IMG/VR virus record: IMGVR_UViG_3300003322_000571
Coordinates: 124,001-188,000 of that record
Length of the DNA: 64,000 nt
Direction: 5' to 3' (one strand)
Source: a virus
In this document: positions 1 through 64,000 of the stretch, one piece after another
How the letters are laid out: each line of letters opens with the position of its first letter
How positions within the stretch are numbered: position 1 is the stretch's first letter
Notes under the pieces: model-generated
Told to the model about the DNA's origin: nothing
The model's input: only the letters and a program-made list of their open reading frames with translations
Database searches by the model: none
Made by a program: the position numbers and the translations under genes

Positions 1-42
1 CGTGTTGTTCGCTGTGCCATGCTGTTTTGGATAGAATGCCAT
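1..42 (-). CDS. Second tail-fibre-like gene, N-terminus only
   Basis: The first 14 codons of a minus-strand gene run off the left edge of the window. They read MAFYPKQHGTANNT, almost the same as the N-terminus of the adjacent tail fibre (MAFYPKQAGTANNT). Its ATG overlaps the TAA stop of that gene by one base, so the two are probably translationally coupled tandem paralogues attaching at the same virion site. The rest of the protein is not visible. Confidence 0.75.
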   Translation of the reverse strand, partial: MAFYPKQHGTANNT

Positions 43-1481
43 TATACACCTTTAGATTCTAGTTGTGCAACTCGTGCACGTAGGTCTTGCACTTCCTTAA
101 CGAGAAGTGGTACGAGTTTGCTGAAATCGACACTCCACGGGTGTGTCTTCTCGTTGTCGCCACCAACCGTGACAGCTGCAGGAACCACGTCATACAGTTC
201 TTGTGCAATAAATCCGGTTACCACGCGACCGATGTCTTCCTTGAATTCGAAGTCGCGAACGCGCATGTTATCGAACTTGTCACCTTGACTAGGTGTATCG
301 ACAATGTTTGTCTTCAAACGTTCATCAGACGACGTATTGAATGCTACCGTTGTAGTAGAGTTCTGGTAGATGCCTCCGTTTTGTGTGCCGGAAGTGTTAT
401 AGCAAGCGAAGTGCCATCCTGTGCCTCCTACAGCTGAAGGATTTAGCTGGGACTGTACACCGTAGCCGAGGCCATCACCAAAGTTATCAATAAACAACGC
501 ACAATCAGCAGCCCCTGTCGAAGCAGACACGCTGAGTTTTGCATTTCCTGTACCGATGCTGGACGAACCCAATCGATTGACGATGAGATTGCCGGTATTG
601 GTCAATCGCATCCAGGCTGTTGCGGTCGAACCGGTATTGTTTGAACCACCTGCTCCATACCAGGCATGCGAACCATCACTAAAGACGTCATAGCTACCTG
701 TATTGGTCAGTGTAGATGATGGCACACGAACTGAAGTAGCATCCAACGTACCAGTAAAGTAATGGCCGATAAGGTTCCTCTGTGTCCATGTAGGTGCTCC
801 ATTGGTGGAGTCAATCGTGATCGCTAGGTTGGTCCGATCTCCTTGACGGAAAGAACGAATCGACCCGTTAACGACAAGTGCAGCACCAGAAGCAGCAGCA
901 GAGCCGATCACGACTTCGCCAACTGGCGTAACACGCATACGTTCCGTATTAGCCGTCGCAACCACCAAAGCTTGCGTGGAACCGTTCGCGTTAATCCAGC
1001 AAGTATTACTGCGGCTAAGGTGTGTAGAACCATACGAAGAGAGACGAAGCAGATTATCATTACCTGTAATTCGTGCTTCACAAAAGTCAACGTTGCTTGT
1101 CGACGTTGATGTGAAATTGACCGTTGTCGTGACAGCCGAAGAAACATCTAGTTTTCCGCTTGGTGAAGCTGTACCAATACCAACATTACCGCCGGACAAC
1201 ACAAATTGATTAGTACCAGCGACAAGTCCGTTCGTAGGCAAAATCAATGTACCTGTCATCGTGTCGCCGGCCTTCAGCACATAGTTTGAACCGACGGGAA
1301 CATCAACCCACGTCAAGTTACCTGCACCGTCTGTAACAAGTGCTTGGCCTGATGAACCGTTACTATTGGGGAATTTAAGCGTACGTGTCGTCGTTAGATT
1401 GCTAGAATCAAGACGCAGTTTGTTGAGACCGACATCAAACGTGTTGTTTGCTGTGCCGGCTTGTTTTGGATAGAAAGCCAT
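42..1481 (-). CDS. Tail fibre/appendage with C-terminal peptidase S74 chaperone domain
   Basis: A 479-residue virion structural protein. The body is rich in Gly, Ser, Thr and Asn, as in beta-structured fibre shafts. The last ~98 residues form an intramolecular chaperone of autocleavage domain (peptidase S74) type: the motif SSDERLKTNI at about 384-393 supplies the Ser and Lys of the cleavage dyad, followed by a GFIAQEL segment and a C-terminal coiled coil. In this family the domain trimerises the fibre and then cuts itself off. SD AAAGGA precedes the ATG, and a T4-type late promoter lies about 60 nt upstream. The receptor cannot be read from the sequence. Confidence 0.88.
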   Translation of the reverse strand: MAFYPKQAGTANNTFDVGLNKLRLDSSNLTTTRTLKFPNSNGSSGQALVTDGAGNLTWVDVPVGSNYVLKAGDTMTGTLILPTNGLVAGTNQFVLSGGNVGIGTASPSGKLDVSSAVTTTVNFTSTSTSNVDFCEARITGNDNLLRLSSYGSTHLSRSNTCWINANGSTQALVVATANTERMRVTPVGEVVIGSAAASGAALVVNGSIRSFRQGDRTNLAITIDSTNGAPTWTQRNLIGHYFTGTLDATSVRVPSSTLTNTGSYDVFSDGSHAWYGAGGSNNTGSTATAWMRLTNTGNLIVNRLGSSSIGTGNAKLSVSASTGAADCALFIDNFGDGLGYGVQSQLNPSAVGGTGWHFACYNTSGTQNGGIYQNSTTTVAFNTSSDERLKTNIVDTPSQGDKFDNMRVRDFEFKEDIGRVVTGFIAQELYDVVPAAVTVGGDNEKTHPWSVDFSKLVPLLVKEVQDLRARVAQLESKGV

Positions 1482-1540
1482 AAGTGCATCCTTTGAAGGA
1501 AAACTCTCTTCCTTGGCTGGTGAGAGAGCAGCGTGATCAT

Positions 1541-1550
1541 TTATTTATCA
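1541..1550 (-). promoter_or_regulatory. T4-type late promoter upstream of the tail fibre
   Basis: On the minus strand the sequence is TGATAAATAA, matching TATAAATA at 7 of 8 positions, about 60 nt before the tail-fibre ATG. There is no -35 box, as expected for a T4 gp55-type late sigma. Two other sites (54796 and 58107) share the motif. Confidence 0.5.
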
Positions 1551-1614
1551 CCCTGGAGTTGCCAAAGTTGTGCACTTGTTCTACGATCTAACAAACTCTT
1601 CTAAGAAGAACAAA

Positions 1615-2487
1615 ATGAGCAAAACGAAAAACATTCCAAACCTCGTCCACTACGACGAGAACACCAAAGGACGAGACTTTGTGGTCGGTGATCTACACGG
1701 ATGTGTTGAAGACCTACTGAAGGTTTTGTTGCTACTGAACTTCGATAGTTCGGTCGATCGCGTATTTTCTGTCGGTGACCTCGTTGACCGAGGCCCCAAC
1801 AGCATGAAGACAGCTGATCTTGTCTACGAAGATTGGTTCTTCGCCGTCAAAGGTAACCACGAAGAGCTGATGTACGAATCGATCCTTCGTGACAGTTATC
1901 AACACGTTGGCACGTGGGCGGCGAACGGTGGATTGTGGTCATACAACGAAGACAAGGCAGCACTCAAATCGATCTCGAAGAAGCTCGAGCAACTGCCGTA
2001 TGTGATCACAGTTGGTGAAGGCGCTAACAGGTTCAACATCGTTCACGGTGAACTAAAGTTCTTCGTCACAAACGACGAAGGTGCATACGAACGAGGTGAG
2101 AGCTTCTATAAGCGTGTACCCGTCACTGATGCGATCATTGATCAGTGGTTGTTTACACGCAGCCAAATGGACGATATGTTGTGGGGTCGTACGATCATCT
2201 CGAACGGCAATGAAGACATCAGCAAGGTCAAGCCACATGAGTTCTGGCATGACATGGAAAAGATGTCACTGACGTTTGTTGGTCATACACCTGTTGCTTA
2301 TCCTGTACAGGTACAACGTCAAGTGTACATTGACACAGGTGCTGTCTATCACCACACGAGTAAGAACCAAAGCGAACGTAACATGTTGACAGTCGCTTGC
2401 CCCACAGAAAAGAAGATTTACATGTACAACATGCTTTGGAAGACGATCACGTCGATTGGGTTTGACGAACTACAGGTGCTCGGATGA
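1615..2487 (+). CDS. PPP-family metallophosphatase (lambda phosphatase-like)
   Basis: A 290-residue cytosolic Ser/Thr/Tyr-type phosphoprotein phosphatase. Metal-binding motifs of the PPP family appear in order: GDLHG (25-29), GDLVDRG (54-60), GNHE (80-83), then VHGE and VGHT further on. Size and order resemble phage lambda phosphatase with an extra C-terminal stretch. A GTG 45 nt upstream is in frame, but the ATG at 1615 with an AAGAAGA leader and the usual MSKTKN-type start is preferred. Its stop overlaps the next start (ATGA). The substrate is unknown; modification of host phosphoproteins is the usual suggestion. Confidence 0.9.
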   Translation: MSKTKNIPNLVHYDENTKGRDFVVGDLHGCVEDLLKVLLLLNFDSSVDRVFSVGDLVDRGPNSMKTADLVYEDWFFAVKGNHEELMYESILRDSYQHVGTWAANGGLWSYNEDKAALKSISKKLEQLPYVITVGEGANRFNIVHGELKFFVTNDEGAYERGESFYKRVPVTDAIIDQWLFTRSQMDDMLWGRTIISNGNEDISKVKPHEFWHDMEKMSLTFVGHTPVAYPVQVQRQVYIDTGAVYHHTSKNQSERNMLTVACPTEKKIYMYNMLWKTITSIGFDELQVLG

Positions 2488-3095
2488 ACATCACATACAA
2501 CGTTAATCCGTTGAATACCACGATTGAGCTCGATGAAATGGAGACGGAAATCTTCCGTCTTAAGATCAAAATCAATGAGTTGCAAGACATTGCGTTCGAC
2601 GGATACTACTATTCACGTCCAGGACACGTTGATCTAGGCACTCTACGGAAGTATGTCGATCCGAAGTATTTCCTCAACGAAGATGTTGATGGTGGCAAGT
2701 CGAAGCTCGATCAACGAGTTGATGACCTTCTTGCCTACTACATTGACGATCTGAAAGATTCACACTGTGGTGATTGCACATGCATTCCATGTTCTTGCGG
2801 CAAGTGTATGGCAGAACAGTTGCTCGGGATTGATACGATTCCTCGCCTCGGAAAGCACGAAGCTTCGAAGATCAATTCCGCATTCAATAAGTCTGACGGA
2901 ACTATCGAAGGTGCTCTAGAGCATCTAAGGACGTATAATCCTGGTCCGTATGTTGACAAAGGGAATCCACACTGGTCAAAGGAAAAGCACGATTACTGGG
3001 CTCCTCAATGGATTGCACAAGCAGAACGTGCACATCGATGGCTGCTCGAGTATCGCGAGAGACATTTCCCACTATATAACTACGTAGTCAGATAA
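2484..3095 (+). CDS. Conserved phage protein with Cys cluster
   Basis: 203 residues, coupled to the phosphatase gene by an ATGA overlap. An N-terminal helical part precedes a compact cysteine cluster at about 91-106 (HCGDCTCIPCSCGKC) that could bind zinc or an Fe-S cluster. The C-terminus is rich in Trp, His and Arg. No family function is recognised. Confidence 0.85.
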   Translation: MNITYNVNPLNTTIELDEMETEIFRLKIKINELQDIAFDGYYYSRPGHVDLGTLRKYVDPKYFLNEDVDGGKSKLDQRVDDLLAYYIDDLKDSHCGDCTCIPCSCGKCMAEQLLGIDTIPRLGKHEASKINSAFNKSDGTIEGALEHLRTYNPGPYVDKGNPHWSKEKHDYWAPQWIAQAERAHRWLLEYRERHFPLYNYVVR

Positions 3096-3103
3096 AGGTT
3101 ATC

Positions 3104-3310
3104 ATGAATCAAATCTACGTAGTTGACCATCCTGTTGCGCTGGGAAAGCGCATTCGTGCACAACGTCCTTCGTGTGCCTGTAGAGGTGCAAAAATCGAAC
3201 AGGTTGAGGGAACAGTTGGAAAAGTGATCCACAACTCTAGTGGCTACTGGTACTACTTAACGGAACCAGGTGTAACTGTCAAAGGACAGTGGGTAGATAT
3301 GGTGTACTAA
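3104..3310 (+). CDS. Small hypothetical protein, possible SH3-like fold
   Basis: 68 residues, beginning 8 nt after the preceding stop. The pattern KIEQVEGTVGKVI..SGYWYYL looks like a small beta barrel (KOW/SH3-like). No function is recognised. Confidence 0.75.
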   Translation: MNQIYVVDHPVALGKRIRAQRPSCACRGAKIEQVEGTVGKVIHNSSGYWYYLTEPGVTVKGQWVDMVY

Positions 3311-3320
3311 GGAGGTACAA

Positions 3321-3917
3321 ATGGCACTTCATGCCGTAATGTTGGCAATGATAATCATTGCTCTGTGGCCAGTTCGTAGAGTATTCACGTACTATAAGTA
3401 TTTGTCTTATGCGCTCAACTTATCGGAAATGCCCGATGTCAAAGAGCGTTTGAAGGATAGCGTATTCAACAACAATATCCTCAAAGCATATCAGATTCGG
3501 CAAGTGCTGATCATGATTTTCCCTGTTGCTTTGCTGGGTCTATTGACGTTGACAGGTTTGATCTGGTGGACGCTTGACAGTAACTACGAACTTGCCGATT
3601 CGTATTTGTTCCTGTACGTGATCTCAATGACAGCTTACATGGCATTGACGTACAAGCTGAATCCAAGGCCTATTTGGTTGCTTAGGTGGATCAACATTCT
3701 GATGTCGACACGCACGACAATCAGGCTCGAGATCATCACCAGTATGTTTGAGCAACTCCAGCAAGTAATCGCTGCTACAAGTGACGAAGACCATGAAAAA
3801 TTGGCCGTACTCGCTCAGCAAGCCGGCCAATTGATTCAGTTAGGTGAGAATGCTGCGATCGAGCTTACTCAGTTGTCGGATGCATATGATCGTCTTACCG
3901 GGAAGCGCGCAACGTAA
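3321..3917 (+). CDS. Inner-membrane protein, three predicted TM segments
   Basis: 198 residues after a strong SD (AAGGAGG). Hydrophobic segments lie near residues 2-20, 68-90 and 97-112, followed by a helical, Gln/Glu-rich cytoplasmic tail of about 80 residues. It is the last gene of the left plus-strand group, and its end overlaps the convergent minus-strand gene by 23 nt. Confidence 0.85.
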   Translation: MALHAVMLAMIIIALWPVRRVFTYYKYLSYALNLSEMPDVKERLKDSVFNNNILKAYQIRQVLIMIFPVALLGLLTLTGLIWWTLDSNYELADSYLFLYVISMTAYMALTYKLNPRPIWLLRWINILMSTRTTIRLEIITSMFEQLQQVIAATSDEDHEKLAVLAQQAGQLIQLGENAAIELTQLSDAYDRLTGKRAT

Positions 3918-4167
3918 TGCAAACAATCTCTTCGTACGGGAATACTTCAAGCATACCCGTCTGACGATCGGCTGTATGTCCCCACATCAACCAAGGATTG
4001 CCTTTGCTCTCAGCCCATTCCAACAATGCCGCAATTGCGGCATTTTTTCCGTCTGCGGGAATTGGAGAACTGTGATGATACTTGCCATCACGCGTCTGCA
4101 CTTGGAAAGTGAACGTCGTTGCAGTATCAATGATCTTGTTGTAAGAAGCTAGTTCTGAGAAGTACAT
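3895..4167 (-). CDS. Hypothetical protein, last gene of the leftward operon
   Basis: 90 residues. It starts on the TAA of the upstream 199-residue gene (TAATG overlap) and overlaps the convergent membrane-protein gene by 23 nt. Composition is mixed alpha/beta with a Trp-rich centre. No family is recognised. Confidence 0.75.
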   Translation of the reverse strand: MYFSELASYNKIIDTATTFTFQVQTRDGKYHHSSPIPADGKNAAIAALLEWAESKGNPWLMWGHTADRQTGMLEVFPYEEIVCITLRASR

Positions 4168-4766
4168 TACACTTTCCTCGCAATAATTTCGTCGTACAAG
4201 TTTTCACCGAACACAAACACATACGTTACACCGTTAACGCTATCGGGAGTGACAACGTGTTCAATGAACACTGTCCAATCAGCAGGATAGTTTAGTTTCG
4301 GCCACACGTTTGCATCCCGCATTGAGACAACGAGAACATACGTCGGACCATTACGGAACGGTTTGACACCGTCGGGCAACGTGCTGTTTGTATAGAACGA
4401 CAAGTTAAATGCGGCCTTCGTGTTGTTATACCAGATTCGACTTGGCAAATAGCCCCGAACATCGTCGCGATCAATCTTCGTTAGTATACCGTGAACAGGT
4501 GCTGTTTCACCGTTGGTGTTTTCCCATTCCATTGTTGTCATCACTGCATCATTGGTGACTCCGGAATCCTTGGACGTACGGAGCGACACAATCTGCATCG
4601 ACATCATCACTTCGTTCTTGACTTCTTCAAATGGAGGCATGAACGATTGTAGTTCAGCTTGACCGATATCATTGTCTTCGGTTGGCAAAGCGGCGCAAGG
4701 GCCATCATGGCCCGGTGCTCGAGTGCAATACCACCCTTCCGGTGGAACATTACATTTATCTGTCAT
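4167..4766 (-). CDS. Hypothetical protein with N-terminal Cys/His motif
   Basis: 199 residues. The N-terminus (CNVPPEGWYCTRAPGHDGPC) has three Cys and one His, a pattern seen in many phage small proteins and probably metal-binding. The rest is acidic and rich in beta strand. It overlaps its upstream neighbour by 11 nt. Confidence 0.82.
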   Translation of the reverse strand: MTDKCNVPPEGWYCTRAPGHDGPCAALPTEDNDIGQAELQSFMPPFEEVKNEVMMSMQIVSLRTSKDSGVTNDAVMTTMEWENTNGETAPVHGILTKIDRDDVRGYLPSRIWYNNTKAAFNLSFYTNSTLPDGVKPFRNGPTYVLVVSMRDANVWPKLNYPADWTVFIEHVVTPDSVNGVTYVFVFGENLYDEIIARKV

Positions 4767-4983
4767 TATCTTCCTTTGTTGCTTGGTCTAGATATGTTTG
4801 GAGAACAGCAATCGTCTTGCTATAACGATCAGCATGGCTGTGTCGTTTGTTGGCAACAGCAGCTTTCTTGAAGTGTACAAGACGCGCAATGTCTTCCTTC
4901 AGCAACTTGATCGCCTTGTTGGACATCTCGCGGCCGTCGTAGAATTCATGTGCTGCCTGAACGGTAGTGATATGACCGCTCAT
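4756..4983 (-). CDS. Small helical hypothetical protein
   Basis: 75 residues, basic and mostly helical (LLKEDIARLVHFKKAAVANK). The start overlaps the stop of the upstream gene at 4983. No family is recognised. Confidence 0.75.
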   Translation of the reverse strand: MSGHITTVQAAHEFYDGREMSNKAIKLLKEDIARLVHFKKAAVANKRHSHADRYSKTIAVLQTYLDQATKEDNDR

Positions 4984-5456
4984 TATTTGTCCAAGCCTTC
5001 CAGGCGATGTTGCATCGCCGTAAATGTTGTGATCAGCGAATCGATCAGGCTTTCAGGGCCTCCGCCTTCGCGGACACGGATAGTGTACCGGCACTTGTCC
5101 AGTAGAAACCGAATGTTCTCTTCAACAGTCGATCCGTCTTCAGCCGTCAGACCATCATTCTTGCCAACGACCTTGCACACACATCCGGGACTACCAATAG
5201 GCTTTGTCCAGAAGTTACAGTACGCAAGATGGCCATAGTTTGGCTGAGCTGCTTCCGTTGGATGTGCTTCCCACCACTTCGGTACAGGATCCATCGGACC
5301 TTTGTTAAAGTTCAACTTGCCAGCATACACTGCATCGTTGACGTCAGCAGACATCATCGTTCCAGGGCAGCAAGTAGGTAGTGATCCTTCTGCTCCTCCG
5401 CATACTTTGCAGTGGAGCAAACCGTCATCGCGGTCGTAGTAGGTGTGGGTACTCAA
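4983..5456 (-). CDS. Phage protein with zinc-binding N-terminus
   Basis: 157 residues. Residues 15-32 read HCKVCGGAEGSLPTCCPG, a compact CxxC...CC element that recurs at the N-terminus of many phage proteins and is probably a zinc knuckle. The C-terminal 60 residues are helical. The start lies inside the end of the upstream gene (32-nt overlap). The function is unknown. Confidence 0.85.
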   Translation of the reverse strand: MSTHTYYDRDDGLLHCKVCGGAEGSLPTCCPGTMMSADVNDAVYAGKLNFNKGPMDPVPKWWEAHPTEAAQPNYGHLAYCNFWTKPIGSPGCVCKVVGKNDGLTAEDGSTVEENIRFLLDKCRYTIRVREGGGPESLIDSLITTFTAMQHRLEGLDK

Positions 5457-5691
5457 TTTGAATCCAGTTTAAGAATTTGTTCAATGTTCGCTTGGCAGCT
5501 TCACGTTCAGGGTCAATCCGACGGTGGTACGTATCAAGTTGTTGAAGGTACAGAAGGTCTTGGCGAATACGTTCAACCATGATACGATCGACGAAATTTC
5601 CTCCGTACTTGTCAACAACTTGTTGAGACGTGACGGGATAATCACGATGATCTGTGATCGTTAACGGATTGCTAGGTAAAATTGGTTCCAT
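5425..5691 (-). CDS. Hypothetical helical protein
   Basis: 88 residues, charged and mostly helical, immediately after the MazG gene. No domain is recognised. Confidence 0.75.
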   Translation of the reverse strand: MEPILPSNPLTITDHRDYPVTSQQVVDKYGGNFVDRIMVERIRQDLLYLQQLDTYHRRIDPEREAAKRTLNKFLNWIQIEYPHLLRPR

Positions 5692-5692
5692 C

Positions 5693-6337
5693 TCACCTCC
5701 CTACGTACCGCTCTGTCGACTCGAGCAACGACTCCAGACGTTCAAGTGCAAATTGCAGAAGGCGACGATTACCGAAGTCTGCAATCTTGATCGCAGTTTC
5801 CGTTGCACGGATGTCACGACGAATTTCTTCTCGAACGATCGGATGACCGAACGGAACGCGACTATCACCGTACTTCTCGCTGACGTCCTTTGAGCCATAC
5901 AGGCCAACGTTCGGTTCAAATTCCTTGAAAAACGCCTCACGTGCTTGTTCGTGCGGAATCTGCTTACCTTCGTCGATATCAAGAATGTACTGATACAGAC
6001 CCTGAGCTTCAGGTGACATCTTCTTCGTCACCCACTTGTTCAGTTTCAGCTTGAGCATGTCGCTGAACTGAGCAAATAGTTCTTCAACCGACAATTGTGG
6101 ATGTTCAACCTGCAGAATGTCGATCACTTGGAAGAACATGTCAGCAGATTCTTCAAGGACTGAACCAACGCCTTCCTTATCAGAAGCTACGTAGCCGTGA
6201 TTCTGCAGGACTGCTTCGCACAGTTCGCCTGCTTCCTCAACCATCTTTGTCGTCTTAACGAAGATTGGAAGTTGATTGTTATCACAACGGGAAACAGTAA
6301 CAGCGAGTGCAAGCGTGTTAACAATCTGTTCAGTCAT
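5693..6337 (-). CDS. MazG-like nucleotide pyrophosphohydrolase
   Basis: 214 residues. The all-alpha NTP-PPase metal motif is present: EEAGELCEAV (34-43) and EESAD (62-66), i.e. ExxE...ExxD ligands for Mg. The family hydrolyses NTPs or dNTPs to NMP and PPi; phage members have been linked to alarmone or nucleotide-pool control. The ATG at 6337 with SD AAGAAAG is preferred to the in-frame ATG at 6364, which lies inside the upstream gene. The C-terminal ~100 residues extend beyond a minimal MazG domain. Confidence 0.8.
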   Translation of the reverse strand: MTEQIVNTLALAVTVSRCDNNQLPIFVKTTKMVEEAGELCEAVLQNHGYVASDKEGVGSVLEESADMFFQVIDILQVEHPQLSVEELFAQFSDMLKLKLNKWVTKKMSPEAQGLYQYILDIDEGKQIPHEQAREAFFKEFEPNVGLYGSKDVSEKYGDSRVPFGHPIVREEIRRDIRATETAIKIADFGNRRLLQFALERLESLLESTERYVGR

Positions 6338-6347
6338 AAAATCTTTC

Positions 6348-6536
6348 TTACTTGGCAATTCCAACTAAACGGAACACCATCATCAACGAAACCCCAATGA
6401 CAGTGATCCACATAAACGGTGGACCAAAGTACATTGGAAATAACAAAACTGTATATGTCGACAAGAACATCAGGAACCGACGTGGTTCCTTCAAATTGTC
6501 ATACCATTCATTTGCCTTCTTGATCTTGTTCAGCAT
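6348..6536 (-). CDS. Small membrane protein, one to two TM segments
   Basis: 62 residues. The SD GGAGGTGCC lies directly before the ATG at 6536; the in-frame ATG 12 nt upstream is part of the SD. After a charged 20-residue N-terminus, a hydrophobic stretch (FLMFLSTYTVLLFPMYF, then WITVIGVSLMMVF) runs to the end. Confidence 0.75.
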   Translation of the reverse strand: MLNKIKKANEWYDNLKEPRRFLMFLSTYTVLLFPMYFGPPFMWITVIGVSLMMVFRLVGIAK

Positions 6537-6590
6537 AGGCACCTCCATAACGATGTCCTATCGTATCTAGTACCCTTACCGAAGACAAGG

Positions 6591-6866
6591 TCACTGGGTG
6601 TAAACACACTGAATGATATTGACGCCATTGATGGTTGTCGAAGTCCAGCTACACGTCGGTGGCTGACCTCGTTCGTACTTACTCATCTCAGCACACGACC
6701 AGCAGAGGACGAACAACCACATGCAACCGACGAAACATGTCCAGATGATCCGACTAAACGTGATGTCGTCATTCCGCTTGTAAGCCCGGACCAAGATCAG
6801 GTCAACGACAAACCACACGACAAACAAACTAGCCGTAGCAACGGCACCAGCAATAAAAGGATGCAT
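6591..6866 (-). CDS. Small membrane protein, two TM segments
   Basis: 91 residues. The ATG at 6866 follows SD GGGTGAGG. Two hydrophobic helices lie near residues 5-27 and 43-63, and the extramembrane C-terminal tail has two Cys, as in an exported loop. It is one of five adjacent small membrane-protein genes. Confidence 0.75.
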   Translation of the reverse strand: MHPFIAGAVATASLFVVWFVVDLILVRAYKRNDDITFSRIIWTCFVGCMWLFVLCWSCAEMSKYERGQPPTCSWTSTTINGVNIIQCVYTQ

Positions 6867-6873
6867 ACTGACC

Positions 6874-7041
6874 TCACCCAATAAACCAACTTCCGAACAC
6901 GATCCAGCAGATGATCATCAGACACACCCAAATAATGTTCGGATAGCCTTCGTTAGGATGTGTTCTCTTACACAACATGTCACCGAACAACCACAACAAG
7001 AACAGGATAATCGATCCTGCAATGAATACCAATACACCCAT
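6874..7041 (-). CDS. Very small membrane protein (55 aa)
   Basis: This short ORF fills the gap between two membrane-protein genes. It starts MGVLVFIAGSIILFLLWLFG and ends WIVFGSWFIG, giving two hydrophobic helices around a short polar loop (CKRTHPNEGYPN). Its stop is 7 nt before the next start, and its start is 9 nt after the upstream stop, fitting the operon spacing. Confidence 0.7.
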   Translation of the reverse strand: MGVLVFIAGSIILFLLWLFGDMLCKRTHPNEGYPNIIWVCLMIICWIVFGSWFIG

Positions 7042-7050
7042 ATTAACCCT

Positions 7051-7425
7051 TTATGTGCACAACGACTTCTTCAAGTCGCACTTGATTTGCTGAACAGGTT
7101 GTTCAACTGTCACCACTTGTGTCGGAAAGAACAACACTGCAAATGCAACGAACCCCAAAAGGTTACCTACCCTTGCCCACACAACATACTTCGTTGTCGT
7201 CAATACGACAGCCGTATCAAAAGCCCACCACATTAGTAGGCCAATGATACTAAGCACCCACATCGGCTGGCCATACAACGGATAGATCACACACGTTGCC
7301 ATTGACAGATAGAACACACCAATCAACGACATCGCAACCCGGTTGTTGTCACCATTGGTAAACGATTTCCAAATGCAGAACAATCCAATGATGACAACCG
7401 ATGTAACGGCAATCAGATATTGCAT
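7051..7425 (-). CDS. Membrane protein, four TM segments
   Basis: 124 residues with four hydrophobic helices covering residues ~3-100 and a short C-terminal tail holding two Cys. It has the same kind of layout as its small membrane neighbours. No family is recognised. Confidence 0.78.
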   Translation of the reverse strand: MQYLIAVTSVVIIGLFCIWKSFTNGDNNRVAMSLIGVFYLSMATCVIYPLYGQPMWVLSIIGLLMWWAFDTAVVLTTTKYVVWARVGNLLGFVAFAVLFFPTQVVTVEQPVQQIKCDLKKSLCT

Positions 7426-7426
7426 T

Positions 7427-7600
7427 TCAACCGCCGTATTGCAGCTTCAAATAGCACGTGATGCAAAACGCAATCAAACTGATCACGGTTGTTGCACAGT
7501 AGATCCAGAACATTGGCTTTTCTTCAGCAGTAGCCATTCTGTATACTCCGCCGACAACCAAGATCAGCAGAACGAAAGAAATCAAACCAAGTCCTGACAT
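7427..7600 (-). CDS. Small membrane protein, two TM segments
   Basis: 57 residues. The ATG at 7600 follows SD GGAGGTCCC; the in-frame upstream ATG belongs to that SD. Helices lie near residues 4-20 and 31-52. Confidence 0.75.
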   Translation of the reverse strand: MSGLGLISFVLLILVVGGVYRMATAEEKPMFWIYCATTVISLIAFCITCYLKLQYGG

Positions 7601-7998
7601 TTTAGGGACCTCCACGGTTCAAACAATCCGTACATATTTGCAATCCGGTGAGCAGACAGAGTGAACCAGTATACAAACCGTGTATCATCTCCGTTCTCCA
7701 TCTTTTGACGTGAGTAAGCTGTGTCATGTGCAAACTGCAACATCGCAACCATCTCGGAAATCCCGAGAGACATCACGTCAAACGCCGGTACCCTAGAACG
7801 AATCGCGTCGAACCGTTTCCCTTCGAACGACGAGTCGTACTGTTCATCTGGAATAAGATGACCGACAGCACATCGCAGATCGCCATGTCTGTACTTGCAT
7901 CCTTCCCCGTCAATCGCACTAGCCTTCCCTTGCCTCAACACCGCCGCTACGATATGGACAAACACCGTATCGTACTTCGCGTAGTTGAATGTGCTCAT
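7582..7998 (-). CDS. Tandem Cys family A, copy 5 (138 aa)
   Basis: The downstream-most of five adjacent paralogues. The shared core is CKYRHGDLRCAVGHLIPDEQ followed by a helical part with AHD (here FAHDTAY). Two Cys flank a Gly-containing turn; a role in metal binding or redox is possible but not shown. The ATG follows the neighbour's TAA directly (TAAATG). Confidence 0.82.
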   Translation of the reverse strand: MSTFNYAKYDTVFVHIVAAVLRQGKASAIDGEGCKYRHGDLRCAVGHLIPDEQYDSSFEGKRFDAIRSRVPAFDVMSLGISEMVAMLQFAHDTAYSRQKMENGDDTRFVYWFTLSAHRIANMYGLFEPWRSLKCQDLV

Positions 7999-8475
7999 TT
8001 AGTTACCAAATTTCCATTCCAAGTTATATTTGTCTGCCACTGTGCTGGCGTATTCCAGGAATTTAGGAACGAAGACATCGTTTGTTCCAGATTCCATCTC
8101 AAAACGAGCTGCATAATCATGAGCAACTTGCAGTTCTTTTGCAAAGCTGTGGAACGACGAGTTGCTAGCTCCATGAGACTGCTTGTTCAGCACAGCAACT
8201 CGTCGTTCAAACTGGTTAGCCAGTTCTCGATGCTCCCTAGCAACAATATGAGATGCATCGTCAAGCAGTGCAGGTGCACTTCGACCTTCAAGATCACGAT
8301 AGTACAGCTCGTCAGGGAGAAGATGACCAACGGCACACATTGTGCCTTCGGGACCCCTGTACTTACAGCGGACACCGTCGGCGTCCTTAACAGCACTTCC
8401 TCTTCCCTGAGCGATCAATGCTTGAACGACGAAGTCAAACACTTCCTGGACAGTATTACACTGAAGCAAGCTCAT
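7999..8475 (-). CDS. Tandem Cys family A, copy 4 (158 aa)
   Basis: The core reads CKYRGPEGTMCAVGHLLPDE, preceded by a helix ending LIAQGRGS and followed by a VAHDYA helix. It is the longest copy, with an insert before the AHD helix. The ATG at 8475 follows an ACGGAGA SD inside the end of copy 3. Confidence 0.83.
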   Translation of the reverse strand: MSLLQCNTVQEVFDFVVQALIAQGRGSAVKDADGVRCKYRGPEGTMCAVGHLLPDELYYRDLEGRSAPALLDDASHIVAREHRELANQFERRVAVLNKQSHGASNSSFHSFAKELQVAHDYAARFEMESGTNDVFVPKFLEYASTVADKYNLEWKFGN

Positions 8476-8891
8476 TGTACATCTCCGTATTTCCATTCAA
8501 GGTTAAACTTTGAAGCAATTACCTTTGCTTCAACCTTGAACCACTCAACGAAATTAAGGTGCGTTGCTCGTGCAGTATCGTCGTGAGCGGTTTGAAGTTG
8601 GTCGATCAACTCAAGAAACTTGTCAAGATGATCATTTAAACCGGGACCAAATTGACTGAGGTGTTGTCCTGAGATCACTTCCGATGCGGGTCGCCCTTCC
8701 ATCGATGGATCATACAGATCATCTTTAATCAACCACCCCGCAGCACACTTGTTGCCAGACAGGTCTCGATACCTGCACGAATACGTTGTAAGCCACTTAA
8801 TGTAGAGACCGCTTCCACACCCCTGCGCAATCAAGCTGCTGACAACATGATCAAACGCGTCCTGCAGATTATTGATGTCTTTCAGATCCAT
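8472..8891 (-). CDS. Tandem Cys family A, copy 3 (139 aa)
   Basis: The core reads CRYRDLSGNKCAAGWLIKDD. It is most similar to copy 2 (SSLIAQGCGS and TAHDDTARATHLNFVEWFKV). The start at 8891 follows SD GGAGGGA and overlaps the stop of copy 2. Confidence 0.83.
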   Translation of the reverse strand: MDLKDINNLQDAFDHVVSSLIAQGCGSGLYIKWLTTYSCRYRDLSGNKCAAGWLIKDDLYDPSMEGRPASEVISGQHLSQFGPGLNDHLDKFLELIDQLQTAHDDTARATHLNFVEWFKVEAKVIASKFNLEWKYGDVQ

Positions 8892-9310
8892 TAGGTCCCT
8901 CCAAATTTCCATTTAAGGTTAAACGCTGCGGCGATTTTCTCTGCCTTCAGCTTAAACCCTTCAACGAAATCAATGCACGTTGCACAAGCTGTATCATCGT
9001 GCGCATTCTGCAACCCTTCAATCATTCCATGAAACTGTTCATATTCAGGACGAATGTACGGATACAGCCGCTCCTTCCAGAATTGAGTCTTAATCAACGT
9101 GCAGAATGCTGCATCTCCCTCAAACCCCTCACTATATTGATTATCGGGGATCAACCATCCTGCTGCACACTTGTTGCCATTCGAATCACGGTAACGGCAA
9201 CTGACGTTACTTGATTCGATCATATCAAAACTACCTCGCCCCTGTGCAATCAGATTGCTGACAACATAGTCAAACGCATCCTGAGTGCAACGAATATCTT
9301 CCAACTTCAT
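8891..9310 (-). CDS. Tandem Cys family A, copy 2 (139 aa)
   Basis: The core reads CRYRDSNGNKCAAGWLIPDN, and the C-terminus NAHDDTACATCIDFVEGFKL closely matches copy 3, pointing to recent duplication. The ATG at 9310 shares its A with the stop of copy 1 (TGATG), and SD GGGAG lies in copy 1. Confidence 0.83.
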   Translation of the reverse strand: MKLEDIRCTQDAFDYVVSNLIAQGRGSFDMIESSNVSCRYRDSNGNKCAAGWLIPDNQYSEGFEGDAAFCTLIKTQFWKERLYPYIRPEYEQFHGMIEGLQNAHDDTACATCIDFVEGFKLKAEKIAAAFNLKWKFGGT

Positions 9311-9756
9311 CACATGCTCCCGAAATTCCAGTTCAAATTGTGCTGGTAAGCAACTCCGTACGCCTTGATACGGAACCTGTCAACGAACTCACTATCTGGA
9401 TACATCACCTCTTCTATGTCGTCACTGAACATATCTTGCTCACAAATCGCATAATCATGCGCATGCTGCAAATACTGAATCATATTGACAACATCATCAG
9501 TCAACCTGAAATCCGCTAGCCACAACTGCGAAATCGCATAGAAGTTCTTCCCTTCCATCTCTAGCACATAACGGTCTTCAGGAATCAAATGACCAGCCGC
9601 ACACTTTTCACCAGACGGCATCCAGTACCTACACGCAATCTTGCGGTAGTTGCCATCTAGCTTAATATATGACCCTTTCTCTTGCTTCAGTAAACACGCA
9701 ACAGAATAGTCAAATACGGCCTGCTTGCTCTGAAAATCAACGTTCCTCAGCCCCAT
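9310..9756 (-). CDS. Tandem Cys family A, copy 1 (148 aa)
   Basis: The core reads CRYWMPSGEKCAAGHLIPED, with the usual N-terminal helix (FDYSVACLLKQEKGS) and a C-terminal LQHAHDYA helix. It overlaps the 119-aa gene upstream by 20 nt. The family is common in phages, but no biochemical role is known to me. Confidence 0.82.
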   Translation of the reverse strand: MGLRNVDFQSKQAVFDYSVACLLKQEKGSYIKLDGNYRKIACRYWMPSGEKCAAGHLIPEDRYVLEMEGKNFYAISQLWLADFRLTDDVVNMIQYLQHAHDYAICEQDMFSDDIEEVMYPDSEFVDRFRIKAYGVAYQHNLNWNFGSM

Positions 9757-10096
9757 CAACTACCCCTGGCAACCGAATAACAACCAACGATTCCCGCCCG
9801 TAATGCCGATCAATCTTACTATGCGTCTGCGCCTGGAGCAACATCATCTCACTCATCCCGTAATACGCAGCATTCGCTTCCAGCTCAGCAAGATCATTGA
9901 TCACATCAATATCAAACGACAAGTCATACAAACACGACCCGTCACAATCACGCGAATGCGCAACAACATACAACCGCAACCCGCTACAGGTAACTTCAAC
10001 CAAAGCTCCTAGCGGAATGTCATGCACAACAGCAAGATTGTTCTGACGAACCGTCTTCCCGTTCGCCTCTACAACATCACCAACAATAACAGCCAT
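9737..10096 (-). CDS. Hypothetical protein, first gene of the leftward operon
   Basis: 119 residues. The N-terminal half is beta-rich with a small-barrel look (GALVEVTCSGLRLYVV) and contains DCDGSC; the C-terminal half is helical. It is the first minus-strand gene next to the large divergent intergenic region, so the leftward operon promoter should lie just right of 10096. Confidence 0.8.
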   Translation of the reverse strand: MAVIVGDVVEANGKTVRQNNLAVVHDIPLGALVEVTCSGLRLYVVAHSRDCDGSCLYDLSFDIDVINDLAELEANAAYYGMSEMMLLQAQTHSKIDRHYGRESLVVIRLPGVVDGAEER

Positions 10097-10376
10097 ATTT
10101 CGTCCCGTAAGTCAGTAATCACAGCAACGCCAAAATCCCCGCGAAGCAAGCAACTACAAACAAAAACATTTTTAGGTACGGCAACAATACCAGCAAGGTA
10201 CCTATTACCCGTAACAGGAACCGCAATCGTATCTAAACAGGTAAAAACCCACAACTAATCACCCTGCAGGGGATCATCACACACCACTACCTCCCCCGGG
10301 AAAGAAACACATACTTCCCGCTATATCCCATAGGGGAAAGCAACATAGATTACCTATAGAAGAGAACCACCCCAAC

Positions 10377-10406
10377 TACTAGTAACCTAGCGCTGCGCAC
10401 TAGTAA
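10377..10406 (+). repeat. 30-bp direct repeat, copy 1
   Basis: Identical to 10476-10505. Each unit is itself a dyad: TACTAGT at the left and ACTAGTA at the right, around a GCGCTGCGC core. It could be a protein-binding site in the divergent region. Confidence 0.8.
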
Positions 10407-10475
10407 ACCCCGCATCTTCGCAGGGAAAGAGCAATAAAACCTAACGGGGAGAACAGTACACCCCTATAGCAGAAG

Positions 10476-10505
10476 TACTAGTAACCTAGCGCTGCGCACT
10501 AGTAA
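10476..10505 (+). repeat. 30-bp direct repeat, copy 2
   Basis: An exact copy of 10377-10406, starting 99 bp further on. Confidence 0.8.
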
Positions 10506-10722
10506 CCACATGAGGCGAACGATAGGGGAGACGATGATTTCTCCCTAGAGAAACGATCACAGGGGATCGTTGTGCAGGGGCACAAAAGCACCCTCGTTGT
10601 GATATATTGCGCACTAACACGTGTCTTACGGACTTTTCTGCCGGGTTTACTAGTAGACAACAGTGTTTTATTCTGTCTAAACGCCGTTTTGGTTAATTTT
10701 CGTGCGTTTGTCTACTGTTCCT

Positions 10723-10738
10723 GTGGGGAATAATCTAC
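10723..10738 (+). repeat. GTGGGGAATAATCTAC box 1
   Basis: A 16-bp box repeated exactly at 10860-10875 (137 bp apart). Each copy lies near a TTCGTGCGT element. Confidence 0.6.
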
Positions 10739-10859
10739 GGTTAACCTAGTGTTTAGGTGAAGATTATTGCGTGCTACTGCGGTGAGCAGGAAATTTTCGT
10801 GCGTAAACAGCGTGAAATCCCCGGGGAGGAGCTAAACATTCCCATGTTAGCTATGTAAG

Positions 10860-10875
10860 GTGGGGAATAATCTAC
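10860..10875 (+). repeat. GTGGGGAATAATCTAC box 2
   Basis: The second exact copy of the 16-bp box. Confidence 0.6.
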
Positions 10876-11341
10876 TGCTCTATTCCCTATAGAAGGAAGA
10901 ATCGTGCGTTGACTGTCTTCTCCCTATAGGGGAGGTATAGACGGTCGCAGTGTATCTCTCCCCCTATAGGGAGAAGTAGACCAACCGTGGTGATTGGTCA
11001 ATATGCTAGTGTGGTGACTTTTATCAGGTGGCAGCAGATTAGTCTCGGTAGTTGGTTAGACCAGTCGAGATGCTAGGTTACTGTGGTGAGTAGCCAACTG
11101 ATGAAAGTGACCTATTAATAGGCATAGGCGATCGACCGGCGGACACCGTTAGGTGAAATCAATCGGTGTGCTCTGTTGACTTTGGAAGACCGTACGATTT
11201 GGTAGGGTATAGGTAGGAGGTTGCGATTATCTTACAGAGTGGGTGGAAGGTCAACAGGGCGGTGTTGTGGTTACTGCTCTGCTGCGATTGTTGCATAATA
11301 GCTGGTAGTTGTCTATGGGAGCTAGATGGGGAAGACACCTA

Positions 11342-11369
11342 TTGACTTTTTGTCGTAGGGAGTGATAAT
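11342..11369 (+). promoter_or_regulatory. Sigma70-type promoter toward the rightward genes
   Basis: -35 TTGACT, 16-nt spacer, -10 GATAAT. It could drive the first rightward gene at 11551 through a leader containing repeat unit A. Confidence 0.5.
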
Positions 11370-11404
11370 GAAGCGGGGTGGTGTGTGGCCGGTGTTTATA
11401 AAGT

Positions 11405-11490
11405 TGTTGTCCGCTCTCACCGTCCATCCCCAGGTGTGCCTGTTCGAACGCATGTGTGTATTATCGCTGTTTTAGGGTGAAAGTCAACGG
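11405..11490 (+). repeat. Three-copy intergenic repeat, unit A
   Basis: About 85 bp shared with 17969-18046 and 27365-27447. Common blocks are CGCTCTC, GTCCATCCC, TTCGAA or ATCGAA, CATG, a TAT-containing stretch and AAGTCAAC, with small indels between them. The indels break any shared reading frame, so it is not a conserved peptide. Confidence 0.7.
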
Positions 11491-11550
11491 GGCTGTTGAG
11501 TGAGTTGGGGTGCTTCTGCAATGTGTTGGTTTTATTGCAGGAGGTTGTTA

Positions 11551-11898
11551 ATGATTGTGACGAATGATGAGGGGTATTTGGTTGGTGATATTAAGGCTTC
11601 GATCGATTCGATTGTATCGTCTGTGCGTGGGAAGCCTGTAGTCGCTTCGTGGTTGGATAGTGTGTGGCCTGATGGGAAGCCGGTGACGTTTGCTGATTTT
11701 GATCCTGCTGTTGGTGATGTGCCGTGTTATCGGTATAGCGCTTGTATTGCAGGGGAGGGGTATGCTGCGTATGCGAAGCGGGTGGTAGAGGAGGTTAACG
11801 ATGTGCTCATTGTTGAGGACATTGTTACTGCGTCGCATGCTCGGCTGCATCCGTACAACGGTGGTTGGAAGTTGGAGTTGTATTTGCATCGCAAGTAA
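11551..11898 (+). CDS. Hypothetical protein, first gene of the rightward block
   Basis: 115 residues. The ATG at 11551 with SD CAGGAGG is preferred to upstream in-frame starts. Mixed alpha/beta composition; no family is recognised. Confidence 0.85.
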   Translation: MIVTNDEGYLVGDIKASIDSIVSSVRGKPVVASWLDSVWPDGKPVTFADFDPAVGDVPCYRYSACIAGEGYAAYAKRVVEEVNDVLIVEDIVTASHARLHPYNGGWKLELYLHRK

Positions 11899-11922
11899 TT
11901 GTACGCGTGTTGTCGATTCTGC

Positions 11923-11951
11923 TTGACTTTCTTGCCTGAAGTGAGTATCGT
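11923..11951 (+). promoter_or_regulatory. Sigma70-type promoter
   Basis: -35 TTGACT, 17-nt spacer, -10 TATCGT, upstream of the gene at 11984. Confidence 0.6.
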
Positions 11952-11983
11952 TGCCTTATTGTAATAGCTAGCGGGAGCTAGAG

Positions 11984-12331
11984 ATGAAGCTTGCACCGAA
12001 GGATCCGTACGCTGCGATGTTGTTTGCGACTGTGCCTGGATGTCAGAACATTCGTTCTCGGAAGCAGATGACGGCGCAGGAGCTGAAGGCTCTCAGTCAT
12101 GAGGAGATTCCTCAACACTGGAAGAGGATTCAGAAGCTGGAGAAGCAGCTGAGCTCGCGTCAGCGGAAGATCGTTGATCGTTTGCTGCATGTGTATGCGA
12201 ACAATCTCGGTGCTGCTGAGGAGCTGGGGTTGCCGAAGCGGATGCAGAAGTTTCTCGAGGCGCATATCAATGCGTACTACATCGAGATGGCGATCGATCA
12301 TGATCGTCTGATGCTTGCCAACATGTACTGA
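11984..12331 (+). CDS. Basic helical hypothetical protein
   Basis: 115 residues after SD CGGGAG. Residues 30-105 are predicted to be almost wholly helical and positively charged (HWKRIQKLEKQLSSRQRKI), so nucleic-acid contact is possible. No family is recognised. Confidence 0.85.
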   Translation: MKLAPKDPYAAMLFATVPGCQNIRSRKQMTAQELKALSHEEIPQHWKRIQKLEKQLSSRQRKIVDRLLHVYANNLGAAEELGLPKRMQKFLEAHINAYYIEMAIDHDRLMLANMY

Positions 12332-12338
12332 GGCAATC

Positions 12339-12536
12339 ATGGCACTCTCTGACGAACAGAAGACGCATATCGAGCAGGTCGTCACTTTGTTGAAGAGCGG
12401 CGAGCTGTCGTGGTATGACGTTGACATGGACGATATGTCTGACGACAAGCAGGCGTACTTCGATCAATTGCATGCGGTGTGGCAGGACGAAGCGATTCGT
12501 GGTCCTGCTTTTCTTGCAATGGTCAACAAGGGTTAA
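12339..12536 (+). CDS. Small acidic hypothetical protein
   Basis: 65 residues, acidic, starting 7 nt after the previous stop; the ATG with TGAGGC upstream is chosen over an earlier in-frame start inside the previous gene. Confidence 0.8.
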   Translation: MALSDEQKTHIEQVVTLLKSGELSWYDVDMDDMSDDKQAYFDQLHAVWQDEAIRGPAFLAMVNKG

Positions 12537-12538
12537 TC

Positions 12539-12895
12539 ATGGCAGTATTTCAAGTGCGGCCGTCTTCGCATGACGGCCTAACAGGTAACTGGTCGGATCT
12601 GACGATGATTGCTGAATCGTTGGACGACATCAAGGCAGCGGTGTGTGCTCACCCTCGGGATGAGGAAGCGTACCGTCGTTGTCCTGCGTATGAGATCGCT
12701 GAGATCGTTCGCGGCTGGATCGGTCAAGGACCGATGCGGAATGGCACTCCGTACGATACGTGGGATGAGATTGACTTTGGCTTCATGTCGCTTGAGCATG
12801 ATGTGCTGAAGATCAGCTACTACACTGGCGGTCGTGGCCGTGATCATGAGATCGTTGAGCGGCGTGGTTATATCACGTTCATGCCGGGGAACTGA
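12539..12895 (+). CDS. Hypothetical protein
   Basis: 118 residues. The ATG follows the previous TAA by 2 nt with SD AGGG inside the previous gene. Contains DDIKAAVCAHPRDEEAYRRC and a C-terminal beta region (LKISYYTGGRG). No family is recognised. Confidence 0.82.
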   Translation: MAVFQVRPSSHDGLTGNWSDLTMIAESLDDIKAAVCAHPRDEEAYRRCPAYEIAEIVRGWIGQGPMRNGTPYDTWDEIDFGFMSLEHDVLKISYYTGGRGRDHEIVERRGYITFMPGN

Positions 12896-12896
12896 T

Positions 12897-13175
12897 ATGT
12901 TCAAGTACACGTTCGATCCTGCATCGAAGTCCGCTCTCGATCATGAGAAGGCTTCGTACGTCGACGGTCCGTATCCGAAGGGTCGGAAGCCGTTCCCGGT
13001 TCGTCGTCTGCTTCAGCAGCAGATGGAGATCGCACATCGTCCTGGCGCTGATCGTATCTTGGACGCAGCGGTCAGCACTGTCTATTATTCCGACAAGAAA
13101 GTCAAGCATATTCCTGTGGAGGGCGTGCTGATTCCCGCGTTCGTTTTCAAGTGCGAGCCCGTTGCCAAGACGTGA
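12897..13175 (+). CDS. Basic hypothetical protein
   Basis: 92 residues, coupled to the previous gene (ATG one base after TGA). Rich in Lys, Arg and Pro; ends with a beta-rich segment. No family is recognised. Confidence 0.8.
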   Translation: MFKYTFDPASKSALDHEKASYVDGPYPKGRKPFPVRRLLQQQMEIAHRPGADRILDAAVSTVYYSDKKVKHIPVEGVLIPAFVFKCEPVAKT

Positions 13176-13190
13176 CAGCTCGTTGATACT
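13162..13190 (+). promoter_or_regulatory. Sigma70-type promoter
   Basis: -35 TTGCCA, 17-nt spacer, -10 GATACT. The -35 lies inside the end of the preceding gene. Drives the gene at 13219. Confidence 0.65.
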
Positions 13191-13218
13191 TGCCGTACTG
13201 AATTAATAGGAGCCAGCG

Positions 13219-13536
13219 ATGGACGTTCAACTGCATGACTGGGCGCACGCTTTCTTCGGTGTGCTCAAGCCGTTGCTGAAGCGTATCGACAAGACGGAGG
13301 ACGAAGCGATCTCTGATCTGATCTTCGGCGACGAAGGTCTGGTGATGCCGAAAGATGTCGTTGACATCTTCATTGTCCGCCTGGTCGACCAGAAGTTCGT
13401 CGAGTTTAATCCTGGAGATGAGACGGACCGTCGTGAGTACACCGATCCGTTGCATCCGCAACGTGGTCTGATGATCGTCGGACATCCGGAAGAGCCCGGT
13501 GTGTTCTGTGTGTCGTTCTTCAACTACGCACTGTGA
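13219..13536 (+). CDS. Acidic hypothetical protein
   Basis: 105 residues with SD AGGAG. An N-terminal amphipathic helix (DWAHAFFGVLKPLLKRI) is followed by a region reading like a winged-helix turn (MPKDVVDIFIVRLVDQKFVE), but the match is weak. The function is unknown. Confidence 0.82.
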   Translation: MDVQLHDWAHAFFGVLKPLLKRIDKTEDEAISDLIFGDEGLVMPKDVVDIFIVRLVDQKFVEFNPGDETDRREYTDPLHPQRGLMIVGHPEEPGVFCVSFFNYAL

Positions 13537-13546
13537 TGTGACCTAG

Positions 13547-13575
13547 TTGACGTTTGGCAAAGAAAGCTGGATACT
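13547..13575 (+). promoter_or_regulatory. Sigma70-type promoter
   Basis: -35 TTGACG, 17-nt spacer, -10 GATACT, followed by GGCTTCACTG. Drives the gene at 13606. AAGC/GCTT arms flank the -10. Confidence 0.75.
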
Positions 13576-13605
13576 GGCTTCACTGTCTAAACAAAGGAGT
13601 CCGAG

Positions 13606-14364
13606 ATGGACATCTCTCCGAAGCTGCACAAGATGAACATCAACCACCGGTCGGCGGCTGCTGCTGTGCAGCACACGCGAGATTGGATCGAGGGGATTGT
13701 GGACGGCGACATCGTCGTCAACAACAAGGTGATCGTCGATCCCGCACCTCCGAGCCGTGATGTGATCGCCAACGCGGTCTACTTCGTCAACCATCTGCTC
13801 AGCACCGAGCTGACCACGCAACAACTGGTCGAGCACTACGAGTTGCACAAGACGGAGTCGCGGGCGAAAGCCGATTCGTGGGCGATCACGTTCGCACAGG
13901 CGATCGTCGAGCAACTGGTCAAGGCTGACTGTGTGCTGCTCGCTGGTTCGACCGCTGATCTGATCAAGATGGCGTGGGAACGCGCAACGAAGTCGATCAC
14001 GTGCGCCCGCTATCCCGAAGTGTTCTCGAAGGCAGAAGTCGCTTCGACCACTGGCGGTGAAGTCAAGGCTGTTTCCGACATGGTCGATGTCAAGGTCGAA
14101 GTGAAGGCCGATGGCAAGATCAAGAAGGGCGGCAAGGAGCAGCTGGCGATCGCATTGTACCAGAAGTACGTCGCGTCGCTCAACGGTGCACCGTACGTCA
14201 ACCAGGACTTCATCAAGATCCTCGTCGAAGAGGCTGGCATGACCAAGCCGGGTGCAACGACGTACAACTACAACATGAAGAAGAAGTTCGGTGGTCAGAT
14301 CGAGAAGCGTGCGGACGCTGAGCCGGTTCGCATGCTGGCAGCGCCCAAGAAGAAGGCTGCTTGA
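13606..14364 (+). CDS. GAxTYY-module protein 1 (252 aa)
   Basis: A member of a four-gene family here (with 15552, 18899, 21971) sharing a ~50-residue C-terminal module: a helix, then EEAGMTKPGATTYNYNMKKK at ~205-224. The long N-terminal part is specific to this copy, with a helical half and a basic, Lys-rich linker. Codon use is GC-rich. I infer a DNA-binding or regulatory role because one paralogue carries a winged helix; this is not proven. Confidence 0.82.
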   Translation: MDISPKLHKMNINHRSAAAAVQHTRDWIEGIVDGDIVVNNKVIVDPAPPSRDVIANAVYFVNHLLSTELTTQQLVEHYELHKTESRAKADSWAITFAQAIVEQLVKADCVLLAGSTADLIKMAWERATKSITCARYPEVFSKAEVASTTGGEVKAVSDMVDVKVEVKADGKIKKGGKEQLAIALYQKYVASLNGAPYVNQDFIKILVEEAGMTKPGATTYNYNMKKKFGGQIEKRADAEPVRMLAAPKKKAA

Positions 14365-14368
14365 CCTG

Positions 14369-14397
14369 TTGATCAAAATGGTTAGTGAGGGGATGAT
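14369..14397 (+). promoter_or_regulatory. Sigma70-type promoter inside a 10-bp dyad
   Basis: -35 TTGATC, 17-nt spacer, -10 GATGAT. Perfect arms TGGTTAGTGA (14379-14388) and TCACTAACCA (14402-14411) flank the -10. Confidence 0.75.
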
Positions 14398-14433
14398 CTC
14401 TTCACTAACCAACTACATCTGTTAGGAGAGGTG

Positions 14434-14895
14434 ATGAAATATGTCGTCAGTGTCGCGATCAGCGACCAGATTCCTCATGTCAAGACCACTCTGGCGCGGT
14501 CGGGGATCATCGATGTTTCGTGCGAGCACCAGACCGCTAAGCGTGCAATGGATGATTTCGCCGCAGTGATGACGGCGATTGCTGATCATCCGGGTTCTGG
14601 TCCGTACTGGCAGGTCAACCCGATGCAAGTACTGGACGCGATCCTCAGTCCTCCGCAGGAGAACGAGCAATCGAACGTCAAGATCGAGTTCGAGGCACGT
14701 GACGCCAACGGTGGTCCCACGTTCTCGCTGATCACCGTGGCGCTGAAAAGCGAAGAAGGCGAGACGGCGAACACGACCAATTCGTGCATGCATGCGATGG
14801 CATGCAAGATGCTCGACGTGCTCGAAACCATGATCCACGGTGGTGACCTCCCGACTGAGGAAGCTTCGATCCCTGAAGGTGAAACGATTCACTGA
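14434..14895 (+). CDS. Hypothetical protein
   Basis: 153 residues with SD AGGAGAGG; a GTG directly before the ATG is an alternative start. GC-rich codon use like its upstream neighbour. The C-terminus is acidic. No family is recognised. Confidence 0.82.
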   Translation: MKYVVSVAISDQIPHVKTTLARSGIIDVSCEHQTAKRAMDDFAAVMTAIADHPGSGPYWQVNPMQVLDAILSPPQENEQSNVKIEFEARDANGGPTFSLITVALKSEEGETANTTNSCMHAMACKMLDVLETMIHGGDLPTEEASIPEGETIH

Positions 14896-14897
14896 TC

Positions 14898-15179
14898 ATG
14901 ATCAAGCTGACCGTTAAGGCAGACTACAAACACCGCCCTCCGGCGGTGTTTTTCGTTACCGGTTACATCGACATGGTGTTCGTGAGCTGGAAGATCCTGT
15001 GGGCACTTACACGGGCTGCTTCCAAGCAGAAAGCGAACATTGTACAGGAAGGTGAGAGCGAAAGCTACGGAGTGCACACACTTCACTTCGTACAAAAGGA
15101 CGGGAACAATTCAACTCCGTTCATTAGCATTGATTTCGAAGAAGTTGACGAGGTCCCCGACGGTTGGGAGCCCACGTAG
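14898..15179 (+). CDS. Small hypothetical protein containing a terminator-like hairpin
   Basis: 93 residues, starting 2 nt after the previous stop without a clear SD. A strong hairpin with a T-run (14928-14953) lies inside its first 20 codons, so the true start could be the ATG at 14973. Acidic C-terminus (FEEVDEVPDGWEP). Confidence 0.55.
   Translation: MIKLTVKADYKHRPPAVFFVTGYIDMVFVSWKILWALTRAASKQKANIVQEGESESYGVHTLHFVQKDGNNSTPFISIDFEEVDEVPDGWEPT
14928..14953 (+). terminator. Terminator-like hairpin inside a coding region
   Basis: Ten-bp stem AAACACCGCC/GGCGGTGTTT with loop CTCC followed by TT. It lies 33 nt after the gene ending at 14895, overlapping the start of the next ORF. Confidence 0.6.
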
Positions 15180-15195
15180 CACACAGCGCCCAGAC

Positions 15196-15226
15196 AAAAG
15201 CCCACCATTGTGTGGGCTTTTTCTTT
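15196..15226 (+). terminator. Rho-independent terminator
   Basis: Stem AAAGCCCAC/GTGGGCTTT with a T-rich tail, just after the gene ending at 15179. Confidence 0.85.
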
Positions 15227-15387
15227 TGCAGCTATACAAAAATGCTCCATTGGTTTGAATGCTTGCTCTGAAGACAAACGAGCAGAGACGGATGTCGTTT
15301 CTGCATGATAATGAAATTGTGTGAGCGCAGGAGTCGCTCGGGTCTGTGCGCGATAAGCGTGTCGTTAAGACGGTTTAAAGTGCTCTG

Positions 15388-15416
15388 TTGTCAAGACTCG
15401 ACAGATGACTGATAGT
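15388..15416 (+). promoter_or_regulatory. Sigma70-type promoter, distal of a tandem pair
   Basis: -35 TTGTCA, 17-nt spacer, -10 GATAGT. Confidence 0.65.
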
Positions 15417-15471
15417 TCACTCACTGGTTCGGAAACGCAACCGCAGGGACACAAGCAAGAAACTGCTCCTG

Positions 15472-15500
15472 TTGACAAGTTACCCTGAATCAGAGATAGT
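15472..15500 (+). promoter_or_regulatory. Sigma70-type promoter, proximal of a tandem pair
   Basis: -35 TTGACA, 17-nt spacer, -10 GATAGT. GTTAC occurs as a direct repeat around it. Confidence 0.7.
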
Positions 15501-15551
15501 TACCGCACTGAATCAAGTTTCTCTCAACCACCTGTAACAAGGAGTTTCATC

Positions 15552-16196
15552 ATGACCCAAGCCCAAGCCGCTCTGTCGTCCGCCATCGCCCTCCTGGCCA
15601 ACACCGATGCGTTCCGCCCCGTGGCGGCCGACGCCGGTGAAGTCAAGGCGCTCGTCGGCGACAAGATCGTGTTCCTGACCGCCGACAAGAAGGAATCCGA
15701 CGTCCTGACCGTCGTGATGGTCAAAAAGAAGGTGACCAACACCGTGTCCGACGTGAACGGCGAGAAGATGAGCGTGCCGATGACGCACTTCGGCGCCGAC
15801 GACATCGAGCTGGAAGACGGCACGTTCATCCGCCTGGTCAAGTCGGTGATCCCGCCGAAGCCGGGCAAGAAGGGCCGCGGCCGCGTCGAAGGCGCGCCGA
15901 CCAAGGCTGACATCTGCCGCGGCCTGTTCATCGCCGCCCCGGATGCGCCGAAGGCCGTGATGTGCAAGCTGTTCCAGTCGGAAGCCGGCTGCACCCGGAT
16001 GGGCGCGAACACGTACTTCCTGTCGATCGCCAAGGCCTACGCGGCCGGCAAGCTGAAGGACCTCGTTCTGGACGAAGGCGTCGTCGCCCTCGTGAAGAAG
16101 GCGATCGAGGCGGCGCGCGCCGAAGCGGAAGCCCAGGCGGCGGAAGCGTCGGCCGAGACCACGACCGAGCAGTCGACCGAAGAAGCCTCCGCCTGA
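15552..16196 (+). CDS. GAxTYY-module protein 2 (214 aa), GC-rich
   Basis: SD AAGGAG. The N-terminal ~105 residues are beta-rich, then a basic linker (PPKPGKKGRGR), then the family module ending SEAGCTRMGANTYFLSIAKA at ~142-161, and an Ala/Glu-rich acidic tail. Base composition is far more GC-rich than most genes here, with near-exclusive C or G third positions, suggesting high expression or a different history. Two tandem promoters precede it. Role inferred, not shown. Confidence 0.85.
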   Translation: MTQAQAALSSAIALLANTDAFRPVAADAGEVKALVGDKIVFLTADKKESDVLTVVMVKKKVTNTVSDVNGEKMSVPMTHFGADDIELEDGTFIRLVKSVIPPKPGKKGRGRVEGAPTKADICRGLFIAAPDAPKAVMCKLFQSEAGCTRMGANTYFLSIAKAYAAGKLKDLVLDEGVVALVKKAIEAARAEAEAQAAEASAETTTEQSTEEASA

Positions 16197-16222
16197 TCCT
16201 TGATCGGGTGAAGTGAGAGGGT

Positions 16223-16243
16223 AGGGGGCATAGCCCCCTTCCT
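16223..16243 (+). terminator. Terminator hairpin
   Basis: Stem GGGGGC/GCCCCC with loop ATA and a TTCCTT tail. Confidence 0.7.
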
Positions 16244-16266
16244 TCGTTGTGTGCATCCACCATTCT

Positions 16267-16278
16267 ACTAGTAAACAT
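16267..16278 (+). promoter_or_regulatory. ACTAGTAAACAT element abutting a start codon
   Basis: The same 12-mer occurs at 17314 and 25657. Here it directly precedes the ATG at 16279, leaving no SD. Confidence 0.45.
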
Positions 16279-16629
16279 ATGCCGATCCTCTCTCAAGATG
16301 AACTGGTGCAACTGATGGTTGCGAATCTGGAAGACGGTACGAAGGAGATCCGCTTCGGTGATCATCTCCGTCCCTATGGAATGATGGATGCGCTCGTGAT
16401 TCGTCGTATCCGCACACCCGCAGGAATCCAGTACTGCGTCCGTGAAACGTCGTACCGCGGCGAAGGCAGCGGCATCTACGACCACGGTGCCGTCGAGATT
16501 GCGAAGTGGGCACGCCGGATCGCTGAACGGTACATGAAACCGCATCAGTCTGTTGTTGTTCAAAAGGTTATCGCTGAAGCTCGTGGCCTCAATGAGCCGA
16601 GCTTCTACGTGACCGAATGCAACACCTGA
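16279..16629 (+). CDS. Hypothetical protein without an evident SD
   Basis: 116 residues. The ATG at 16279 is immediately preceded by ACTAGTAAACAT. The N-terminus (MPILSQDELVQLMVANLEDG) matches the style of neighbouring genes. No family is recognised. Confidence 0.75.
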   Translation: MPILSQDELVQLMVANLEDGTKEIRFGDHLRPYGMMDALVIRRIRTPAGIQYCVRETSYRGEGSGIYDHGAVEIAKWARRIAERYMKPHQSVVVQKVIAEARGLNEPSFYVTECNT

Positions 16630-16895
16630 TCTTCTGCCACGACCGCCAGTACGGCGGTCTCGGTATCCAGTTCGTGATCACCCCGAACGATGTGTTCGAG
16701 GCGACAGGCGAGCTAGTTGCCCACACAGCCCTCCTCCCGGAGGGCTTTCGTCCGTCTCAGTCGTCGAGATGGAAGTACGTGCCCCCGTATGGTACAGCAC
16801 CTGAGTACGGAGTTCAACAGGGCGTGATCGAACTGATCGCTGCTGGAGTCAAATACTCCGAGGCCCTCGATCAATATGTCAACGGGACAACATGA
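16617..16895 (+). CDS. Hypothetical protein overlapping its neighbour
   Basis: 92 residues, overlapping the previous gene by 13 nt. A terminator-like hairpin (16727-16748) sits inside the frame, where it encodes LLPEGF. Coding looks plausible, but the expression level may be set by that hairpin. Confidence 0.65.
   Translation: MQHLIFCHDRQYGGLGIQFVITPNDVFEATGELVAHTALLPEGFRPSQSSRWKYVPPYGTAPEYGVQQGVIELIAAGVKYSEALDQYVNGTT
16727..16748 (+). terminator. Terminator-like hairpin inside a coding region
   Basis: Stem AGCCCTCC/GGAGGGCT with loop TCCC followed by TT, about 100 nt into the 16617 ORF. Confidence 0.45.
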
Positions 16896-17002
16896 CTGCT
16901 AAACAAGCACTTGAGCGAGCTCGAATGGCTCGTGCTCGGTCGTACTACGTTGCACTGATGAAACAACTTGGTGTGCGCCAGTTGACGTTGTTCCTTGTTT
17001 GA
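16892..17002 (+). CDS. 36-residue basic peptide, translationally coupled
   Basis: The ATG overlaps the previous TGA (ATGA). The sequence starts MTAKQALERARMARARSYY and is helical and Arg-rich. Too short to assign; the overlap is the main evidence. Confidence 0.5.
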   Translation: MTAKQALERARMARARSYYVALMKQLGVRQLTLFLV

Positions 17003-17034
17003 GGGTCTGGGTAAAAATACTCAAAAGTGACCCG

Positions 17035-17063
17035 TTGTTAAGTCACCTAGTTTTACATATAGT
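17035..17063 (+). promoter_or_regulatory. Sigma70-type promoter
   Basis: -35 TTGTTA, 17-nt spacer, -10 TATAGT. A GAGGAA/TTCCTC hairpin lies in the leader of the gene at 17113. Confidence 0.7.
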
Positions 17064-17112
17064 TGACTTCAACAACTGAGGAAATGTTCCTCGCAACGAA
17101 AGGAGAGAGCAA

Positions 17113-17298
17113 ATGCGTCATCCCGCACAGGGCAAACCGAATCGTTCTGAAGAAGGACGTGCCCAACGTGCCGCTCGCCACGCCCGCGCTGGCCGCCTGC
17201 AAGAGGTGCGCAACCGCGAGCTGGAGGCCGCTGACGACGCATTCTCCGATGGTGATCACGAGGCCGATGTCTGGGCCGATGAGCACGAGCTCGCGTGA
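17113..17298 (+). CDS. Small Arg-rich/acidic bipartite protein
   Basis: 61 residues after SD AAGGAGAGAG. The N-terminal half is Arg/Ala-rich and basic; the C-terminal half is strongly acidic (DDAFSDGDHEADVW). No family is recognised. Confidence 0.8.
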   Translation: MRHPAQGKPNRSEEGRAQRAARHARAGRLQEVRNRELEAADDAFSDGDHEADVWADEHELA

Positions 17299-17710
17299 TC
17301 GTTTCTAGTGACCACTAGTAAACATTAAGCCGGGCTTCGTGAGGTGGCCCACCGATGCAGTAATCTTTTGTACGCTCAACATCAGATGACATACGGCATG
17401 AAGGTGCTCAAGTAGCACCTGGGAGGCGCGCCGGCCGGACATACCGCGCCGTGGCCGGCGCGCAACTCCCAAACCTGCACAGCGGCAAGCATTTCGCCCC
17501 GCAACCGACAACCAGTGAGTCACGACATAGTGCGTTACGCATAGGGCTTTTGACATGTGCCCGCCCCGAAGTCTAACCGATGGCCATAGGGTCGCTCGCC
17601 GGGATGAAAGCGAGCACACACTAACCAAGTGGTAACCGAGTGCGCTGGCGACCGGAATTGCTGGCGCATTCAACATTTCCAGACTTCGAATTCAGACTAG
17701 AAAGGTCTAC
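17299..17710 (+). ncRNA. Structured gene-free segment, candidate ncRNA
   Basis: 412 nt without a gene but full of strong inverted repeats. AGGTGCT/AGCACCT hairpin; a long hairpin at about 17423-17472 whose arms GCGCGCCGGCC/GGCCGGCGCGC are enclosed by GGGAG/CTCCC; TGCGT/ACGCA; GCTCGC/GCGAGC. GC content is high. No promoter of the usual form was found inside it. It may be a structured RNA or a long regulatory leader of the gene at 17711. Confidence 0.45.
17314..17325 (+). repeat. ACTAGTAAACAT element
   Basis: Preceded by CTAGTG so that CTAGTG-AC-CACTAG forms a palindrome. Confidence 0.4.
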
Positions 17711-17893
17711 ATGTCCCGCAATTCCAAGAACGCCAAGCGCCACATCGCCGAGAAGGCCGCCTCCACCCAGCGCGTGAAGGGCGACAAGGGCCCCACCAAG
17801 ACGACGCCGAAGCACGGCAAGAAGAAGGCGTGGTGGCAGCTGTTCCCGTCGTACGAGGCGTACATCAAGGGCGCCAAGAAGCAGAAGGACTAA
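17711..17893 (+). CDS. Small Lys-rich basic protein, GC-rich
   Basis: 60 residues, very basic over the first 45 (KNAKRHIAEKAASTQRVKG..KHGKKKAWW). Codon use is GC-rich like the GAxTYY-module genes, suggesting strong expression. Possibly nucleic-acid binding. SD AGAAAGG; its own terminator follows. Confidence 0.8.
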   Translation: MSRNSKNAKRHIAEKAASTQRVKGDKGPTKTTPKHGKKKAWWQLFPSYEAYIKGAKKQKD

Positions 17894-17923
17894 GCGGTTC
17901 TCCGCACTGTCGCTGCAGACACT

Positions 17924-17950
17924 AAAGGGCTCAACAGAGCCCTTTTGTTT
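17924..17950 (+). terminator. Rho-independent terminator
   Basis: Stem AAAGGGCTC/GAGCCCTTT, loop AACA, tail TGTTTTG. Confidence 0.85.
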
Positions 17951-17968
17951 TGTCCGCACTATAAGACA

Positions 17969-18046
17969 GTGAGGCGCTCTCGCCGTCCATCCCGCGTTAG
18001 CTTCGAATCATGTGGTGATTATATTCGAAAGAGGGTAAAAGTCAAC
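17969..18046 (+). repeat. Three-copy intergenic repeat, unit C
   Basis: The most diverged copy: GCGCTCTC, GTCCATCCC, TTCGAAT, CATGTGGTG, TTATATTCG, then AAAGTCAAC. See unit A at 11405. Confidence 0.65.
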
Positions 18047-18079
18047 GAGAGAATTTGCCGGGCGGCGGGGGCGCCCCCG

Positions 18080-18108
18080 TTGTCAACTTACTCTGGTTGT
18101 GTGATAGT
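18080..18108 (+). promoter_or_regulatory. Sigma70-type promoter
   Basis: -35 TTGTCA, 17-nt spacer, -10 GATAGT, with GTCAAC/GTTGAC arms around it and a perfect CGGGGGCGCCCCCG palindrome just upstream. Confidence 0.7.
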
Positions 18109-18139
18109 TGACTCATCAGTTAACAACCACGAGAACAAA

Positions 18140-18445
18140 ATGACGTTCGAACAAGAGCTGTCGGTCATCGAACAACTGTTCGGTGTCAAGATCGAAATCC
18201 AAGCCGCGCCGGGTTCGCCTGTGTGGTACACCTTCAGTGGCCGACAGTTGACGGTCGAATGCATCGAGGGCATCATCACGCAGAACAGCGGGGTGCTTGA
18301 GTGGCAAGACCCGTTGTCGTGGCATTGCAACAACAACGACAATGTCGCGTACCTGGTGGTCAAGCTGACCGACACCGATGAAGATGTCGTGTATGATCGG
18401 CTGTTCGCGTTCGACTTGACCGACAACGAATTCCACATTGTCTGA
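18140..18445 (+). CDS. Acidic hypothetical protein
   Basis: 101 residues, starting at the ATG in AACAAAATGACG. Acidic, with an N-terminal helix and a strand-rich middle. No family is recognised. Confidence 0.82.
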   Translation: MTFEQELSVIEQLFGVKIEIQAAPGSPVWYTFSGRQLTVECIEGIITQNSGVLEWQDPLSWHCNNNDNVAYLVVKLTDTDEDVVYDRLFAFDLTDNEFHIV

Positions 18446-18466
18446 CAACTGACCGGGGAGGTCAAC

Positions 18467-18736
18467 ATGTTCGCCTTCGCCTATGCGGTGTACAGCCGCA
18501 ATCAAGCCCAGCCTCCGCACATTGTTGTCGGTGGCAGTGGCATGGAGTGCGTCAACCGCATCAAGCCGTACATCGAACGCCTGCTCGAGGATGAGCACAA
18601 GGAACGTTTCGGTGGCAATGCAGTCAAGACCGCATACGAAGACCTCAAGCAGGTCGGCACGGTCGCTGAGCTGGAGGTGTTTCTCAGCCGGTGGCTGCCG
18701 TATCGCGGCATGCTGGTTTCCGACCAGATCAAGTAA
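18467..18736 (+). CDS. Hypothetical protein
   Basis: 89 residues with SD GGGGAGG, 21 nt after the previous gene. Mostly helical (IKPYIERLLEDEHKERFGG). No family is recognised. Confidence 0.82.
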   Translation: MFAFAYAVYSRNQAQPPHIVVGGSGMECVNRIKPYIERLLEDEHKERFGGNAVKTAYEDLKQVGTVAELEVFLSRWLPYRGMLVSDQIK

Positions 18737-18747
18737 CGAGTGCCCTG

Positions 18748-18776
18748 TTGATCCCACGTGGGATCTTTGGGATAGT
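18748..18776 (+). promoter_or_regulatory. Sigma70-type promoter with a 16-bp palindrome, distal of a tandem pair
   Basis: -35 TTGATC, 17-nt spacer, -10 GATAGT. The palindrome GATCCCACGTGGGATC (18750-18765) starts in the -35 and fills most of the spacer, a good operator position. A CGAGCGC/GCGCTTG leader hairpin follows. Confidence 0.75.
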
Positions 18777-18838
18777 ACACACATCGCGAGCGCAAACAAC
18801 AAAGCGCTTGCGAGACGGACAGAATCAAAACTGACCCG

Positions 18839-18866
18839 TTGTCCAGAAACGAAATTGTGGGATAGT
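18839..18866 (+). promoter_or_regulatory. Sigma70-type promoter, proximal of a tandem pair
   Basis: -35 TTGTCC, 16-nt spacer, -10 GATAGT, with TGGGAT/ATCCCA arms around the -10. Confidence 0.65.
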
Positions 18867-18898
18867 AGACACATCCCAACGCAACCAGGAGAGATGAA

Positions 18899-19537
18899 AT
18901 GACCACGCTGATCCAAACCCTGTTCGCTGCCAACGAAGGCCGCACCGTCGAAGCGAACAACGACCAGAACAAGGGCATCTTCAAGGTCGCCAAGCTGGCC
19001 GACAAGATCGGCACGATGAAGAACGGCGACAAGGCCGAGTACGTCGTGCTGACGAACGAGAACGACGAAGCGGTCGTCATCATGCTCCACCCGAACGTCG
19101 CCAAGAGCCTGTTCGAGAAGGGCGAAGACGCCAAGACCGGCTACAAGATGGTGCCCGTCGAGACGACCGACGAGCAGACCGTCACGACCGCTGAAGTCGG
19201 TGGTGCCCCCGCGGAAGTGATCCTGGCGACGTCGGAAGGCGAAGTGCTCGCCGCTGTCCCCGCCGGCACGACCGAAGAAGCGTCCGCTGAAACGGCTCCG
19301 GAAGACAACGGTGCCGCCGAAGCGAGCACGGAAACGACCGAAGCTGCCGCGGAAGAGCCGAAGGAGCCGTCGAAGAAGGAGCTGACGATCGCTCTGGTGC
19401 ACGCCGGCTGGGATGCCAAGCTCGCGCGCAAGGACATCATCGCCAAGATGATCGCCGAAATCGGCATGAGCGGCCCCTGCGCGAACACGTACTACCAGAA
19501 CGTGAAGTCGGGCACCTGGGGCGGCCGTAAGGGCTAA
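18899..19537 (+). CDS. GAxTYY-module protein 3 (212 aa), GC-rich
   Basis: SD AGGAGAG. The N-terminal ~85 residues are alpha/beta, followed by a long Ala/Glu/Thr-rich acidic linker (~90-155) and the C-terminal module with AEIGMSGPCANTYYQNVKSG near the end. It shares tandem promoters and GC-rich codon use with the 15552 gene. Probably a regulator or nucleoid-type protein by context; unproven. Confidence 0.85.
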   Translation: MTTLIQTLFAANEGRTVEANNDQNKGIFKVAKLADKIGTMKNGDKAEYVVLTNENDEAVVIMLHPNVAKSLFEKGEDAKTGYKMVPVETTDEQTVTTAEVGGAPAEVILATSEGEVLAAVPAGTTEEASAETAPEDNGAAEASTETTEAAAEEPKEPSKKELTIALVHAGWDAKLARKDIIAKMIAEIGMSGPCANTYYQNVKSGTWGGRKG

Positions 19538-19546
19538 TCCCCACGC

Positions 19547-19570
19547 CAAGAGGGCTTCGGCCCTCTTGCT
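19547..19570 (+). terminator. Terminator hairpin
   Basis: Nine-bp stem CAAGAGGGC/GCCCTCTTG with a TTCG tetraloop. Its right arm merges with the next -35 box. Confidence 0.8.
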
Positions 19571-19594
19571 TTGACAAGCGTATTGGTATACAGT
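19566..19594 (+). promoter_or_regulatory. Sigma70-type promoter in a dyad
   Basis: -35 TTGCTT, 17-nt spacer, -10 TACAGT, with AAGCGTA (19576-19582) and TACGCTT (19594-19600) arms. Confidence 0.55.
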
Positions 19595-19626
19595 ACGCTT
19601 ATCCAAGCAACTCTCAAGGACATATC

Positions 19627-19836
19627 ATGCCTTTGACGTGGTACATCGTTTTCTCGCTGCTGATGTCGTTCTGCGTGCTGTTCGCTTCGAAGCCGGGGAC
19701 GACTGGCATCCTGATCAAGCTCGCCGCCATCGTCCACATTGCGCTGTCGCTGTGGACTCTCCACCAAAACCACGACCTCGTCAAGCAAGCGCATCTCTTC
19801 GCTGAGAAGCTGCCGAGCGTCACGATCGAGAAGTGA
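19627..19836 (+). CDS. Small membrane protein, two TM segments
   Basis: 69 residues. Hydrophobic helices at about 4-21 and 28-47, then a short charged tail. SD AAGGA. Confidence 0.8.
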   Translation: MPLTWYIVFSLLMSFCVLFASKPGTTGILIKLAAIVHIALSLWTLHQNHDLVKQAHLFAEKLPSVTIEK

Positions 19837-19843
19837 GGGCAAC

Positions 19844-19999
19844 ATGCTCCCCGTCAAGATCAAACAGCCGCTGGAACGGCTCGAGAAGATGGTGCTCGTC
19901 AGCATCTACGAGGGCAAGCGTCTGCTCGGCTGGCGCTTGGTCAAAGCGCGCAAGACCGGCAACGAGTATCGCATTCCTCACGACTCACGTTGCAAGTGA
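19844..19999 (+). CDS. Small basic protein (51 aa)
   Basis: SD GTGAGGG directly upstream, 7 nt after the previous stop. Lys/Arg-rich, with LVSIYEGKRLLGWRLVKARK. No family is recognised. Confidence 0.7.
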   Translation: MLPVKIKQPLERLEKMVLVSIYEGKRLLGWRLVKARKTGNEYRIPHDSRCK

Positions 20000-20003
20000 T
20001 ACC

Positions 20004-20744
20004 ATGAACAACATCAAAGACATGCTCCAGTTCGACGGCGTGGCCGCTGCTGAGGATATGACCGGGCGCAGTGCTCGTTTCGACGAGAATACCGGTTTGT
20101 TGGCGCTCGCTCTGTCGGTAGCGCACAACGATGCGCTGTCCAAGGCTCTGGCGTCCGAGGACGACACGCAGTACAACAACAAGCTGACCAACTACCAGCG
20201 GATCATCACCAGCATGGGGTTCGAGCTCGCGCTGCGCACTCCGTTCGTCGGTCAGGCGTGGGGTGATGAGCCTGTACCGGATGAAGCGCAGTACATCTAC
20301 GCGCACCGTGCCGGCATGCTGCTGATCTTCGATACGTACGGAGGCGACAGCGTCAACTCCGCCAAGGTGTACTACGCGCACCGTCCTCACCAGCTCTCGA
20401 GCTGTCATTACAGCAGCGGTGGCTGGTACTCTGCAGAAGAATGGAAGGATTCACGTTATCCTTCTGACATGTGGTGGTTTGGCGATCACGATGCACGGGT
20501 CGCTCTCCGTCACACGATTCGGCGGCTGCACGATAGTGGGCAATTCCTGACTCCGTGGCCGAAGCCGCATAGCACGCGCAGCTCTCCGTCGGTCTGGATG
20601 TGCCATTACATGGACCACAAGAAGTTGGACAAGTTGGGCAGTCCGGAGTACAAGGAGGCGATCCGCAATGCGGAGGCCAGGCTCCATCAACTCCCGGATT
20701 GGGTCAAGGAGATGATTTCCCCGGTCCTTCCCGTCCAGGACTGA
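20004..20744 (+). CDS. Conserved phage protein (246 aa)
   Basis: The start MNNIKDMLQFDGVAAAEDMTG is typical of a phage family I have seen as hypothetical. Starts 4 nt after the previous stop. Contains many Trp, Tyr and His in the second half (SSGGWYSAEEWKD, DMWWFGDHD). No catalytic motif is recognised. Confidence 0.82.
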   Translation: MNNIKDMLQFDGVAAAEDMTGRSARFDENTGLLALALSVAHNDALSKALASEDDTQYNNKLTNYQRIITSMGFELALRTPFVGQAWGDEPVPDEAQYIYAHRAGMLLIFDTYGGDSVNSAKVYYAHRPHQLSSCHYSSGGWYSAEEWKDSRYPSDMWWFGDHDARVALRHTIRRLHDSGQFLTPWPKPHSTRSSPSVWMCHYMDHKKLDKLGSPEYKEAIRNAEARLHQLPDWVKEMISPVLPVQD

Positions 20745-20803
20745 CTCGACGACGAGGACGAAGATCAAGGGTGATATTACCCAGTTGATTTCCACAATGA
20801 GAC

Positions 20804-20825
20804 AGGGGAGCGTTAACGCTCCCCT
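20804..20825 (+). terminator. 22-bp perfect palindrome, probable terminator
   Basis: AGGGGAGCGTT followed directly by AACGCTCCCCT, then TCCTATT. The T-run is weak. Confidence 0.6.
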
Positions 20826-20850
20826 TCCTATTACAACTGCAGAGGTCCTT

Positions 20851-21129
20851 GTGGAAGCAACACTTGACGAGAAGTTCGTCGGCACCGTGAGGTCGCCGAT
20901 TGAATCATTCTGGCAGGGTTGTACGCTGAAGAAGGCCGCTGATGCGGAGCACTTCTTTGACGTGCCGAATGTCGATGCGATAGGCTATTGCCTTGACCAC
21001 AACCACTTTTCCAGTCTGTCCCCAGAAGCAAAGCGGCTGATCCACCGTGTGATCGATATCTACGGCCGCCATGCTGTCTGCGATTATCTGGCTGACCACA
21101 TCAAGCTGGTCAAGCAGAAAACACACTGA
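20851..21129 (+). CDS. Hypothetical protein, GTG start
   Basis: 92 residues if started at the GTG preceded by AGAGG; in-frame starts further up (ATG 20797) would run through the palindrome and lack an SD. Mostly helical. Convergent with the SprT-like gene, overlapping it by 20 nt. Confidence 0.7.
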   Translation: MEATLDEKFVGTVRSPIESFWQGCTLKKAADAEHFFDVPNVDAIGYCLDHNHFSSLSPEAKRLIHRVIDIYGRHAVCDYLADHIKLVKQKTH

Positions 21130-21595
21130 TGTCCTGTTTGCACTTGTTGCACTGATACGCCTTGCCCTTGCGGGCTTGCGTATGCTGATAGTACGACAGT
21201 TGGTGCGACATACAGCCACAGTTCCACAGGTACGTCTTGACGGTTTTCGCCGTGTCGTACCTGTGCGTGATCTCAGCCTTCGCTTCGAATAGCTTCATCA
21301 TCGACTGCCATTCCCGTCCATGCTGGAAAGGGACGTTGCCGTTGATGTCTTGCACGATCAAGTGCGCCAGCTCATGCGGAACGCTGTTCGCGATGTACGC
21401 GTCAGTGTTGTCCCGCAGGTAAATCATGTTCAAATCGATCGTGCGCGTAGCGTATTCGGCGTAGCCTGCGCTCGCACCACGGATACGATACACGATATTC
21501 GGACGTTCGACAACGATGCGGAGCTCCCGCTCAGCGATCGCGATCAGGTTGTCAACGCGGGCATTGACCCGCTTTTGTAGTTCCAGCTTAGTCAC
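21110..21595 (-). CDS. SprT-like zinc metalloprotease
   Basis: 161 residues on the strand opposite to its neighbours. HELAH (74-78) gives two zinc ligands and the catalytic Glu; HGREW (92-96) supplies the third His region, as in SprT/Spartan proteins. The C-terminus has a four-Cys zinc ribbon (WNCGC ... YQCNKC). The GTG at 21595 with SD GGGAG and MTKLELQ-type start is chosen over an in-frame ATG at 21658 that lacks an SD. The cellular family cuts DNA-protein crosslinks; the phage substrate is unknown. Confidence 0.82.
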   Translation of the reverse strand: MTKLELQKRVNARVDNLIAIAERELRIVVERPNIVYRIRGASAGYAEYATRTIDLNMIYLRDNTDAYIANSVPHELAHLIVQDINGNVPFQHGREWQSMMKLFEAKAEITHRYDTAKTVKTYLWNCGCMSHQLSYYQHTQARKGKAYQCNKCKQDISVFSA

Positions 21596-21970
21596 ATTTA
21601 ACTCCCTGGCGAACTGCCCCATTATTGTTATTGAGCAGGACGCAATGTAACGATGCAAATACGTGGTTTACGATGTGGTCTGTAAAAATAATTTGGTGTA
21701 TAACAACCAGTTCAATCGATGACGATGTCGCTAGCGAACGTTATTGACCAATGAAATAAAAGTTGCCGAAAGGGTGAAACAGCGTTGATCAAACCGCGTG
21801 GTTCAAGTAGCTGCCTCGTTGATCTTTACCCTAACTAGTCAGATAGTGTGCTTCATGCGATAGGGATTCGTTGTTGAGAAGCAGCTACAACTGCTAATCA
21901 ACATTCAAACGAGTTAGCGATCGCATCAGTCCTCTTCTTTTGTGTTCGTCAATCTTTGAAAGGAATCATC
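21596..21970. other. Divergent intergenic region
   Basis: 375 nt between the SprT-like gene and the rightward gene at 21971. Contains one good rightward promoter (21819). A leftward promoter for the protease was not clearly seen. Confidence 0.5.
21819..21847 (+). promoter_or_regulatory. Sigma70-type promoter
   Basis: -35 TTGATC, 17-nt spacer containing CTAGTC, -10 GATAGT. The leader to the gene at 21971 is about 115 nt. Confidence 0.65.
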
Positions 21971-22426
21971 ATGAGCAACGTCACCGAAAAGGGCCTCATC
22001 GTTCTGAAGGCCGCTTCCAAGCACAACACGCGCGAGAAGATCGCCCGCCGCCTCGGCCAAAGCGTCGCCCAAGTCAACGGCGCCCTGACCGGTCTCAAGC
22101 GCAACGGCCTGATCGAGATCGATGCCGAAGGCGTGATCACCGTGACCCCCGACGCCGCTCCCTACCTGAGCAAGCGCGCCGGTGGCACCGCTGAACGCGC
22201 CACCCGCACCAACACGAAGATGGCCGCTGCGCGTCGCCTGTTCGACAAGTACGCGTCGAAGGAAGGTCGTGGCGGTCTGATCGCTCGCTTCATGAAGGAG
22301 ATCGGCCTGACCGAGAAGGGCGCGTCGACCTACTTCCAGACGATCCGTGTGCAGGCCGGTGTGCCGGCGGGCGCTTTCCAGCGTGCTCCGCGCAAGCCTT
22401 CGACCGTTTCGCGCAAGACGTCGTGA
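21971..22426 (+). CDS. GAxTYY-module protein 4 with winged helix-turn-helix (151 aa)
   Basis: The ATG after SD AAAGGA is chosen over one 15 nt upstream. Residues ~8-60 read like a winged helix: TREKIARRLGQSVAQVNGAL as helix-turn-helix, then LIEIDAEGVITVTP as the wing. The C-terminal module has MKEIGLTEKGASTYFQTIRV. A DNA-binding regulator is the best guess, and it gives the functional hint for the whole four-gene family. Confidence 0.82.
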   Translation: MSNVTEKGLIVLKAASKHNTREKIARRLGQSVAQVNGALTGLKRNGLIEIDAEGVITVTPDAAPYLSKRAGGTAERATRTNTKMAAARRLFDKYASKEGRGGLIARFMKEIGLTEKGASTYFQTIRVQAGVPAGAFQRAPRKPSTVSRKTS

Positions 22427-22446
22427 ACCCTCACCTCGTCCGCTGC

Positions 22447-22475
22447 AAGGGGAGCCATCGGCTCCCCTTTTTTAT
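22447..22475 (+). terminator. Rho-independent terminator
   Basis: Ten-bp stem AAGGGGAGCC/GGCTCCCCTT followed by six T. Confidence 0.9.
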
Positions 22476-22661
22476 TTGCTGCGTTCTCTCGTGACATGCT
22501 GTGTTGCTTATTGATTATTGAATCAGTGAACTGATTGTCATGATAAAGATTTCTAAACACAACGCATCCATGCAATTTTTGCTGCAAAAAGATGGTGGAG
22601 AAAACCCCCTAGCAGGCAAAAATTGCTAGACACTTTTATATAGAGCACCCGCTCTATCCTG

Positions 22662-22690
22662 TTGTCTTCTCGGACATCTGGTAGTATCAT
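22662..22690 (+). promoter_or_regulatory. Sigma70-type promoter
   Basis: -35 TTGTCT, 17-nt spacer, -10 TATCAT. An ATAGAGC/GCTCTAT hairpin lies just upstream. Confidence 0.7.
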
Positions 22691-22719
22691 TCTCCCATCG
22701 TTAAACAAACGAGGCAGAC

Positions 22720-23073
22720 ATGGCCAAGATCGTTACGAAAGATTCCCTGCGAGACCTGCTGCTGAGCTCGCCTCAAGACAAGCAGGTCCGAATCATCGGT
22801 CGCGCTCTCGTTCGGATCATGGAGCGGCAAACGGAAGCCGAAAAGAGCCTGAAGATGACAACCGATTCGAACAACATCGGTTTCACCAGTGCAGATGCGA
22901 AGACGGGAACCAAGTCAGCGGAGTACTTCAAGCGGACTGGCCGTCTGATGCCGTTCGCGTTCGAGCGGTGGATCAGTGCTGACAGCACCGGCTATCCTCG
23001 GATCTGCCGCTACCATCGTCAACTCAACGAAGTCGCTGAGGCAAAAGCCGAAAGTGCCCAGTTGACTCTGTAA
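22720..23073 (+). CDS. Conserved phage protein
   Basis: 117 residues. The segment NNIGFTSADAKTGTKSAEYF followed by a basic C-terminus (RICRYHRQLNEVAEAKAE) recurs in phage and plasmid hypothetical proteins. Function unknown. SD CGAGG. Confidence 0.83.
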   Translation: MAKIVTKDSLRDLLLSSPQDKQVRIIGRALVRIMERQTEAEKSLKMTTDSNNIGFTSADAKTGTKSAEYFKRTGRLMPFAFERWISADSTGYPRICRYHRQLNEVAEAKAESAQLTL

Positions 23074-23090
23074 CCAAATGGGAGTATTAT
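23062..23090 (+). promoter_or_regulatory. Sigma70-type promoter in a 21-bp palindrome
   Basis: -35 TTGACT inside the preceding gene, 17-nt spacer, -10 TATTAT. TGGGAGTATTATACTCCCA centred on the -10 (palindrome 23078-23098). Confidence 0.8.
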
Positions 23091-23116
23091 ACTCCCATCA
23101 ATCAACGGAGTGCGAA

Positions 23117-23410
23117 ATGCAATTCTCGAAGGAACAGCTGATCTACATCGCGAGCAGCCTCGGCAACATGGACGTTGACTTCATGAAGCAGCTGGCGTGG
23201 GGAATGGTCGCCAATCACGCGGAAGTGATGGCGGAAATCTCCGAAAGCAGCGACATCCATACGCTGCCGAACACGAAGGACACCAAGGAACACGTCAAGG
23301 AGTACCTGTCCGACATGTTCCCGGAAATCCTCACGAAGCTGAAGGAGGAGATCGACGCGTGCCCGATCAACGTCAAGTACTCGTGGAGCGTCGACGTCAA
23401 GATGGAATGA
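23117..23410 (+). CDS. Acidic helical hypothetical protein
   Basis: 97 residues from the ATG after SD ACGGAG. Helical, acidic, ending in a beta strand (KYSWSVDVKME). No family is recognised. Confidence 0.82.
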   Translation: MQFSKEQLIYIASSLGNMDVDFMKQLAWGMVANHAEVMAEISESSDIHTLPNTKDTKEHVKEYLSDMFPEILTKLKEEIDACPINVKYSWSVDVKME

Positions 23411-23570
23411 TGGACGGGGCCGGCTCAGGGGCAAGGGAGGGAGGAGGTGCCTGAGCGGTCAGGTGGCGATCCCGTCTCTCCCTGACCAGAGTCCGTCTAT
23501 AATACCGGAATCCATGCAGGAATGCAACGCCCATTAATAATGAGCTTGCAGTCCAGTATGGTATTGCTCT
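23411..23570 (+). other. Structured intergenic segment, possible small RNA
   Basis: Contains alternating TCAGG and CCTGA elements: GCTCAGG/CCTGAGC, then GGTCAGG/CCTGACC, which can also pair with each other in the other order. A TATAAT at 23498 has no good -35. AATACC/GGTATT arms follow. This could be a switchable leader or a short RNA. Confidence 0.35.
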
Positions 23571-23575
23571 TTCTG

Positions 23576-23604
23576 TTGACTGTCTGATTTGTGCACTTAA
23601 TAAT
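23576..23604 (+). promoter_or_regulatory. Sigma70-type promoter in a dyad
   Basis: -35 TTGACT, 17-nt spacer, -10 AATAAT. Perfect arms TTGTGCA (23589-23595) and TGCACAA (23606-23612). Confidence 0.75.
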
Positions 23605-23639
23605 CTGCACAACTTAACAACCAACAGAAAGGGTCAATC

Positions 23640-23816
23640 ATGATCGTCGACAACTTCACGCGAGATATCCCCCAAGAAGACGAAAACCTGTCGCCGGCAC
23701 TGGGTGCGATGATGGGTGTGCTCGCCATGCCGCACCAGTACAGCCGTTTCGTCAACGACACGATGCTGTCGCTCAACATGCAGTGCCCGCAGTCTGCGCA
23801 CGTGATGGAAAAGTGA
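23640..23816 (+). CDS. Small hypothetical protein (58 aa)
   Basis: SD AAAGGG upstream. Begins MIVDNFTRDIPQEDENLSPA; Met-rich in the middle. Has its own promoter and is followed by another, like its neighbours. Confidence 0.7.
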   Translation: MIVDNFTRDIPQEDENLSPALGAMMGVLAMPHQYSRFVNDTMLSLNMQCPQSAHVMEK

Positions 23817-23820
23817 ACTG

Positions 23821-23849
23821 TTGACTTGTCGGCCGGATGGGAGTATTAT
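23821..23849 (+). promoter_or_regulatory. Sigma70-type promoter in a palindrome
   Basis: -35 TTGACT, 17-nt spacer, -10 TATTAT in a TGGGAG...CTCCCA dyad (23837-23857). Confidence 0.8.
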
Positions 23850-23879
23850 GCTCCCATCGGTTAACAACCAGGAACACAA

Positions 23880-24275
23880 ATGTTCAAGACCACCCTGCAG
23901 AACATCCACGAAGTCGACGAGAGCGATTTCGGCTACGGACCGCACGTGTACGGCCTACTGCTCGAAGCGCAGGCCGAAGAGCTGGAAGTGACCGTCGTGC
24001 AACGTGTAATCGACAACGGCAACCCCGCGCACGACAATTACGACATCGTGCTCGATAACGGCCTGAAGGTCGATGCGGTGAGTGGTTACCACCTTGCCGA
24101 CATTCACAACTTCGTGGAGAATACGCACGAGTCGCAGTTCTGCCTCGCTGTGCAACATGGTGTCGATTTCGATCACGGTGTGTGGTCTGAACGGATCGAG
24201 TCCATGCTGCGCGATGCGGAGCAGAATCCGCATATTTCCATCTCGTACGAAACGACGTACGCCATTTCCAAGTGA
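23880..24275 (+). CDS. Acidic hypothetical protein
   Basis: 131 residues, SD CAGGAA. Acidic and His-rich; alpha/beta pattern. First gene of a two-gene unit with the prepilin-like gene 8 nt downstream. Confidence 0.82.
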   Translation: MFKTTLQNIHEVDESDFGYGPHVYGLLLEAQAEELEVTVVQRVIDNGNPAHDNYDIVLDNGLKVDAVSGYHLADIHNFVENTHESQFCLAVQHGVDFDHGVWSERIESMLRDAEQNPHISISYETTYAISK

Positions 24276-24283
24276 AGGTCAAC

Positions 24284-24529
24284 ATGAAAAAGCACAACGG
24301 TTTCACGCTGATTGAACTGTTGATCGTTCTCGCGATCATCGGTATCCTGCTGGCAGTGGCGTTGCCTGCATGGCACAACTACCGCAACAACACCGCAGAA
24401 CCGAGCGGCCGCTACGGGCAGATCGGGCACGACCAGCCGCAAGCAGAATACGAATGCCGCGCTGGCGTTGTGATGAAACGCGACGGCAAGGCGCTGAAGT
24501 CGAGCAACGGCTCGATCGTGACCTGCTAA
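24284..24529 (+). CDS. Type IV prepilin-like protein
   Basis: 81 residues from the ATG after SD GAAGG. The N-terminus is a full class III signal: short basic leader MKKHNG, cleavage Gly6, Phe7 (+1) and Glu11 (+5) in GFTLIELLIVLAIIGILLA, continuing into the hydrophobic pilin helix. The remaining part is very short, with Cys58 and Cys81 able to form a C-terminal disulfide as in pilins. It could be processed by the host prepilin peptidase and enter or jam the pilus or secretion machine. Probably too small for a major pilin. A terminator follows. Confidence 0.82.
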   Translation: MKKHNGFTLIELLIVLAIIGILLAVALPAWHNYRNNTAEPSGRYGQIGHDQPQAEYECRAGVVMKRDGKALKSSNGSIVTC

Positions 24530-24550
24530 TACAAGTTACCTCCCTGTTTG

Positions 24551-24587
24551 GGCCGGGTTGAGCGCAAGCTCCCCGGCTCGTTTTTTA
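24551..24587 (+). terminator. Rho-independent terminator
   Basis: Two-part stem GCCGGG/CCCGGC and GAGC/GCTC around loop GCAA, then TCG and six T. Confidence 0.88.
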
Positions 24588-24674
24588 TTCCGAATCCAGC
24601 GCAGCAAACACACCTTCCCACTTTCCAAATAGCATACGGCAAACTAGATGGTTTGGCAAGTGTGGAAAGCCCTA

Positions 24675-24703
24675 TTGTCCGTCTATCTCGTTTGGTGTAT
24701 ACT
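24675..24703 (+). promoter_or_regulatory. Sigma70-type promoter
   Basis: -35 TTGTCC, 17-nt spacer, -10 TATACT, before the membrane-peptide gene at 24726. Confidence 0.75.
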
Positions 24704-24725
24704 TGGTCATCAAGTGGAGATTTAG

Positions 24726-24851
24726 ATGCGACTCGTTGCTTACGTACTGATCCTTGGTTTTGCGTCGGGGTTGCTCGCACGCAATCCGTACATCGGTGCG
24801 TTGGCGGGAGTTGTGTGCTGGATCGTTGACACAATCATCAACAGGGAGTAA
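24726..24851 (+). CDS. Very small membrane protein (41 aa)
   Basis: Starts MRLVAYVLILGFASGLLA and has a second hydrophobic stretch (ALAGVVCWIVDTII). SD GGAG is 11 nt before the ATG. Two nt before the next gene. Confidence 0.68.
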   Translation: MRLVAYVLILGFASGLLARNPYIGALAGVVCWIVDTIINRE

Positions 24852-24853
24852 TC

Positions 24854-25048
24854 ATGGCACTCGTCATCACAATCATTTCCGCACTGATCCTTGTGATCGG
24901 CGGCATCGGTGCAATCGTTGGCGTTCTCGTTGGCGCAGCGTGGTGGGCGGGAGCGCTCACTGCGCTGATCAGCACGGTCGTGTTCATTATCATCCTGGTC
25001 GTCAGCCTGCTCGTGCTGGGATTCGCCAAGATGGACTCGTTGATCTGA
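24854..25048 (+). CDS. Small membrane protein, two TM segments
   Basis: 64 residues, SD AGGGAG. Almost entirely hydrophobic: helices at about 3-32 and 34-58. Confidence 0.8.
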   Translation: MALVITIISALILVIGGIGAIVGVLVGAAWWAGALTALISTVVFIIILVVSLLVLGFAKMDSLI

Positions 25049-25068
25049 ACAGCGAGACAGGTTACAAT
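25040..25068 (+). promoter_or_regulatory. Sigma70-type promoter at a leaderless gene
   Basis: -35 TTGATC (inside the preceding gene), 17-nt spacer, -10 TACAAT. The predicted transcription start falls on or next to the ATG at 25076. Confidence 0.65.
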
Positions 25069-25075
25069 TGATCCC

Positions 25076-25327
25076 ATGAGTGGATATCTTGGTAACCCGG
25101 ACGCAGAGTCCGAACACGCACTGATCCTCGCTGAGAACGGGATCGATGCGGCACGTGCAATGTTGGCAGGTCCTGTTCTGGAAGACTGTCAGAACTGCGA
25201 TGAGCCGATCGATCCGAAGCGAGTCGCTGCGCTCCGTGCAAACGGCATGAAGTGCATGTACTGCATTATTTGCCAATCGAAGTTTGACGCTGCACCAAAG
25301 ATCAAAATGCTTGACCGCATCCTGTAA
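25076..25327 (+). CDS. TraR/DksA-type zinc-finger protein
   Basis: 83 residues, the size of phage TraR. Four Cys (C38, C41, C60, C63; a fifth, C66, follows) flank the CxNCDEPIDPKR..AL turn typical of the TraR/DksA finger. TraR binds the RNA polymerase secondary channel and mimics ppGpp/DksA, shifting transcription between promoter classes. No SD is visible, and the promoter position predicts a leaderless mRNA. Confidence 0.85.
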   Translation: MSGYLGNPDAESEHALILAENGIDAARAMLAGPVLEDCQNCDEPIDPKRVAALRANGMKCMYCIICQSKFDAAPKIKMLDRIL

Positions 25328-25339
25328 GTGTGGGATAGT
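25311..25339 (+). promoter_or_regulatory. Sigma70-type promoter
   Basis: -35 TTGACC inside the TraR-like gene, 17-nt spacer, -10 GATAGT; TGTG/CACA arms. Confidence 0.7.
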
Positions 25340-25365
25340 AGTCACATCAACAACTGAGGTGCAAC

Positions 25366-25626
25366 ATGCCTGCGATCAACATCTCCAACGAACTCGTCCG
25401 TGCCATCAATGCTGTGTGGGACTACATCGGTTCCGACTGCGAGCAGTGCGCCAATGAGTGCGGTGAAGAACTGACGAACGAGATGGCCATTGAGAGCTGC
25501 ATCGACGCCGATCGCCTGAAGACGAACGGTCACAAAGCTGCTGACAAGGAACTCCATGCGCTGATCGAGCAGCACGGTTACGGCCCCGTTGCCAAAGCCC
25601 TCGAGAAGAAGATCAGCCTGGCCTGA
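25366..25626 (+). CDS. Hypothetical protein with Cys motif
   Basis: 86 residues, SD TGAGG. DCEQCANECGEELTNEMAIE and a further Cys give a possible four-Cys metal site. Helical otherwise. Confidence 0.8.
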   Translation: MPAINISNELVRAINAVWDYIGSDCEQCANECGEELTNEMAIESCIDADRLKTNGHKAADKELHALIEQHGYGPVAKALEKKISLA

Positions 25627-25630
25627 TCTG

Positions 25631-25659
25631 TTGACAAAGCTAGTGTCCTACGGGACACT
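25631..25659 (+). promoter_or_regulatory. Sigma70-type promoter in a tight hairpin
   Basis: -35 TTGACA, 17-nt spacer, -10 GACACT. Arms CTAGTGTCC (25640-25648) and GGACACTAG (25653-25661) with loop TACG; the -10 is in the right arm. ACTAGTAAACAT overlaps the end (25657-25668). Confidence 0.7.
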
Positions 25660-25691
25660 AGTAAACATCAACACAGTCACAGGTAAACATC

Positions 25692-25913
25692 ATGCCGATC
25701 ATCACTGCCCACGAGCTCGCTCGTCAACTGCTTGCGCAAGGCGACTACGAAGTGTGCTTGCTTGACGAAGGTGCAACGCACGGCTGGAGTATCGGCTCTG
25801 TTGTCTCTTGCCAAGGTCGGAGTGATGATTCCGAGCTGACGAAACCAATGGTCGTCATCACGATCGGCAACGGTCTGACGGAACTTCTTCCAAAACCGGA
25901 GCGTATGCAATGA
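25692..25913 (+). CDS. Small hypothetical protein
   Basis: 73 residues; a weak SD (CAGG) precedes. Alpha/beta pattern. Overlaps the next gene by ATGA. Confidence 0.78.
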   Translation: MPIITAHELARQLLAQGDYEVCLLDEGATHGWSIGSVVSCQGRSDDSELTKPMVVITIGNGLTELLPKPERMQ

Positions 25914-26212
25914 CAAGCGAAATGTTCAACAATGAGCCGACCGAGGAGCGGAAGGCGAAGCTTGAGCAGTTGCTCGGGCGGATGGAAGCTCCCGACGTGA
26001 TCGCGAAGCAATGTCAGATGTCGCACGCTGCGGTGTTCGCTCTGATCAACGCTCGGTCGTACACGGGGTTCAACAAGTGGTGGGCCCAGCAGGTCAGCGG
26101 CAGGCGTGCGATGCTGATCAACGACAAGTGGGCACTCGCAGAGGCTGCATATAGCGCAGGCCGTGAGGCACTCGCCGAAGAGATCGCGAAGTTGCGTGAT
26201 CAGCCGTTGTAA
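25910..26212 (+). CDS. Possible helix-turn-helix protein (100 aa)
   Basis: Coupled to the previous gene by ATGA. Residues ~28-50 (PDVIAKQCQMSHAAVFALIN) read like a helix-turn-helix; the C-terminus is helical and Ala-rich. Weak assignment. Confidence 0.75.
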   Translation: MTSEMFNNEPTEERKAKLEQLLGRMEAPDVIAKQCQMSHAAVFALINARSYTGFNKWWAQQVSGRRAMLINDKWALAEAAYSAGREALAEEIAKLRDQPL

Positions 26213-26233
26213 TGTAGCAACTACAACACTCCA

Positions 26234-26262
26234 AAGGCAACAGGGCACTGCCCTGTTGCCTT
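26234..26262 (+). terminator. 13-bp-stem terminator overlapping a promoter
   Basis: Arms AAGGCAACAGGGC/GCCCTGTTGCCTT, loop ACT, no T-run. Its right arm contains the next -35 box TTGCCT. Confidence 0.7.
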
Positions 26263-26284
26263 CGCTGGTCAATTGTGCGATACT
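26256..26284 (+). promoter_or_regulatory. Sigma70-type promoter fused to a terminator
   Basis: -35 TTGCCT, 17-nt spacer, -10 GATACT, then GGCTTCATTG. Confidence 0.7.
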
Positions 26285-26309
26285 GGCTTCATTGTAATAA
26301 GGAGCTGAT

Positions 26310-26606
26310 ATGAGCCGACCGACGTCAGAAGAGATCCGCGCATTCGCTGCTCGTATGGAGCAGAACGACTTCTTTGAGCTCGTTGCTCATCATATGCTGT
26401 TCGTCGAGCAGGCGATCGCGACCGATGCGTTGGCAACAGAGCTCGACGCTGACGATACGTACAATCGCTCGTTGGCTCAGGAGCTGTTCCACGACCCAGA
26501 GTACCTCGCAAACTGCTGTGAGGCAACGCTGTCTGGCATGGGGTTTGAAGAAGCTGTCGTCGAGCAGCTGAAGCTGCTCGCTCCGTCGTACGTTCGGCCC
26601 CGTTGA
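26310..26606 (+). CDS. Acidic helical hypothetical protein
   Basis: 98 residues, SD AAGGAG. Helical and acidic throughout (SEEIRAFAARMEQNDFFELV). Its stop codon lies in the next -35 box. Confidence 0.82.
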   Translation: MSRPTSEEIRAFAARMEQNDFFELVAHHMLFVEQAIATDALATELDADDTYNRSLAQELFHDPEYLANCCEATLSGMGFEEAVVEQLKLLAPSYVRPR

Positions 26607-26631
26607 TCAGTTTGGTCATTTGGGCGATACT
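26603..26631 (+). promoter_or_regulatory. Sigma70-type promoter
   Basis: -35 TTGATC overlapping the preceding TGA stop, 17-nt spacer, -10 GATACT. Confidence 0.72.
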
Positions 26632-26657
26632 GGACGCATTCAATCAAGGAGCGAGCT

Positions 26658-26983
26658 ATGAAGTACTGGAACGGCGTTGGCCGCCATCAGGCTGCGTACG
26701 ACGAGGTCAGCAAGCTGATCCCCGTCGAAGGTGCGTGCAATGACGCACAGACGACGAACAAGTCGCTCGACCTCCTGCGTCGTGCTACTACGATCTGTAC
26801 AACAACGGCCTGTGCAATCGCGCCAAGGAGTTCCGCACGATCTTCGGGTTTGGCGGTGAGAGTATCGCCAAGAACTTCGCAGATGTCAACGGGATGAACC
26901 TCCTTGACGAGAAGATGGATGTCCTGATCGAGAAGGCGTGCGTCGAACAAGGTCTCGCCCACTTGACATATCGCAAGAGCTGA
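26658..26983 (+). pseudogene. Small gene broken by a frameshift
   Basis: SD AAGGAGCG. The first frame runs MKYWNGVGRHQAAYDEVSKL to about codon 43 (LLRRA, ~26784). The protein-like sequence then continues in the -1 frame as YYDLYNNGLCNRAKEFRTIF and ends LAHLTYRKS at 26983. Together they give a natural ~108-aa protein; frame 1 alone turns into low-quality sequence. No classic slippery heptamer is present, so a 1-base deletion or sequencing error is likelier than programmed frameshifting. Confidence 0.65.
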
Positions 26984-26991
26984 GGGATACT
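26963..26991 (+). promoter_or_regulatory. Sigma70-type promoter
   Basis: -35 TTGACA, 17-nt spacer, -10 GATACT. Confidence 0.75.
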
Positions 26992-27021
26992 GGCTTCACT
27001 GTCAACCACTGGAGAGCAAAC

Positions 27022-27315
27022 ATGGCGTACGTGATCTACAACGAAAAGACGTGCAAGCGATACGAGACCGAGCGTCGCACCGCGTCGTGGGCTCAGAAGG
27101 GCAGCGCCAAGAGCGTGCTGACCAAGGCGATCAAGAGCGGCGACATCAAGAACGGAGACGACTGGAAGGTCGGCACGTACGAAGAGTGGCAAGCGAACGA
27201 TCGCGACATCGAAGTGATCAGCGCGATGGACGGCAAGACCGTCTGCAAGATCAAGGCGAGCGAGAAGGGCAATCGCGTCAGCGACCCGAGCATGGAAGGT
27301 TACTGGACGATGTAA
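27022..27315 (+). CDS. Hypothetical protein
   Basis: 97 residues from the ATG after SD TGGAGAG. Lys-rich, with repeated DWKVGTYEEW/DIEV-type segments; GC-rich codon use. No family is recognised. Confidence 0.82.
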   Translation: MAYVIYNEKTCKRYETERRTASWAQKGSAKSVLTKAIKSGDIKNGDDWKVGTYEEWQANDRDIEVISAMDGKTVCKIKASEKGNRVSDPSMEGYWTM

Positions 27316-27319
27316 GAAC

Positions 27320-27348
27320 AAGGAGCCTACGGGCTCCTTTTCGTTTTG
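27320..27348 (+). terminator. Rho-independent terminator
   Basis: Stem AAGGAGCC/GGCTCCTT, loop TACG, tail TTCGTTTT. Confidence 0.85.
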
Positions 27349-27364
27349 TCAACTGGCAAAGTCG

Positions 27365-27447
27365 TTGTTCCGCTCTCGCTGTCCATCCCCAGGGTGCCTG
27401 ATCGAACGCATGCTGCTAGTATCGCATAGCTGTCCGTCGAAGTCAAC
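27365..27447 (+). repeat. Three-copy intergenic repeat, unit B
   Basis: CCGCTCTC, GTCCATCCCCAGG, ATCGAACGCATG, AGTATCGC, then GAAGTCAAC; see unit A. A promoter begins 3 nt after it. Confidence 0.7.
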
Positions 27448-27449
27448 TG

Positions 27450-27478
27450 TTGACAAGTTGGTTGTTTGGGCATATACT
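27450..27478 (+). promoter_or_regulatory. Sigma70 consensus promoter
   Basis: -35 TTGACA, 17-nt spacer, -10 TATACT; TGGTT/AACCA arms. The core is identical to the promoter at 27765. Confidence 0.85.
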
Positions 27479-27505
27479 AGAACCATCTAATCGAGGATCA
27501 AAGAC

Positions 27506-27760
27506 ATGGACGTTCTAATCTTCCAAGGTGGTGAGTGCGTTACGGATGACCACCATGTTGTGATTGATGCATGGACCCAAGAAGCAATCGTCAAAGCATT
27601 GATTGAGCGTGAAGGGACTGACGAATGGCTCGAAGAGCAAGTAACTTTCCTTGAAGGAAACGTCACTGTACGTGATACGTTTGAATTTGTCAACGTCAAT
27701 ATGGCACAAATCGTGCTCGACGGGTACAACGGCGGAATGCTCTATATTATTCGTTGCTGA
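27506..27760 (+). CDS. Acidic hypothetical protein
   Basis: 84 residues, SD CGAGGA. Acidic alpha/beta. No family is recognised. Confidence 0.82.
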   Translation: MDVLIFQGGECVTDDHHVVIDAWTQEAIVKALIEREGTDEWLEEQVTFLEGNVTVRDTFEFVNVNMAQIVLDGYNGGMLYIIRC

Positions 27761-27764
27761 CCCA

Positions 27765-27793
27765 TTGACAAGTTGGTTGTTTGGGCATATACT
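27765..27793 (+). promoter_or_regulatory. Sigma70 consensus promoter
   Basis: -35 TTGACA, 17-nt spacer, -10 TATACT. No clear dyad. Confidence 0.85.
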
Positions 27794-27821
27794 GGCTTCA
27801 TTGATTCACAAAGGAGCAACC

Positions 27822-28064
27822 ATGTTTGGTCTGACGTTCGAACAAGTCAAGGCGATGTCCTCTGATCAAATCGCTGACGAAATCCTCCATAGCGACGAGA
27901 TGCAACGAGGCTACAGTGATGGCCACATGGACGCGCTGTTCGATGACGACCAAATCCTCAGCGAAAAGGATGCGTGCGAACAAGCAACGATCCGCAAGCA
28001 GCAAGAGGGCAACCATCCTGATTATCTCAAGGGCTATTGGGTTGGTCAAGTGTCGTTTGGCTGA
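27822..28064 (+). CDS. Small acidic hypothetical protein
   Basis: 80 residues, SD AAGGAG. Helical, Asp/Glu-rich (DGHMDALFDDDQILSEKDAC). No family is recognised. Confidence 0.82.
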   Translation: MFGLTFEQVKAMSSDQIADEILHSDEMQRGYSDGHMDALFDDDQILSEKDACEQATIRKQQEGNHPDYLKGYWVGQVSFG

Positions 28065-28076
28065 ACGACTGCCCTG

Positions 28077-28105
28077 TTGACAAAGTGACCTGATGGGAGT
28101 ATTAT
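28077..28105 (+). promoter_or_regulatory. Sigma70-type promoter in a 21-bp palindrome
   Basis: -35 TTGACA, 17-nt spacer, -10 TATTAT; palindrome 28093-28113. Confidence 0.82.
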
Positions 28106-28136
28106 ACTCCCATCTTAAACGCATTGGAGAAACGAA

Positions 28137-28355
28137 ATGCCTCATCCGACACGAGCACAAGTTGAGAAGTTCCTCAACTACTACGAGCATGATCTCTCGG
28201 ACGAAGACGCAGCTGACCTCATCAACGAAGAGTATAGCGACCTCTATACTGATGACGAGATCGACAATGGTGCGATGGATCAACTGTTCGTGTACGTCGA
28301 CCACTATCGCAAACATGGTGTGTGGCCTGACGACTGTGTGCTCGCTGTTGCCTAA
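28137..28355 (+). CDS. Small acidic hypothetical protein
   Basis: 72 residues, SD TGGAGA. Helical, very acidic (DLSDEDAADLINEEYSDLY). Confidence 0.82.
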   Translation: MPHPTRAQVEKFLNYYEHDLSDEDAADLINEEYSDLYTDDEIDNGAMDQLFVYVDHYRKHGVWPDDCVLAVA

Positions 28356-28376
28356 GTGACCAAATGGGAGTATTAT
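28348..28376 (+). promoter_or_regulatory. Sigma70-type promoter in a 21-bp palindrome
   Basis: -35 TTGCCT overlapping the preceding stop, 17-nt spacer, -10 TATTAT; palindrome 28364-28384. Confidence 0.78.
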
Positions 28377-28403
28377 ACTCCCATCACTTACTGGAGAGCA
28401 GAC

Positions 28404-28547
28404 ATGAGCCACATCGCTACCCTCGAACGTCTACACGACGAAGCTGTTGCCTTCGGTGACGAAGAGGCAGCGGAGTTCTACTCCGAAGAGATCGACAACT
28501 ATTGGACGTGTCGCGAGGAAGAAGATCGTTTCGATCGCGACGCTTGA
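28404..28547 (+). CDS. Very small acidic protein (47 aa)
   Basis: The ATG after SD TGGAGAG is used; upstream in-frame codons lie in the promoter palindrome. Strongly acidic helix (HDEAVAFGDEEAAEFYSEEI). Confidence 0.72.
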   Translation: MSHIATLERLHDEAVAFGDEEAAEFYSEEIDNYWTCREEEDRFDRDA

Positions 28548-28551
28548 ACTG

Positions 28552-28580
28552 TTGTCTGTCTGACAATAAGATGGGATACT
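28552..28580 (+). promoter_or_regulatory. Sigma70-type promoter in an 18-bp palindrome
   Basis: -35 TTGTCT, 17-nt spacer, -10 GATACT; palindrome ATGGGATACTTATCCCAT (28571-28588). Confidence 0.78.
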
Positions 28581-28611
28581 TATCCCATCTTAAACGCGCT
28601 GGAGAAGCGAA

Positions 28612-28941
28612 ATGGCACTGCAAGTTACGAAGTATTCGGTTGAACATTCGAAGTCGATGTCTTTTAACGACACTCGAACTGTGTTGTTCGTGTCGTCGTT
28701 CGATATTCATTCTATGCACATTACTGAACTGACGGGGACAATCGAAGAGATTGCGAAGTACATGATCGGTGTGTGGGCGTTCGGTGAAGATGGTGACTAC
28801 GAATACGATGAAGTTCAACAACTTCAGATCGATGAGTACTACAACGAACTCGCTGAAGAATACGAAGCTTGGGAGATTCTCGATGGTGTGATCGATATGA
28901 TCAACGGTGACGGAGTATATCAGTTGATCTACAAAAACTGA
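28612..28941 (+). CDS. Paralogue pair, copy 1 (109 aa)
   Basis: SD TGGAGA. Related to the next gene: both start MALxV, share a G-T-(I/V)-E-E-(I/V) helix, an acidic middle and a C-terminal MINGDGVYQLIY-type strand. No known family; acidic. Confidence 0.83.
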   Translation: MALQVTKYSVEHSKSMSFNDTRTVLFVSSFDIHSMHITELTGTIEEIAKYMIGVWAFGEDGDYEYDEVQQLQIDEYYNELAEEYEAWEILDGVIDMINGDGVYQLIYKN

Positions 28942-28945
28942 CCTG

Positions 28946-28974
28946 TTGTCCAAATGACCAAATGGGAGTATTAT
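28946..28974 (+). promoter_or_regulatory. Sigma70-type promoter in a 21-bp palindrome
   Basis: -35 TTGTCC, 17-nt spacer, -10 TATTAT; palindrome 28962-28982. Confidence 0.78.
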
Positions 28975-29000
28975 ACTCCCATCAATCAACGGAGGCCCAA

Positions 29001-29351
29001 ATGGCTTTGAAAGTCGAAGACTACTATCCCGACCAAGGTAAGTGCAACGCTTCGTCGTTGCAAGACGACGTCAAGATCATCCTGACGATCACGCCGTGGG
29101 ATCGCGGTGGCGACACGTCGCCCGAGTACAAGCGCATCGAGGGCACGGTCGAAGAGGTCGTCAAGTACTTGCTCCTCCTCGGCAACTACGGTGGTGCGGA
29201 AAGCGTCGACGACCTCGAAGACGAGGACGAAGTCGAAGAGTTCAACGAAGATTTCAACGTTTTCGTCGCGAACAACGCTCCGCACAAGATCATCGACGCA
29301 ATCATCATTACCATCAACGGCGACGATGGTTACGAGGTAACGTACCTCTAA
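29001..29351 (+). CDS. Paralogue pair, copy 2 (116 aa), GC-richer
   Basis: SD ACGGAGG. Shares the layout of copy 1 (IEGTVEEVVKYL ... IITINGDDGYEVTY) but has more GC-rich codons. Strongly acidic centre. Confidence 0.83.
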   Translation: MALKVEDYYPDQGKCNASSLQDDVKIILTITPWDRGGDTSPEYKRIEGTVEEVVKYLLLLGNYGGAESVDDLEDEDEVEEFNEDFNVFVANNAPHKIIDAIIITINGDDGYEVTYL

Positions 29352-29368
29352 TCCGTCTTACGGACAAC

Positions 29369-29397
29369 AAAAAGCTCTCCTCGTGAGAGCTTTTTTA
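29369..29397 (+). terminator. Rho-independent terminator
   Basis: Stem AAAGCTCTC/GAGAGCTTT with a TTTTT tail. Confidence 0.88.
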
Positions 29398-29407
29398 ATT
29401 GCTCCTG

Positions 29408-29435
29408 TTGCCCAAACCCTATATTCGTGTATACT
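29408..29435 (+). promoter_or_regulatory. Sigma70-type promoter
   Basis: -35 TTGCCC, 16-nt spacer, -10 TATACT. Confidence 0.65.
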
Positions 29436-29487
29436 TGGCTTCATCGGTTAACACAACTCACACGAGTTTTTCAACAGGAGAGCTGAG

Positions 29488-30003
29488 ATGGATGCACGAG
29501 TCGTCGAGAGTGTTCTGGGCAACATCAAGGGCGCGACGTTCGTCGGCCTCGACACGGAAACGGTCGTCGATCTGAAGGGCGGCAAGAAGAACGAGATGCA
29601 GGGCCGCGTCACGAAGGTGATGACCGGCGCTCTCGTGCAAGTGTTCGCCCGCGGTGGCGAAGGCGGTGGCTACGAGAACAAGGTCAACCGTCGCCTCGAC
29701 AAGGAAGGCAAGGAAGTCGAGTTCGAAGTCGGTCCGCGTAAGTGGGGCACGCGTCTCGAAGGCAAGCCGTTCGTCGAGCACAAGGGTGAACTGTACCTCG
29801 AAGTCATCTTCGAGCGCCCGGGGGAATCCCACTACCTGCTGGACGGCAAACCGATCCAAGCTGCCGAAATCATCGGCCTCGACGAAGGCCCCGTGAAGGC
29901 TGGTGAACAGGGCGGCCTGGAAGACAAGGTCATCCTGCGCACGTTCAAGTTCGACAGCATCAAGGCGCTGCGCGTCAACAAGACGGAAGTCAAGGCGCGC
30001 TGA
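29488..30003 (+). CDS. Conserved phage protein (171 aa), GC-rich
   Basis: SD CAGGAGAG. The pattern ATFVGLDTETVVDLKGGKKN, then KWGTRLEGKPFVEHKGELYL and a C-terminal FKFDSIKALRVNKTEVK recurs in many phage hypothetical proteins of this size. Beta-rich, basic centre; GC-rich codons suggest high expression. No function is known to me. Confidence 0.85.
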   Translation: MDARVVESVLGNIKGATFVGLDTETVVDLKGGKKNEMQGRVTKVMTGALVQVFARGGEGGGYENKVNRRLDKEGKEVEFEVGPRKWGTRLEGKPFVEHKGELYLEVIFERPGESHYLLDGKPIQAAEIIGLDEGPVKAGEQGGLEDKVILRTFKFDSIKALRVNKTEVKAR

Positions 30004-30024
30004 AAGTCAACAGCGCCAACAAAG

Positions 30025-30048
30025 AGCCCACCTCGTGTGGGCTTTTTT
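30025..30048 (+). terminator. Rho-independent terminator
   Basis: Stem AGCCCAC/GTGGGCT followed by TTTTT. Confidence 0.88.
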
Positions 30049-30057
30049 ATTGCCCAC

Positions 30058-30086
30058 TTGATCAATCGACATAGTTGTGTTATTAT
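30058..30086 (+). promoter_or_regulatory. Sigma70-type promoter
   Basis: -35 TTGATC, 17-nt spacer, -10 TATTAT. Confidence 0.72.
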
Positions 30087-30112
30087 ATCAGCATTGTCAA
30101 ACGGAGATCGAA

Positions 30113-30445
30113 ATGCCGCAAGTTGCCATCCAAGAATTTGGCGTTGAACAGTTGATCGAGGTTCTATCGAACGCCGGTTATGAGCACGACGCGACCGAGT
30201 TCAACGATTCGCTGATTCACTATTTCGGTGAGAAGGACAACCAGTACGTGTTCGCTGTGTCGTTCCTCAATACTGAGGACACGGGCGACGAGGGATTGTA
30301 CTACGTGACGACACTGTTCGTCGAGCGCGACGAAACCGGCCTGCTGTGCGGTGAGTGGGAAGGAAGGCCTTCCAAAGAAGACCTGACGAACGACCAAGTC
30401 ATTGCGTACTTCGACGGTCTCAAAGACCAAGCGTCGTACAAATAA
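30113..30445 (+). CDS. Acidic hypothetical protein
   Basis: 110 residues from the ATG after SD ACGGAG. Alpha/beta, acidic. No family is recognised. Confidence 0.82.
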   Translation: MPQVAIQEFGVEQLIEVLSNAGYEHDATEFNDSLIHYFGEKDNQYVFAVSFLNTEDTGDEGLYYVTTLFVERDETGLLCGEWEGRPSKEDLTNDQVIAYFDGLKDQASYK

Positions 30446-30457
30446 TCGTCAAAGTCA

Positions 30458-30502
30458 ACAGCTACAAAGAGTCCTGCAGAGATGTATGGGCTCTGTAGCT
30501 GT
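30458..30502 (+). terminator. Long imperfect hairpin, possible terminator
   Basis: Arms ACAGCTAC/GTAGCTGT and AGAG/CTCT with one bulge; weak T tail. Leads straight into the next promoter. Confidence 0.5.
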
Positions 30503-30524
30503 TTGGTTCGTTTGGTTGTATACT
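30496..30524 (+). promoter_or_regulatory. Sigma70-type promoter with poor -35
   Basis: -10 TATACT at 30519; the -35 position reads TAGCTG. Confidence 0.5.
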
Positions 30525-30550
30525 AGACGCACTGTCCAACGGAGATCAAC

Positions 30551-30757
30551 ATGTCGATTAAGCTCGCTCTAGTCCAGCACAACCGTCCTGGTTTCTATGT
30601 GACGTTGGTGGAAGTGCCCAGCACGTTTACACCTTCGCAAGAACTCCAGCTACGTTACGACGTTGCACGTGAGTTTGAAATGACCGACAACGACGGTGAG
30701 TTCCTCGTGATCGAGAACGGTAACGTGATCGATCGTCGTCAGATTCCTCGCTTCTAA
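30551..30757 (+). CDS. Small hypothetical protein
   Basis: 68 residues, SD CGGAGA. Alpha/beta with FYVTLVEVPSTFTPSQELQL. No family is recognised. Confidence 0.8.
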   Translation: MSIKLALVQHNRPGFYVTLVEVPSTFTPSQELQLRYDVAREFEMTDNDGEFLVIENGNVIDRRQIPRF

Positions 30758-30769
30758 CAGACTGCCCTA

Positions 30770-30798
30770 TTGACCAGAGATGCGTCTGGTGGGATACT
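30770..30798 (+). promoter_or_regulatory. Sigma70-type promoter in an 8-bp dyad
   Basis: -35 TTGACC, 17-nt spacer, -10 GATACT. Arms GATGCGTC (30779-30786) and GACGCATC (30800-30807). Confidence 0.8.
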
Positions 30799-30824
30799 GG
30801 ACGCATCCAATCAAGGAGCGACAA

Positions 30825-31091
30825 ATGCACACGACGCAACAAGAGTTCATTCAATTGACCGTGCTGATGGCGGTCGGCACTGGCCTGACGGGCACGAACC
30901 CCGTCCGCTACCTCAACCAACTGCTTCGTCAGAACCAGTGGTCGGAGGAGACCGATGTCGTCAAGCTGACGGTTGCTTTCCAACCGCAACTGAACTCGAT
31001 CCGTGTGCACGTCGATGCGATCGAGCGTACGATCACGTACTGGATCTCGATCAACATCGATACGCTCGCCGTCGAGTTCGACGTCAGCTGA
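30825..31091 (+). CDS. Small hypothetical protein
   Basis: 88 residues, SD AAGGAG. N-terminal helix then beta-rich. No family is recognised. Confidence 0.82.
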   Translation: MHTTQQEFIQLTVLMAVGTGLTGTNPVRYLNQLLRQNQWSEETDVVKLTVAFQPQLNSIRVHVDAIERTITYWISINIDTLAVEFDVS

Positions 31092-31095
31092 CCTG

Positions 31096-31124
31096 TTGTT
31101 AGACGAGTGCGTTTGGGCGATACT
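31096..31124 (+). promoter_or_regulatory. Sigma70-type promoter in a 9-bp dyad
   Basis: -35 TTGTTA, 17-nt spacer, -10 GATACT. Arms CGAGTGCGT (31104-31112) and ACGCACTCG (31127-31135). Confidence 0.8.
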
Positions 31125-31154
31125 AGACGCACTCGTTCAACAAAGGAGTGCCAA

Positions 31155-31370
31155 ATGGCCAACACGCTTCCCAAGGAAATCCTCGAACAGCTCTCGTTCA
31201 TTCCCTTTCCCGAAGGTCTGGACTGTGAACAGGTGGGCGACTGGCTCGCGAGCGAAGGTGTGGATGGTGACGTGATCGTGCTCGAGACGGGTCTGGTCGT
31301 GCCGTTCGATAGCGTTGAATACACGGAAACGCTGCTCAAGAAGTGCGTCAAGTTCTTTAACGACGACTGA
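31155..31370 (+). CDS. Small hypothetical protein
   Basis: 71 residues, SD AAGGAG. Acidic. No family is recognised. Confidence 0.8.
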   Translation: MANTLPKEILEQLSFIPFPEGLDCEQVGDWLASEGVDGDVIVLETGLVVPFDSVEYTETLLKKCVKFFNDD

Positions 31371-31378
31371 CGGACAAG

Positions 31379-31405
31379 ATCAACAGGGGGCTTAGCCCCC
31401 TTGAT
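31379..31405 (+). terminator. Terminator hairpin
   Basis: Stem AGGGGGC/GCCCCCT extended by ATCAA/TTGAT with one bulge; loop TTA. Confidence 0.7.
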
Positions 31406-31459
31406 TGAAGTGTCGTTGTGGTAGACGATAGCTCAATCAAAGTCACACAGGGATCGATC

Positions 31460-31681
31460 ATGAAGAAAGTTCCGAAGGACTACGCTGCGTTCCTCAAGCC
31501 GTACATCGATGCTCGAGTGCTGACGATCGAATCCGGATCGAAGCACAACAAGGCGGTTCGATCGGACGGTCGGTTCTGGGTGATCCCCAGCAGCCCGAGC
31601 GATCATCGCGGGTTCCTCAACTTCAAGAGCGATATCCGCCGGTTCGTCAGCCAAGCGCCGCAGCACCCCGTTGTCCAGTGA
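31460..31681 (+). CDS. HicA-like small protein
   Basis: 73 residues, SD CAGGGA. The pattern SGSKHNKAV..DGRFWVIPSS, then SDHRGFLNFKSDIRRFV resembles HicA/YcfA-type dsRNA-binding folds seen in phages. No HicB-type partner is next to it and the classical HicA His context is only approximate, so this is a structural suggestion rather than a toxin call. Confidence 0.7.
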   Translation: MKKVPKDYAAFLKPYIDARVLTIESGSKHNKAVRSDGRFWVIPSSPSDHRGFLNFKSDIRRFVSQAPQHPVVQ

Positions 31682-31699
31682 CGATCGTTGTGGGATAGT
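31671..31699 (+). promoter_or_regulatory. Sigma70-type promoter
   Basis: -35 TTGTCC in the end of the preceding gene, 17-nt spacer, -10 GATAGT; TGGGA/TCCCA arms. Confidence 0.72.
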
Positions 31700-31725
31700 A
31701 CTCCCATCAACAACTGGAGAGCAAC

Positions 31726-31914
31726 ATGCACACGGGCCACCACATCTCCAACTTCGTCCAGCGATTCGGCTGCACTGACGAGGTTATTGACGACGATCGG
31801 TTCATCGTTCTGTTCAACTGCATCGATGCTCCCGACCACATCGCGTGCGGTAGCGTGATCAACAACGGGCGTGATCAGCCTATCCAGAACTTCATCAGTC
31901 GCGACGATGAGTGA
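31726..31914 (+). CDS. Small hypothetical protein
   Basis: 62 residues, SD TGGAGAG. Acidic, Asp-rich. No family is recognised. Confidence 0.78.
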   Translation: MHTGHHISNFVQRFGCTDEVIDDDRFIVLFNCIDAPDHIACGSVINNGRDQPIQNFISRDDE

Positions 31915-31918
31915 TCAG

Positions 31919-31947
31919 TTGACTTGAACGGCGGTTGGTGGGATAGT
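31919..31947 (+). promoter_or_regulatory. Sigma70-type promoter in a dyad
   Basis: -35 TTGACT, 17-nt spacer, -10 GATAGT. GTTGgTGGGA and TCCCAtCAAC pair around TAGTAC with one mismatch. Confidence 0.78.
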
Positions 31948-31973
31948 ACTCCCATCAACAACTGGAGAGCAAC

Positions 31974-32237
31974 ATGACTCTGTCGTACGAAGCCGCCAAG
32001 CAAGTGCAAATCGCCCTCGCCCTGCACGAGCGATATGTGCAGACGCTCGGCGCGGAGCAAGCGAAGGTGCAACTCGCAATCGGCTTCACGTGGCTTGCCG
32101 GCCACTATGTGACCGAAGCACCGCAAGCTGCTGACCTGCTGAACAAGGTCGGCGGTAGTGTCTTCTACGGATGCGGTAACGGTCAACGGAATTACGTCGA
32201 GATCAAGAACGACGTGTTCGTCACCGAAGTCCGTTGA
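31974..32237 (+). CDS. Small hypothetical protein
   Basis: 87 residues, SD TGGAGAG. N-terminal two-thirds helical (YEAAKQVQIALALHERYVQT). No family is recognised. Confidence 0.82.
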   Translation: MTLSYEAAKQVQIALALHERYVQTLGAEQAKVQLAIGFTWLAGHYVTEAPQAADLLNKVGGSVFYGCGNGQRNYVEIKNDVFVTEVR

Positions 32238-32262
32238 CCTAAACATGGGATGGGAGTATGAT
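32234..32262 (+). promoter_or_regulatory. Sigma70-type promoter in a 21-bp palindrome
   Basis: -35 TTGACC overlapping the preceding stop, 17-nt spacer, -10 TATGAT; palindrome 32250-32270. Confidence 0.8.
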
Positions 32263-32294
32263 ACTCCCATCTTAACCGCACTGGAGGAACAACA

Positions 32295-32663
32295 ATGAAG
32301 AGCCAACAACCTCGACGCTCCGCTGGTGAAGGTCCTTGGATCGCGCTCGATGACATGCGCGCGTTCAAGCAGTTCCTCACCGACAACGGCTTCCAGTGGC
32401 GTGAGCATCCTGGCCTGAACAGCACCGGCTATCAAGTCCGCCACCAAGGGCACTGGATGGCGCTGCTGTGGAACAAGGGGTTCAAGCGGTTCACAGCAGA
32501 CCGTCGATTGTCGCTGATCGTCCAGTCGTTTGCAACGGAGAAGCCGAAGGATCAACGCGTTCCCGAGCTGCCGAAAGGCCCGATGGTCAAGTGCGTTCAC
32601 TGCGGCAACCTGTTCGAGCAGTACTTCGAGGGCGAAGACATGTGCGTTGACTGCGACGACTAA
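32295..32663 (+). CDS. Hypothetical protein with C-terminal zinc ribbon
   Basis: 122 residues, SD TGGAGG. Basic N-terminal domain, then CVHCGNLFEQYFEGEDMCVDC (shortened here to its CxxC...CxxC pattern) at the end, a likely zinc ribbon. Its last codons form the left arm of the next promoter dyad. Confidence 0.83.
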   Translation: MKSQQPRRSAGEGPWIALDDMRAFKQFLTDNGFQWREHPGLNSTGYQVRHQGHWMALLWNKGFKRFTADRRLSLIVQSFATEKPKDQRVPELPKGPMVKCVHCGNLFEQYFEGEDMCVDCDD

Positions 32664-32675
32664 TTGTGGGATAGT
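32647..32675 (+). promoter_or_regulatory. Sigma70-type promoter in a two-part 16-bp dyad
   Basis: -35 TTGACT, 17-nt spacer, -10 GATAGT. Inner arms GCGACGACT/AGTCGTCGC and outer arms GTTGACT/AGTCAAC; the left arms are coding sequence of the preceding gene. Confidence 0.82.
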
Positions 32676-32701
32676 CGTCGCATAGTCAACAGGAGTGCAC
32701 G

Positions 32702-32983
32702 ATGGAGTTCAAGATCACCGAGAAGACGGTTGAGATCCACGGCTACAAGGTCACGTGCAAGTGGACCGAAGAGCGAAATGCGATGTTCGGCCACAAGACG
32801 GGATCGGGATGGCTGCTGACGCGCACTCCGCTCGATAAGCACAGCGGCAAGACGAATGACACGTTGATCTACTGCGAGATCGGCGAGTACATGTGGGTGC
32901 CGAACGGCCGTGTTGGCACCACGAACGAGTCGGATCTGATTTCCGACAAGCGCCTGGAAGAAGTGCTGTGCACGTACTGGTGA
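32702..32983 (+). CDS. Hypothetical protein
   Basis: 93 residues, SD CAGGAG. Beta-rich N-terminal half. No family is recognised. Confidence 0.82.
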   Translation: MEFKITEKTVEIHGYKVTCKWTEERNAMFGHKTGSGWLLTRTPLDKHSGKTNDTLIYCEIGEYMWVPNGRVGTTNESDLISDKRLEEVLCTYW

Positions 32984-32987
32984 GCCG

Positions 32988-33016
32988 TTGACAAACAATC
33001 AGCTTGGTGGGATACT
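32988..33016 (+). promoter_or_regulatory. Sigma70-type promoter in a 12-bp dyad
   Basis: -35 TTGACA, 17-nt spacer, -10 GATACT. Arms AACAATcAGCTT (32994-33005) and AAGCTcATTGTT (33017-33028), one mismatch. Confidence 0.82.
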
Positions 33017-33042
33017 AAGCTCATTGTTCAACGGAGTACATC

Positions 33043-33336
33043 ATGTACGCATTCCTCTGCATCAATCCCGATCCCGCCAAGGACGGTGTTGCGATCCACC
33101 TGAGCGATGTCGCCTCGGTTGTTGCTTTCGAGCGCCTGTGGGAACGCATGAGCGACAAGATCCAGGACGAGTACAACTACGATCTGCCGGTCTTCGTCAA
33201 GGAAAGCGACGGCGAAACGCCGGTCGTCAACGTCAAGCCTGCGCAGTTCAAGCGCCTGTACATCGACAGCGTCGTGACGATGACTTTCGCTGGTTTCATC
33301 CAAGAAATCAACAAGTACATCGCCAGCCAAGAATGA
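33043..33336 (+). CDS. Hypothetical protein
   Basis: 97 residues, SD CGGAG. Alpha/beta, acidic middle. No family is recognised. Confidence 0.82.
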   Translation: MYAFLCINPDPAKDGVAIHLSDVASVVAFERLWERMSDKIQDEYNYDLPVFVKESDGETPVVNVKPAQFKRLYIDSVVTMTFAGFIQEINKYIASQE

Positions 33337-33340
33337 CCAG

Positions 33341-33369
33341 TTGATCTTGGATCCGTTTGGTCAGATACT
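33341..33369 (+). promoter_or_regulatory. Sigma70-type promoter in a 7-bp dyad
   Basis: -35 TTGATC, 17-nt spacer, -10 GATACT. Arms GATCCGT (33350-33356) and ACGGATC (33372-33378). Confidence 0.78.
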
Positions 33370-33394
33370 AGACGGATCTAATCAAGGAGTCAAC

Positions 33395-33700
33395 ATGTCC
33401 CGAATCGCTTTAGCTCACGGCTACATTGAGCAGCTGGTGGCAGGTGCTGAGATCGTGAGCACTCGCGAGACCGATCACGCTGTCGACTGCATGGTCGTGC
33501 ACCCGAAGCGAAAGATCGACCCGACCAGCTTTGCCCGCGCTGCGAAGAAGTACAGCCTGATCGTTGGTTGCACACCGAGTGCGAGCAACCGCAACAAGCT
33601 GATCGTCGCCTACATCACCGTGGCCGACCGCTCTGCCGAGCTGTGCGTCAAGGGCACGAATGAGGGCCCTGTGCACGTCGAAGTGCGCTTTAGGGGTTGA
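33395..33700 (+). CDS. Hypothetical protein
   Basis: 101 residues, SD AAGGAG. Basic, alpha/beta (TSFARAAKKYSLIVGCTPSA). No family is recognised. Confidence 0.82.
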   Translation: MSRIALAHGYIEQLVAGAEIVSTRETDHAVDCMVVHPKRKIDPTSFARAAKKYSLIVGCTPSASNRNKLIVAYITVADRSAELCVKGTNEGPVHVEVRFRG

Positions 33701-33725
33701 CCTCAACTGCGTTCGGTGGGATACT
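33697..33725 (+). promoter_or_regulatory. Sigma70-type promoter
   Basis: -35 TTGACC overlapping the preceding stop, 17-nt spacer, -10 GATACT; TGCGT/ACGCA arms. Confidence 0.75.
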
Positions 33726-33752
33726 GGACGCATCCAATCAAAGGAGGCCATC

Positions 33753-33995
33753 ATGGTCAAGGTGATTCAAGTCGAAAGCGGTGTCGTTCGTCAGATGGAG
33801 TTCGAGCAGTTCAACAAGAGCACGATCCTTAGCCTGGTCAACGACGACTCGGACAACGTGTTCGAAGACAAGCACATCCATGTCGTCGAGCAGCCCGGCA
33901 TTGTCGCCTGTTCCGTTCTCCATGACAACGGCCTGGCGCTGGTGACGTTCATCGGTGACACCGCATCGTGGCAGGTCGGCCAGTTGACCGAGTGA
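33753..33995 (+). CDS. Small hypothetical protein
   Basis: 80 residues, SD AAGGAGG. Beta-rich. No family is recognised. Confidence 0.8.
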   Translation: MVKVIQVESGVVRQMEFEQFNKSTILSLVNDDSDNVFEDKHIHVVEQPGIVACSVLHDNGLALVTFIGDTASWQVGQLTE

Positions 33996-34012
33996 GCGGT
34001 TGGGAGTATCAT
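33984..34012 (+). promoter_or_regulatory. Sigma70-type promoter in a palindrome
   Basis: -35 TTGACC inside the preceding gene, 17-nt spacer, -10 TATCAT in TGGGAGTATCATACTCCCA. Confidence 0.8.
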
Positions 34013-34038
34013 ACTCCCATCACTTCAAGGACCTCATC

Positions 34039-34251
34039 ATGAGTCTACCGCACATTGGCGTCGGAATGGACGTCTGCTTCCGCAGTAAGGTGTTCACTGC
34101 ACCTTACACGCCGCACTTTGACGCGTACAAGGGACACAAGTTCACCGTCGTTGCGATCCATCCTGGCGAACACGTTGCGCTCAAGTGTACGTCTGATCCA
34201 TCGCTGACCGTCAATGGACACGTTCACGCAGACGAGTTGAAGCGGCTGTGA
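34039..34251 (+). CDS. Small protein, possible SH3-like barrel
   Basis: 70 residues, SD AAGGA. The pattern GMDVCFR...YKGHKFTVVAI..EHVALK looks like a small beta barrel. No function assigned. Confidence 0.78.
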   Translation: MSLPHIGVGMDVCFRSKVFTAPYTPHFDAYKGHKFTVVAIHPGEHVALKCTSDPSLTVNGHVHADELKRL

Positions 34252-34255
34252 CCTG

Positions 34256-34284
34256 TTGTCTTAGTAAGCGTTTGGGAGTACCAT
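34256..34284 (+). promoter_or_regulatory. Sigma70-type promoter in a palindrome
   Basis: -35 TTGTCT, 17-nt spacer, -10 TACCAT in TGGGAGTACCATACTCCCA, where the central bases differ from the other copies. Confidence 0.72.
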
Positions 34285-34309
34285 ACTCCCATCACTTCAA
34301 GGAGCCGAC

Positions 34310-34522
34310 ATGTTCTTCACGATGACGCCCGAACAAGAAGCAACGTTCAACCGAGTGTGCGAACGAGCTCGCCAGGCATCGCACGACGACTCGTGCACAC
34401 AGCACGTCAACATGCGTGTCCATCTTCGCGGGAACGAGATCCATGCGGAGTTCCTCGTCTCCGACTGGTACGACAGCGACTGCACAGTCCGTTCGTACGA
34501 CGACGGGCGGCTGAAGGACTGA
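34310..34522 (+). CDS. Small hypothetical protein
   Basis: 70 residues, SD AAGGAG. Contains two Cys and several His. No family is recognised. Confidence 0.8.
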   Translation: MFFTMTPEQEATFNRVCERARQASHDDSCTQHVNMRVHLRGNEIHAEFLVSDWYDSDCTVRSYDDGRLKD

Positions 34523-34526
34523 GCGA

Positions 34527-34546
34527 AGAGGGCAGATGCCCTCTTG
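34527..34546 (+). terminator. Terminator hairpin
   Basis: Stem AGAGGGCA/TGCCCTCT, loop GA. Its end abuts the next -35. Confidence 0.7.
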
Positions 34547-34572
34547 ATCTGAGTGTTGTTCTAGGGGACAAT
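34544..34572 (+). promoter_or_regulatory. Sigma70-type promoter
   Basis: -35 TTGATC, 17-nt spacer, -10 GACAAT; TGAGT/ACTCA arms. Confidence 0.68.
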
Positions 34573-34599
34573 ACTCACATCATTTACGCTTACGGAATC

Positions 34600-34836
34600 A
34601 TGACCCTCGTTGTCGAAAATGTCAACGCGCTGATGACAGCGCCCGTCGAAGAAACGCAGATCGAACTGCACAGCGTCACTCTGACACTGCGTCGCACAAA
34701 CGGCCACAGCTTCTACCTGCAGGGGAAGATCGATGGCCGCATCGTTCATGTCCGAGACCGCAACACGCACGTTGCAACGTTCAGCCGCAATGAGCTCGTC
34801 CAGCGGCTGCTCGACGGCAATTACGAAATCGGTTGA
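34600..34836 (+). CDS. Small hypothetical protein
   Basis: 78 residues; weak SD. Beta-rich (TQIELHSVTLTLRRTNGHSF), C-terminal helix. No family is recognised. Confidence 0.75.
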   Translation: MTLVVENVNALMTAPVEETQIELHSVTLTLRRTNGHSFYLQGKIDGRIVHVRDRNTHVATFSRNELVQRLLDGNYEIG

Positions 34837-34861
34837 CATCGCCGGTGATAGGTGGGATACT
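34833..34861 (+). promoter_or_regulatory. Sigma70-type promoter in a dyad
   Basis: -35 TTGACA overlapping the preceding stop, 17-nt spacer, -10 GATACT. TGATAgGTG (34846) pairs with CACtTATCA (34862). Confidence 0.75.
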
Positions 34862-34885
34862 CACTTATCAATAGGGAGAGCAGGC

Positions 34886-35116
34886 ATGCGCAACTTTCTG
34901 TTCCGTATCGGCGATGCAGAGATGAAAAACGGCAAGTGGGCGGCGGTGATCGATTCGTATGCGACCCGCCCCAACGGTGAAGTGTCGCACAAGTCGTCGC
35001 GGATCACTTCCGCAGCGATCTTTGAGTCGGAGGTCGCTGCAATCGAGGGCGCTGATCGTGCTCTCGTCCACCTGGAAGCGACTGGTGAGTTCCCCAACCT
35101 TTGTGAGCCTTTCTGA
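34886..35116 (+). CDS. Small hypothetical protein
   Basis: 76 residues, SD GGGAGAG. Alpha/beta. Its TGA overlaps the next ATG. Confidence 0.8.
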   Translation: MRNFLFRIGDAEMKNGKWAAVIDSYATRPNGEVSHKSSRITSAAIFESEVAAIEGADRALVHLEATGEFPNLCEPF

Positions 35117-35391
35117 TGGACATCATTATCACCCAGCAGATCGCCACGCACAACGGCTGGACGGTCCGAATCAACCGCAACGCCGCTGGTCACTGGACGC
35201 TGCTGCGCAATGCGTCCCATCATCCGATGATTCCGCCGTTGACACAACAGCTGATCCAACGTGACGGGATGACGATGTGGGTCGGCATCATCGGTGAAGA
35301 AAAGAAGGCCGGCGACATCGTTGTCGTGGTCAGCTCGGAAGTGCTTGAGGACATCATCAAGCAGACGTGCGCCACTCCTCCCTCTCGTTGA
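35116..35391 (+). CDS. Hypothetical protein
   Basis: 91 residues, coupled to the previous gene (TGATG). Beta strand-rich C-terminal half. No family is recognised. Confidence 0.8.
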   Translation: MDIIITQQIATHNGWTVRINRNAAGHWTLLRNASHHPMIPPLTQQLIQRDGMTMWVGIIGEEKKAGDIVVVVSSEVLEDIIKQTCATPPSR

Positions 35392-35416
35392 CCTTACGTG
35401 CAACTTGGTATACAAT
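35388..35416 (+). promoter_or_regulatory. Sigma70-type promoter with the -10 as hairpin loop
   Basis: -35 TTGACC overlapping the preceding stop, 17-nt spacer, -10 TACAAT. TGGTA/TACCA close exactly around the -10, and GTGCAA/TTGCAC lie outside (35398-35429). Confidence 0.82.
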
Positions 35417-35443
35417 TACCACATTGCACAATAGGAGCCAACA

Positions 35444-35650
35444 ATGGCACACGTACTACCGGAACAACTGATTGATGAGCTGAAGAAGTCCGCTGCTCGT
35501 CAAACCGCTCGAGAGCAAGCAGGTGACTACCTGTTCATCGAGCGTGCCCACTTCGACAGCGACTTCGAAGCGACGTACGCAGGCGGCGTTGACGATGGTC
35601 ATACGATCGCAGCGCGCTCTGTGTTGACTGCGCTCGGCATCCAGTGGTGA
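35444..35650 (+). CDS. Small hypothetical protein
   Basis: 68 residues, SD TAGGAG. Helical and acidic. No family is recognised. Confidence 0.78.
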   Translation: MAHVLPEQLIDELKKSAARQTAREQAGDYLFIERAHFDSDFEATYAGGVDDGHTIAARSVLTALGIQW

Positions 35651-35657
35651 AGTCAAC

Positions 35658-35927
35658 ATGATCGTCGTCATCCATGAAGACCAGTGCGAGCACCTCGCTG
35701 CACTGTCACACTACAACCACAACTACTACAAGCTGCCATTCAAGGTCAACGACTGCGACACCGTGTTCGCGTCGTACGACGGTGCTGACAACTTCAACGG
35801 CCACGAGCTCGGCAATATCGTCGACGGCAAGTTCGAGGTCAAATTCTACCTCCATACGTACGACAAAGATGATAGCACATTCATCTTCGACAGCAAAGAG
35901 CTGAGCGAGACGAACAAGTGGACGTGA
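35658..35927 (+). CDS. Acidic hypothetical protein
   Basis: 89 residues, 7 nt after the previous stop. Asp, Asn and Tyr-rich, beta pattern. No family is recognised. Confidence 0.8.
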   Translation: MIVVIHEDQCEHLAALSHYNHNYYKLPFKVNDCDTVFASYDGADNFNGHELGNIVDGKFEVKFYLHTYDKDDSTFIFDSKELSETNKWT

Positions 35928-35931
35928 CCTG

Positions 35932-35960
35932 TTGACATTGGTCAATTGTTACCTTATAGT
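35932..35960 (+). promoter_or_regulatory. Sigma70-type promoter in an 8-bp dyad
   Basis: -35 TTGACA, 17-nt spacer, -10 TATAGT. Arms ATTGTTAC (35945-35952) and GTAACAAT (35965-35972). Confidence 0.82.
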
Positions 35961-35987
35961 TGTTGTAACAATAAAAGGGGTAACTAA

Positions 35988-36287
35988 ATGGCAGTCGATT
36001 TTCTCAATCAGCCGCTGGAAGTCAACGCAGTCGTCATCATGACGCTGCCGAAGTATGCTGACATCTGCGTCGGTGTTGTCAAGAAGGTGACGCCGCAGCG
36101 AGTGCGTGTGGTCTACCGAGACCATAACGACTACGCCAGTGAGATTGTCGTCGAGCACGGCACGGTGATGGTGACTACGCACGAGGTCGCGCTCAAGCGG
36201 GCACGGTTCATTCGCCTGAAGGCGGTTGAAGCTGATCTGCTCAACCGTGCAGACATGAACGACGGCGATCTTCCGGCAGGGCGCTGA
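35988..36287 (+). CDS. Hypothetical protein, possible small barrel
   Basis: 99 residues, SD AAGGGG. The N-terminal half (VVIMTLPKYADICVGVVKKV) resembles an SH3-like barrel; the C-terminus is helical. Confidence 0.8.
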   Translation: MAVDFLNQPLEVNAVVIMTLPKYADICVGVVKKVTPQRVRVVYRDHNDYASEIVVEHGTVMVTTHEVALKRARFIRLKAVEADLLNRADMNDGDLPAGR

Positions 36288-36294
36288 TGCTCCG

Positions 36295-36323
36295 TTGATC
36301 TCGACCTCACACGGTGGGATAGT
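36295..36323 (+). promoter_or_regulatory. Sigma70-type promoter in a nested dyad
   Basis: -35 TTGATC, 17-nt spacer, -10 GATAGT. Inner TGGGA/TCCCA and outer CCTCACA/TGTGAGG (36305-36340); the outer right arm runs into the SD. Confidence 0.8.
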
Positions 36324-36347
36324 ACTCCCATCATGTGAGGGAGATCA

Positions 36348-36677
36348 ATGATGACTGTCGCAGCACCGTTCCATCCAGCAAAGCACGTCTACCAAAAAGA
36401 CGACCAAGTTGCCGTTGAGTATCAATACGGCCGGTGGTACTTTGGCACGATCCTATGGATCGAACAAGGCTTTGGCAACCTCAAGTTCGCTGTCGTCCGT
36501 CCCGACGATGATCGGTACATCGCGACGTTCGGTAGCAGCCGTGACATGAGCAACGGCTACAAGGGTTACATCTGCAACGACCCGCTGCTCAACCACATCG
36601 TCCCTCTCGAGCACTATGTGTGGGCGAGTGAGCTGACTGCACAGCAGCGGATGGAAGCGTACAAGCTGATTGCTTAA
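36348..36677 (+). CDS. Hypothetical protein
   Basis: 109 residues; ATGATG gives two possible starts (36348 or 36351). Tyr-rich N-terminal barrel-like half. No family is recognised. Confidence 0.8.
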   Translation: MMTVAAPFHPAKHVYQKDDQVAVEYQYGRWYFGTILWIEQGFGNLKFAVVRPDDDRYIATFGSSRDMSNGYKGYICNDPLLNHIVPLEHYVWASELTAQQRMEAYKLIA

Positions 36678-36681
36678 TTGT

Positions 36682-36713
36682 CAACATGTGGGCTATCAAC
36701 TGCCCACTGTTGA
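36682..36713 (+). terminator. Hairpin, possible terminator
   Basis: CAACA...TGTTG and GTGGGC/GCCCAC around TATCAACT; no T-run. Confidence 0.5.
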
Positions 36714-36738
36714 CTTTCGTCGTGGGCGACGTTATGAT
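36710..36738 (+). promoter_or_regulatory. Sigma70-type promoter
   Basis: -35 TTGACT, 17-nt spacer, -10 TATGAT; a CGTCG/CGACG hairpin lies in the spacer. Confidence 0.72.
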
Positions 36739-36762
36739 CGAGTCATTGTACAGGAGGTAGAG

Positions 36763-37008
36763 ATGTCTCTCAAAGACGAGATCGAAGCAAAGCGCAAGGA
36801 GATTGCGGCGCTCGAGCAATCGATTGGCGATCGCAAGCGTGAGCTGACCGCACTGGAGAACAGCCGCGTCAAGTGTGCACATACGTTCTCCGCTGCCGTC
36901 CGTGGCTACGAACACGAAGGTGGTCACTGCACGAAGTGCGGGATCAATCAGCTCCACGCCGACACGCTTGCGTGGCAATATCGCACTGGCCGCCCGTTGA
37001 CGGCTTAA
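36763..37008 (+). CDS. Coiled-coil protein with metal-binding C-terminus
   Basis: 81 residues, SD CAGGAGG. Residues 1-40 form a heptad-type coiled coil (EIEAKRKEIAALEQSIGDRK), followed by C..HTF...HEGGHCTKCG, a probable zinc site. Confidence 0.82.
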   Translation: MSLKDEIEAKRKEIAALEQSIGDRKRELTALENSRVKCAHTFSAAVRGYEHEGGHCTKCGINQLHADTLAWQYRTGRPLTA

Positions 37009-37028
37009 CATTTTTAAAGGACAATACT

Positions 37029-37460
37029 ATGTCGGTTCGACAACAAGCGATCGCTGACGTCAAGCTGTGCGAGCGAGTGACGGCGCGCGACGGTGAAGAC
37101 TCTGTCCGTCACTACATGGCGGCGTTCAAGAAGACGTTCGCTCCGCTCGTCAAGGCGGCGCTCGGCACGTCGATCGAGCATGACGACATCGAATCGCTCG
37201 AGATCGACAGCGCAGGTGACCTGTACATCCGCACGTCGTGGGTCAGCATGGGATGTGCTGACGGCAACACGTACATCCTCCCCGCTCACATCATCGACGC
37301 TGCCGATCCGTTGCATGCTGCGACTGTACATCATCTGAAGAAGCAAATCAACGATGCGCAGTCGTACGTCGCACACAAAGAGGCAGAACTGGAACGTGCC
37401 GAACGGTCGCTGGAAGAGCTGAAGAACAGCCTCGCACTTGTTCTCGAACAGAACAGTTGA
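37029..37460 (+). CDS. Coiled-coil family B, copy 1 (143 aa)
   Basis: SD AAAGGA. Related to the genes at 39468 and 40043: a central strand region with a (T/E)(S/W)W-(V/G)S.G.....TY.LP..I motif (here RTSWVSMG, TYILPAHII), a helical hinge and a C-terminal coiled coil. Function unknown. Confidence 0.83.
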   Translation: MSVRQQAIADVKLCERVTARDGEDSVRHYMAAFKKTFAPLVKAALGTSIEHDDIESLEIDSAGDLYIRTSWVSMGCADGNTYILPAHIIDAADPLHAATVHHLKKQINDAQSYVAHKEAELERAERSLEELKNSLALVLEQNS

Positions 37461-37485
37461 CATCTAGTTGAGTGTGGTGTATGCT
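37457..37485 (+). promoter_or_regulatory. Sigma70-type promoter in a perfect 13-bp dyad
   Basis: -35 TTGACA overlapping the preceding stop, 17-nt spacer, -10 TATGCT. Arms ATCTAGTTGAGTG (37462-37474) and CACTCAACTAGAT (37487-37499), loop of 12 nt holding the -10. Confidence 0.88.
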
Positions 37486-37514
37486 GCACTCAACTAGATC
37501 AATAGGGGCCTATC

Positions 37515-37775
37515 ATGGCATCGACTGCGGAGTACAAGTGCAAGAACGACGGCTGTGGCAAGATGTTCACAGCTCGTACTGCCGACCGCAAACGAGGATG
37601 GGCTCTGTTCTGCAGCAAGCGGTGCAAGGCGGTTGAGCAGGAGAAGCGGACAGGGCAGCACGCCGCGTATCAAGCTCGGCGCGATGCCGCTCACGCAAGC
37701 ACGTTCGATAGTGACTGGGAAGTCGCTATGGCTGACAATGAGGCGGGCTGGGACGGGCATAAGAACGCGTTCTGA
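37515..37775 (+). CDS. Zinc-finger protein
   Basis: 86 residues, SD AGGGG. C9-x4-C14 ... FCSKRC at 33-37 form a zinc ribbon (C..GC.KMFTAR..DR..GW.LFCS..C), a form seen in phage small proteins. Acidic, His-containing tail. Confidence 0.83.
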   Translation: MASTAEYKCKNDGCGKMFTARTADRKRGWALFCSKRCKAVEQEKRTGQHAAYQARRDAAHASTFDSDWEVAMADNEAGWDGHKNAF

Positions 37776-37832
37776 TCATTGACCTAAGTAAGGGTCAACG
37801 GTAACGTGTGCAGTTCTCAATAGGAGCTGCAT

Positions 37833-38051
37833 ATGTCTGAGTTTACCAGGTACACGATCGATTTCGCAACGACAAAGTTCACAACTGTCGCCATCTGTCT
37901 GACGGTTGTCTTGATGATGGCGTTCGTGTACGATATCTGCACTGCGAATGCAATCACGCAGTGTAAAGTCGTTGCTGCGACAACTCGCGTCTACGGTGAA
38001 GAGCAGCAATTGCGGACCGTTGAACAAATCCGTAAGTTGTGCGACCGTTGA
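37833..38051 (+). CDS. Small single-TM protein
   Basis: 72 residues, SD AGGAG. TM at about 17-37, then a tail with QCKVVAATTR ... EQIRKLC. The tail resembles that of the next gene. Confidence 0.78.
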   Translation: MSEFTRYTIDFATTKFTTVAICLTVVLMMAFVYDICTANAITQCKVVAATTRVYGEEQQLRTVEQIRKLCDR

Positions 38052-38104
38052 TATCGCCTATAGGGTTAACCTAAAGTGTACAACATTACGGGTAAGGAGT
38101 CAAC

Positions 38105-38263
38105 ATGGAAATGAAGTGGTATTGCATTGCTGTCGCTGTAGTGATCTCCGTTGTCAGCATCAGTGAAGCTGTTGACAAGTGGCAGCACAATCAGTGCAAG
38201 ATCGAGCTCGCCAAGAGCACAACGAAGACCGCTGAACAGATTGAAGCTGTATGCGGCAAGTGA
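38105..38263 (+). CDS. Small single-TM protein (52 aa)
   Basis: SD AAGGAG. Begins MEMKWYCIAVAVVISVVSI, then QCKIELAKSTTKTAEQIEAVC, matching the QCK...EQI..(L/V)C pattern of the previous gene; the two are probably duplicates exposing a two-Cys tail. Confidence 0.72.
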   Translation: MEMKWYCIAVAVVISVVSISEAVDKWQHNQCKIELAKSTTKTAEQIEAVCGK

Positions 38264-38541
38264 ACACCGTCGTCGTCAATTCTGATGATCCGGATGACGG
38301 GTATTCGTATTCGTACATCGACGTCAGTGGTCAACAACATCCGATGTCTGATCAACAGGTCAGTCACTATCTGTTCGGTAGCCTGACTGAGGACCAACTT
38401 GCGCTCCACTTTGCCCGCGAGAAGGTCGCTAAGTCCGATCATCCTTCACTTGCTGAACTTCGTCAACGGCTGAAGGGCGTTCTGCCTGACGATGTGTCGG
38501 GTGTTGTCAAACGTCACCAAGTAGGTGACAATCATGCGTGA
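38251..38541 (+). CDS. Hypothetical protein, family C copy 1
   Basis: 96 residues from ATG 38251; an in-frame GTG at 38260 overlapping the preceding TGA is an alternative. The SDQQVSHYLFGSLTEDQLAL stretch resembles that of the 40477 gene. Confidence 0.75.
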   Translation: MRQVNTVVVNSDDPDDGYSYSYIDVSGQQHPMSDQQVSHYLFGSLTEDQLALHFAREKVAKSDHPSLAELRQRLKGVLPDDVSGVVKRHQVGDNHA

Positions 38542-38782
38542 ACTTGGCCGAGGCGTTTCAGGGACGATTGAGTTCCAAGCTAAGCTCGTTGTCAATGACC
38601 TTCCGATGATCGGCAAGGCTGTTGAATATGCGCAGCGGGTCGATCCGTGGGCTCACTATAAGTTGTGCATGGTCTCTGGTACTGTGACAATCGGCAGCAC
38701 GAACTTCGAAGTGATCGACTATCTGAAGGGACTGTGCAAAATGAACACTACTCCTACACACAGCCAACAAGCAGGACAATAA
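38534..38782 (+). CDS. Hypothetical protein
   Basis: 82 residues; ATG 38534 with SD AGGTG is inside the end of the previous gene. No family is recognised. Confidence 0.75.
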   Translation: MRELGRGVSGTIEFQAKLVVNDLPMIGKAVEYAQRVDPWAHYKLCMVSGTVTIGSTNFEVIDYLKGLCKMNTTPTHSQQAGQ

Positions 38783-38784
38783 CA

Positions 38785-39093
38785 ATGGCATCGGACATTA
38801 TGACACCAATTACCATTCTAGACAACGAGTATCCTGGTTTCGAAGCCGCTGTTGACATTGAGCGGGACATCAGCGAGATGTGGATGGAACCAGAAGTAGT
38901 CGACATCCCCAGTGAGTATCAAGGGACGATTCGCGTCGTCGTTACGTACATTCCGGATGAAGCAGATCCACCATCACTGTTGAACATCGACCGTCTCCGT
39001 CATGCAATTGAAGGTCAAGTGCTTGGCCTAACTGCGAACATGACGCGTGAGCAGCGCCGTCATGTACTGCTTGCGATCGCGAACGGTGACTGA
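38785..39093 (+). CDS. Acidic hypothetical protein
   Basis: 102 residues, SD AGGA, 2 nt after the previous stop. Acidic with a C-terminal helix (MTREQRRHVLLAIANGD). Confidence 0.8.
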   Translation: MASDIMTPITILDNEYPGFEAAVDIERDISEMWMEPEVVDIPSEYQGTIRVVVTYIPDEADPPSLLNIDRLRHAIEGQVLGLTANMTREQRRHVLLAIANGD

Positions 39094-39094
39094 T

Positions 39095-39400
39095 ATGACT
39101 AACGGTGACGTACTAGATCAGATCATCGAACAGTTCACGGAAGATGTCAACAGGGCGATTAGCCATGCGAAGTTCTGGGTCGGTGTATGCAACACGAACG
39201 GGTCGATGCGAGACGTTGCTAATGCGATGGTTGCTGTCAACAAAGTAATCACTGTTGTCGATGACCTAATCATTGTGTGCCGGATTGGCAAGAAGCCTGT
39301 TCCGGAGATTGCGCTTGCCGCTGCACACAATGCTCATAATGAGTACGGTGAGCTAGTCTCACGGTTGTACCGCCTTGCAAGTGAGGCAAAGACGCAATAG
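39095..39400 (+). CDS. Helical hypothetical protein
   Basis: 101 residues, one base after the previous stop. Almost wholly helical. A hairpin with a T-run follows. Confidence 0.8.
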   Translation: MTNGDVLDQIIEQFTEDVNRAISHAKFWVGVCNTNGSMRDVANAMVAVNKVITVVDDLIIVCRIGKKPVPEIALAAAHNAHNEYGELVSRLYRLASEAKTQ

Positions 39401-39428
39401 ATTGTTGCACAATTTTGGGTTATTAAAG

Positions 39429-39465
39429 AAGCTCCTGGTCAGTTAAAGACCAAGGAGCTTTTTGT
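39429..39465 (+). terminator. Terminator whose arm contains the next SD
   Basis: Stem AAGCTCCTGGTC/GACCaAGGAGCTT then TTTTTG. The AGGAG in the right arm is the only SD for the ATG at 39468, so the hairpin would mask it. Confidence 0.75.
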
Positions 39466-39467
39466 TT

Positions 39468-40046
39468 ATGAAAGATCACATCCAAGAAGAAGTGCTCAAG
39501 GCGATTCGCGGGGGCAAGTTGACAAGGGCTGAGCTGCTTGAAATGATTGAGAATGCGGACGTTACTGTTGACGACGAGCAGCAGTGGAGAGTCAGTGAGC
39601 ATGTGCCTGTTACACCACCGCGTCCACCGACTCCAGAAGAGATTGTCGCACAGCGTCTCAAGATGATCAACGATTCGATTGATGCGCTCCGCGTATATGC
39701 TGATCCGGATCTCAGTGAAATCAAAGCTCTGTTGAAGGAAGTCGCTGAAGCAGGTAAGCTGGGACCTACGGACGGATGGATTCAAGCACTTGAGATTCAC
39801 CACAACGATATGTTGTTTGTAGAGATTGCTTGGTCGTGTCGTGGCTACACGAATTCAATCCTGCATTATATTCCGATGAGCATCTTCCGTTCTGTTGACC
39901 ATGTTCGTGCTGCAAAGGTATACAGTGCATGTCAGCGTCGCGATGGTTACGAGGCTGAGCTGAAGATCGCTAAGTCGAACGTCGAACGGTACACGAGACT
40001 GATTGCTGAAGAGACAAAGTTGCTTGACGAGTTGGGAGAACAATGA
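39468..40046 (+). CDS. Coiled-coil family B, copy 2 (192 aa)
   Basis: ATG 39468 is used; a TTG lies 6 nt upstream. Helical N-terminus, Pro-rich stretch (VPVTPPRPPTPEE), then the family core (VEIAWSCRG..NSILHYIPMSI) and a C-terminal coiled coil (LKIAKSNVERYTRLIAEETK). Confidence 0.83.
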   Translation: MKDHIQEEVLKAIRGGKLTRAELLEMIENADVTVDDEQQWRVSEHVPVTPPRPPTPEEIVAQRLKMINDSIDALRVYADPDLSEIKALLKEVAEAGKLGPTDGWIQALEIHHNDMLFVEIAWSCRGYTNSILHYIPMSIFRSVDHVRAAKVYSACQRRDGYEAELKIAKSNVERYTRLIAEETKLLDELGEQ

Positions 40047-40477
40047 TGTCGCGTGAACTAATCAAACAAACAATCAGTCAACTGAACACATACCGTAGGC
40101 CAGACATTACTGCTTGTCAAAAGGAGATTGCTTGTGCGATCTATTGGGCAAAGCTAGGCAACATTGACAAAGAGATCATTGTTGACCTTGAGATCGATGA
40201 AGAAGATATTCTCCATGTGACAACGGAGTGGGGCAGCAAGGGAAGCGTGTGCGCTGATACGTACAAGCTACCGATGTACATCTTCGAAGCTCCGTGCCTG
40301 ATCACTGCATCTATGAAATACGGCCTTGAACTGAAGCTCGAGTACAGTCAGGACCAGCTTCAGATGTCCAAAGAGAATGTAGCACACTACGAGCAGGAAG
40401 TCAACAAATATACAAAGTGGCTGGACGAAGTGAACAACGACCGATATACCAAGTCAGTTGCTACGGGGAGCAAATAA
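40043..40477 (+). CDS. Coiled-coil family B, copy 3 (144 aa)
   Basis: ATGATG overlaps the previous TGA; SD GGGAG. Core TTEWGSKGSVCADTYKLPMY and a C-terminal coiled coil as in the other two copies. Confidence 0.82.
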   Translation: MMSRELIKQTISQLNTYRRPDITACQKEIACAIYWAKLGNIDKEIIVDLEIDEEDILHVTTEWGSKGSVCADTYKLPMYIFEAPCLITASMKYGLELKLEYSQDQLQMSKENVAHYEQEVNKYTKWLDEVNNDRYTKSVATGSK

Positions 40478-40650
40478 TGCCTAATAATCCACACGGTCAT
40501 TTGATCATGGACGAAGATGAGCTTATCTATGTCCGTCCAAGAGATCAACAAGAGTTTACGCTGACGAACTATCAGTATACGAATTACATGGCTGGCCTGA
40601 TGACTGTTGAGCAACTATTCAGCATCTACGAGAATATCGAAGTATGCTGA
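40477..40650 (+). CDS. Small hypothetical protein, family C copy 2
   Basis: 57 residues, TAATG overlap with the previous gene. TLTNYQYTNYMAGLMTVEQL resembles the C-half of the 38251 gene. Confidence 0.75.
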   Translation: MPNNPHGHLIMDEDELIYVRPRDQQEFTLTNYQYTNYMAGLMTVEQLFSIYENIEVC

Positions 40651-40955
40651 TCGACCTAACTCAAACTCCCGAAGCTGTGCTCACAGTCAACGAAGACGAT
40701 GTCGTTACGTTCAACGGTGTTCAGTTCGTTGTCCACAGTTACAACGGACCGTTCAATGACAATTCGTACATCCACTTTGTCTCTGTTGACAGTGATTCAG
40801 TCGCACTGGCGAAAGCAGTAGTTGATCAACCGAAAGCTTCTTACGATCAACTGTACAAGCAGTTCATCAAACAGATCCGGATTGGACAGTATGCTGCAAA
40901 CTCTCGTCAAGAGTTTTATTCTGCGCTAAAAGACGGCACTGCGAGGATTGACTGA
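40644..40955 (+). CDS. Family D, copy 1 (103 aa)
   Basis: Overlaps the previous gene by 7 nt. Paralogue of the 41361 gene: IDLTQ.PEAVLTVNEDDVV ... IRIGQYAANSRQEFYSALKD. Unknown function. Confidence 0.82.
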   Translation: MLIDLTQTPEAVLTVNEDDVVTFNGVQFVVHSYNGPFNDNSYIHFVSVDSDSVALAKAVVDQPKASYDQLYKQFIKQIRIGQYAANSRQEFYSALKDGTARID

Positions 40956-41368
40956 TGGACAGTAGTTTCGATCAAATGTGGGATAAGGTCGGTCACGATC
41001 TGGGATGGTTCGATCATAACATGAGTCGTGACCGTCCGTACAATGGTCAGCCACATACTTCAACAGGCGTGCGAGGTTCTACAGAAGTCAAGGGGATTAC
41101 TTTCCGAGACCTGAGAGACTGTTTCATTCGCGCGTACATTCTCAGCCATAATCACCACCGTGACAACGGTCTAAATCGTGCTGAACCAAACGCAACGTTG
41201 CGTGATGAAGCAAACAAGGGTGAGCGAGCTGCACTGTGCGAGGATGACGTCTACAAGTTGAAAGGTAATGTTGACCCTATTGCAATCGCTCAAAATCTGT
41301 GTTGTGAAGTTGAAAAGATAATGGGAATCTTTCCTAATGTTCCACGTTTTGAGCACAGTGATGATTGA
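40955..41368 (+). CDS. Conserved phage protein (137 aa)
   Basis: TGATG overlap. ITFRDLRDCFIRAYILSHNH followed by an acidic GERAALCEDDVYKL and a C-terminal EVEKIMGIFPNVP helix recur in phage hypothetical proteins. No function is known to me. Confidence 0.82.
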   Translation: MDSSFDQMWDKVGHDLGWFDHNMSRDRPYNGQPHTSTGVRGSTEVKGITFRDLRDCFIRAYILSHNHHRDNGLNRAEPNATLRDEANKGERAALCEDDVYKLKGNVDPIAIAQNLCCEVEKIMGIFPNVPRFEHSDD

Positions 41369-41678
41369 CGTCAAGCAATATCCTGAACATCTGTTGACCG
41401 TACAACAGGATGATCACGTTCTGTATGGTGAGCAAGAGATGGTTGTTTCATTTTTGCCGGTGCACCAAGGCGAAGATGAGCAAAAAATTTATTTGACGAC
41501 GGTCGAGAGTGACGTTGCAGGATACAACGATCTTGTATGGCAGTACCATCGTGGTGAGATTGATATCTATCCACAGTACAAAGTGATGATCAAGCACCTT
41601 CGTGTTGGTTATCCTTGTGCTATGTGCCGTCATGAGATGGTCGAAGCGATTCGAAATGGTCTTGCTGTGATTGGTTGA
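41361..41678 (+). CDS. Family D, copy 2 (105 aa)
   Basis: ATG 41361 overlaps the previous gene by 8 nt. Paralogue of the 40644 gene (IDVKQYPEHLLTVQQDDHVL ... LRVGYPCAMCRHEMVEAIRN), with an additional CAMC pair. Confidence 0.82.
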   Translation: MIDVKQYPEHLLTVQQDDHVLYGEQEMVVSFLPVHQGEDEQKIYLTTVESDVAGYNDLVWQYHRGEIDIYPQYKVMIKHLRVGYPCAMCRHEMVEAIRNGLAVIG

Positions 41679-41688
41679 GTTGACCCTG

Positions 41689-41716
41689 TTGACTTGGTTG
41701 AATAAATGGGTATTAT
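41689..41716 (+). promoter_or_regulatory. Sigma70-type promoter in a dyad
   Basis: -35 TTGACT, 16-nt spacer, -10 TATTAT. Perfect arms ATGGGTA (41706-41712) and TACCCAT (41719-41725). Confidence 0.75.
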
Positions 41717-41752
41717 TGTACCCATCTTTTGACTGATCTAGGAGATCAAACC

Positions 41753-41944
41753 ATGAACGCTTCGCAACGCCGTATCGCCCGTCGTCACATCCTGTCGGTT
41801 CTGCCGGTCAAGTCTCAAGTCGTCGTTCCGACTGGCTCGATCGGTTCGGTCGTCGGTGTTGACAACAGCCAGAATGTCGTCGTCAAGCTGAAGAACAATT
41901 CGACGAAGACGTATCGTCAGCAACAACTGAAGCTGGCTGCGTGA
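41753..41944 (+). CDS. Small basic protein, KOW/SH3-like
   Basis: 63 residues, SD AGGAG. Basic N-terminal helix and a VVVPTGSIGSVVGVDNSQNV barrel-like core. Possibly nucleic-acid binding. Confidence 0.78.
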   Translation: MNASQRRIARRHILSVLPVKSQVVVPTGSIGSVVGVDNSQNVVVKLKNNSTKTYRQQQLKLAA

Positions 41945-42201
41945 AACGTCTGCTGATCATCAGCATGCTATCGCTGGCGGGCCATGTGTCCGCCAGCGAC
42001 ACGTCGTTTGTTATTTCGACTAAGTGTGCCGGTGAATTGTGCACGATTACAATCAAAGCTAATGTCCGTGTAATTGTCACTGCGTCTTTGAACGGGCGTA
42101 CTGACAAGTTCACGTTAGCTGCTGGCGGAGTGTACGTTACGAAGTACAAGCCGTCAACGGAAGACAATGTTTCTGTATCGGTAGACAAGGGGAATGTATG
42201 A
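41941..42201 (+). CDS. Small exported protein
   Basis: 86 residues, GTG start overlapping the previous TGA (GTGA). MKRLLIISMLSLAGHVSA is a Sec-type signal peptide with a VSA cleavage site after residue 18. The mature part is beta-rich with two Cys, so probably periplasmic. No family is recognised. Confidence 0.78.
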   Translation: MKRLLIISMLSLAGHVSASDTSFVISTKCAGELCTITIKANVRVIVTASLNGRTDKFTLAAGGVYVTKYKPSTEDNVSVSVDKGNV

Positions 42202-42467
42202 GCAAGCTGATCAGCAAGTCGGAGTGGGAAATCATGTACTCCGACTTGCAGGGCCAGATGGCGTCGGTTGACTCATGGATGTACATTGGTCGTAAGTACA
42301 AAGACAAGTCTGCTGTCCGTAATGCCGCATTTGCTCTTGGCAAAGTCGCTGGATCATTGAAGGCGATCACCGGTTATCTGCGGTCGATCGGTGAACCTGT
42401 CCCTTCGCATGTGACGGAGATTTCCGACAAGTACGAAGACATGTGGACGGAAGTCGGTAGCTGGTAA
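42198..42467 (+). CDS. Helical hypothetical protein
   Basis: 89 residues, ATGA-type overlap with the previous gene. Helical, basic centre. No family is recognised. Confidence 0.8.
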   Translation: MSKLISKSEWEIMYSDLQGQMASVDSWMYIGRKYKDKSAVRNAAFALGKVAGSLKAITGYLRSIGEPVPSHVTEISDKYEDMWTEVGSW

Positions 42468-42475
42468 AGGAGCGG

Positions 42476-42504
42476 TTGAGATTATCTCGCAAACGTGGGA
42501 TAAT
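42476..42504 (+). promoter_or_regulatory. Sigma70-type promoter
   Basis: -35 TTGAGA, 17-nt spacer, -10 GATAAT. Confidence 0.65.
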
Positions 42505-42539
42505 GTTCCGTTGTTTTGACCCGCCCATTAGGAGCAATA

Positions 42540-42842
42540 ATGTTTAACTGGCTAAAGCGTCTGTTCGACAAGCAGAACGATCAACAGATGCTCGACGGCG
42601 ATGCCCACCCTGTTCTTCGTGACTACGTCGTCATTCTCGGACAGTGCCCGAAGTGCGCTCTGGCGGTCGTCGAAGGGACTGAGAGCAATGTTGCGGTCGG
42701 CCCTGCGATTCACAAAGTGTGCCACACTGAGCTGCTTCGTGAGGCGACGAACGACGATCCAGAAATGATCATCATGATGTTGCGCGAACTGCGCGACTTT
42801 CGTAACAAAACCGGGATCACGCCGAATGTATCAGTGATATAA
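42540..42842 (+). CDS. Hypothetical protein with CxxC
   Basis: 100 residues, SD TAGGAG. Basic N-terminal helix, CPKC near residue 37 and a second Cys about 24 residues on; acidic Met-rich C-terminal helix. Confidence 0.8.
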   Translation: MFNWLKRLFDKQNDQQMLDGDAHPVLRDYVVILGQCPKCALAVVEGTESNVAVGPAIHKVCHTELLREATNDDPEMIIMMLRELRDFRNKTGITPNVSVI

Positions 42843-42850
42843 GGATACCA

Positions 42851-43168
42851 ATGACGGAGAAGTATTGCATTTGCTGCGATAAGGAAGGACACTACACGAA
42901 CGAATGCTGGAGCACACACGGGCTGAATACGCCGTACGATCGGGAGATCGACCGGCTATGTCAGCTCGCTTCGTTTGTAGAGGGCCACACCAAACCGACG
43001 GGAGTCGTCACGGTGACAGGCTGGCCGTCATTGACGTCTAATAATCTCGAGAACAACGTCTATACGCCTCTGTATAGCTTGCCGCCTGGCAGGTGGAATG
43101 TATATGCATTGAGGCTTGCTGACGGTAACCCTGAACCGAAGCAACCAAACGGTAGGTTGATCAAATAA
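42851..43168 (+). CDS. CCHC zinc-knuckle protein
   Basis: 105 residues. C6-x2-C9-x4-H14-x4-C19 (CICCDKEGHYTNEC) is a canonical zinc knuckle, usually RNA or ssDNA-binding. The C-terminal half is beta/loop-rich. Confidence 0.83.
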   Translation: MTEKYCICCDKEGHYTNECWSTHGLNTPYDREIDRLCQLASFVEGHTKPTGVVTVTGWPSLTSNNLENNVYTPLYSLPPGRWNVYALRLADGNPEPKQPNGRLIK

Positions 43169-43220
43169 GGGGTAGTTGCTACAGTGTTGACATTGGTTCA
43201 ACACTTGCTACTTACCCTTA
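43166..43220 (+). promoter_or_regulatory. Long hairpin before tandem Cys family E
   Basis: Inner arms AGTGTTGA/TCAACACT (43183-43205) and outer arms TAAGGG/CCCTTA; the ATG follows directly. TTGACA occurs inside, but the 17-nt position reads ACTTAC, a poor -10. Confidence 0.45.
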
Positions 43221-43795
43221 TGAACGTATCCAAAGCAACAACTGTTAGCCGCCTTCGCAAACTAGCGGACACCCTGTCAGACGTCGATCCAAAGTACTTC
43301 AACATTGATTCATGGTTGAAGATCAACGGAAGTCATCACCTGCACAGCAGTGATGAGGCGTTCCTTGGTCTAAACAGGAATGATATTGACGTTACCGAGG
43401 TCGTCAATAAGGCAAAGAAAAACGAATGTGGCGCCGCTGCTTGCGCGCTTGGTTGGGCATGTTCGATTCCATCGTTCAAGGAGGCGGGATTGATTATGCG
43501 TGCTCAGGCTGATTCCGATTCGTGGAACACGGTGAAACCTTCGTTGGTTGTTGGTGGCCGGGTAATCGCAACGGATTATGACGCTGGGGCGAGGTTCTTC
43601 GGTGTTAATGATGCAACGTCTGAATACCTGTTCGACCCCGATTCGTACGTAACTGAACCGTCCGCAAAACAAGTTGCGCGCCGGATCCGTGCGGTCGCGA
43701 ATAAAATCGAACAAGGTTTTGTGATTCGCGACGTTAACTATACATACGACTGCTTCAGCCGTGTGCGTGTCAACTACGTCAAACGAAAAGGTTAA
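43220..43795 (+). CDS. Tandem Cys family E, copy 1 (191 aa)
   Basis: First of four adjacent paralogues. Shared features: an N-terminal LRKLADTLSDVDPKYFNIDS helix, a core ECGAAACALGWACSIPSFKE with three Cys, and a C-terminal FFGV...TSEYLFDP plus AKQVARRIRA helix. The start at 43220 lacks an SD and follows a hairpin. Function unknown. Confidence 0.8.
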   Translation: MNVSKATTVSRLRKLADTLSDVDPKYFNIDSWLKINGSHHLHSSDEAFLGLNRNDIDVTEVVNKAKKNECGAAACALGWACSIPSFKEAGLIMRAQADSDSWNTVKPSLVVGGRVIATDYDAGARFFGVNDATSEYLFDPDSYVTEPSAKQVARRIRAVANKIEQGFVIRDVNYTYDCFSRVRVNYVKRKG

Positions 43796-43797
43796 TT

Positions 43798-44406
43798 ATG
43801 ACAACAATCGCTACAGCAATTCGCCGCCTAAACAAACTGGCGGACTTCCTGGACACAGTTCCACCTAAGCAATTCAACATCAATCGTTGGTTTGAAACGG
43901 ACGTTGAAGCTGATCACAAACTTCACTTGTACAAGAATAGCAAGAACGTTCCGGTCAAGCAATACATCGAGCGGAGGCACAAGGAGGACAATGAATGCGG
44001 AGCGGCTGCATGTGCTTTTGGCTGGGCTTGTACGATTCCGTCGTTCAAGAAGGCTGGTCTCAAGATGGTCGGCATGATTGGTGAATTTGAGCCACGGTAC
44101 ACGGCAAAAGATGGCCAGGTGTTCCACAATTTCTCCGCCGCTGAGCAATTCTTCGGTATCAACTACGAAACCGCTGAATACCTGTTTGATCCGACGTGCT
44201 ATATTGCACCTCCGTCTGCCAAGGGCGTTGCTCGCCGTATTCGAAGCGTCGTTGCTCAGCTTGAGAAGGGCAATGAGCTGACGTACTATTCGTCGCGTTA
44301 CGGTCACGATACACAGCGGCGCGGTCGCATTGTGACGAAGTACACGAAGATTCAAACATCTAACAAGTCGAAGGAAGACGTCGATGGCATCAATTGGTAC
44401 TGGTAA
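43798..44406 (+). CDS. Tandem Cys family E, copy 2 (202 aa)
   Basis: Core ECGAAACAFGWACTIPSFKK, then EQFFGINYETAEYLFDPTCY and a VARRIRSV helix. Basic C-terminus. Starts 2 nt after copy 1. Confidence 0.83.
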   Translation: MTTIATAIRRLNKLADFLDTVPPKQFNINRWFETDVEADHKLHLYKNSKNVPVKQYIERRHKEDNECGAAACAFGWACTIPSFKKAGLKMVGMIGEFEPRYTAKDGQVFHNFSAAEQFFGINYETAEYLFDPTCYIAPPSAKGVARRIRSVVAQLEKGNELTYYSSRYGHDTQRRGRIVTKYTKIQTSNKSKEDVDGINWYW

Positions 44407-44986
44407 TAAGCGACTGCTGAAGCTGGCGGATTTTCTTCAGACTGTTCCCGAGGAAAGCTTCAACTTGGACAATTGGTTGGAGCACCAAGAAGGGTACAAG
44501 CTGACTGCCGTACAAGAGAAGTTCCGTGAACAGCATCGAACGAATGCACAAAATGTGATTGATAAGAAGGGTGTTGACCTTCTTAATATCGACGTTGAAA
44601 GCCTAACGACACCTCAATGCGGGTTCGCAGCTTGTGCAGTTGGGTGGGCATGTGCAATTCCAGCGTTCCGCAAGGCTGGTCTCCGCATGCGGACTACACA
44701 TCAAACGTCACTCAACTTTTACCCAACACTTGTTGTCAAGGAAGAACATCCTTCAGAATGGCCTCAAGGATTTGATGCTGTTAATCAATTCTTCGGTCTT
44801 TCAAACGATGCGTCTGAGTACATGTTCAATCCGTGTGGTTATATCAACCCACCGTCAGCCAAGCAAGTTGCCAAACGTATTCGTGCGTTCGTTGCAAAGC
44901 GAGAACAAGGATACGACTTGTTCAACTTTGAGGTAGAAACAAACCGCGTCCGTGCGAAGTATTCCAAGAGCAAAGGTTCGAAATGA
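44384..44986 (+). CDS. Tandem Cys family E, copy 3 (200 aa)
   Basis: Core QCGFAACAVGWACAIPAFRK. It has a longer insert before the core than copies 1 and 2. Starts inside copy 2 (23-nt overlap), SD AAGGAAG. Confidence 0.83.
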   Translation: MASIGTGNKRLLKLADFLQTVPEESFNLDNWLEHQEGYKLTAVQEKFREQHRTNAQNVIDKKGVDLLNIDVESLTTPQCGFAACAVGWACAIPAFRKAGLRMRTTHQTSLNFYPTLVVKEEHPSEWPQGFDAVNQFFGLSNDASEYMFNPCGYINPPSAKQVAKRIRAFVAKREQGYDLFNFEVETNRVRAKYSKSKGSK

Positions 44987-45462
44987 GTGAACGCCAACTA
45001 GATGTAAGTAACCGCCGTCTACTTAAGCTGGCCGAGCACCTTGATACGATTCCCGTAGAAGCGTTCAACATCCACCACTGGGTTAGTCTCAACGAAAAAG
45101 ATACCGTCTGGGCGCCTGAAGTTAAAAAACTGGAACAGTACGATAGTATTTCTGAAGGCGTACTGGCCAACGTCGAATGTGGATTTGCAGCTTGTGCTGT
45201 TGGTCATGCTTCAAGCATCAAGGAATTCCAGCAGGAAGGTTTCCGTATGCTGCATGATGAGGAATTCGGTCCTATCTATCCGTCGTACAGAGGTCGACAT
45301 AGTTTTGCCGCTGTCAATCTGTTCTTTGGTTTGGATGATGAAGAAGCACAGATGCTGTTTCAATCAACTGGCTACGGGACTAGAAATGTAACACCGTATG
45401 ATGTTGCGAAACAGATTCGCACGTTTGTCAATACACGGACAGAATATAACGGCGAGTATTGA
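44983..45462 (+). CDS. Tandem Cys family E, copy 4 (159 aa)
   Basis: Shortest copy; core ECGFAACAVGHASSIKEFQQ has lost the last Cys. ATGA overlap with copy 3. Confidence 0.83.
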   Translation: MSERQLDVSNRRLLKLAEHLDTIPVEAFNIHHWVSLNEKDTVWAPEVKKLEQYDSISEGVLANVECGFAACAVGHASSIKEFQQEGFRMLHDEEFGPIYPSYRGRHSFAAVNLFFGLDDEEAQMLFQSTGYGTRNVTPYDVAKQIRTFVNTRTEYNGEY

Positions 45463-45469
45463 TCGCTTG

Positions 45470-45517
45470 TTGTGAATGAAATAAGGTGAGAGTATCATGA
45501 CTCTCACCTTTTCTTTT
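45470..45517 (+). promoter_or_regulatory. Promoter superimposed on a terminator hairpin
   Basis: -35 TTGTGA, 17-nt spacer, -10 TATCAT. The -10 lies in a perfect AAGGTGAGAGT/ACTCTCACCTT hairpin (45483-45510) followed by TTCTTTT, which would terminate upstream transcription. Confidence 0.7.
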
Positions 45518-45531
45518 ATTAGGTAACTGAA

Positions 45532-45801
45532 ATGCCTCGTCATCTTGAAGTCAATGTTTCTACGATTGGTCATTTGGATCTTCGTGAGTACAAGCCGGAG
45601 CCTTGTGTGTACGGCGGGTTCAGGATTCCGTCCCGGTTCTTCCGTGAAGGGGCTGACCAACTGACACGGGAACAGTTTGCAGAGATGCTCGTTCGTGAAT
45701 TCGAAGCTGGTATTCAGCGCTTGGAGGATGAAGTCAACGAGTATCACGCCAATGCCGGACGTGAACTGGTCAAGTTGCCATTTAGCTACAAACAATCATG
45801 A
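45532..45801 (+). CDS. Hypothetical protein
   Basis: 89 residues, weak SD. Helical acidic C-terminal half. ATGA overlap with the next gene. Confidence 0.8.
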   Translation: MPRHLEVNVSTIGHLDLREYKPEPCVYGGFRIPSRFFREGADQLTREQFAEMLVREFEAGIQRLEDEVNEYHANAGRELVKLPFSYKQS

Positions 45802-46160
45802 GTCTAGTCACTTATACTGCTGCTCAAGCGAAGCGTGATTACTCACAGTCAACAGCGGCAATTAGACAAGCTGTTCGTGAAATCGAGCAGATCATTGCAC
45901 AAGCTGCAAATGACGGAAAAGCATCAGTCGAAGTTCATTCACTGAAGCACAACAATGAATTTGTCCACTACCATCTTCCGACATACACGTGTTTGCAGAT
46001 GTCAGAAGCGTCCGCTGCTATTGTTGATGCTTTCAAAGCAGCTGGTTACCGCTGCGGATTTGTCCGCGATGAAGGTTACATTCCAGCCAGTCGCGCAGGT
46101 GAATGCAACGAAGAACAATATCGTCTCCACCGCTGGGTGTTGACATTTTACTGGGATTAA
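45798..46160 (+). CDS. Hypothetical protein
   Basis: 120 residues. N-terminal helical part, then an alpha/beta part with FKAAGYRCGFVRDEGYIPAS. No family is recognised. Confidence 0.8.
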   Translation: MSLVTYTAAQAKRDYSQSTAAIRQAVREIEQIIAQAANDGKASVEVHSLKHNNEFVHYHLPTYTCLQMSEASAAIVDAFKAAGYRCGFVRDEGYIPASRAGECNEEQYRLHRWVLTFYWD

Positions 46161-46163
46161 TAC

Positions 46164-46880
46164 ATGAGTCACAATGATAAGCGAAGCGTCCATACCGACG
46201 CTCTAGAAACCCTCGGCACAATCATTTCTGATAGTGAGAAGCGAGACGCAATCCACCTAGCTGTCGAACCGATCGAAGCGGGTGAAATGCTCGTTCCTGG
46301 TCAAGACGTTGGTATCGCCTATGGTAAGGCGTTCCACCGTGGTGTTAACCATGTTGGTATCGTTGATCCGTTCCTCAAGGTCGCCGTCAGGCCTGGTCAG
46401 AAGTTCTGGCTAGTTGTTTATCCGCGGAAGATCACATCGCTTCGTCATGTGTGGACACATCCCGACTTTGCAGAAGTTCCGGAGGTCGCCGCCGTGCAAG
46501 CCCCTTTCGTCGAACCCAATCCGGAGGTTCCCGCCGTTAAAGCGACAACTCCTCGGAAGCGAAAGTCGCAAGCACGCATCAACGATGAAGTAGCCGTCCC
46601 GCCAGAGCTAAACGATCCAAGGGTTGCTGCTGATCTATGGCTACGTAATTATGCTGGCCTCGTTGATGCTGACTATGACGAGATGATGTACGTTGCTCAA
46701 CAACACTACAATTACACGATCGGACTGTCGAAAAGTTGGCCTGACTATCTTATCGACGGTGGTAAGTGGGAAGGTGAAAGTGTGCCAAGCGAGTTTTGGG
46801 ATCATTTCGTTGTGTTGAAGGGCCTTGAACCACTAGCAGACGACGTGTGGAAGCCGTCGTTCTTTAGCTGCAGCTGCTGA
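46164..46880 (+). CDS. Conserved phage protein (238 aa)
   Basis: The pattern KRSVHTDALETLGTIIS, then KRDAIHLAVEPIEAGEMLVP and FWLVVYPRKITSLRHVWTHP is shared by phage hypothetical proteins. A proline-rich/basic linker (~110-140) separates a second helical domain. Function unknown. Confidence 0.85.
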   Translation: MSHNDKRSVHTDALETLGTIISDSEKRDAIHLAVEPIEAGEMLVPGQDVGIAYGKAFHRGVNHVGIVDPFLKVAVRPGQKFWLVVYPRKITSLRHVWTHPDFAEVPEVAAVQAPFVEPNPEVPAVKATTPRKRKSQARINDEVAVPPELNDPRVAADLWLRNYAGLVDADYDEMMYVAQQHYNYTIGLSKSWPDYLIDGGKWEGESVPSEFWDHFVVLKGLEPLADDVWKPSFFSCSC

Positions 46881-46881
46881 T

Positions 46882-47265
46882 ATGAGAACACCGAAACCAA
46901 ACCTTGGTGTCCTGTACCGGTACGACTACACTGCTTATTTCAATGGTGCATACGACATGAACGGTGAAATGTACAGGGTAGGACCACCTAAGCCGGTTAT
47001 TCACTGTGACAAGTTCAGGATTGTCAAAGTCACTCCGAAAGGAAACTGGATTGACGTTCATGGCAAACGGAAGTTTGTTCTGGGAACAGCACAAAAGCAG
47101 TATGCTTGTAGGACTCAGGAAGAAGCTCTCGTGTCATTCAAAGCACGGAAAGAGCGACATCTGAGTATTCTCCAACAGAAGATGAATGAACTCGAACGAG
47201 TGCTCGAGTTGGCAGAAACCGCTGATAAACTGGAAGCGAGGCAAACATGGTGGTCCAATACGTAA
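46882..47265 (+). CDS. Hypothetical protein with coiled-coil C-terminus
   Basis: 127 residues, one base after the previous stop. Tyr-rich N-terminal half and a C-terminal coiled coil (ILQQKMNELERVLELAETAD). Confidence 0.8.
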   Translation: MRTPKPNLGVLYRYDYTAYFNGAYDMNGEMYRVGPPKPVIHCDKFRIVKVTPKGNWIDVHGKRKFVLGTAQKQYACRTQEEALVSFKARKERHLSILQQKMNELERVLELAETADKLEARQTWWSNT

Positions 47266-47687
47266 TTGTCAAATACGCAGATGAAGTATACGATACCGCT
47301 GGTACGTTCAAACACGGTGCTTTTGCTGATGCGAGCGCTCACGACACGTACACAGGACGAAAGCTTCATTGCAAGACGGTATACGACACTGAGCAAGAAG
47401 CACAAGTGAAGTGTGATGAGATGCGTAAGTTTAACCCTCACGGATACTACGCAGTCAAGCGAGTCCTCGACTTGTATGACCTCACTGATCGCATTGCACG
47501 TTTGGAAACTATTGTAGAAGCCGCTAATGCGATTGCATCGCATTTTACGACTTGCGAACAGCAGCGTGGAGAACTGTATCCAGAAACGTGTCGCAATCCA
47601 ATCAACAACAGTGTGATTCCAAACGCTGTGATGATTCCGATTGCGATGCTACGGAAGTTGCAACAGGCAACGAACCAGACCCAATAA
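47247..47687 (+). CDS. Hypothetical protein
   Basis: 146 residues, overlapping the previous gene by 19 nt. Alpha/beta N-terminal half and helical C-terminal half with two Cys. Last gene before a structured gap. Confidence 0.8.
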   Translation: MVVQYVIVKYADEVYDTAGTFKHGAFADASAHDTYTGRKLHCKTVYDTEQEAQVKCDEMRKFNPHGYYAVKRVLDLYDLTDRIARLETIVEAANAIASHFTTCEQQRGELYPETCRNPINNSVIPNAVMIPIAMLRKLQQATNQTQ

Positions 47688-48064
47688 CAAAACTGAGATA
47701 TTAAGGTAACAACCTACAGGATAGCCGCCTGAGCGCGGCTACTTTCTCTGCAACAAAAGATTAGTCCGTGAAACACCGGGCGCAAAATGGCATACGGAGG
47801 TCGCAAAAGCGATATACGGTTCGTCAGGCGGCTTGCAGCGCATAGGACGATAAACGGCAGCGGAACAAGAGGTCAATCTCTCCGCCGGCTGAAGCAACAA
47901 TATTGACTAACCATTGAAATGGCGGCGGAGACACGGCTCTGCTTGTTACCGGCTGTGCCTAACTTCGCTTTGCATAAAAGCTGGGAGCTTCCCGGCTATA
48001 CCTCCATCGTTTGCATGCACATGTGGTTAAATTGTACATTTTGTGTGTTTTATAAGGAGCTACC
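47688..48064 (+). ncRNA. Structured gene-free segment, candidate ncRNA
   Basis: 377 nt. After a terminator hairpin (47722-47749) come TCGC/GCGA, CTCCGCC/GGCGGAG (44-nt loop) and AGCTGGGA/TCCCGGCT pairings. A 39-codon ATG frame from about 47789 lacks an SD and is probably not translated. No promoter of the usual type was found at its start. Confidence 0.4.
47722..47749 (+). terminator. Terminator hairpin
   Basis: Stem TAGCCGC/GCGGCTA, loop CTGAGC, tail CTTTCTCT. Confidence 0.75.
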
Positions 48065-48274
48065 ATGTGGCTTATGATTGCCTTGTTTGTTGTCATTGCG
48101 GTACTGACGCTGTTCGCATTCATTACTGACAACCAGTCGCATACGTATACCAGTGAGTTGATTTGCCGTGCCCTGTGTGTATGCGCAATAGTCGCGTACT
48201 TTAATGTCTGGGCTGGCTTTGCCAGTGTCGTCTTGACGTATATCTACTTTAGGTTTGTGAGGAAATATGATTGA
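48065..48274 (+). CDS. Small membrane protein, two TM segments
   Basis: 69 residues, SD AAGGAG. Helices at ~3-20 and ~36-62. First of three similar membrane-protein genes. Confidence 0.8.
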   Translation: MWLMIALFVVIAVLTLFAFITDNQSHTYTSELICRALCVCAIVAYFNVWAGFASVVLTYIYFRFVRKYD

Positions 48275-48467
48275 TGTGATTGCGCAGATTCTTCTGCTGA
48301 CAACGATTATGATGGTCGTTCTTGGATTCGTTTTCAGGGACAGTGACTACAAGCGATGGGCTGCTTATTGCTTTGTTCCAGGTATTTTGCTGTACCTGTT
48401 TGGCTTCTACTTGACGGTGCTGATCTTTGGTGTGTACGCACTGGTCAAGTACTTTGACAAGAGGTGA
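48267..48467 (+). CDS. Small membrane protein, two TM segments
   Basis: 66 residues, overlapping the previous gene by 8 nt. Hydrophobic stretches at ~3-22 and ~32-60, the second ending VYALVKYFDKR, like the WFDSR end of the next protein. Confidence 0.8.
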   Translation: MIDVIAQILLLTTIMMVVLGFVFRDSDYKRWAAYCFVPGILLYLFGFYLTVLIFGVYALVKYFDKR

Positions 48468-48470
48468 AGT

Positions 48471-48680
48471 ATGATCGCCGTTAACGACTTAGTTTCACTT
48501 TTGTTGGTTGTAGGCGGCGTATGTGCCTTCTTCATCGGCCTGTTCTCCATTCACACGCAAACATTGATTTGGGGCGTCCGAGGGGTATTGACAGGGATTC
48601 TGTTGTGCACTGTCGGTTTCTCGATTACTTGTGTGATCCTCTTTGTGTACTACGTGTATCAGTGGTTTGACTCACGTTGA
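48471..48680 (+). CDS. Small membrane protein, two TM segments
   Basis: 69 residues, 3 nt after the previous stop. LVSLLLVVGGVCAFFIGLF and GILLCTVGFSITCVILFVYY form the helices; related to the previous gene in layout. Confidence 0.8.
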   Translation: MIAVNDLVSLLLVVGGVCAFFIGLFSIHTQTLIWGVRGVLTGILLCTVGFSITCVILFVYYVYQWFDSR

Positions 48681-48705
48681 CGCGTATAGGGTTAGGTTAC
48701 ATAGT
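48677..48705 (+). promoter_or_regulatory. Sigma70-type promoter
   Basis: -35 TTGACG overlapping the preceding stop, 17-nt spacer, -10 CATAGT. GGGTTAG/CTAACCC arms enclose it, the right arm ending at the next ATG. Confidence 0.65.
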
Positions 48706-48739
48706 TGACTGGTAACTTTTAACTGAGGTTGTCTAACCC

Positions 48740-48991
48740 ATGCGTACTGATTTCGCCGATGAGCACAAAGACTACAACCGTTTCGAATTCGCTGGTCAAG
48801 CTGTTTGGGCTGAGAAGGATCTGGAAGCGAAGCGGGACTTGTTCATCAAGACGATGGTCGATAAGTTTGCCTACCCAAAGAAAGCAGACCAATTCCGTCA
48901 GAAAGCAATCAAAACGACGAATCCGACCGTGATCGACAAGATGGTTGGTGATTTGATCTTGCTGCAGAGCGGCGATAAGGTGATTCGATGA
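48740..48991 (+). CDS. Hypothetical helical protein
   Basis: 83 residues. No close SD (GAGG is 15 nt upstream). Lys-rich, helical. ATGA overlap with the next gene. Confidence 0.78.
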   Translation: MRTDFADEHKDYNRFEFAGQAVWAEKDLEAKRDLFIKTMVDKFAYPKKADQFRQKAIKTTNPTVIDKMVGDLILLQSGDKVIR

Positions 48992-49572
48992 ACAAGTTTC
49001 ACGTCCAACCGATCACGGAAACTGACAAAACGATAGTTGGCCAGATTGCTCACCTCGAGCAAGTCGCAACACGTGTCGATCAGGCGATGGTGATTATGTC
49101 TAAACTGGGAATTGAATTGGCTCAATTCCCAGAGATGTTCAACGAGCTTGTTAAGCGGTACGTTGAACTCCAACCGAAACAACGACCAGCATCTCCTGGT
49201 CATCTGAACCATTGCAATCTCAACTTCCCAGCAACGATCGATTCTGTTGACGATTACTGTTCGTGTCAGTTTCACACGGTTGTCGCATTCCCGAGTGATC
49301 ATGTGTTTACGAGAAGGGAGAACGGCGAAGCCCTGCGTAAGCAATGGCACCTTGATGGTCGAGATACTAACGATGAAATCGTCATTGTTCAGATTCCTGA
49401 CACGATGTACACTATTTCTTCGTCGTTTTTCATCGGGTTGTTTGCTGACTCCCTGCGTAAGATGGGTCGTGAGCGGTTCAAGGAAAAATACAGGTTCGTC
49501 GGTTCGTCCAAAACAGATACGATCCAAGACGTGCTGAATGTTCACATTCAGACGACACTTCGCTGGATATAA
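48988..49572 (+). CDS. Protein with STAS-like (DUF4325-like) C-terminus
   Basis: 194 residues. The N-terminal ~70 residues are helical. Toward the C-terminus, IVQIPDTMYTISSSFFIGLF, then LRKMGRERFKEKYRFV and a final amphipathic helix resemble the STAS-like DUF4325 pattern (strand, SSSF loop, helix). Weak but consistent. Confidence 0.78.
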   Translation: MNKFHVQPITETDKTIVGQIAHLEQVATRVDQAMVIMSKLGIELAQFPEMFNELVKRYVELQPKQRPASPGHLNHCNLNFPATIDSVDDYCSCQFHTVVAFPSDHVFTRRENGEALRKQWHLDGRDTNDEIVIVQIPDTMYTISSSFFIGLFADSLRKMGRERFKEKYRFVGSSKTDTIQDVLNVHIQTTLRWI

Positions 49573-49573
49573 T

Positions 49574-49798
49574 ATGAAATACACACAATATACTCTCATC
49601 GTTGAGGGAGATGATGAGGATGTCTTCGTCGCTCAAATCAACGAGAAAATTCAACAAGGATGGCAACCGATTGGCGGTGTTGCTGCTTCGAACGGTTTTC
49701 TGCTGCAGGCCATGGGTCTGCCCGAACAAACAACTTTGATCACAGAGGTCGGCAATGATCTACACGCAAGTCAACTCGCAGCCTCTAGCCACCACTGA
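49574..49798 (+). CDS. Hypothetical protein
   Basis: 74 residues, starting 1 nt after the previous stop. The IQQGWQPIGGVAASNGFLLQ segment resembles small DUF1737-like folds, weakly. Overlaps the next gene by 44 nt. Confidence 0.72.
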   Translation: MKYTQYTLIVEGDDEDVFVAQINEKIQQGWQPIGGVAASNGFLLQAMGLPEQTTLITEVGNDLHASQLAASSHH

Positions 49799-50099
49799 GT
49801 ACGAGGCACTGATCCAGCAGTTCACCGAGAAGTTCTTCTTCGACTTCATGGAATACGGCAAGGGCGGAATCAAGCGCGTTAGTGAAGACTTCATCGACAC
49901 AATCGAGGCGTGGTACAAGGCTCGTTATCCTGAGTATGCAAACACAAACATCTCAACTGCGGATCACAAGCGGACAACGCTGTACATCATGCAAGAGATC
50001 GTCAATGCGTTGATCACTCAAGGGACAGGTGGCATCAAATCTGTGTGCTACAGCTCCACGTCGTATGTGTTTAGTATGTTGAAGGGCTCCGTACAATGA
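49755..50099 (+). CDS. Hypothetical protein
   Basis: 114 residues, SD AGAGG. Helical, Phe/Tyr-rich. No family is recognised. Confidence 0.8.
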   Translation: MIYTQVNSQPLATTEYEALIQQFTEKFFFDFMEYGKGGIKRVSEDFIDTIEAWYKARYPEYANTNISTADHKRTTLYIMQEIVNALITQGTGGIKSVCYSSTSYVFSMLKGSVQ

Positions 50100-50371
50100 A
50101 ACCGGTTATTCCTCTTCATTTGTTTCATAACGACCGTCCAAACGAACTTTGGATTGACAGTATCGAGTTGCAACAATATGCTGGATGGAAGTCGGGTTTC
50201 ATTGTCGAGATGCATGATTCAGCACTCGCTGAGGCGACTTTCACCTCTGCGGAAACGAAAGCTGGTGGTCAGCAACTGAAGTTTGAACTGTTGTCGACGA
50301 CCGTAATTACAATCTGGCACACACCCAACGCACGTATGGGGTGGGTGTCTTCCGATGATATTGCAAGATGA
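50096..50371 (+). CDS. Hypothetical protein
   Basis: 91 residues, ATGA overlap. Beta-rich. No family is recognised. Confidence 0.8.
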   Translation: MKPVIPLHLFHNDRPNELWIDSIELQQYAGWKSGFIVEMHDSALAEATFTSAETKAGGQQLKFELLSTTVITIWHTPNARMGWVSSDDIAR

Positions 50372-50643
50372 ACGTATACCAAACTGAATCAGTCCGCCTG
50401 ATGGAAGAAGTCTTCGATATTGATTACTTCGTTGAGACGTTCTTCTTTGTTTTGAAGATGAACGCTATGACGGTCGACGGAATTCGCAAAGGTAAATTTT
50501 CGAACACCAAGCTGCTCACACTGTGGAATCGTTTTTGGGAATATCTTCCGGACACTGAAAGCATTCGAACGTTGACGTTCTTCCATCTGTGTGATATGTG
50601 CGACGGTACATATGATCCAGAAGACGACACTGATATTGGGTGA
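50368..50643 (+). CDS. Acidic hypothetical protein
   Basis: 91 residues, ATGA overlap. Helical, very acidic C-terminus (DMCDGTYDPEDDTDIG). Confidence 0.8.
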   Translation: MNVYQTESVRLMEEVFDIDYFVETFFFVLKMNAMTVDGIRKGKFSNTKLLTLWNRFWEYLPDTESIRTLTFFHLCDMCDGTYDPEDDTDIG

Positions 50644-50658
50644 TGGAGGAGTCGTAAC

Positions 50659-51087
50659 ATGACAAAGATGTATATTCCTCAGCTGCGGGACAAGATCCAA
50701 TTGACTGCTGATTGGACATTCAAATTGTACTGTGAGTCGCGCAATAGTTCGTTGTTCGAAGAAACAGATATCCGGCAGAAGCAACAAGCAGCGTGGCAAC
50801 GGTACCGAGACATTGAAGATCAAATCCAACAACTGGGTGGGAAGTATTCAGTAACTCAGGACCTACGAGACCAGTGTAAACAAGCGTATCATGATGCATA
50901 TCATGTTTACGTTGACTACACGTTCCCTGTCGGCACAGTCTTGTCGATCGACCGGATCTACATCAAGAACGGTCAGACGGATTACAATAGTGTGACGTTC
51001 CGCTTGGTTGATCCGTATCGCAAGGGCGTCCGGTTCTGGGCGAAACTCGCTGATGTTAACACGATCGAATTCGACCTCTTACCCTGA
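50659..51087 (+). CDS. Hypothetical protein
   Basis: 142 residues, SD GGAGG 11 nt upstream. Helical N-terminal two-thirds, beta C-terminus. No family is recognised. Confidence 0.8.
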   Translation: MTKMYIPQLRDKIQLTADWTFKLYCESRNSSLFEETDIRQKQQAAWQRYRDIEDQIQQLGGKYSVTQDLRDQCKQAYHDAYHVYVDYTFPVGTVLSIDRIYIKNGQTDYNSVTFRLVDPYRKGVRFWAKLADVNTIEFDLLP

Positions 51088-51097
51088 GGTCTGAGTG

Positions 51098-51126
51098 TTG
51101 ACACCCATGGCTGACGTTCCTATAGT
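51098..51126 (+). promoter_or_regulatory. Sigma70-type promoter
   Basis: -35 TTGACA, 17-nt spacer, -10 TATAGT. Confidence 0.78.
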
Positions 51127-51153
51127 GGAGTTGTTCATTTAAGGAGAACAGTC

Positions 51154-51279
51154 ATGGAATACGTAACGTTGATTCTGTTGGTGATCGTCGGTATTGGTGG
51201 TGGTTTGGCTTTCCGTCAACATCGCCGCACTACACGGCAAGAGCCGTTCAAGACGCAGCTGCACGACAGCCGCAAGTAA
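51154..51279 (+). CDS. Very small membrane protein (41 aa)
   Basis: SD AAGGAG. Starts MEYVTLILLVIVGIGGGLAF, then a basic cytoplasmic tail (RQHRRTTRQEPFKTQLHDSR). Has its own promoter. Confidence 0.72.
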   Translation: MEYVTLILLVIVGIGGGLAFRQHRRTTRQEPFKTQLHDSRK

Positions 51280-51288
51280 AGGATTTGT

Positions 51289-52047
51289 ATGACGAAGTCG
51301 ACGTTCGGCTTTCACAAACTAATTGGCGCAACGATCAAAACCGTTGTTTCAGATGGCGTTGGCGACGTTATCACCCTGATCGACACAGACGGTGTCAAGT
51401 ATCGTGTGTTGGTCGAAGGTGATGGATTGGTGTCTCTTACCAAGAAGTCACCTCGTAAGCCTCGCGCGAAGAAATCTGGTCTTTCTGACGACTGGCCGGT
51501 GCCTAAGGGGCCGAGTCATCCTAGCGTCAAGGAGATCGCTGAGTTCAATAAACTAAACGAACGTCTGATTGAAGTTAAGAAGTCGTTCCCTGCTTGGCCT
51601 TATCCGACCAAAGAGCAGTATGAAGTACGATCGGAAGAGCGTTCTTCGATAGCCAAGGAGCTGAAGAAGAATAAGAAGCTGTGGAAGAAGCACAAAGCAC
51701 AACAGCATTCTGCTGACACTCTATCACAGTCGTCGCTTAACTTGCACTATGTGTCGATCCATGTGATCGAGAAGGTGCTTAAGCCGATCGTTGCTAGCCG
51801 TTTGCACTTCGAAGAACGGAAGATCGTCCCGCATACGTTGATCTTCAAGGATTCGATCACAGACGAACTTGATCGCGTTGAGTTTTTGATGGCGGTTGAA
51901 GATGCGTTTGGACTCGAACTACCTGATACCTGGTTGACTGAGAACTACGACAACGTGAAGTTCGAACGTTTCGTCACCGAGCTTCATGTTCGGTTGAATA
52001 GCAAGTTGTTCGTTGAAACACGCAAGTATGTCCCCGGACTGCGGTAA
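51289..52047 (+). CDS. Protein with ACP-like C-terminal domain
   Basis: 252 residues. N-terminal barrel-like region, a basic linker (KKSPRKPRAKKSG), a Lys-rich helical middle, then from ~175 an acyl-carrier-protein-like fold: DELDRVEFLMAVEDAFGLEL matches the helix II pattern DSLDxVELxMxxExxF. The phosphopantetheine Ser of DSL is replaced by Glu, so acyl carrying is unlikely. Possibly a protein-interaction module. Confidence 0.78.
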   Translation: MTKSTFGFHKLIGATIKTVVSDGVGDVITLIDTDGVKYRVLVEGDGLVSLTKKSPRKPRAKKSGLSDDWPVPKGPSHPSVKEIAEFNKLNERLIEVKKSFPAWPYPTKEQYEVRSEERSSIAKELKKNKKLWKKHKAQQHSADTLSQSSLNLHYVSIHVIEKVLKPIVASRLHFEERKIVPHTLIFKDSITDELDRVEFLMAVEDAFGLELPDTWLTENYDNVKFERFVTELHVRLNSKLFVETRKYVPGLR

Positions 52048-52069
52048 TTAGGCGATTTAAGTAGTACTA

Positions 52070-52095
52070 CGGGAGCTACACGCTCCCGTTTTTAT
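52070..52095 (+). terminator. Rho-independent terminator
   Basis: Stem CGGGAGC/GCTCCCG, loop TACAC, tail TTTTTATTT. Confidence 0.88.
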
Positions 52096-52107
52096 TTGAG
52101 GTTTTGT

Positions 52108-52353
52108 ATGTTGATGACACAATACACGTACTTGCTGTGGCAAGATGACCGTGGAACACACATCAAACTGATGCATAAAGAACTGCAAGAGAAAGTCAAG
52201 CATTTCTTCATCGCTGGACAGCGAGATCCTGGTCCAATTCATTCCCATATGCGCAGCCTTACTGATGAACTGTGTGACGGATTCTTCCCTGATCCAAACC
52301 GTCGTAAGAAGAAAGAGAAGAAGCCAAAAGAGGAAACTGTTGAGGTCAAATAA
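52108..52353 (+). CDS. Hypothetical protein with Lys-rich tail
   Basis: 81 residues from ATG 52108, SD TGAGG. The tail RRKKKEKKPKEE is highly charged; body helical. Confidence 0.75.
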   Translation: MLMTQYTYLLWQDDRGTHIKLMHKELQEKVKHFFIAGQRDPGPIHSHMRSLTDELCDGFFPDPNRRKKKEKKPKEETVEVK

Positions 52354-52367
52354 CTTGCCACTATAAT
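52340..52367 (+). promoter_or_regulatory. Sigma70-type promoter
   Basis: -35 TTGAGG inside the preceding gene, 16-nt spacer, -10 TATAAT. Confidence 0.65.
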
Positions 52368-52397
52368 TGCGGTAAGTTAAATCTCTTGGAGTTGGTC

Positions 52398-52691
52398 GTG
52401 AATCGTCTTCCGATGGTCGGTGATATTGTTCGTACGTCGTGCGGGGTTGATCAATTGGTAGTTAGCGTCGATAACAAAGTGCCGCAGAGCAACGACTTTG
52501 TTTTTAACACGGTTCCGTTCATGGACGACATGCCGATGTCAAAACTGAACCACAATGCCTACCACATTTCTTTCGACCGCAAGACGGTCGTTGGTGGACG
52601 TAGTGTCATCCTGAAAGACCTTGAGTTCATCAACAGCGCAAAGATCAAAGAAACAAAGACGGACTATGTGTTTGTCAAATACAATAAGTGA
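52398..52691 (+). CDS. Hypothetical protein, GTG start
   Basis: 97 residues; GTG 52398 after SD GGAG is preferred to an in-frame TTG that lies in the SD. Beta-rich. No family is recognised. Confidence 0.72.
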   Translation: MNRLPMVGDIVRTSCGVDQLVVSVDNKVPQSNDFVFNTVPFMDDMPMSKLNHNAYHISFDRKTVVGGRSVILKDLEFINSAKIKETKTDYVFVKYNK

Positions 52692-52699
52692 GGTAGCTT

Positions 52700-53137
52700 T
52701 TGGGACGAGTTAACCATCAGCAGATTCAGCAAGGGAACGTTCCGTCGTTCATTAAATTGCTGAGCATGCAAATGACTACGGGTAGCGGATACCTGACAGT
52801 TGGAAGTATCCTCGAGGGGATGTCCGATGTTGATTTGATGCAGATTCTTCGCTTTGCTGATCAACTTGGCGAAGAGAACGATGAGTATGCATCGATTGTA
52901 ATGGTAATCCTGACAATCCTGATGTTACAGGCAGACGGAAGTGACGATCCAACAGATCTGGAAACGATCCACACAGCATTGAACCAAATTGTCAATCTGT
53001 TTGCATGGGAATACCTTGCACGCAAAGGACGAATGAAGATGCATTACCAGAACATTACTCTGTCGCCTGACGCTGACAACCGAGTGATCGCTGAAGTTAT
53101 TGACCCCAAAGGGATTGAAGATGATCTTGAAGACTAA
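52700..53137 (+). CDS. Helical hypothetical protein, TTG start
   Basis: 145 residues from a TTG after GAGG; no better start upstream. Helical core (DVDLMQILRFADQLGEENDE), acidic C-terminus. Confidence 0.72.
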   Translation: MGRVNHQQIQQGNVPSFIKLLSMQMTTGSGYLTVGSILEGMSDVDLMQILRFADQLGEENDEYASIVMVILTILMLQADGSDDPTDLETIHTALNQIVNLFAWEYLARKGRMKMHYQNITLSPDADNRVIAEVIDPKGIEDDLED

Positions 53138-53567
53138 TTCGTGGCACTACCGTCTTGCATCAAAGTATGCACACATGGACGAACGACCTCACGATTTCTG
53201 CTCATACGCGCGCAAAGTGTTGCAGGGTGGCATTCTCGCACTGATGCTTGCTCTCGTTGGAGCAGCAGTCTTGTTCTTTTATGTGTACCTAGGTGCGCAG
53301 CTAGTTGCCGCTTACGTTTCGGGCGTCTGGATGCTTGAATGGTACTCCGATGCTGTATGGGGTGCTGTGTGGGAAACTGTTACACTCGGCAGCATCGCCG
53401 CGTACATCGGATACCAAATCTGGGATCAGAACACGTATCAAGCACGATTGGAGAAGAAGCGAGCTGCCTTGAAGGCGAACGGCGGCGTGGCTCGTCAGCC
53501 AGGATTCTTTACCATGTTGTACCGCACGATCCGTGAAAAGACGTGCTTCACTGTGACCTACAAATGA
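53121..53567 (+). CDS. Membrane protein, two TM segments
   Basis: 148 residues from ATG 53121. TM helices near 36-66 and 80-100, with a TNSWHYRLASKYA N-terminus of a type I have seen in large phages. Basic C-terminal tail. Confidence 0.8.
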   Translation: MILKTNSWHYRLASKYAHMDERPHDFCSYARKVLQGGILALMLALVGAAVLFFYVYLGAQLVAAYVSGVWMLEWYSDAVWGAVWETVTLGSIAAYIGYQIWDQNTYQARLEKKRAALKANGGVARQPGFFTMLYRTIREKTCFTVTYK

Positions 53568-54118
53568 TTGAACTTATCGACAAGATCAAGGACGTCCGTT
53601 CGTATATTCGGAATCGTTTCATCACGAAGTCTCACGCTGTTATTACGTCCCTCAAGAAGGGATCGTGGCACGAGTGTGAAGAGCTGATGTTGCATTCGAA
53701 CTTCCAGATTCTTGTCGATTATGTAGAAGTCCAGTGTGCTTGGATGCACATTACCAGTGATCCTGGTAGGCAACACTTGAAGAAGTACGGCTATCCAACG
53801 AACAGTTGGTCACCTGTGTCGTGGGTTCGTAAGATGTTGTGGCGGAACCGTGAAGCAGGTATCGCTCGTCTCCGCTACGAATCGGAAGTGATGGATCAGA
53901 ACTTCTCTGACCAACACACCAAAGGTGGCGATTACGCCCGCGAGCAACTTGAGTTGTATCTTTGGTGGACTGATATCTACCCTGCTCGCCCTGATCCGTA
54001 CGACTTGTATGAATGGTCCGACTATACGAAGATTGGCGTGCTGGAGAAGCAGTATGCCGATGAAGAAAACGAAAACTTGATCCGTCTGATCAAGATCCGT
54101 AACACGATGTGGACGTAA
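53564..54118 (+). CDS. Hypothetical protein (184 aa)
   Basis: ATGA overlap with the previous gene. Helical with many Trp and Tyr (YLWWTDIYPARPDPYDLYEW). No family is recognised. Confidence 0.8.
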   Translation: MIELIDKIKDVRSYIRNRFITKSHAVITSLKKGSWHECEELMLHSNFQILVDYVEVQCAWMHITSDPGRQHLKKYGYPTNSWSPVSWVRKMLWRNREAGIARLRYESEVMDQNFSDQHTKGGDYAREQLELYLWWTDIYPARPDPYDLYEWSDYTKIGVLEKQYADEENENLIRLIKIRNTMWT

Positions 54119-54369
54119 TGACCCCATTTGATATTGCTGCGATTGAGGGTGACAAGATCCTCAAGATCACCGTCAACAGTGAGCGACACCTGACAATTCA
54201 CGGCGAAAAGTTCACATTTCAGTTGACGAACATGATCGATCAGACTGACAGTGACCAGATTCCGGTCTTCAATGTTCGTACAACTGAAAACCGAAGTGGC
54301 CCTCGACCTCGCGTTAAGGCGCCTGAAAAGTCAGCAACCATTTTTGAGTTCAAGAGGAAAAACGAATGA
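54118..54369 (+). CDS. Small hypothetical protein
   Basis: 83 residues, TAATG overlap. Beta-rich, basic C-terminus. ATGA overlap with the next gene. Confidence 0.78.
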   Translation: MTPFDIAAIEGDKILKITVNSERHLTIHGEKFTFQLTNMIDQTDSDQIPVFNVRTTENRSGPRPRVKAPEKSATIFEFKRKNE

Positions 54370-54788
54370 CAAAGCCAAAGAATCCTGTGACGATGACTCG
54401 TGATCAGGCGTTCCAGAAGACGATCGACATCATTACGAACGGATTCGATGCAACTGCGATCGCTCAGGCTCTCGCAAAAGCAAATCCTGTGTTGTTCGTT
54501 GAACTGCACGCCAAAACGGTTGCACAATCGACCTTTGTAGCGACCAACTTGTCGGCCGATCATTTCTTCGTGGTTGATCAAATTCGTGACGGTAGTATCG
54601 TTACTGCGATCAAGAAGCTTCGTGAAATGACTGGCTTCGGCCTCAAGCATGCAAAGGACGTTGTCGACCACGTTCGTGGTACTCTCGACCCGACGGCTGA
54701 TGGATCGTCGTACCGTCTAGACGCTGAACAGCAGGCTGTGTACGAACAATTGGTTATCGCTGGTCGTCAACGTTACGCTGCTGCCTAA
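54366..54788 (+). CDS. Protein with ribosomal L7/L12 C-terminal-like domain
   Basis: 140 residues. Residues ~77-107 (SIVTAIKKLREMTGFGLKHA followed by KDVVDHVRG) match the L7/L12 C-terminal pattern xxVIKxVRExTGLGLKEAKxLVE. In ribosomes this face binds translation GTPases, so an effect on translation factors is possible but only inferred. The N-terminal half is helical and unassigned. Confidence 0.8.
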   Translation: MTKPKNPVTMTRDQAFQKTIDIITNGFDATAIAQALAKANPVLFVELHAKTVAQSTFVATNLSADHFFVVDQIRDGSIVTAIKKLREMTGFGLKHAKDVVDHVRGTLDPTADGSSYRLDAEQQAVYEQLVIAGRQRYAAA

Positions 54789-54795
54789 CTGTTAC

Positions 54796-54805
54796 TAATA
54801 AATAG
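54796..54805 (+). promoter_or_regulatory. T4-type late promoter
   Basis: TAATAAATAG, matching the TATAAATA consensus at 7 of 8, 31 nt before the ATG at 54836. No -35. Confidence 0.5.
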
Positions 54806-54835
54806 TTTCACGCTTAGTATCTGAAGGAGATAAGC

Positions 54836-55192
54836 ATGAAACTATTCGAAATGGCAAAACCAAAGGTTTGCGAAAAGTGCGGTAAGACGATGTCAAAGAA
54901 CCACTACTGGTACAAGGGTGGTTGGAAGTGCAGCGACAAGATGGGGACAAAGCCTCGTAAGCCTAAGGACGGTTCGGAAGCACCGGCTAAGGCAGAGAAG
55001 AAAGAGTCTCCTCCGCAACGCGTCGAGCGTAAGGATGTTCCGGAGACGGATCACACACGTGAGATGAAGAAGAAAATGGCTGCTGCAAACGAAGAAGCAG
55101 CTAAGAAGCGCGATATGGAATTCTACAAGAAAATGGAAAAACAAAAGCGCAAGGACGACGGCGGTATTGCAGACGAGCACAACGAAGATTAA
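54836..55192 (+). CDS. Zinc-ribbon, Lys/Glu-rich protein
   Basis: 118 residues, SD GAAGGAG. CEKCGKTM..NHYWYKGGWKCS forms a zinc site near residues 12-33; the rest is a highly charged Lys/Glu region. Late promoter, so possibly made with virion proteins. Confidence 0.82.
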   Translation: MKLFEMAKPKVCEKCGKTMSKNHYWYKGGWKCSDKMGTKPRKPKDGSEAPAKAEKKESPPQRVERKDVPETDHTREMKKKMAAANEEAAKKRDMEFYKKMEKQKRKDDGGIADEHNED

Positions 55193-55223
55193 TCGTTGAG
55201 TAACCAAAGGGTTAGCTAAGAAT

Positions 55224-55256
55224 ATGGCAGCAAGGCAACTTGACTGCCATTTCTTT
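55224..55256 (+). terminator. Terminator hairpin
   Basis: Stem ATGGCAG/CTGCCAT then TTCTTTT; ends next to the following start. Confidence 0.6.
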
Positions 55257-55257
55257 T

Positions 55258-55662
55258 ATGCTTGACGATTATATGACTAAAGCAGCAAATGCTGCATTTG
55301 AGTCGTTCGTTCAAAGCTTCGACGATTTCCTCGCAGGATCATTTCCCAATCTCTGGATATACGGAGACGACATCATTTCCGTGTATGTTCGCAAAGGGAA
55401 GAGGTTTATTAACGGAGGTTGGTTCACGTGCTTTGACATTGGAACGATCACAATCAATGAACAATACCAAGGCAACGGTATTGGTATAAAGGTGATTGAC
55501 TATTTGCACAGCAATCATCCGTATAGAGCAACGCTAGTTGAGAGTATCCTGAATCAACGTCTATACGACAGATTGAAGAGGGAGCATTGGAATGATGTCC
55601 AAAATAGTGTACCCCCTTCTTTGTTCAAACTGAAGCCGCTGAAACACGGAGAACAACTGTAA
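55258..55662 (+). CDS. GNAT-like acetyltransferase
   Basis: 134 residues. The acetyl-CoA binding motif A appears as ITINEQYQGNGIGIKVIDYL (QxxGxG), followed by a YxRLKREHW-type end. No SD upstream; ATG 55273 is an alternative. The substrate is unknown. Confidence 0.78.
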   Translation: MLDDYMTKAANAAFESFVQSFDDFLAGSFPNLWIYGDDIISVYVRKGKRFINGGWFTCFDIGTITINEQYQGNGIGIKVIDYLHSNHPYRATLVESILNQRLYDRLKREHWNDVQNSVPPSLFKLKPLKHGEQL

Positions 55663-55663
55663 G

Positions 55664-55714
55664 TTGACCTTTTGTTTACTATGTGATATGCTTCTCCTGA
55701 TTAAATAGGAGAAG
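55664..55714 (+). promoter_or_regulatory. Promoter with dyad covering the transcript start
   Basis: -35 TTGACC, 17-nt spacer, -10 TATGCT. CTTCTCCT (55691) and AGGAGAAG (55707) pair just downstream; the right arm holds the SD of the gene at 55717. Confidence 0.72.
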
Positions 55715-55716
55715 TA

Positions 55717-55974
55717 ATGCATATGGTGTATTGGACCGTGTGGTCCGACGGTGAAGCAACAGCGCTTCAAAAAGATTTCGACAACAGCCAGCTTAAGCAG
55801 GCTCTTGATTTCTGCAAATCGCTGCGCAAGCGAATTGACCTTGGCGAACCGCTTGGTTTCGTCACAATGGCAACGGAGGATCCCAACATGGTTGGGAAAA
55901 TGGGCGTAGACTCCATTGTCGATGGTATGTGCCCTGATGGTGTCCCGTACACATGGAAAAAGCGTCGCATCTGA
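55717..55974 (+). CDS. Conserved phage protein (85 aa)
   Basis: SD AGGAG. The ending MGVDSIVDGMCPDGVPYTWK is a familiar phage hypothetical signature; function unknown. Confidence 0.82.
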   Translation: MHMVYWTVWSDGEATALQKDFDNSQLKQALDFCKSLRKRIDLGEPLGFVTMATEDPNMVGKMGVDSIVDGMCPDGVPYTWKKRRI

Positions 55975-56204
55975 TCGAATTCCAACAGAAGGTCGTTGAT
56001 ACGTTGAATCAAGCAACGAACGACCTCGATATTGCTTTCACAGAAGGCTGGAATCCTATTGTCCCGCCGATGCCAATGACGTTTGGTCAAGTCCAATTCT
56101 TAAAATCAGGTACGACGGAAATGATGACGATCCGTCATCCAACGTCATGGTATTATATGTTATACAGATGGAGAACAGATGAAAAGAGTAACGGAGAAGA
56201 CTGA
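55953..56204 (+). CDS. Hypothetical protein
   Basis: 83 residues, overlapping the previous gene by 22 nt and the next by 26 nt. Helical N-terminus. No family is recognised. Confidence 0.72.
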   Translation: MEKASHLIEFQQKVVDTLNQATNDLDIAFTEGWNPIVPPMPMTFGQVQFLKSGTTEMMTIRHPTSWYYMLYRWRTDEKSNGED

Positions 56205-56523
56205 CTTCTATTTGTCGAAGTACGAGCTAGAAGGCTCTTTTGATGATGTTGTTGCCAGTATTCGTGCAGTTGAAAAACAAGCACTCGATGCATATCACGA
56301 AATGTGCTACGACCATCTTAATCCGGAGTTTTACTTTGATTGGGAACCTGCAGAAGACGGTGGTGATGTGTTAACGCTGTACGTTAAACGCGACGAACTA
56401 CACCACGAAGCGCTTGTTCGTATTATGGAAGAGCAAGCACGTCAAGCAGATTTCGAGAAGTACGAACAAGAGCTATACTTGAGACTACATGAAAAATACG
56501 GAAAAGTACTCCGTGAACAATGA
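56179..56523 (+). CDS. Acidic helical hypothetical protein
   Basis: 114 residues, SD TGGAGA. Acidic; helical N- and C-terminal parts. Terminator follows. Confidence 0.8.
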   Translation: MKRVTEKTDFYLSKYELEGSFDDVVASIRAVEKQALDAYHEMCYDHLNPEFYFDWEPAEDGGDVLTLYVKRDELHHEALVRIMEEQARQADFEKYEQELYLRLHEKYGKVLREQ

Positions 56524-56529
56524 GCAATA

Positions 56530-56553
56530 AGCCGGTTTGACCGGCTTTTTTTG
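56530..56553 (+). terminator. Rho-independent terminator
   Basis: Stem AGCCGGT/ACCGGCT, loop TTG, then T-run. Confidence 0.9.
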
Positions 56554-56582
56554 TTGTTCGGTATTGGGTTCATTGTTACAAT
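56554..56582 (+). promoter_or_regulatory. Sigma70-type promoter
   Basis: -35 TTGTTC, 17-nt spacer, -10 TACAAT. Confidence 0.6.
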
Positions 56583-56606
56583 GTTGGTTCTTTACAGGAG
56601 TATTCT

Positions 56607-56780
56607 ATGCAAGTGTACGAATCGAATCTTTCAGCTGCTTTGTCAGTCGCAATTGCAGAACGCCGTAAGGTAGAAGCTCAACTTGGATATACGGGCGACT
56701 CAGCGTTTGTTGCTGGTCTCGTACAAGTGCTAGAGGCATTCGAGCGCGGTGAACACATTGAAATCGTTCGAGGAGCCTAA
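56607..56780 (+). CDS. Small helical protein (57 aa)
   Basis: SD CAGGAG. Begins MQVYESNLSAALSVAIAERR; helical. No family is recognised. Confidence 0.72.
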   Translation: MQVYESNLSAALSVAIAERRKVEAQLGYTGDSAFVAGLVQVLEAFERGEHIEIVRGA

Positions 56781-56845
56781 TATGACGCTCGACGATCTGT
56801 ATCCACAACGAAAGATTTGCCGTCTCCTGCAACGACCTTCACAAT

Positions 56846-57715
56846 ATGAACAACATCAACGACATTCCTCTTCAAACGACCAGCAACCTACTCAACGCGT
56901 TCCCGTCCAATCTCCAGAAGAGAGATCCGTGGCCACGAAAGGTTCCTGTTGGTATTGAGGTGGAAGTTCCTTGGCGTGGTTATTTTCCGGATTTGTGGGT
57001 AGACGGGTTTCCAAATGTAGATGAAGAAACTCTTGCACGAATCACTGAGGAATGCACTAAGCGTGAGGAAACACTTATTCCTAAGCTGCGTAAAACGCAA
57101 GAATGTGGCGTGAAACGAGGTGCTGACAAGTACTGGGAATTCGCATTCGATCCTGTCACAGATGTTCGTATCACGTGCGACCATGTTGAGATTCTCCGTC
57201 AGCATAATCTGATTCCTGAAGGGCCGCATTCTTTACACATTACGTTTGGTGGCTTGCGAGCTACTCGTGACATGCATTACGTTGCAATGATTCTCGAGTG
57301 TTTTGCTTGTTCTCCTGAGCGAATTTTGTCGGGATTCCATCCAACGAGCGAAGCACAATCTGTTGGGTGGGCTCGTAAGGGATTTGCTGGTCTATTTGAA
57401 AAGACAGGTTCTCATGATCTTTTGCACGGATATCAATACGGTTGTGAGATCCGGCTACTGACCCTACCACAGACAGACGATGAATTGTTCTATCTGCTCG
57501 ACATTGGTCAGTGTTTTGCCGTACTTGCATTGAACAAAGATCCAATGTGGACGAGGATTCGTGATACGTTGAAAATGATTCTGTTGAAGAACGGACTTCC
57601 AGATGAGAACTGGAAGAAGCCACATATTAACCCTGAACTGTGGAAGGATGTTGCTGAAAAGTGGCCTGCAGTTCAAGCCAAGGTTGTAGACTTCATCTCT
57701 GACGTCTACCCTTAA
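56846..57715 (+). CDS. Possible amidoligase/GCS-like enzyme
   Basis: 289 residues. VPVGIEVEVPWRG near residue 33, HSLHITFGGL near 128 and YGCEIRLLTLP near 205 recall the Glu and His motifs of amidoligase/glutamate-cysteine ligase-type enzymes; the match is weak. The start has no SD; the nearest SD serves an ATG at 56782 in another frame, raising the chance of a sequence shift near the start. Confidence 0.72.
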   Translation: MNNINDIPLQTTSNLLNAFPSNLQKRDPWPRKVPVGIEVEVPWRGYFPDLWVDGFPNVDEETLARITEECTKREETLIPKLRKTQECGVKRGADKYWEFAFDPVTDVRITCDHVEILRQHNLIPEGPHSLHITFGGLRATRDMHYVAMILECFACSPERILSGFHPTSEAQSVGWARKGFAGLFEKTGSHDLLHGYQYGCEIRLLTLPQTDDELFYLLDIGQCFAVLALNKDPMWTRIRDTLKMILLKNGLPDENWKKPHINPELWKDVAEKWPAVQAKVVDFISDVYP

Positions 57716-57742
57716 TGACTAGCCTATATACTGGAGTAATGG

Positions 57743-58003
57743 ATGGAAACCACCAAGACGGATTTGATTGCCATTGTTGAGAGCGTATGGGGCGTTCAAC
57801 CGATGGAAGTGGTTGAGGAGTTGTTGTTTTCAACGACAGCTTTTCCATTCGCTCCGGTTGAGAAGATTGCAGTCCAGTTGAAAGAGTACTTCGACCGAAG
57901 CGGTGGTAATCCCGGTAAAGCGATCAATCTTGCGTACGAAGATTTTGATAGGGAATGGGAAGAATACAAAGCGAGGGAGAAGGAAAATGAAGAATCGAGT
58001 TAG
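57743..58003 (+). CDS. Acidic helical hypothetical protein
   Basis: 86 residues, weak SD (GGAG 15 nt upstream). Helical, acidic C-terminus. Overlaps the next small gene by 17 nt. Confidence 0.8.
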   Translation: METTKTDLIAIVESVWGVQPMEVVEELLFSTTAFPFAPVEKIAVQLKEYFDRSGGNPGKAINLAYEDFDREWEEYKAREKENEESS

Positions 58004-58082
58004 GGAAAAGTTTGGATTGGTGTTCGTGATCGCAGTTGTTATTGCGTCGTGTGCAGCCGCATACGTATCAGCCCTGCATTAA
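57987..58082 (+). CDS. Very small membrane peptide (31 aa)
   Basis: SD GGGAGAAGGA. MKNRVREK then a single hydrophobic helix (FGLVFVIAVVIASCAAAYV). Only supported by SD and composition. Confidence 0.6.
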   Translation: MKNRVREKFGLVFVIAVVIASCAAAYVSALH

Positions 58083-58106
58083 TTGCCGTATTTGTTTGGG
58101 TGACAA

Positions 58107-58116
58107 TATAAATATG
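58107..58116 (+). promoter_or_regulatory. T4-type late promoter (perfect core)
   Basis: TATAAATATG contains the exact TATAAATA core, 28 nt before the ATG at 58142. Confidence 0.65.
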
Positions 58117-58141
58117 CCCAACAAATATAGGAACACCAATC

Positions 58142-58444
58142 ATGGAATTTCTGAGGGAACTGCTAAGCGAGAGTAAGAAGGACAAGAATAAAGCTCCTGT
58201 CCTTAAGATGTTGCCAATCAAGTCATTCGTGGCTGGTAATATGGTTACGTCTAATCCAGAAGATGATGAGTGTGAATCTGTGACAGAAGGTAAAGACAAA
58301 GTGAAAGTACCGGTTTCAAAGCCACGCGCCAAGGACATCAACGATGCTCTCGTTCACACGAAGAGTGGTCGCCACTATGATCCAAAGCGTGATTATGTCC
58401 GCGCGAAGGAGAAGTCGCGTAGCCGTAAGGAAATGCAAGACTAA
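58142..58444 (+). CDS. Basic late-type protein
   Basis: 100 residues, preceded by the best late promoter. Highly charged; basic C-terminus (HYDPKRDYVRAKEKSRSRKE). Could be virion-associated. Confidence 0.8.
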   Translation: MEFLRELLSESKKDKNKAPVLKMLPIKSFVAGNMVTSNPEDDECESVTEGKDKVKVPVSKPRAKDINDALVHTKSGRHYDPKRDYVRAKEKSRSRKEMQD

Positions 58445-58453
58445 ACCCTTTAG

Positions 58454-58507
58454 TTGAACAACTAAACAACCCTCAGTATAGTGTATGCAAGTACATTACT
58501 GAGGGTT
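58454..58507 (+). promoter_or_regulatory. Promoter in an 11-bp hairpin that also holds the SD
   Basis: -35 TTGAAC, 17-nt spacer, -10 TATAGT. Perfect arms AACCCTCAGTA (58468-58478) and TACTGAGGGTT (58497-58507); the right arm contains the GAGGG SD for the ATG at 58514. Confidence 0.78.
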
Positions 58508-58513
58508 TCCTTT

Positions 58514-58942
58514 ATGCGAGCTTACTCGTTCACTAACTTCTATCTGTCGTCGATCCAGCAAGGTATCCAACCCGCTCATGCGATCGTCGAAATGTTTGTC
58601 AAGTACAAGAACCATGTGCAGGAAAGCAAACACTTGTTTGATTGGGCAACCAATCACAAGACGATGATTTGCTTGAACGGTGGTACTTCTGCCGACATTC
58701 GTGATCTGTACTTCGAATTGATACACGTTGCTGAAGCATTGCAATTGCCGTACAGTCCGTTCAATGAAGACGAAGCATCTCTGGACGGAGCATTGACGTC
58801 CGTGGCGATCATCGTTCCTGAGAAAATTTACATGGAAGCTGCTGAGATGCGTGATCGCGATTACGATCCGACGACTTCTTTGCTGAATCCAGCTGAAACA
58901 CAGCTTGCTAAAATCCTGAATCGCTATAGCTTGGCCAAATAA
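58514..58942 (+). CDS. Peptidyl-tRNA hydrolase 2-like protein
   Basis: 142 residues. FTNFYLSSIQQGIQPAHAIV (~5-24) followed by a W..NHKTMICLNGG strand, then SADIRDLYFELIHVAEALQL and a LTSVAIIVPE strand, parallel the order of PTH2 folds. The catalytic residues of PTH2 are not clearly all present. PTH2 releases peptidyl-tRNA; a role here is inferred. Confidence 0.78.
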   Translation: MRAYSFTNFYLSSIQQGIQPAHAIVEMFVKYKNHVQESKHLFDWATNHKTMICLNGGTSADIRDLYFELIHVAEALQLPYSPFNEDEASLDGALTSVAIIVPEKIYMEAAEMRDRDYDPTTSLLNPAETQLAKILNRYSLAK

Positions 58943-58943
58943 C

Positions 58944-59309
58944 ATGAATAAGAAACAATACATCTGGGTTACGTTCCAAAAAGAAGGTCTTCATCTCTAT
59001 CCTGCGGCTGCACATGATCCGAAGCTCGCCTCTGTCGATTTCCTCGGAGTACTGCATCGTCACATTTTCCACTTCCGTGTTGAACTGGAAGTGATGCATG
59101 ATGACCGCGATATTGAATTCATTATGTTCAAGCGCGAATTGGAAAAACTGTACACCGAGGAAACTTTGAAGCTGAACCACAAGTCATGCGAAATGATCAG
59201 TGATGACCTCGCTCAGTACATTCGTAAAAACTATCCTGACCGCGAAATCATCATTGAAGTCGCGGAAGACGGTGAAAATGGATCGCGTACGATCTATCCA
59301 AAGGACTAA
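58944..59309 (+). CDS. QueD-like T-fold protein lacking the catalytic Cys
   Basis: 121 residues. LHRHIFHFRVELEV aligns with the zinc HGH segment of QueD/6-pyruvoyl-tetrahydropterin synthase; DIEFIMFKRELEKL with the WIIDFAELK helix; SCEMISDDLAQYI with the PTSENLAxWI helix; and EVAEDGENGSRTIY with the C-terminal KET...Y strand. The catalytic Cys before HGH is absent, so activity may differ. QueD makes 6-carboxytetrahydropterin in 7-deazaguanine synthesis. Confidence 0.8.
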   Translation: MNKKQYIWVTFQKEGLHLYPAAAHDPKLASVDFLGVLHRHIFHFRVELEVMHDDRDIEFIMFKRELEKLYTEETLKLNHKSCEMISDDLAQYIRKNYPDREIIIEVAEDGENGSRTIYPKD

Positions 59310-59310
59310 T

Positions 59311-59820
59311 ATGCCAACCCTCCACGGGCATCCCGCACCACAACGACTATTCGGTGAAGTGTTTCAATTTGAAGCGGACATCACAACCGTAACTGGTGGC
59401 CTGATTTGTCATGGCGTTAACTGCCAAGGTAAAATGGGATCTGGCGTTGCTTTGGCGATTCGAAAGAAGTGGCCACAGGTAGCAGAAGGCTATTTTGAAC
59501 ACATTAAGGTCAACGGGACGGGCGAACAGAACCTCGGAATGGTTAACTTCGTCAAGATTACCGATGAACTACATGTTGCCAACTGCTTTACGCAGAACTT
59601 CTACGGTTACGACGGTAAGAAGTATGCTGACGTCAGTGCAATTGCGATGTCGTTGGATCGTGCATTCAACTTTGCATATCACAATGACCTTGCAGTGTAT
59701 CTGCCTGAAATTGGTGGTCTCCGTGGTGGTTTGAACTTCCAAGAAGAAGTGTTGCCAACAATCTTCGAACTATCGAGGTACTACCATACGACTGCTAACG
59801 TCTTGACGTTTAGGGAGTAA
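59311..59820 (+). CDS. Macro-domain protein (ADP-ribose-1''-phosphate phosphatase-like)
   Basis: 169 residues. GLICHGVNCQGKMGSGVALA (~30-49) is the ADP-ribose-binding signature, followed by VANCFTQNFYGYDGKKYADV and YLPEIGGLRGGLNF, as in Poa1p/TARG-type macro domains. Family members hydrolyse or bind ADP-ribose, Appr-1''-P or DNA-linked ADP-ribose. In a phage it could reverse host ADP-ribosylation defences or salvage a tRNA-repair by-product; unproven. Confidence 0.85.
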   Translation: MPTLHGHPAPQRLFGEVFQFEADITTVTGGLICHGVNCQGKMGSGVALAIRKKWPQVAEGYFEHIKVNGTGEQNLGMVNFVKITDELHVANCFTQNFYGYDGKKYADVSAIAMSLDRAFNFAYHNDLAVYLPEIGGLRGGLNFQEEVLPTIFELSRYYHTTANVLTFRE

Positions 59821-59823
59821 CGA

Positions 59824-60096
59824 ATGCATATCCCTAAATTGACAGGACCGTTGGAATCTAGTTTGATTGGACGTAAAGTCAAACTCAAGATTTCGATTAT
59901 CGAATATCCCTCTGGTCGCAAGTACGAGAGGTATGAAGTCGACGATCCACAGTTTGTTGCTGACGCAAAAGCTGAACATGGTGATGGTGTAACTATTATG
60001 CCACCTGGTACAGCAAGTGACGGTTCTGTCCGGCTAGGTCGTGTTAGGATTTGGATCCAAAAGAACGGTAAAGTTGATAGTGTTGTAAGAGGGTAA
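59824..60096 (+). CDS. I78-like peptidase inhibitor candidate
   Basis: 90 residues, SD GGGAG. C-terminal GVTIMPPGTASDGSVRLGRV, then RIWIQKNGKVDSVVRG, resembles the potato-inhibitor/I78 C-terminal strand pair. No signal peptide, so a cytosolic host protease would be the target if real. Confidence 0.72.
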   Translation: MHIPKLTGPLESSLIGRKVKLKISIIEYPSGRKYERYEVDDPQFVADAKAEHGDGVTIMPPGTASDGSVRLGRVRIWIQKNGKVDSVVRG

Positions 60097-60170
60097 TTGT
60101 TGATCGAACGAAAGTTCGCATATATAGTTATCTACATTGCTGAGGACGACTGGACTCAGCAATGTCCAGC

Positions 60171-60242
60171 GGGGGATTAGTATAGCTGGGAAAACACCGC
60201 CCTTGCAAGGCGAAGTCACCGGTTCGACCCCGGTATCCTCCA
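60171..60242 (+). tRNA. tRNA-Ala (anticodon TGC)
   Basis: Full cloverleaf: acceptor GGGGGAT pairs with ATCCTCC (one G-T), anticodon loop CTTGCAA with TGC, T arm CCGG-TTCGACC-CCGG. The outer anticodon-stem pair is a C-A mismatch. CCA is not encoded. Confidence 0.88.
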
Positions 60243-60392
60243 CAGTATCTCAAGAAGGCCTGTTAGTACGTGCTCTAAGCGTCTTCTTTCACTGACTCGC
60301 ATAGAATGCAGAGAAACATCACGTAAATGTCTCTGTAGACCACTAGCGAAAGTCGTTTAGTCGATGGTTACGGTGCAAGCCCGGAACAAAAT

Positions 60393-60466
60393 CGGAGTAT
60401 AGCGCAGCCTGGTAGCGCAACTGCTTTGGGAGCAGTGGGTCGGGAGTTCGAATCTCTCTACTCCGA
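60393..60466 (+). tRNA. tRNA-Pro (anticodon TGG)
   Basis: Acceptor CGGAGTA/TACTCCG, D arm with AGCCTGGTAGC, anticodon stem CTGCT/AGCAG around TTTGGGA (TGG), T arm GGGAG-TTCGAAT-CTCTC. CCA is not encoded. Confidence 0.93.
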
Positions 60467-60492
60467 CATAATATAACACAGCGAGATTGTAC

Positions 60493-60945
60493 ATGAAGTA
60501 CACTGGTGCTCTCCTCTTCACTGCGCTTGTTCTTGGCGTAGTTCTCTTCGTCGGTCCCGCACCAATGCCTGAGTATTCCAGGCCAGGCAAGCCAACCCCT
60601 CCCACCTCCGCAACTCCATCTGAAAGTGATCAGTTTATTGCTTTGTGTTCTGGCCTTGATGTGTCAGATGAAGCAGTAAAGCTACTCGGCTTGTCGAATT
60701 GCCTTGGTCGTCTGCGTGGTTTTGTTGATGGTCATCAGCTGACTGTTCAACTGATGAAGTCCAAGGACAGGATGTGGTGCGTTGACGCTGATGTCAAGGA
60801 CAAAGAGGTGTTCGATGCTGTGATTGATTGGGCAGTTGAAAACCCTAAGCAGGTCAGCGAAATTACTCGTGATTTCGAAGGAATCAACGCTGCGACCGCA
60901 ATTGCGATTCGTGCGATCCATCACAAGTTTCCCTGCAAGGTGTAG
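60493..60945 (+). CDS. Exported or anchored Rap1a/Tai-like protein
   Basis: 150 residues from ATG 60493. Residues ~3-20 are a hydrophobic signal/anchor followed by a Pro-rich linker. The remaining domain has the Rap1a/Tai pattern: FIALCSG, CLGRLRGFVDGH, RMWCVDADV, a helix AVENPKQV, and ATAIAIRAIHHKFPC at the C-terminus. Rap1a/Tai proteins are periplasmic immunity proteins against T6SS amidases; here it may block a cell-wall enzyme or be a generic exported protein. Confidence 0.78.
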   Translation: MKYTGALLFTALVLGVVLFVGPAPMPEYSRPGKPTPPTSATPSESDQFIALCSGLDVSDEAVKLLGLSNCLGRLRGFVDGHQLTVQLMKSKDRMWCVDADVKDKEVFDAVIDWAVENPKQVSEITRDFEGINAATAIAIRAIHHKFPCKV

Positions 60946-60947
60946 TA

Positions 60948-61289
60948 ATGAGCAATCTCAACCCACAAGCATCTGACCTGAAGGTCTATACCGCTTACAA
61001 CCGGCTTGATCGCAGCCAAAGCCTGATGGTTGTTGCTGCTGAAGATGTCGAAGCGAAGTTTAAGGTACTTGACAAGATTGGCTACTGGATCGTTGAAGAT
61101 ACAAACGACCGTAAGCGTTGGAATCTTGTCGATGCTGATGATATTTCGATCGTCGAAGCTGCTTTGAAAAGTGCTGATTTGGAAGACGCGTACAATGAAG
61201 CCTTGGGATTGATTTCGTGGACGGTTACTGAACCTACAGAATTGATCGGCGGATCTCTCGGCGCTGGTTTTGGACTGGAAGAACAATGA
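60948..61289 (+). CDS. Hypothetical protein
   Basis: 113 residues, 2 nt after the previous stop. Alpha/beta, acidic C-terminal half. No family is recognised. Confidence 0.8.
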   Translation: MSNLNPQASDLKVYTAYNRLDRSQSLMVVAAEDVEAKFKVLDKIGYWIVEDTNDRKRWNLVDADDISIVEAALKSADLEDAYNEALGLISWTVTEPTELIGGSLGAGFGLEEQ

Positions 61290-61531
61290 GTATCACAGAA
61301 CAACTCGCAGCGATTGCTGAAGTAACCGACGACGTTATTATTCGGTCGTTGCTGGAAACTCGCAAGATTAATCCCGAACTGTACCCCGATGATCAGGAAT
61401 TTCTGATCATCGTCATTCAATGCTTGGCACTGAATGCACAAATCACAAGATCATCACTGGTTGATTACGTAAAGAACCTCCGTCCGGAAGCTTATTACAT
61501 CAACCAACAGAACGAACAAAACTGGACATAA
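61286..61531 (+). CDS. Helical hypothetical protein
   Basis: 81 residues, ATGA overlap. Helical. No family is recognised. Confidence 0.8.
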   Translation: MSITEQLAAIAEVTDDVIIRSLLETRKINPELYPDDQEFLIIVIQCLALNAQITRSSLVDYVKNLRPEAYYINQQNEQNWT

Positions 61532-61541
61532 GGAATAGAAT

Positions 61542-62129
61542 ATGAAACTGACGTTGCGCCAAGCTCACAAGATCGTTGACAAGATCAACGCACGACTCGT
61601 CGAAGTTAACGTAGATGCAAACCCGACGCTGTCGGCGTATAACATCACCGATCCGGCGGTTGCTTTGGACGAAGCTAAGAAGGCGTTCGAAGCTGAACTC
61701 GGCCGATACATGTCGTTGATCGCCGCCCGTTCGTTCATTCGTGCACAAGTCGCGTACGCAAACGCACATGAAGTCGACACGCTGGTTGCTCGCCGTAAGG
61801 CTTCGCTCGATATCATCGCGAAGTACCGTTCGGTCAAGGAATCGTACAACGAACGTGCTCTGGCAACGCCTGAAGCACTTGGTGCAAAGGTTAATGCAGT
61901 TCTTGAAGCTGCAAAGACAACGACGTCGCTGTACGGGTCGACTGACCAAATCACGGTCAGCGTGATGGACAAGCAGTACGTCGCTGATCTGGACGACAAG
62001 ATCCAGAGCCTGCAGTTGACGATCGAAGCGATCGAAGATCAACTGACGACGGCAAACGCCAGCACGACGATCGAACTGCAAGAAGACGTTCGTCTCGTCC
62101 TGGTTAACGAGAAGATTTTGGGAGAGTGA
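61542..62129 (+). CDS. Coiled-coil phage protein (195 aa)
   Basis: SD AAGGA. The MKLTLRQAHKIVDKINARL start recurs in phage proteins. Helical throughout with a long C-terminal coiled coil. GC-richer than its neighbours. Function unknown. Confidence 0.83.
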   Translation: MKLTLRQAHKIVDKINARLVEVNVDANPTLSAYNITDPAVALDEAKKAFEAELGRYMSLIAARSFIRAQVAYANAHEVDTLVARRKASLDIIAKYRSVKESYNERALATPEALGAKVNAVLEAAKTTTSLYGSTDQITVSVMDKQYVADLDDKIQSLQLTIEAIEDQLTTANASTTIELQEDVRLVLVNEKILGE

Positions 62130-62408
62130 TCTCACACGCGAAGTGGACCAGCTTCGAATCGAGGACTACAGCGTTTTTCTTTCGCAAGAAAGAACAACAA
62201 CCACCTTAATGGCAACTGGTCTCTTGTTATACGTGCGCTAATTACACCCTGTTTGTTGGATTGATGGATAGTCGTACGTTCTCAGGCCTCTAATTGTTAG
62301 ATTGTGCAATTGTTTGATTGTCAGAAATTGTACCTTCTTTCGTTGTCTACCACTTCGCACCTGATGTAAAAAGCCGGCTAAACACCGGCTTTTCTTATTG
62401 GAGAAAAC
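62130..62408 (+). other. Gene-free segment ending in a terminator
   Basis: 279 nt. A short CTTTC/GAAAG hairpin near 62170, several TTGATTG/AATTGT stretches, and a terminator at 62368. No promoter of the usual type was found, although the gene at 62409 must have one or read through. Confidence 0.5.
62368..62396 (+). terminator. Rho-independent terminator
   Basis: Stem AAAAGCCGG/CCGGCTTTT, then CTTATT. Confidence 0.85.
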
Positions 62409-63161
62409 ATGTCACACCTTTCATTTGTTTCGTACACTGGTGCGGACGATAACACAAACGTAGAAGCACTTGCACGTTTTGTCGAAGGAAACTCACCTAC
62501 GCCTCTTTCCAAAAACGTTGAGATTGCATTGCTGTACTTCCCGGAAAAGGAAGGTCAGAACCGTAATCCAACAAAGAATAAGCGGCTTGAGATCATTGAA
62601 GCGCTTCCAAGGCACAATCTTGCAGTCCATCTCTGCGGTGAGCAAGTGTTTCGACAGATTCTCGAAAACGACAAAGATGTGTTCGATGAACTCGATCAGT
62701 ATAGTCGCATTCAGTTGAACATCAATGCTCGGAAACAGTTGTTTACGCCGCAGGAAGTCGAAGATGTGTATTACACATTGTGGAACCGTGATTATCAATT
62801 GATCTTGCAACACCACGAGAGCACACGATTCATTGTTGAAGATTTTGCGTACTCTCGTTTCCGTACGGGGTATAACGTTCCGCACATTTTGTTTGATACA
62901 TCTCGCGGAAAGGGAATTGCACCTGAAATCGTGCCGCATCCTTTGCCGTGGTTGTCGTGCGGTTACGCCGGCGGTCTTAACAAAGACAACATTGCAACTG
63001 TGCGTTGTGATGTCGAAGCAATCTATCAACACATTGAGAACAGTATTACGAGCTACATTGGTGAATTTTGGATGGATCTGGAAACGGGTGCTCGAACCAA
63101 TAACGAATTTGACCTTGACGTTTGCCAACAAATCCAGGATGCTGTCAGCATTACAAAATAA
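62409..63161 (+). CDS. Conserved phage TIM-barrel-like protein (250 aa)
   Basis: SD TTGGAG. Alternating strand-helix pattern with NVEIALLYFPEKEGQNRNPT, LAVHLCGEQVF, IQLNINARKQLF, ILFDTSRGKGI and LSCGYAGGLN, like the TrpF-type phosphoribosylanthranilate isomerase barrel reported in phages. The isomerase catalytic Cys and Asp are not clear, so the reaction is unassigned. Confidence 0.83.
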   Translation: MSHLSFVSYTGADDNTNVEALARFVEGNSPTPLSKNVEIALLYFPEKEGQNRNPTKNKRLEIIEALPRHNLAVHLCGEQVFRQILENDKDVFDELDQYSRIQLNINARKQLFTPQEVEDVYYTLWNRDYQLILQHHESTRFIVEDFAYSRFRTGYNVPHILFDTSRGKGIAPEIVPHPLPWLSCGYAGGLNKDNIATVRCDVEAIYQHIENSITSYIGEFWMDLETGARTNNEFDLDVCQQIQDAVSITK

Positions 63162-63176
63162 GAGGGAAGACCCGTA

Positions 63177-63740
63177 ATGCTATTCGCCATTTCAGGTTCA
63201 CAAGGAACCGGTAAGAGCACATTGCTGAACGCACTTAACTACCCGACTATCGAGCGAAAAACGTCTCGTTCGATTCTTGCGGATTGGGGTGTGACGCTTT
63301 CGCAAGTAAATAACGACCGACCGCTAACGATCAAATTTCAAGACGAAATCCTGCTACGCAAAGTACAGGATGAAAAAGATGCGGTCGACTCGAGTGAAAT
63401 CTACTTCACCGAACGCACATATGCCGATCTGTTTGTTTATGCGCTTGTTGCAATTGGCAAGGATAACGAATACAGTGATTGGCTCGATGATTATTACCAT
63501 CGCTGTGCGGAAGCACAAAAATCGTACCAACGTGTGTTCTATCTAACCGGTGGTCATTTTCGCCCTGTAAACGACGGTGTTCGCGCTATCAACCAGCATT
63601 ACAGCAAGATGGTTGATATGACGATGCTCGAATACACGAAGCGGATGTTTGACCTAGGTGGTGGACTTCAATTCATTGATACGCCTGATATCAATGAGCG
63701 CGTACGATTGGTCCAGCAACAAGTTCAAATCCAACAATAA
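63177..63740 (+). CDS. P-loop ATPase/kinase (AAA_28-like)
   Basis: 187 residues, SD GAGGGAAG. Walker A GSQGTGKST (residues 7-15); a TERTYADLFVYAL segment could be the Walker B/lid region and HFRPVNDGVRA a later substrate loop. Size and order fit small NadR/AAA_28-type phage kinases. The substrate is unknown. Confidence 0.85.
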   Translation: MLFAISGSQGTGKSTLLNALNYPTIERKTSRSILADWGVTLSQVNNDRPLTIKFQDEILLRKVQDEKDAVDSSEIYFTERTYADLFVYALVAIGKDNEYSDWLDDYYHRCAEAQKSYQRVFYLTGGHFRPVNDGVRAINQHYSKMVDMTMLEYTKRMFDLGGGLQFIDTPDINERVRLVQQQVQIQQ

Positions 63741-63755
63741 GAGAAACGTTTTTAT

Positions 63756-64000
63756 ATGTCCAATAACGAAGGTAAGTACCTGAAGCAAGCTGGCGGCCGA
63801 CTGTTCCGCTTTAATGATTACTCGAAGCACATGCCTCACCTCAAGTTCGAGTATGACGAGGACTACTACCCTGAAGATAGCGATCTGCCAGATCCACAGA
63901 TTGATCCGTTCATCCCTGGTCTTCGTGTCGAACTAAACAAGGTCGGCGTTAACGGCGTCCATCTTCCTATCAAGTTCCTCCGTCGGGACGGTACGGTGCA
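63756..64000 (+). CDS. Possible GTP cyclohydrolase (FolE2-like), N-terminus
   Basis: 81 residues before the window ends. VELNKVGVNGVHLPIKFLRR followed by DGTVQ resembles the first strand of FolE2/MptA (VGV..VR.P...), the enzyme that starts 7-deazaguanine and folate pathways. Only the N-terminus is visible, so this is tentative. It would fit the QueD-like gene at 58944. Confidence 0.7.
   Translation, partial: MSNNEGKYLKQAGGRLFRFNDYSKHMPHLKFEYDEDYYPEDSDLPDPQIDPFIPGLRVELNKVGVNGVHLPIKFLRRDGTV

Follow-up and report, generated by a model that had tools for sequence, protein, structure and literature searches.

RNA hairpins with variable but self-pairing arms overlie predicted early promoters of a T4-superfamily jumbo phage and may mark its gene junctions

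The window analysed here, a stretch of 64,000 nucleotides, is an early region of an uncultured 350-kb jumbo phage of the T4 superfamily. It is packed with sigma70-type promoters of the form TTGAC-N17-NATNNT, all of them predicted by consensus match, and rIIA, rIIB and a helicase gene lie near them. The pattern TTGACN17-18TANNNT occurs 30 times in the window on both strands, compared with a mean of 3.7 and a largest value of 8 in 100 shuffles, and 60 sigma70-like sites were found between 22 and 41 kb, where 11.3 +/- 3.1 were expected by chance. According to an earlier note on this DNA, about 25 promoters place the -10 box inside or next to an inverted repeat whose arms differ from site to site and yet pair with their own partners. 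This raises the question of whether the fold or one operator sequence is under selection, and of whether the fold belongs to RNA or to DNA.

All eight arms quoted in that note are present and pair as claimed, including the stem of 13 of 13 bp at 37462, and their loops measure 9-18 nt (Table 1). A strong RNA hairpin between the -35 box and the leader was predicted for 26/54 window promoters (z < -2), in agreement with the earlier count; the remaining 28 (z -2 or above) include 35945 and 58468, two of the quoted sites, because their hairpins are AU-rich or reach beyond the tested stretch. Across the 54 promoters, RNA energy was -10.7 kcal/mol with their own arms versus -6.5 kcal/mol with swapped arms (z -11.4), whereas non-promoter NATNNT sites gained just 0.34-0.43 kcal/mol (z about -1.4 in three control sets of 60). 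The stems themselves were examined by arm permutation in 49 promoters, from which 14 with a repeated CTCCCA-type right side were set apart; for the 35 left, the summed stem score was 189, compared with at most 165 in 20,000 permutations; 10 promoters had a stem of at least 7, where 0.7 were expected. Promoter windows held perfect repeats with arms of at least 9 at 8.8 times the density of the remaining sequence (15 in 4.0 kb versus 77 in 180 kb; 184 kb examined). Pooled over three phages related to one another, 51/56 hairpins have a stem that bridges the -10 box with 5 or more pairs. A correction to the earlier note may be added here: the -10 box sits between the arms, and yet most predicted folds pair some of its own bases (at least 3 of 6 in 39/56).

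Table 1. Predicted promoters with variable-arm hairpins, copies of the repeated palindrome, and alternative junction hairpins in the window (z refers to the RNA hairpin spanning the promoter)
Feature	Coordinates (strand)	Boxes	Arms or palindrome	Stem	z	Remark
Variable-arm promoter	14369..14411 (+)	TTGATC-N17-GATGAT	TGGTTAGTGA / TCACTAACCA (14379-14411)	10 bp (14379)	-6.0	
Variable-arm promoter	23576..23612 (+)	TTGACT-N17-AATAAT	TTGTGCA / TGCACAA (23589-23612)	7 bp (23589)	-2.7	
Variable-arm promoter	30770..30807 (+)	TTGACC-N17-GATACT	GATGCGTC / GACGCATC (30779-30807)	8 bp (30779)	-5.1	
Variable-arm promoter	31096..31136 (+)	TTGTTA-N17-GATACT	ACGAGTGCGT / ACGCACTCGT (31103-31136)	10 bp (31103)	-6.7	
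Variable-arm promoter	32647..32682 (+)	TTGACT-N17-GATAGT	TGCGACGACTA / TAGTCGTCGCA	11 bp (32652)	-4.4	-10 overlapped by right arm
Variable-arm promoter	32988..33028 (+)	TTGACA-N17-GATACT	AACAATCAGCTT / AAGCTCATTGTT		-3.9	Imperfect
Variable-arm promoter	33341..33378 (+)	TTGATC-N17-GATACT	GATCCGT / ACGGATC		-5.5	Longer in predicted fold
Variable-arm promoter	34833..34870 (+)	TTGACA-N17-GATACT	TGATAGGTG / CACTTATCA		-3.4	Internal G-U
Variable-arm promoter	35388..35429 (+)	TTGACC-N17-TACAAT	GTGCAACTTGGTA / TACCACATTGCAC		-5.3	Imperfect
Variable-arm promoter	35932..35972 (+)	TTGACA-N17-TATAGT	ATTGTTAC / GTAACAAT (35945-35972)	8 bp (35945)	-0.3	AU-rich, weak RNA fold
Variable-arm promoter	36295..36340 (+)	TTGATC-N17-GATAGT	CCTCACACGGTGGGA / TCCCATCATGTGAGG		-5.4	
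Variable-arm promoter	37457..37499 (+)	TTGACA-N17-TATGCT	ATCTAGTTGAGTG / CACTCAACTAGAT	13 of 13 (37462)	-6.7	-35 contains stop codon TGA of preceding gene
Variable-arm promoter	52340..52379 (+)	TTGAGG-N16-TATAAT	TAACTTGCC / GGTAAGTTA		-5.3	
Variable-arm promoter	58454..58507 (+)		AACCCTCAGTA / TACTGAGGGTT (58468-58507)	11 bp (58468)	-1.0	z for tested stretch, beyond which hairpin extends; SD-like GAGG in right arm
Repeated palindrome 1 (site 23078)	23062..23098 (+)		ATGGGAGTATTATACTCCCAT			Centred on -10
Repeated palindrome 2 (site 23836)	23821..23858 (+)		GATGGGAGtattatgCTCCCATC			Variant
Repeated palindrome 3 (site 28092)	28077..28114 (+)					
Repeated palindrome 4 (site 28364)	28348..28384 (+)					
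Repeated palindrome 5 (site 28567)	28552..28592 (+)		TAAGATGGGAT / ATCCCATCTTA			Variant
Repeated palindrome 6 (site 28962)	28946..28982 (+)					
Repeated palindrome 7 (site 32249)	32234..32271 (+)					
Repeated palindrome 8 (site 34001)	33984..34019 (+)					
Repeated palindrome 9 (site 34273)	34256..34291 (+)					
Alternative junction hairpin	26234..26262 (+)			13 bp	+0.9	Right arm holds -35 (TTGCCT) of promoter 26256, which has no spanning hairpin
Alternative junction hairpin	36680..36714 (+)				+0.7	Right arm holds -35 (TTGAC) of promoter 36710, which has no spanning hairpin

The same excess of own-partner pairing was found in relatives (arm-swap energy z of -10.9 in G003, -3.0 in G001 and -4.8 in G005) and in T4 (-5.7), and was absent in G004 (z -0.9, 8 promoters) and G006 (z +0.9, 5 promoters). 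Spanning hairpins at z < -2 were present at 25/39 promoters in G003 and 5/18 in G001, and the early promoters of T4 share this hairpin-over-promoter design. At three T4 loci the stems are kept in the orthologues. Their derived non-Watson-Crick cells comprise 13 G-U versus 2 A-C, a count that includes one row, mar009P5, shifted out of register by an indel (11:1 and 2 other mismatches when this row is dropped), that amounts to about 8 events to 1 when shared changes are counted once, and that comes from only 7, 5 and 3 distinct hairpin sequences at the three loci. For instance, the stem at the 41-dmd promoter of T4 passes from G-C through G-U to A-U across relatives. Such change, mostly through G-U wobbles, is as expected for sense-strand RNA. 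The counter-case named by the earlier note, in which relatives keep the arms and lose the pairing, was looked for at these three loci, and the outcome went against it; together with the arm-swap tests, the covariation there supports the view that selection at the variable-arm sites acts on the fold and not on a single operator.

For the window phage only distant relatives were found, and a hairpin at one of two orthologous promoters is often absent in the other phage; that is, the hairpins turn over. Compensated arms were seen in G005 (ATAGATGAGC/GCTCATCTAT versus ATAGATGTGC/GCACATCTAT) and in G003 (TGAGGAG/CTCCTCA versus TGGGGAG/CTCCCCA), and at the orthologous pair for the gene at 27022 the conserved GGCTTCAC is paired by the G003 spacer and left unpaired by the G000 spacer. 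On the right-hand side, the elements GGCTTCAC, ACTCCCATC and CTCCTCA are each found at more than one promoter, and the first two in more than one phage as well, while the left arms differ; pairing therefore seems to arise anew in the spacer.

A preference for RNA is suggested by strand bias, since the sense strand gains more than the antisense strand (Stouffer z -2.9 for five phages, four of which lean that way, with the bias reversed in G005 at +0.7 and slightly negative at control sites too, -0.5 to -1.3); with T4 included, z is -4.2. A lean to the sense strand is also seen upstream of the -35 box (p 0.01). When the strands were compared pairwise for each promoter, p was 0.054, and a direct comparison of G-T and A-C mismatches in G000, G003 and G001 (19 versus 13, with 12.7 and 8.7 expected) was not significant.

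The hairpins lie at gene borders: the upstream stop codon, located for 47/56, ends at a median of 4 nt before TTG, sometimes within the -35 box. Where a strong hairpin lies at or before the -35 box, a spanning hairpin is found at 1/13 junctions, compared with 55/98 others (Fisher p 0.0009; p 0.0005-0.044 over the 8 threshold pairs tried), an exclusion confined to the tail, as the z-scores of the two positions show no overall correlation (Spearman -0.06, p 0.56). As the two positions tend to exclude each other, the hairpin looks like a junction element superimposed on the promoter. No difference was seen between tandem and divergent promoters, by an unreliable split. As to the terminator function that the earlier note had considered, the hairpins do not resemble intrinsic terminators (a G+C-rich stem followed by a U-tract), with a mean of 1.5 T in the 8 bases after the stem; 5 or more T occur in just 3/56 hairpins, and the other 53, lacking a U-tract, are not ordinary intrinsic terminators. 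The same note's proposal of a junction or 3'-end module, present whole in read-through RNA, gains support from the sense bias and the tail exclusion.

We therefore consider it probable that these are composite gene-junction modules, in which an early promoter of the host-sigma70 type and a sense-strand RNA hairpin share the same ~60 bases between two small genes and the read-through RNA is the one that folds; the computed basis is the promoter motifs, the own-partner pairing, the strand bias and the pairing conserved at T4 orthologues. The left arm occupies the -35/-10 spacer, the -10 box falls between the arms, and the right arm covers the discriminator, +1 and the early leader. As the start would be inside or just before the right arm, promoter-made RNA would lack the left arm and have an open leader, and only RNA reading through from the preceding gene would carry the hairpin. 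Most likely, we infer, the hairpin would act on that RNA as a junction element, the 3' boundary of the upstream message, which would block 3' exonucleases, perhaps along with factor-dependent termination or pausing, and would insulate tandem genes. At a minority of sites, where the right arm includes the SD, the hairpin may in addition shut down translation of read-through RNA, in the manner of T4 gene e. A wider rule for the T4 superfamily is possible, although we advance it only tentatively: each crowded early border would have one insulating hairpin with the start inside it, laid over the next promoter when there is no room, marking read-through RNA alone and defining the 3' end of the upstream message with no need of a U-tract terminator, with only the promoter fixed and the arms free as long as they pair. 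Such a U-less hairpin, acting on read-through RNA alone, would suggest a simple rule by which T4-type and giant phages pack dozens of genes, each driven separately, with hardly any sequence between them, and because T4 has a matching design, the rule is testable in a standard laboratory system.

Four other readings were weighed, some of which can hold together. A switch of the T4 gene e type, in which the read-through hairpin hides the ribosome-binding site so that translation is confined to RNA from the internal promoter, is unlikely as the general explanation. T4 offers documented cases in e, soc, 49 and I-TevI (PMC3014915, PMC2988022), the geometry here matches those cases, and the SD lies inside the right arm at 58468, at 55691-55714 and at a clamp-loader-like gene (genome position 205702). 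However, across the 56 hairpins no general pairing of the SD or start in read-through RNA with release in primary RNA was found: the SD-to-start region was unpaired at 0.462 natively versus 0.445 with a shuffled left arm, so the native arm leaves the SD slightly more open, not less (p 0.02), which predicts no general translational effect. Furthermore, the predicted hairpin reaches no further than the SD in 51/56 (with the fold stopped 18 bases after the -10 box), for which seg43(25) offers a precedent, a hairpin beside but not over its RBS whose effect is given as undetermined (PMC2988022). Somewhat less credible is a set of protein operators, palindromes bound by phage or host repressors over -10/+1, with the repeated class as one regulon. 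That class, absent from the earlier note, is one palindrome or close variant centred on the -10 box and common to nine sites, with loops of 3-7 nt; its right half also occurs at 31671, 31919 and 36295, and it could be a protein operator. Hence the claim that arms differ from site to site stands for the variable-arm sites and fails for these nine, and one conserved dyad-symmetric sequence is present in the nine and lacking in the variable-arm sites. The nine near-identical palindromes, of which 7 exact-pattern copies all fall inside the window when the whole 350-kb record is searched, conserve their arms while flanks and central -10 bases vary, as an operator would. Operators nevertheless leave unexplained roughly twelve further pairs of arms in a single genome and the arm-swap specificity outside the repeated class, and the exact pattern had no match in viral contigs, a set possibly without the window's own record. 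The hairpin design as a whole also cautions against taking every palindrome at a phage promoter for an operator.

The palindromes might also be functionless by-products of template switching at replication, which would copy the right arm into the free spacer. The spacer is unconstrained, promoter halves look recombined (27450 and 27765 have just the left half in common), and perfect repeats with arms of at least 9 are in excess in coding sequence too (55, some of them maybe terminators inside spurious ORFs, versus 15 expected for the whole 184 kb under a Markov model), so some of the repeats stem from a general background. That this accounts for the whole set is very unlikely, because in three phages promoters carry such repeats at 4-9 times the density of other sequence, the stems are maintained across T4-type genera through G-U intermediates, and both the tail exclusion with -35 hairpins and the sense bias speak against neutrality. 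The cruciform or ssDNA hairpin promoters suggested by the earlier note, in which an extruded repeat would expose the -10 box and help or gate initiation, are disfavoured and in our judgement highly improbable. N4 virion-RNAP promoters and supercoil-gated promoters are precedents, the arms flank and in 51/56 bridge the -10 box, and in five G005 promoters that box makes up most of the loop; but the few free bases in so short a promoter impose this geometry regardless. A DNA structure would be expected to treat both strands alike, yet pairing favours the sense strand, and the stems in T4 change by way of G-U. In addition, poor extrusion is the rule for arms of 7-13 bp around loops of about 9-18 nt, and hairpins at or before the -35 box seem to replace the spanning one. 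The composite junction module remains our preferred reading.

Among known systems, REP elements are likewise U-less hairpins at gene borders and could protect upstream mRNA, but they are conserved repeats not superimposed on promoters, whereas the present hairpins overlie them. N4 vRNAP promoters also have a hairpin at the promoter, one that is short and conserved with a 3-nt loop, used by N4's own RNAP without sigma70 boxes; here there are sigma70-type -35/-10 boxes at 17-nt spacing and mostly variable arms. The closest known systems are the T4 PeSL cassettes and the gene e-type leaders. PeSL, reportedly the promoter-early stem-loop cassettes of T4-like phages described by Arbiol in 2010, feature an early host-sigma70 promoter between small variable genes, and the putative early promoters of the window are similarly placed. 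As far as PeSL are characterised in citing papers, the likeness is this combination of promoter and stem-loop in T4-superfamily phages. A further PeSL trait is that similar copies recur and mediate the shuffling of modules; observed here were nine copies of one palindrome, half-shared promoters, and an extra gene inserted at the cd.2-cd.3 junction of T4 in some phages, such as slur03, which might reflect such shuffling. Compared with the cassettes so characterised, the present hairpins differ in lying over the -10 box with arms that vary and covary, in sometimes having the stop codon within the -35 box, and in rarely having a U-tract (3/56 exceptions), while the PeSL stem-loop is a transcription terminator by its cited title; the rarity of the U-tract led us to group them as working like PeSL rather than as PeSL members. 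In the T4 e, soc, 49 and I-TevI leaders, as described in PMC3014915 and PMC2988022, the promoter likewise sits within the hairpin region, so that RNA begun at this internal site is missing the 5' half of the stem; those promoters are late and the RBS is hidden, whereas here the promoters are mostly sigma70-type and the RBS is mostly not hidden.

The virus record G000 comprises 350,089 bases, of which the window spans 124001-188000, and rIIA, rIIB and a helicase are encoded in stretches neighbouring the window. Small genes in tandem array make up most of the early region (approximately 13-60 kb in the window); when 10 of these genes were scanned against PHROGs, seven had no match, two matched only families of unknown function, and one matched unknown families and, weakly, HNH. 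Promoters of the form TTGAC-N17-NATNNT occur in this region far above chance, often with an A seven bases past the -10, judged by eye to be the likely start, and with a Shine-Dalgarno (SD) sequence 10-44 bases (mostly 10-25) past the -10. Promoters throughout are consensus calls, i.e. predicted, and those of one phage are not independent of each other in the statistics. A near DNA match was absent when window 14-38 kb was compared by megablast with 50,697 phage records, as was a close relative for one 20-kb stretch each of the related contigs G003 and G001. Two window proteins had relatives in phage records at below 60% identity, with one record at 60-80%, one early protein searched in viral contigs gave no match, and Rfam detected two tRNAs and nothing else over the window.

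The eight arms that the earlier note had quoted from promoter hairpins were all confirmed in the sequence. In such a spanning hairpin, a predicted RNA stem lies over the -10, with the left arm in the spacer and the right arm in the leader. Left halves (spacer and -10) and right halves (18-24 bases past the -10) were exchanged within each phage. For the 35 window promoters outside the repeated-palindrome class described below, the summed stem score was 189, compared with at most 165 in 20,000 permutations. In RNA energy, calculated from structures predicted for 37 C, own pairing in G000 reached -10.7 kcal/mol versus -6.5 when swapped (z -11.4, n=54), with z -10.9 (n=39) for G003 and -3.0 (n=18) for G001. 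Watson-Crick stems alone exceeded the permutation maximum in G003 (169 versus 156; 20,000 permutations) and lay within the permutation range in G001 (80; mean 72, maximum 88). Control sites, which lack a -35 and carry an unrelated hexamer resembling a -10, gained 0.34-0.43 kcal/mol (z near -1.4 for three sets, each of 60 sites). Among promoter-less junctions considered as a further control, many of the 54 "low-score" ones appeared by eye to be promoters whose -35 overlaps a stop codon.

Compared with dinucleotide shuffles, the stretch from -35 to leader had z < -2 at 56 of the 111 promoters of G000, G003 and G001. A stem of at least five pairs bridged the -10 in 51 of these 56 strong hairpins; the -10 lies between the arms yet is partly paired in most predicted folds (at least three of its six bases in 39/56). 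Promoter windows of the three phages held perfect repeats with arms of at least 9 at 8.8, 7.7 and 4.1 times the density of the remaining sequence, and coding sequence likewise exceeds the Markov-model expectation for them. By eye, pairing between CAAC-rich leaders and the -35 did not seem to track -35 variants.

The pattern TTGAC-N18-GATACTGGCTTCA retrieved three further contigs, G003, G001 and G002; the last two appear to represent one phage. A relationship of G003 and G001 with G000 is seen in their proteins (31-78% identity among the best 60 matches listed). In G003 the design recurs and the arms covary (TGAGGAG/CTCCTCA, TGGGGAG/CTCCCCA, GTGAAGCC/GGCTTCAC and a 15-bp AGCAGTTGATGTGGT pair). 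Elements on the right-hand side are found repeatedly, at different promoters and in different phages, combined with left arms that differ, and at orthologous promoters the hairpin is often present in one phage and absent in the other. In the arm swap, the distant relative G005 gave z -4.8 (27 promoters); in five of its promoters TATAAT makes up most of the loop, with stems of about 9-13 bp and one compensated variant. Xanthomonas phage XacN1 gave z -3.3 (45 promoters, repeated ends only partly removed) or -2.9 with 42, and seven further jumbo loci, pooled, reached z -1.8 (27 promoters); no significant preference was obtained for the distant relatives G004 (z -0.9, 8 promoters) and G006 (+0.9, 5). 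At nine promoters, absent from the earlier list, the -10 lies at the centre of ATGGGAGTATTATACTCCCAT or of a closely similar sequence, and the right half alone occurs in three more. This repeated palindrome, which had no match in viral contigs, might serve as a protein operator or might stem from duplication of a cassette.

Equivalent hairpins were found at T4 early-type promoters (33 sites, z -4.2). With a stricter definition (27 sites), z was -5.7 on the sense and -2.9 on the antisense strand, and 8 of 27 sites were at or below -8 kcal/mol versus 3.9 expected, in a site set that covers about 100 of 169 kb and surely includes some non-promoters. The earlier view that pairing is kept while the arms change was borne out by covariation across homologous phages at three T4 loci, where, in relatives down to about 70% identity, stems persist and derived changes are mostly G-U: cd.2-cd.3 (7 distinct hairpin sequences scored, T4 included), 41-dmd (5) and 30.8-30.7 (3). 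The orthologue records were hand-picked from spread lists (12/683, 3/483 and 4/694, respectively, and 5/768 for frd), and one further other-locus match, S16, was left unscored. Derived non-Watson-Crick cells comprised 13 G-U versus 2 A-C and 6 other mismatches, or 11 versus 1 and 2 without one indel-misregistered row; one pair of the 41-dmd stem follows G-C, G-U, A-U. At frd, outside the mismatch count, three of five records have hairpins with differing arms, and in SP18 and PTK the promoter was not recognisable in the stretch inspected. T4-like loci from viral contigs (4 and 4) added few variants, and the cd.2-cd.3 hairpin promoter was missing from three of four viral-contig cd.2 loci.

Two records at cd.2-cd.3 and Pe133295 are listed in the table. 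The inverted-complement note is also carried by the Kha5h record; the discrepancy could reflect an artefact of the older sequence or else a genuine inversion of the loop, by which the promoter would be disabled, and no inverted loop was seen at this locus among the 12 relatives compared. The slur03-type extra gene, with the same two-piece match in several more records listed, is as expected for gene shuffling at such junctions.

It is likely, although not proven, that the hairpin acts as RNA and not as DNA. Since a sense-strand G-U is an A-C on the opposite strand, the G-U excess in T4 points to sense RNA; moreover, for each of the distinct variants listed at the three T4 loci, the sense stem was predicted to be stabler than its antisense counterpart. 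The own-pairing gain was larger on the sense strand (Stouffer z -2.9 for five phages, -4.2 adding T4), with controls leaning in the same direction to a smaller extent (-0.5 to -1.3) and G005 reversed (+0.7). Two other strand tests were weak, one of them the G-T versus A-C mismatch count, which was not significant in the jumbo phages. A lean to the sense strand was seen upstream of the -35 as well.

The earlier proposal of a terminator does not hold for an ordinary intrinsic terminator, which is ruled out by the tail: the U-tract is wanting, with a mean of 1.5 T per 8 bases after the stem and at least 5 T in only 3/56. Canonical terminators with T-runs are present between early genes, and the phage thus uses both junction kinds. 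General sequestration of the ribosome-binding site (RBS) by the hairpin is rejected as well. Where a strong hairpin lies at or before the -35, a spanning hairpin occurs in 1 of 13 junctions versus 55 of 98 others (Fisher p 0.0009), a figure that follows several thresholds tried and stands beside no overall correlation between the two hairpin positions; at several such junctions the right arm contains the -35 itself. The two positions differ in SD distance yet seem interchangeable, and a role for the benefit of the upstream message is therefore the best fit. In 47/56 a stop codon of the upstream gene could be located; its end lies at a median of 4 nt ahead of the -35, and some of these codons fall inside the -35, an arrangement that explains the bases common to hairpin and promoter. 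RNA initiated at the promoter should be without the left arm, so that we read these as junction hairpins confined to read-through RNA, where they might provide 3' protection, factor-dependent termination or pausing. In a split of tandem and divergent promoters, the simple ORF caller seemingly mislabels neighbours in the crowded early region.

Coordinates of individual sites
Site	Record	Position	Observation
Intrinsic terminators	window	22447, 27320, 29369, 56529	canonical, with T-runs, between early genes
Gene	window	27022	conserved GGCTTCAC paired by G003 spacer, unpaired by G000 spacer
Promoter pair	window	27450-27478, 27765-27793	identical -35 through -10, divergent afterwards; first pairs slightly better; looks like recombination at -10 that weakened a hairpin
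Right arm containing -35	window	26234, 36680	examples
Inverted repeats in apparent CDS	window	42214-42249, 49105-49132, 61387-61412	perfect, 10- to 12-bp, above chance
Hairpin	window	55691-55714	CTTCTCCT / AGGAGAAG; right arm holds SD of gene at 55717
Hairpin promoter	G000 (L003 17640-17702)	205702 (-)	12-bp hairpin over TATAAT promoter; part of SD in right arm; gene that follows reads like clamp-loader ATPase
Pe133295 loop	T4 NC_000866 (L037 14301-14314)	133300-133313	14-nt record note "inverted complement of previously reported sequence", correcting Pe133295; exact stretch, -10 included, between arms GGTAGAG and CTCTACC of hairpin promoter
Extra gene	phage slur03 (L051)	149-676	between cd.3 and cd.2, directly after hairpin promoter

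In T4, hairpins that contain an internal promoter and hide the RBS are described for the late genes e, soc, 49 and I-TevI (PMC3014915, PMC2988022); PMC2988022 also describes the seg43(25) hairpin as adjoining the RBS without covering it, with its effect left to be determined there. Two sites resemble gene e, namely the hairpin at G000 205702, by its SD partly in the right arm, and that at 55691-55714, which would form only in read-through RNA, as the promoter at 55664 places the left arm just before the likely start. In T4-like phages, promoter-early stem-loops (PeSLs) have been cited as mediators of gene shuffling (PMC4503421). Covarying hairpins over the -10 of early promoters were not found described in the accessible parts of the literature, a comparison in which PeSLs were represented by papers that cite them. 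As far as these citing papers go, the present modules work like PeSLs and have features of their own, i.e. the missing U-tract, the overlap with the promoter core and the covariation, and they may therefore be regarded as a variant of PeSLs rather than a proven member.
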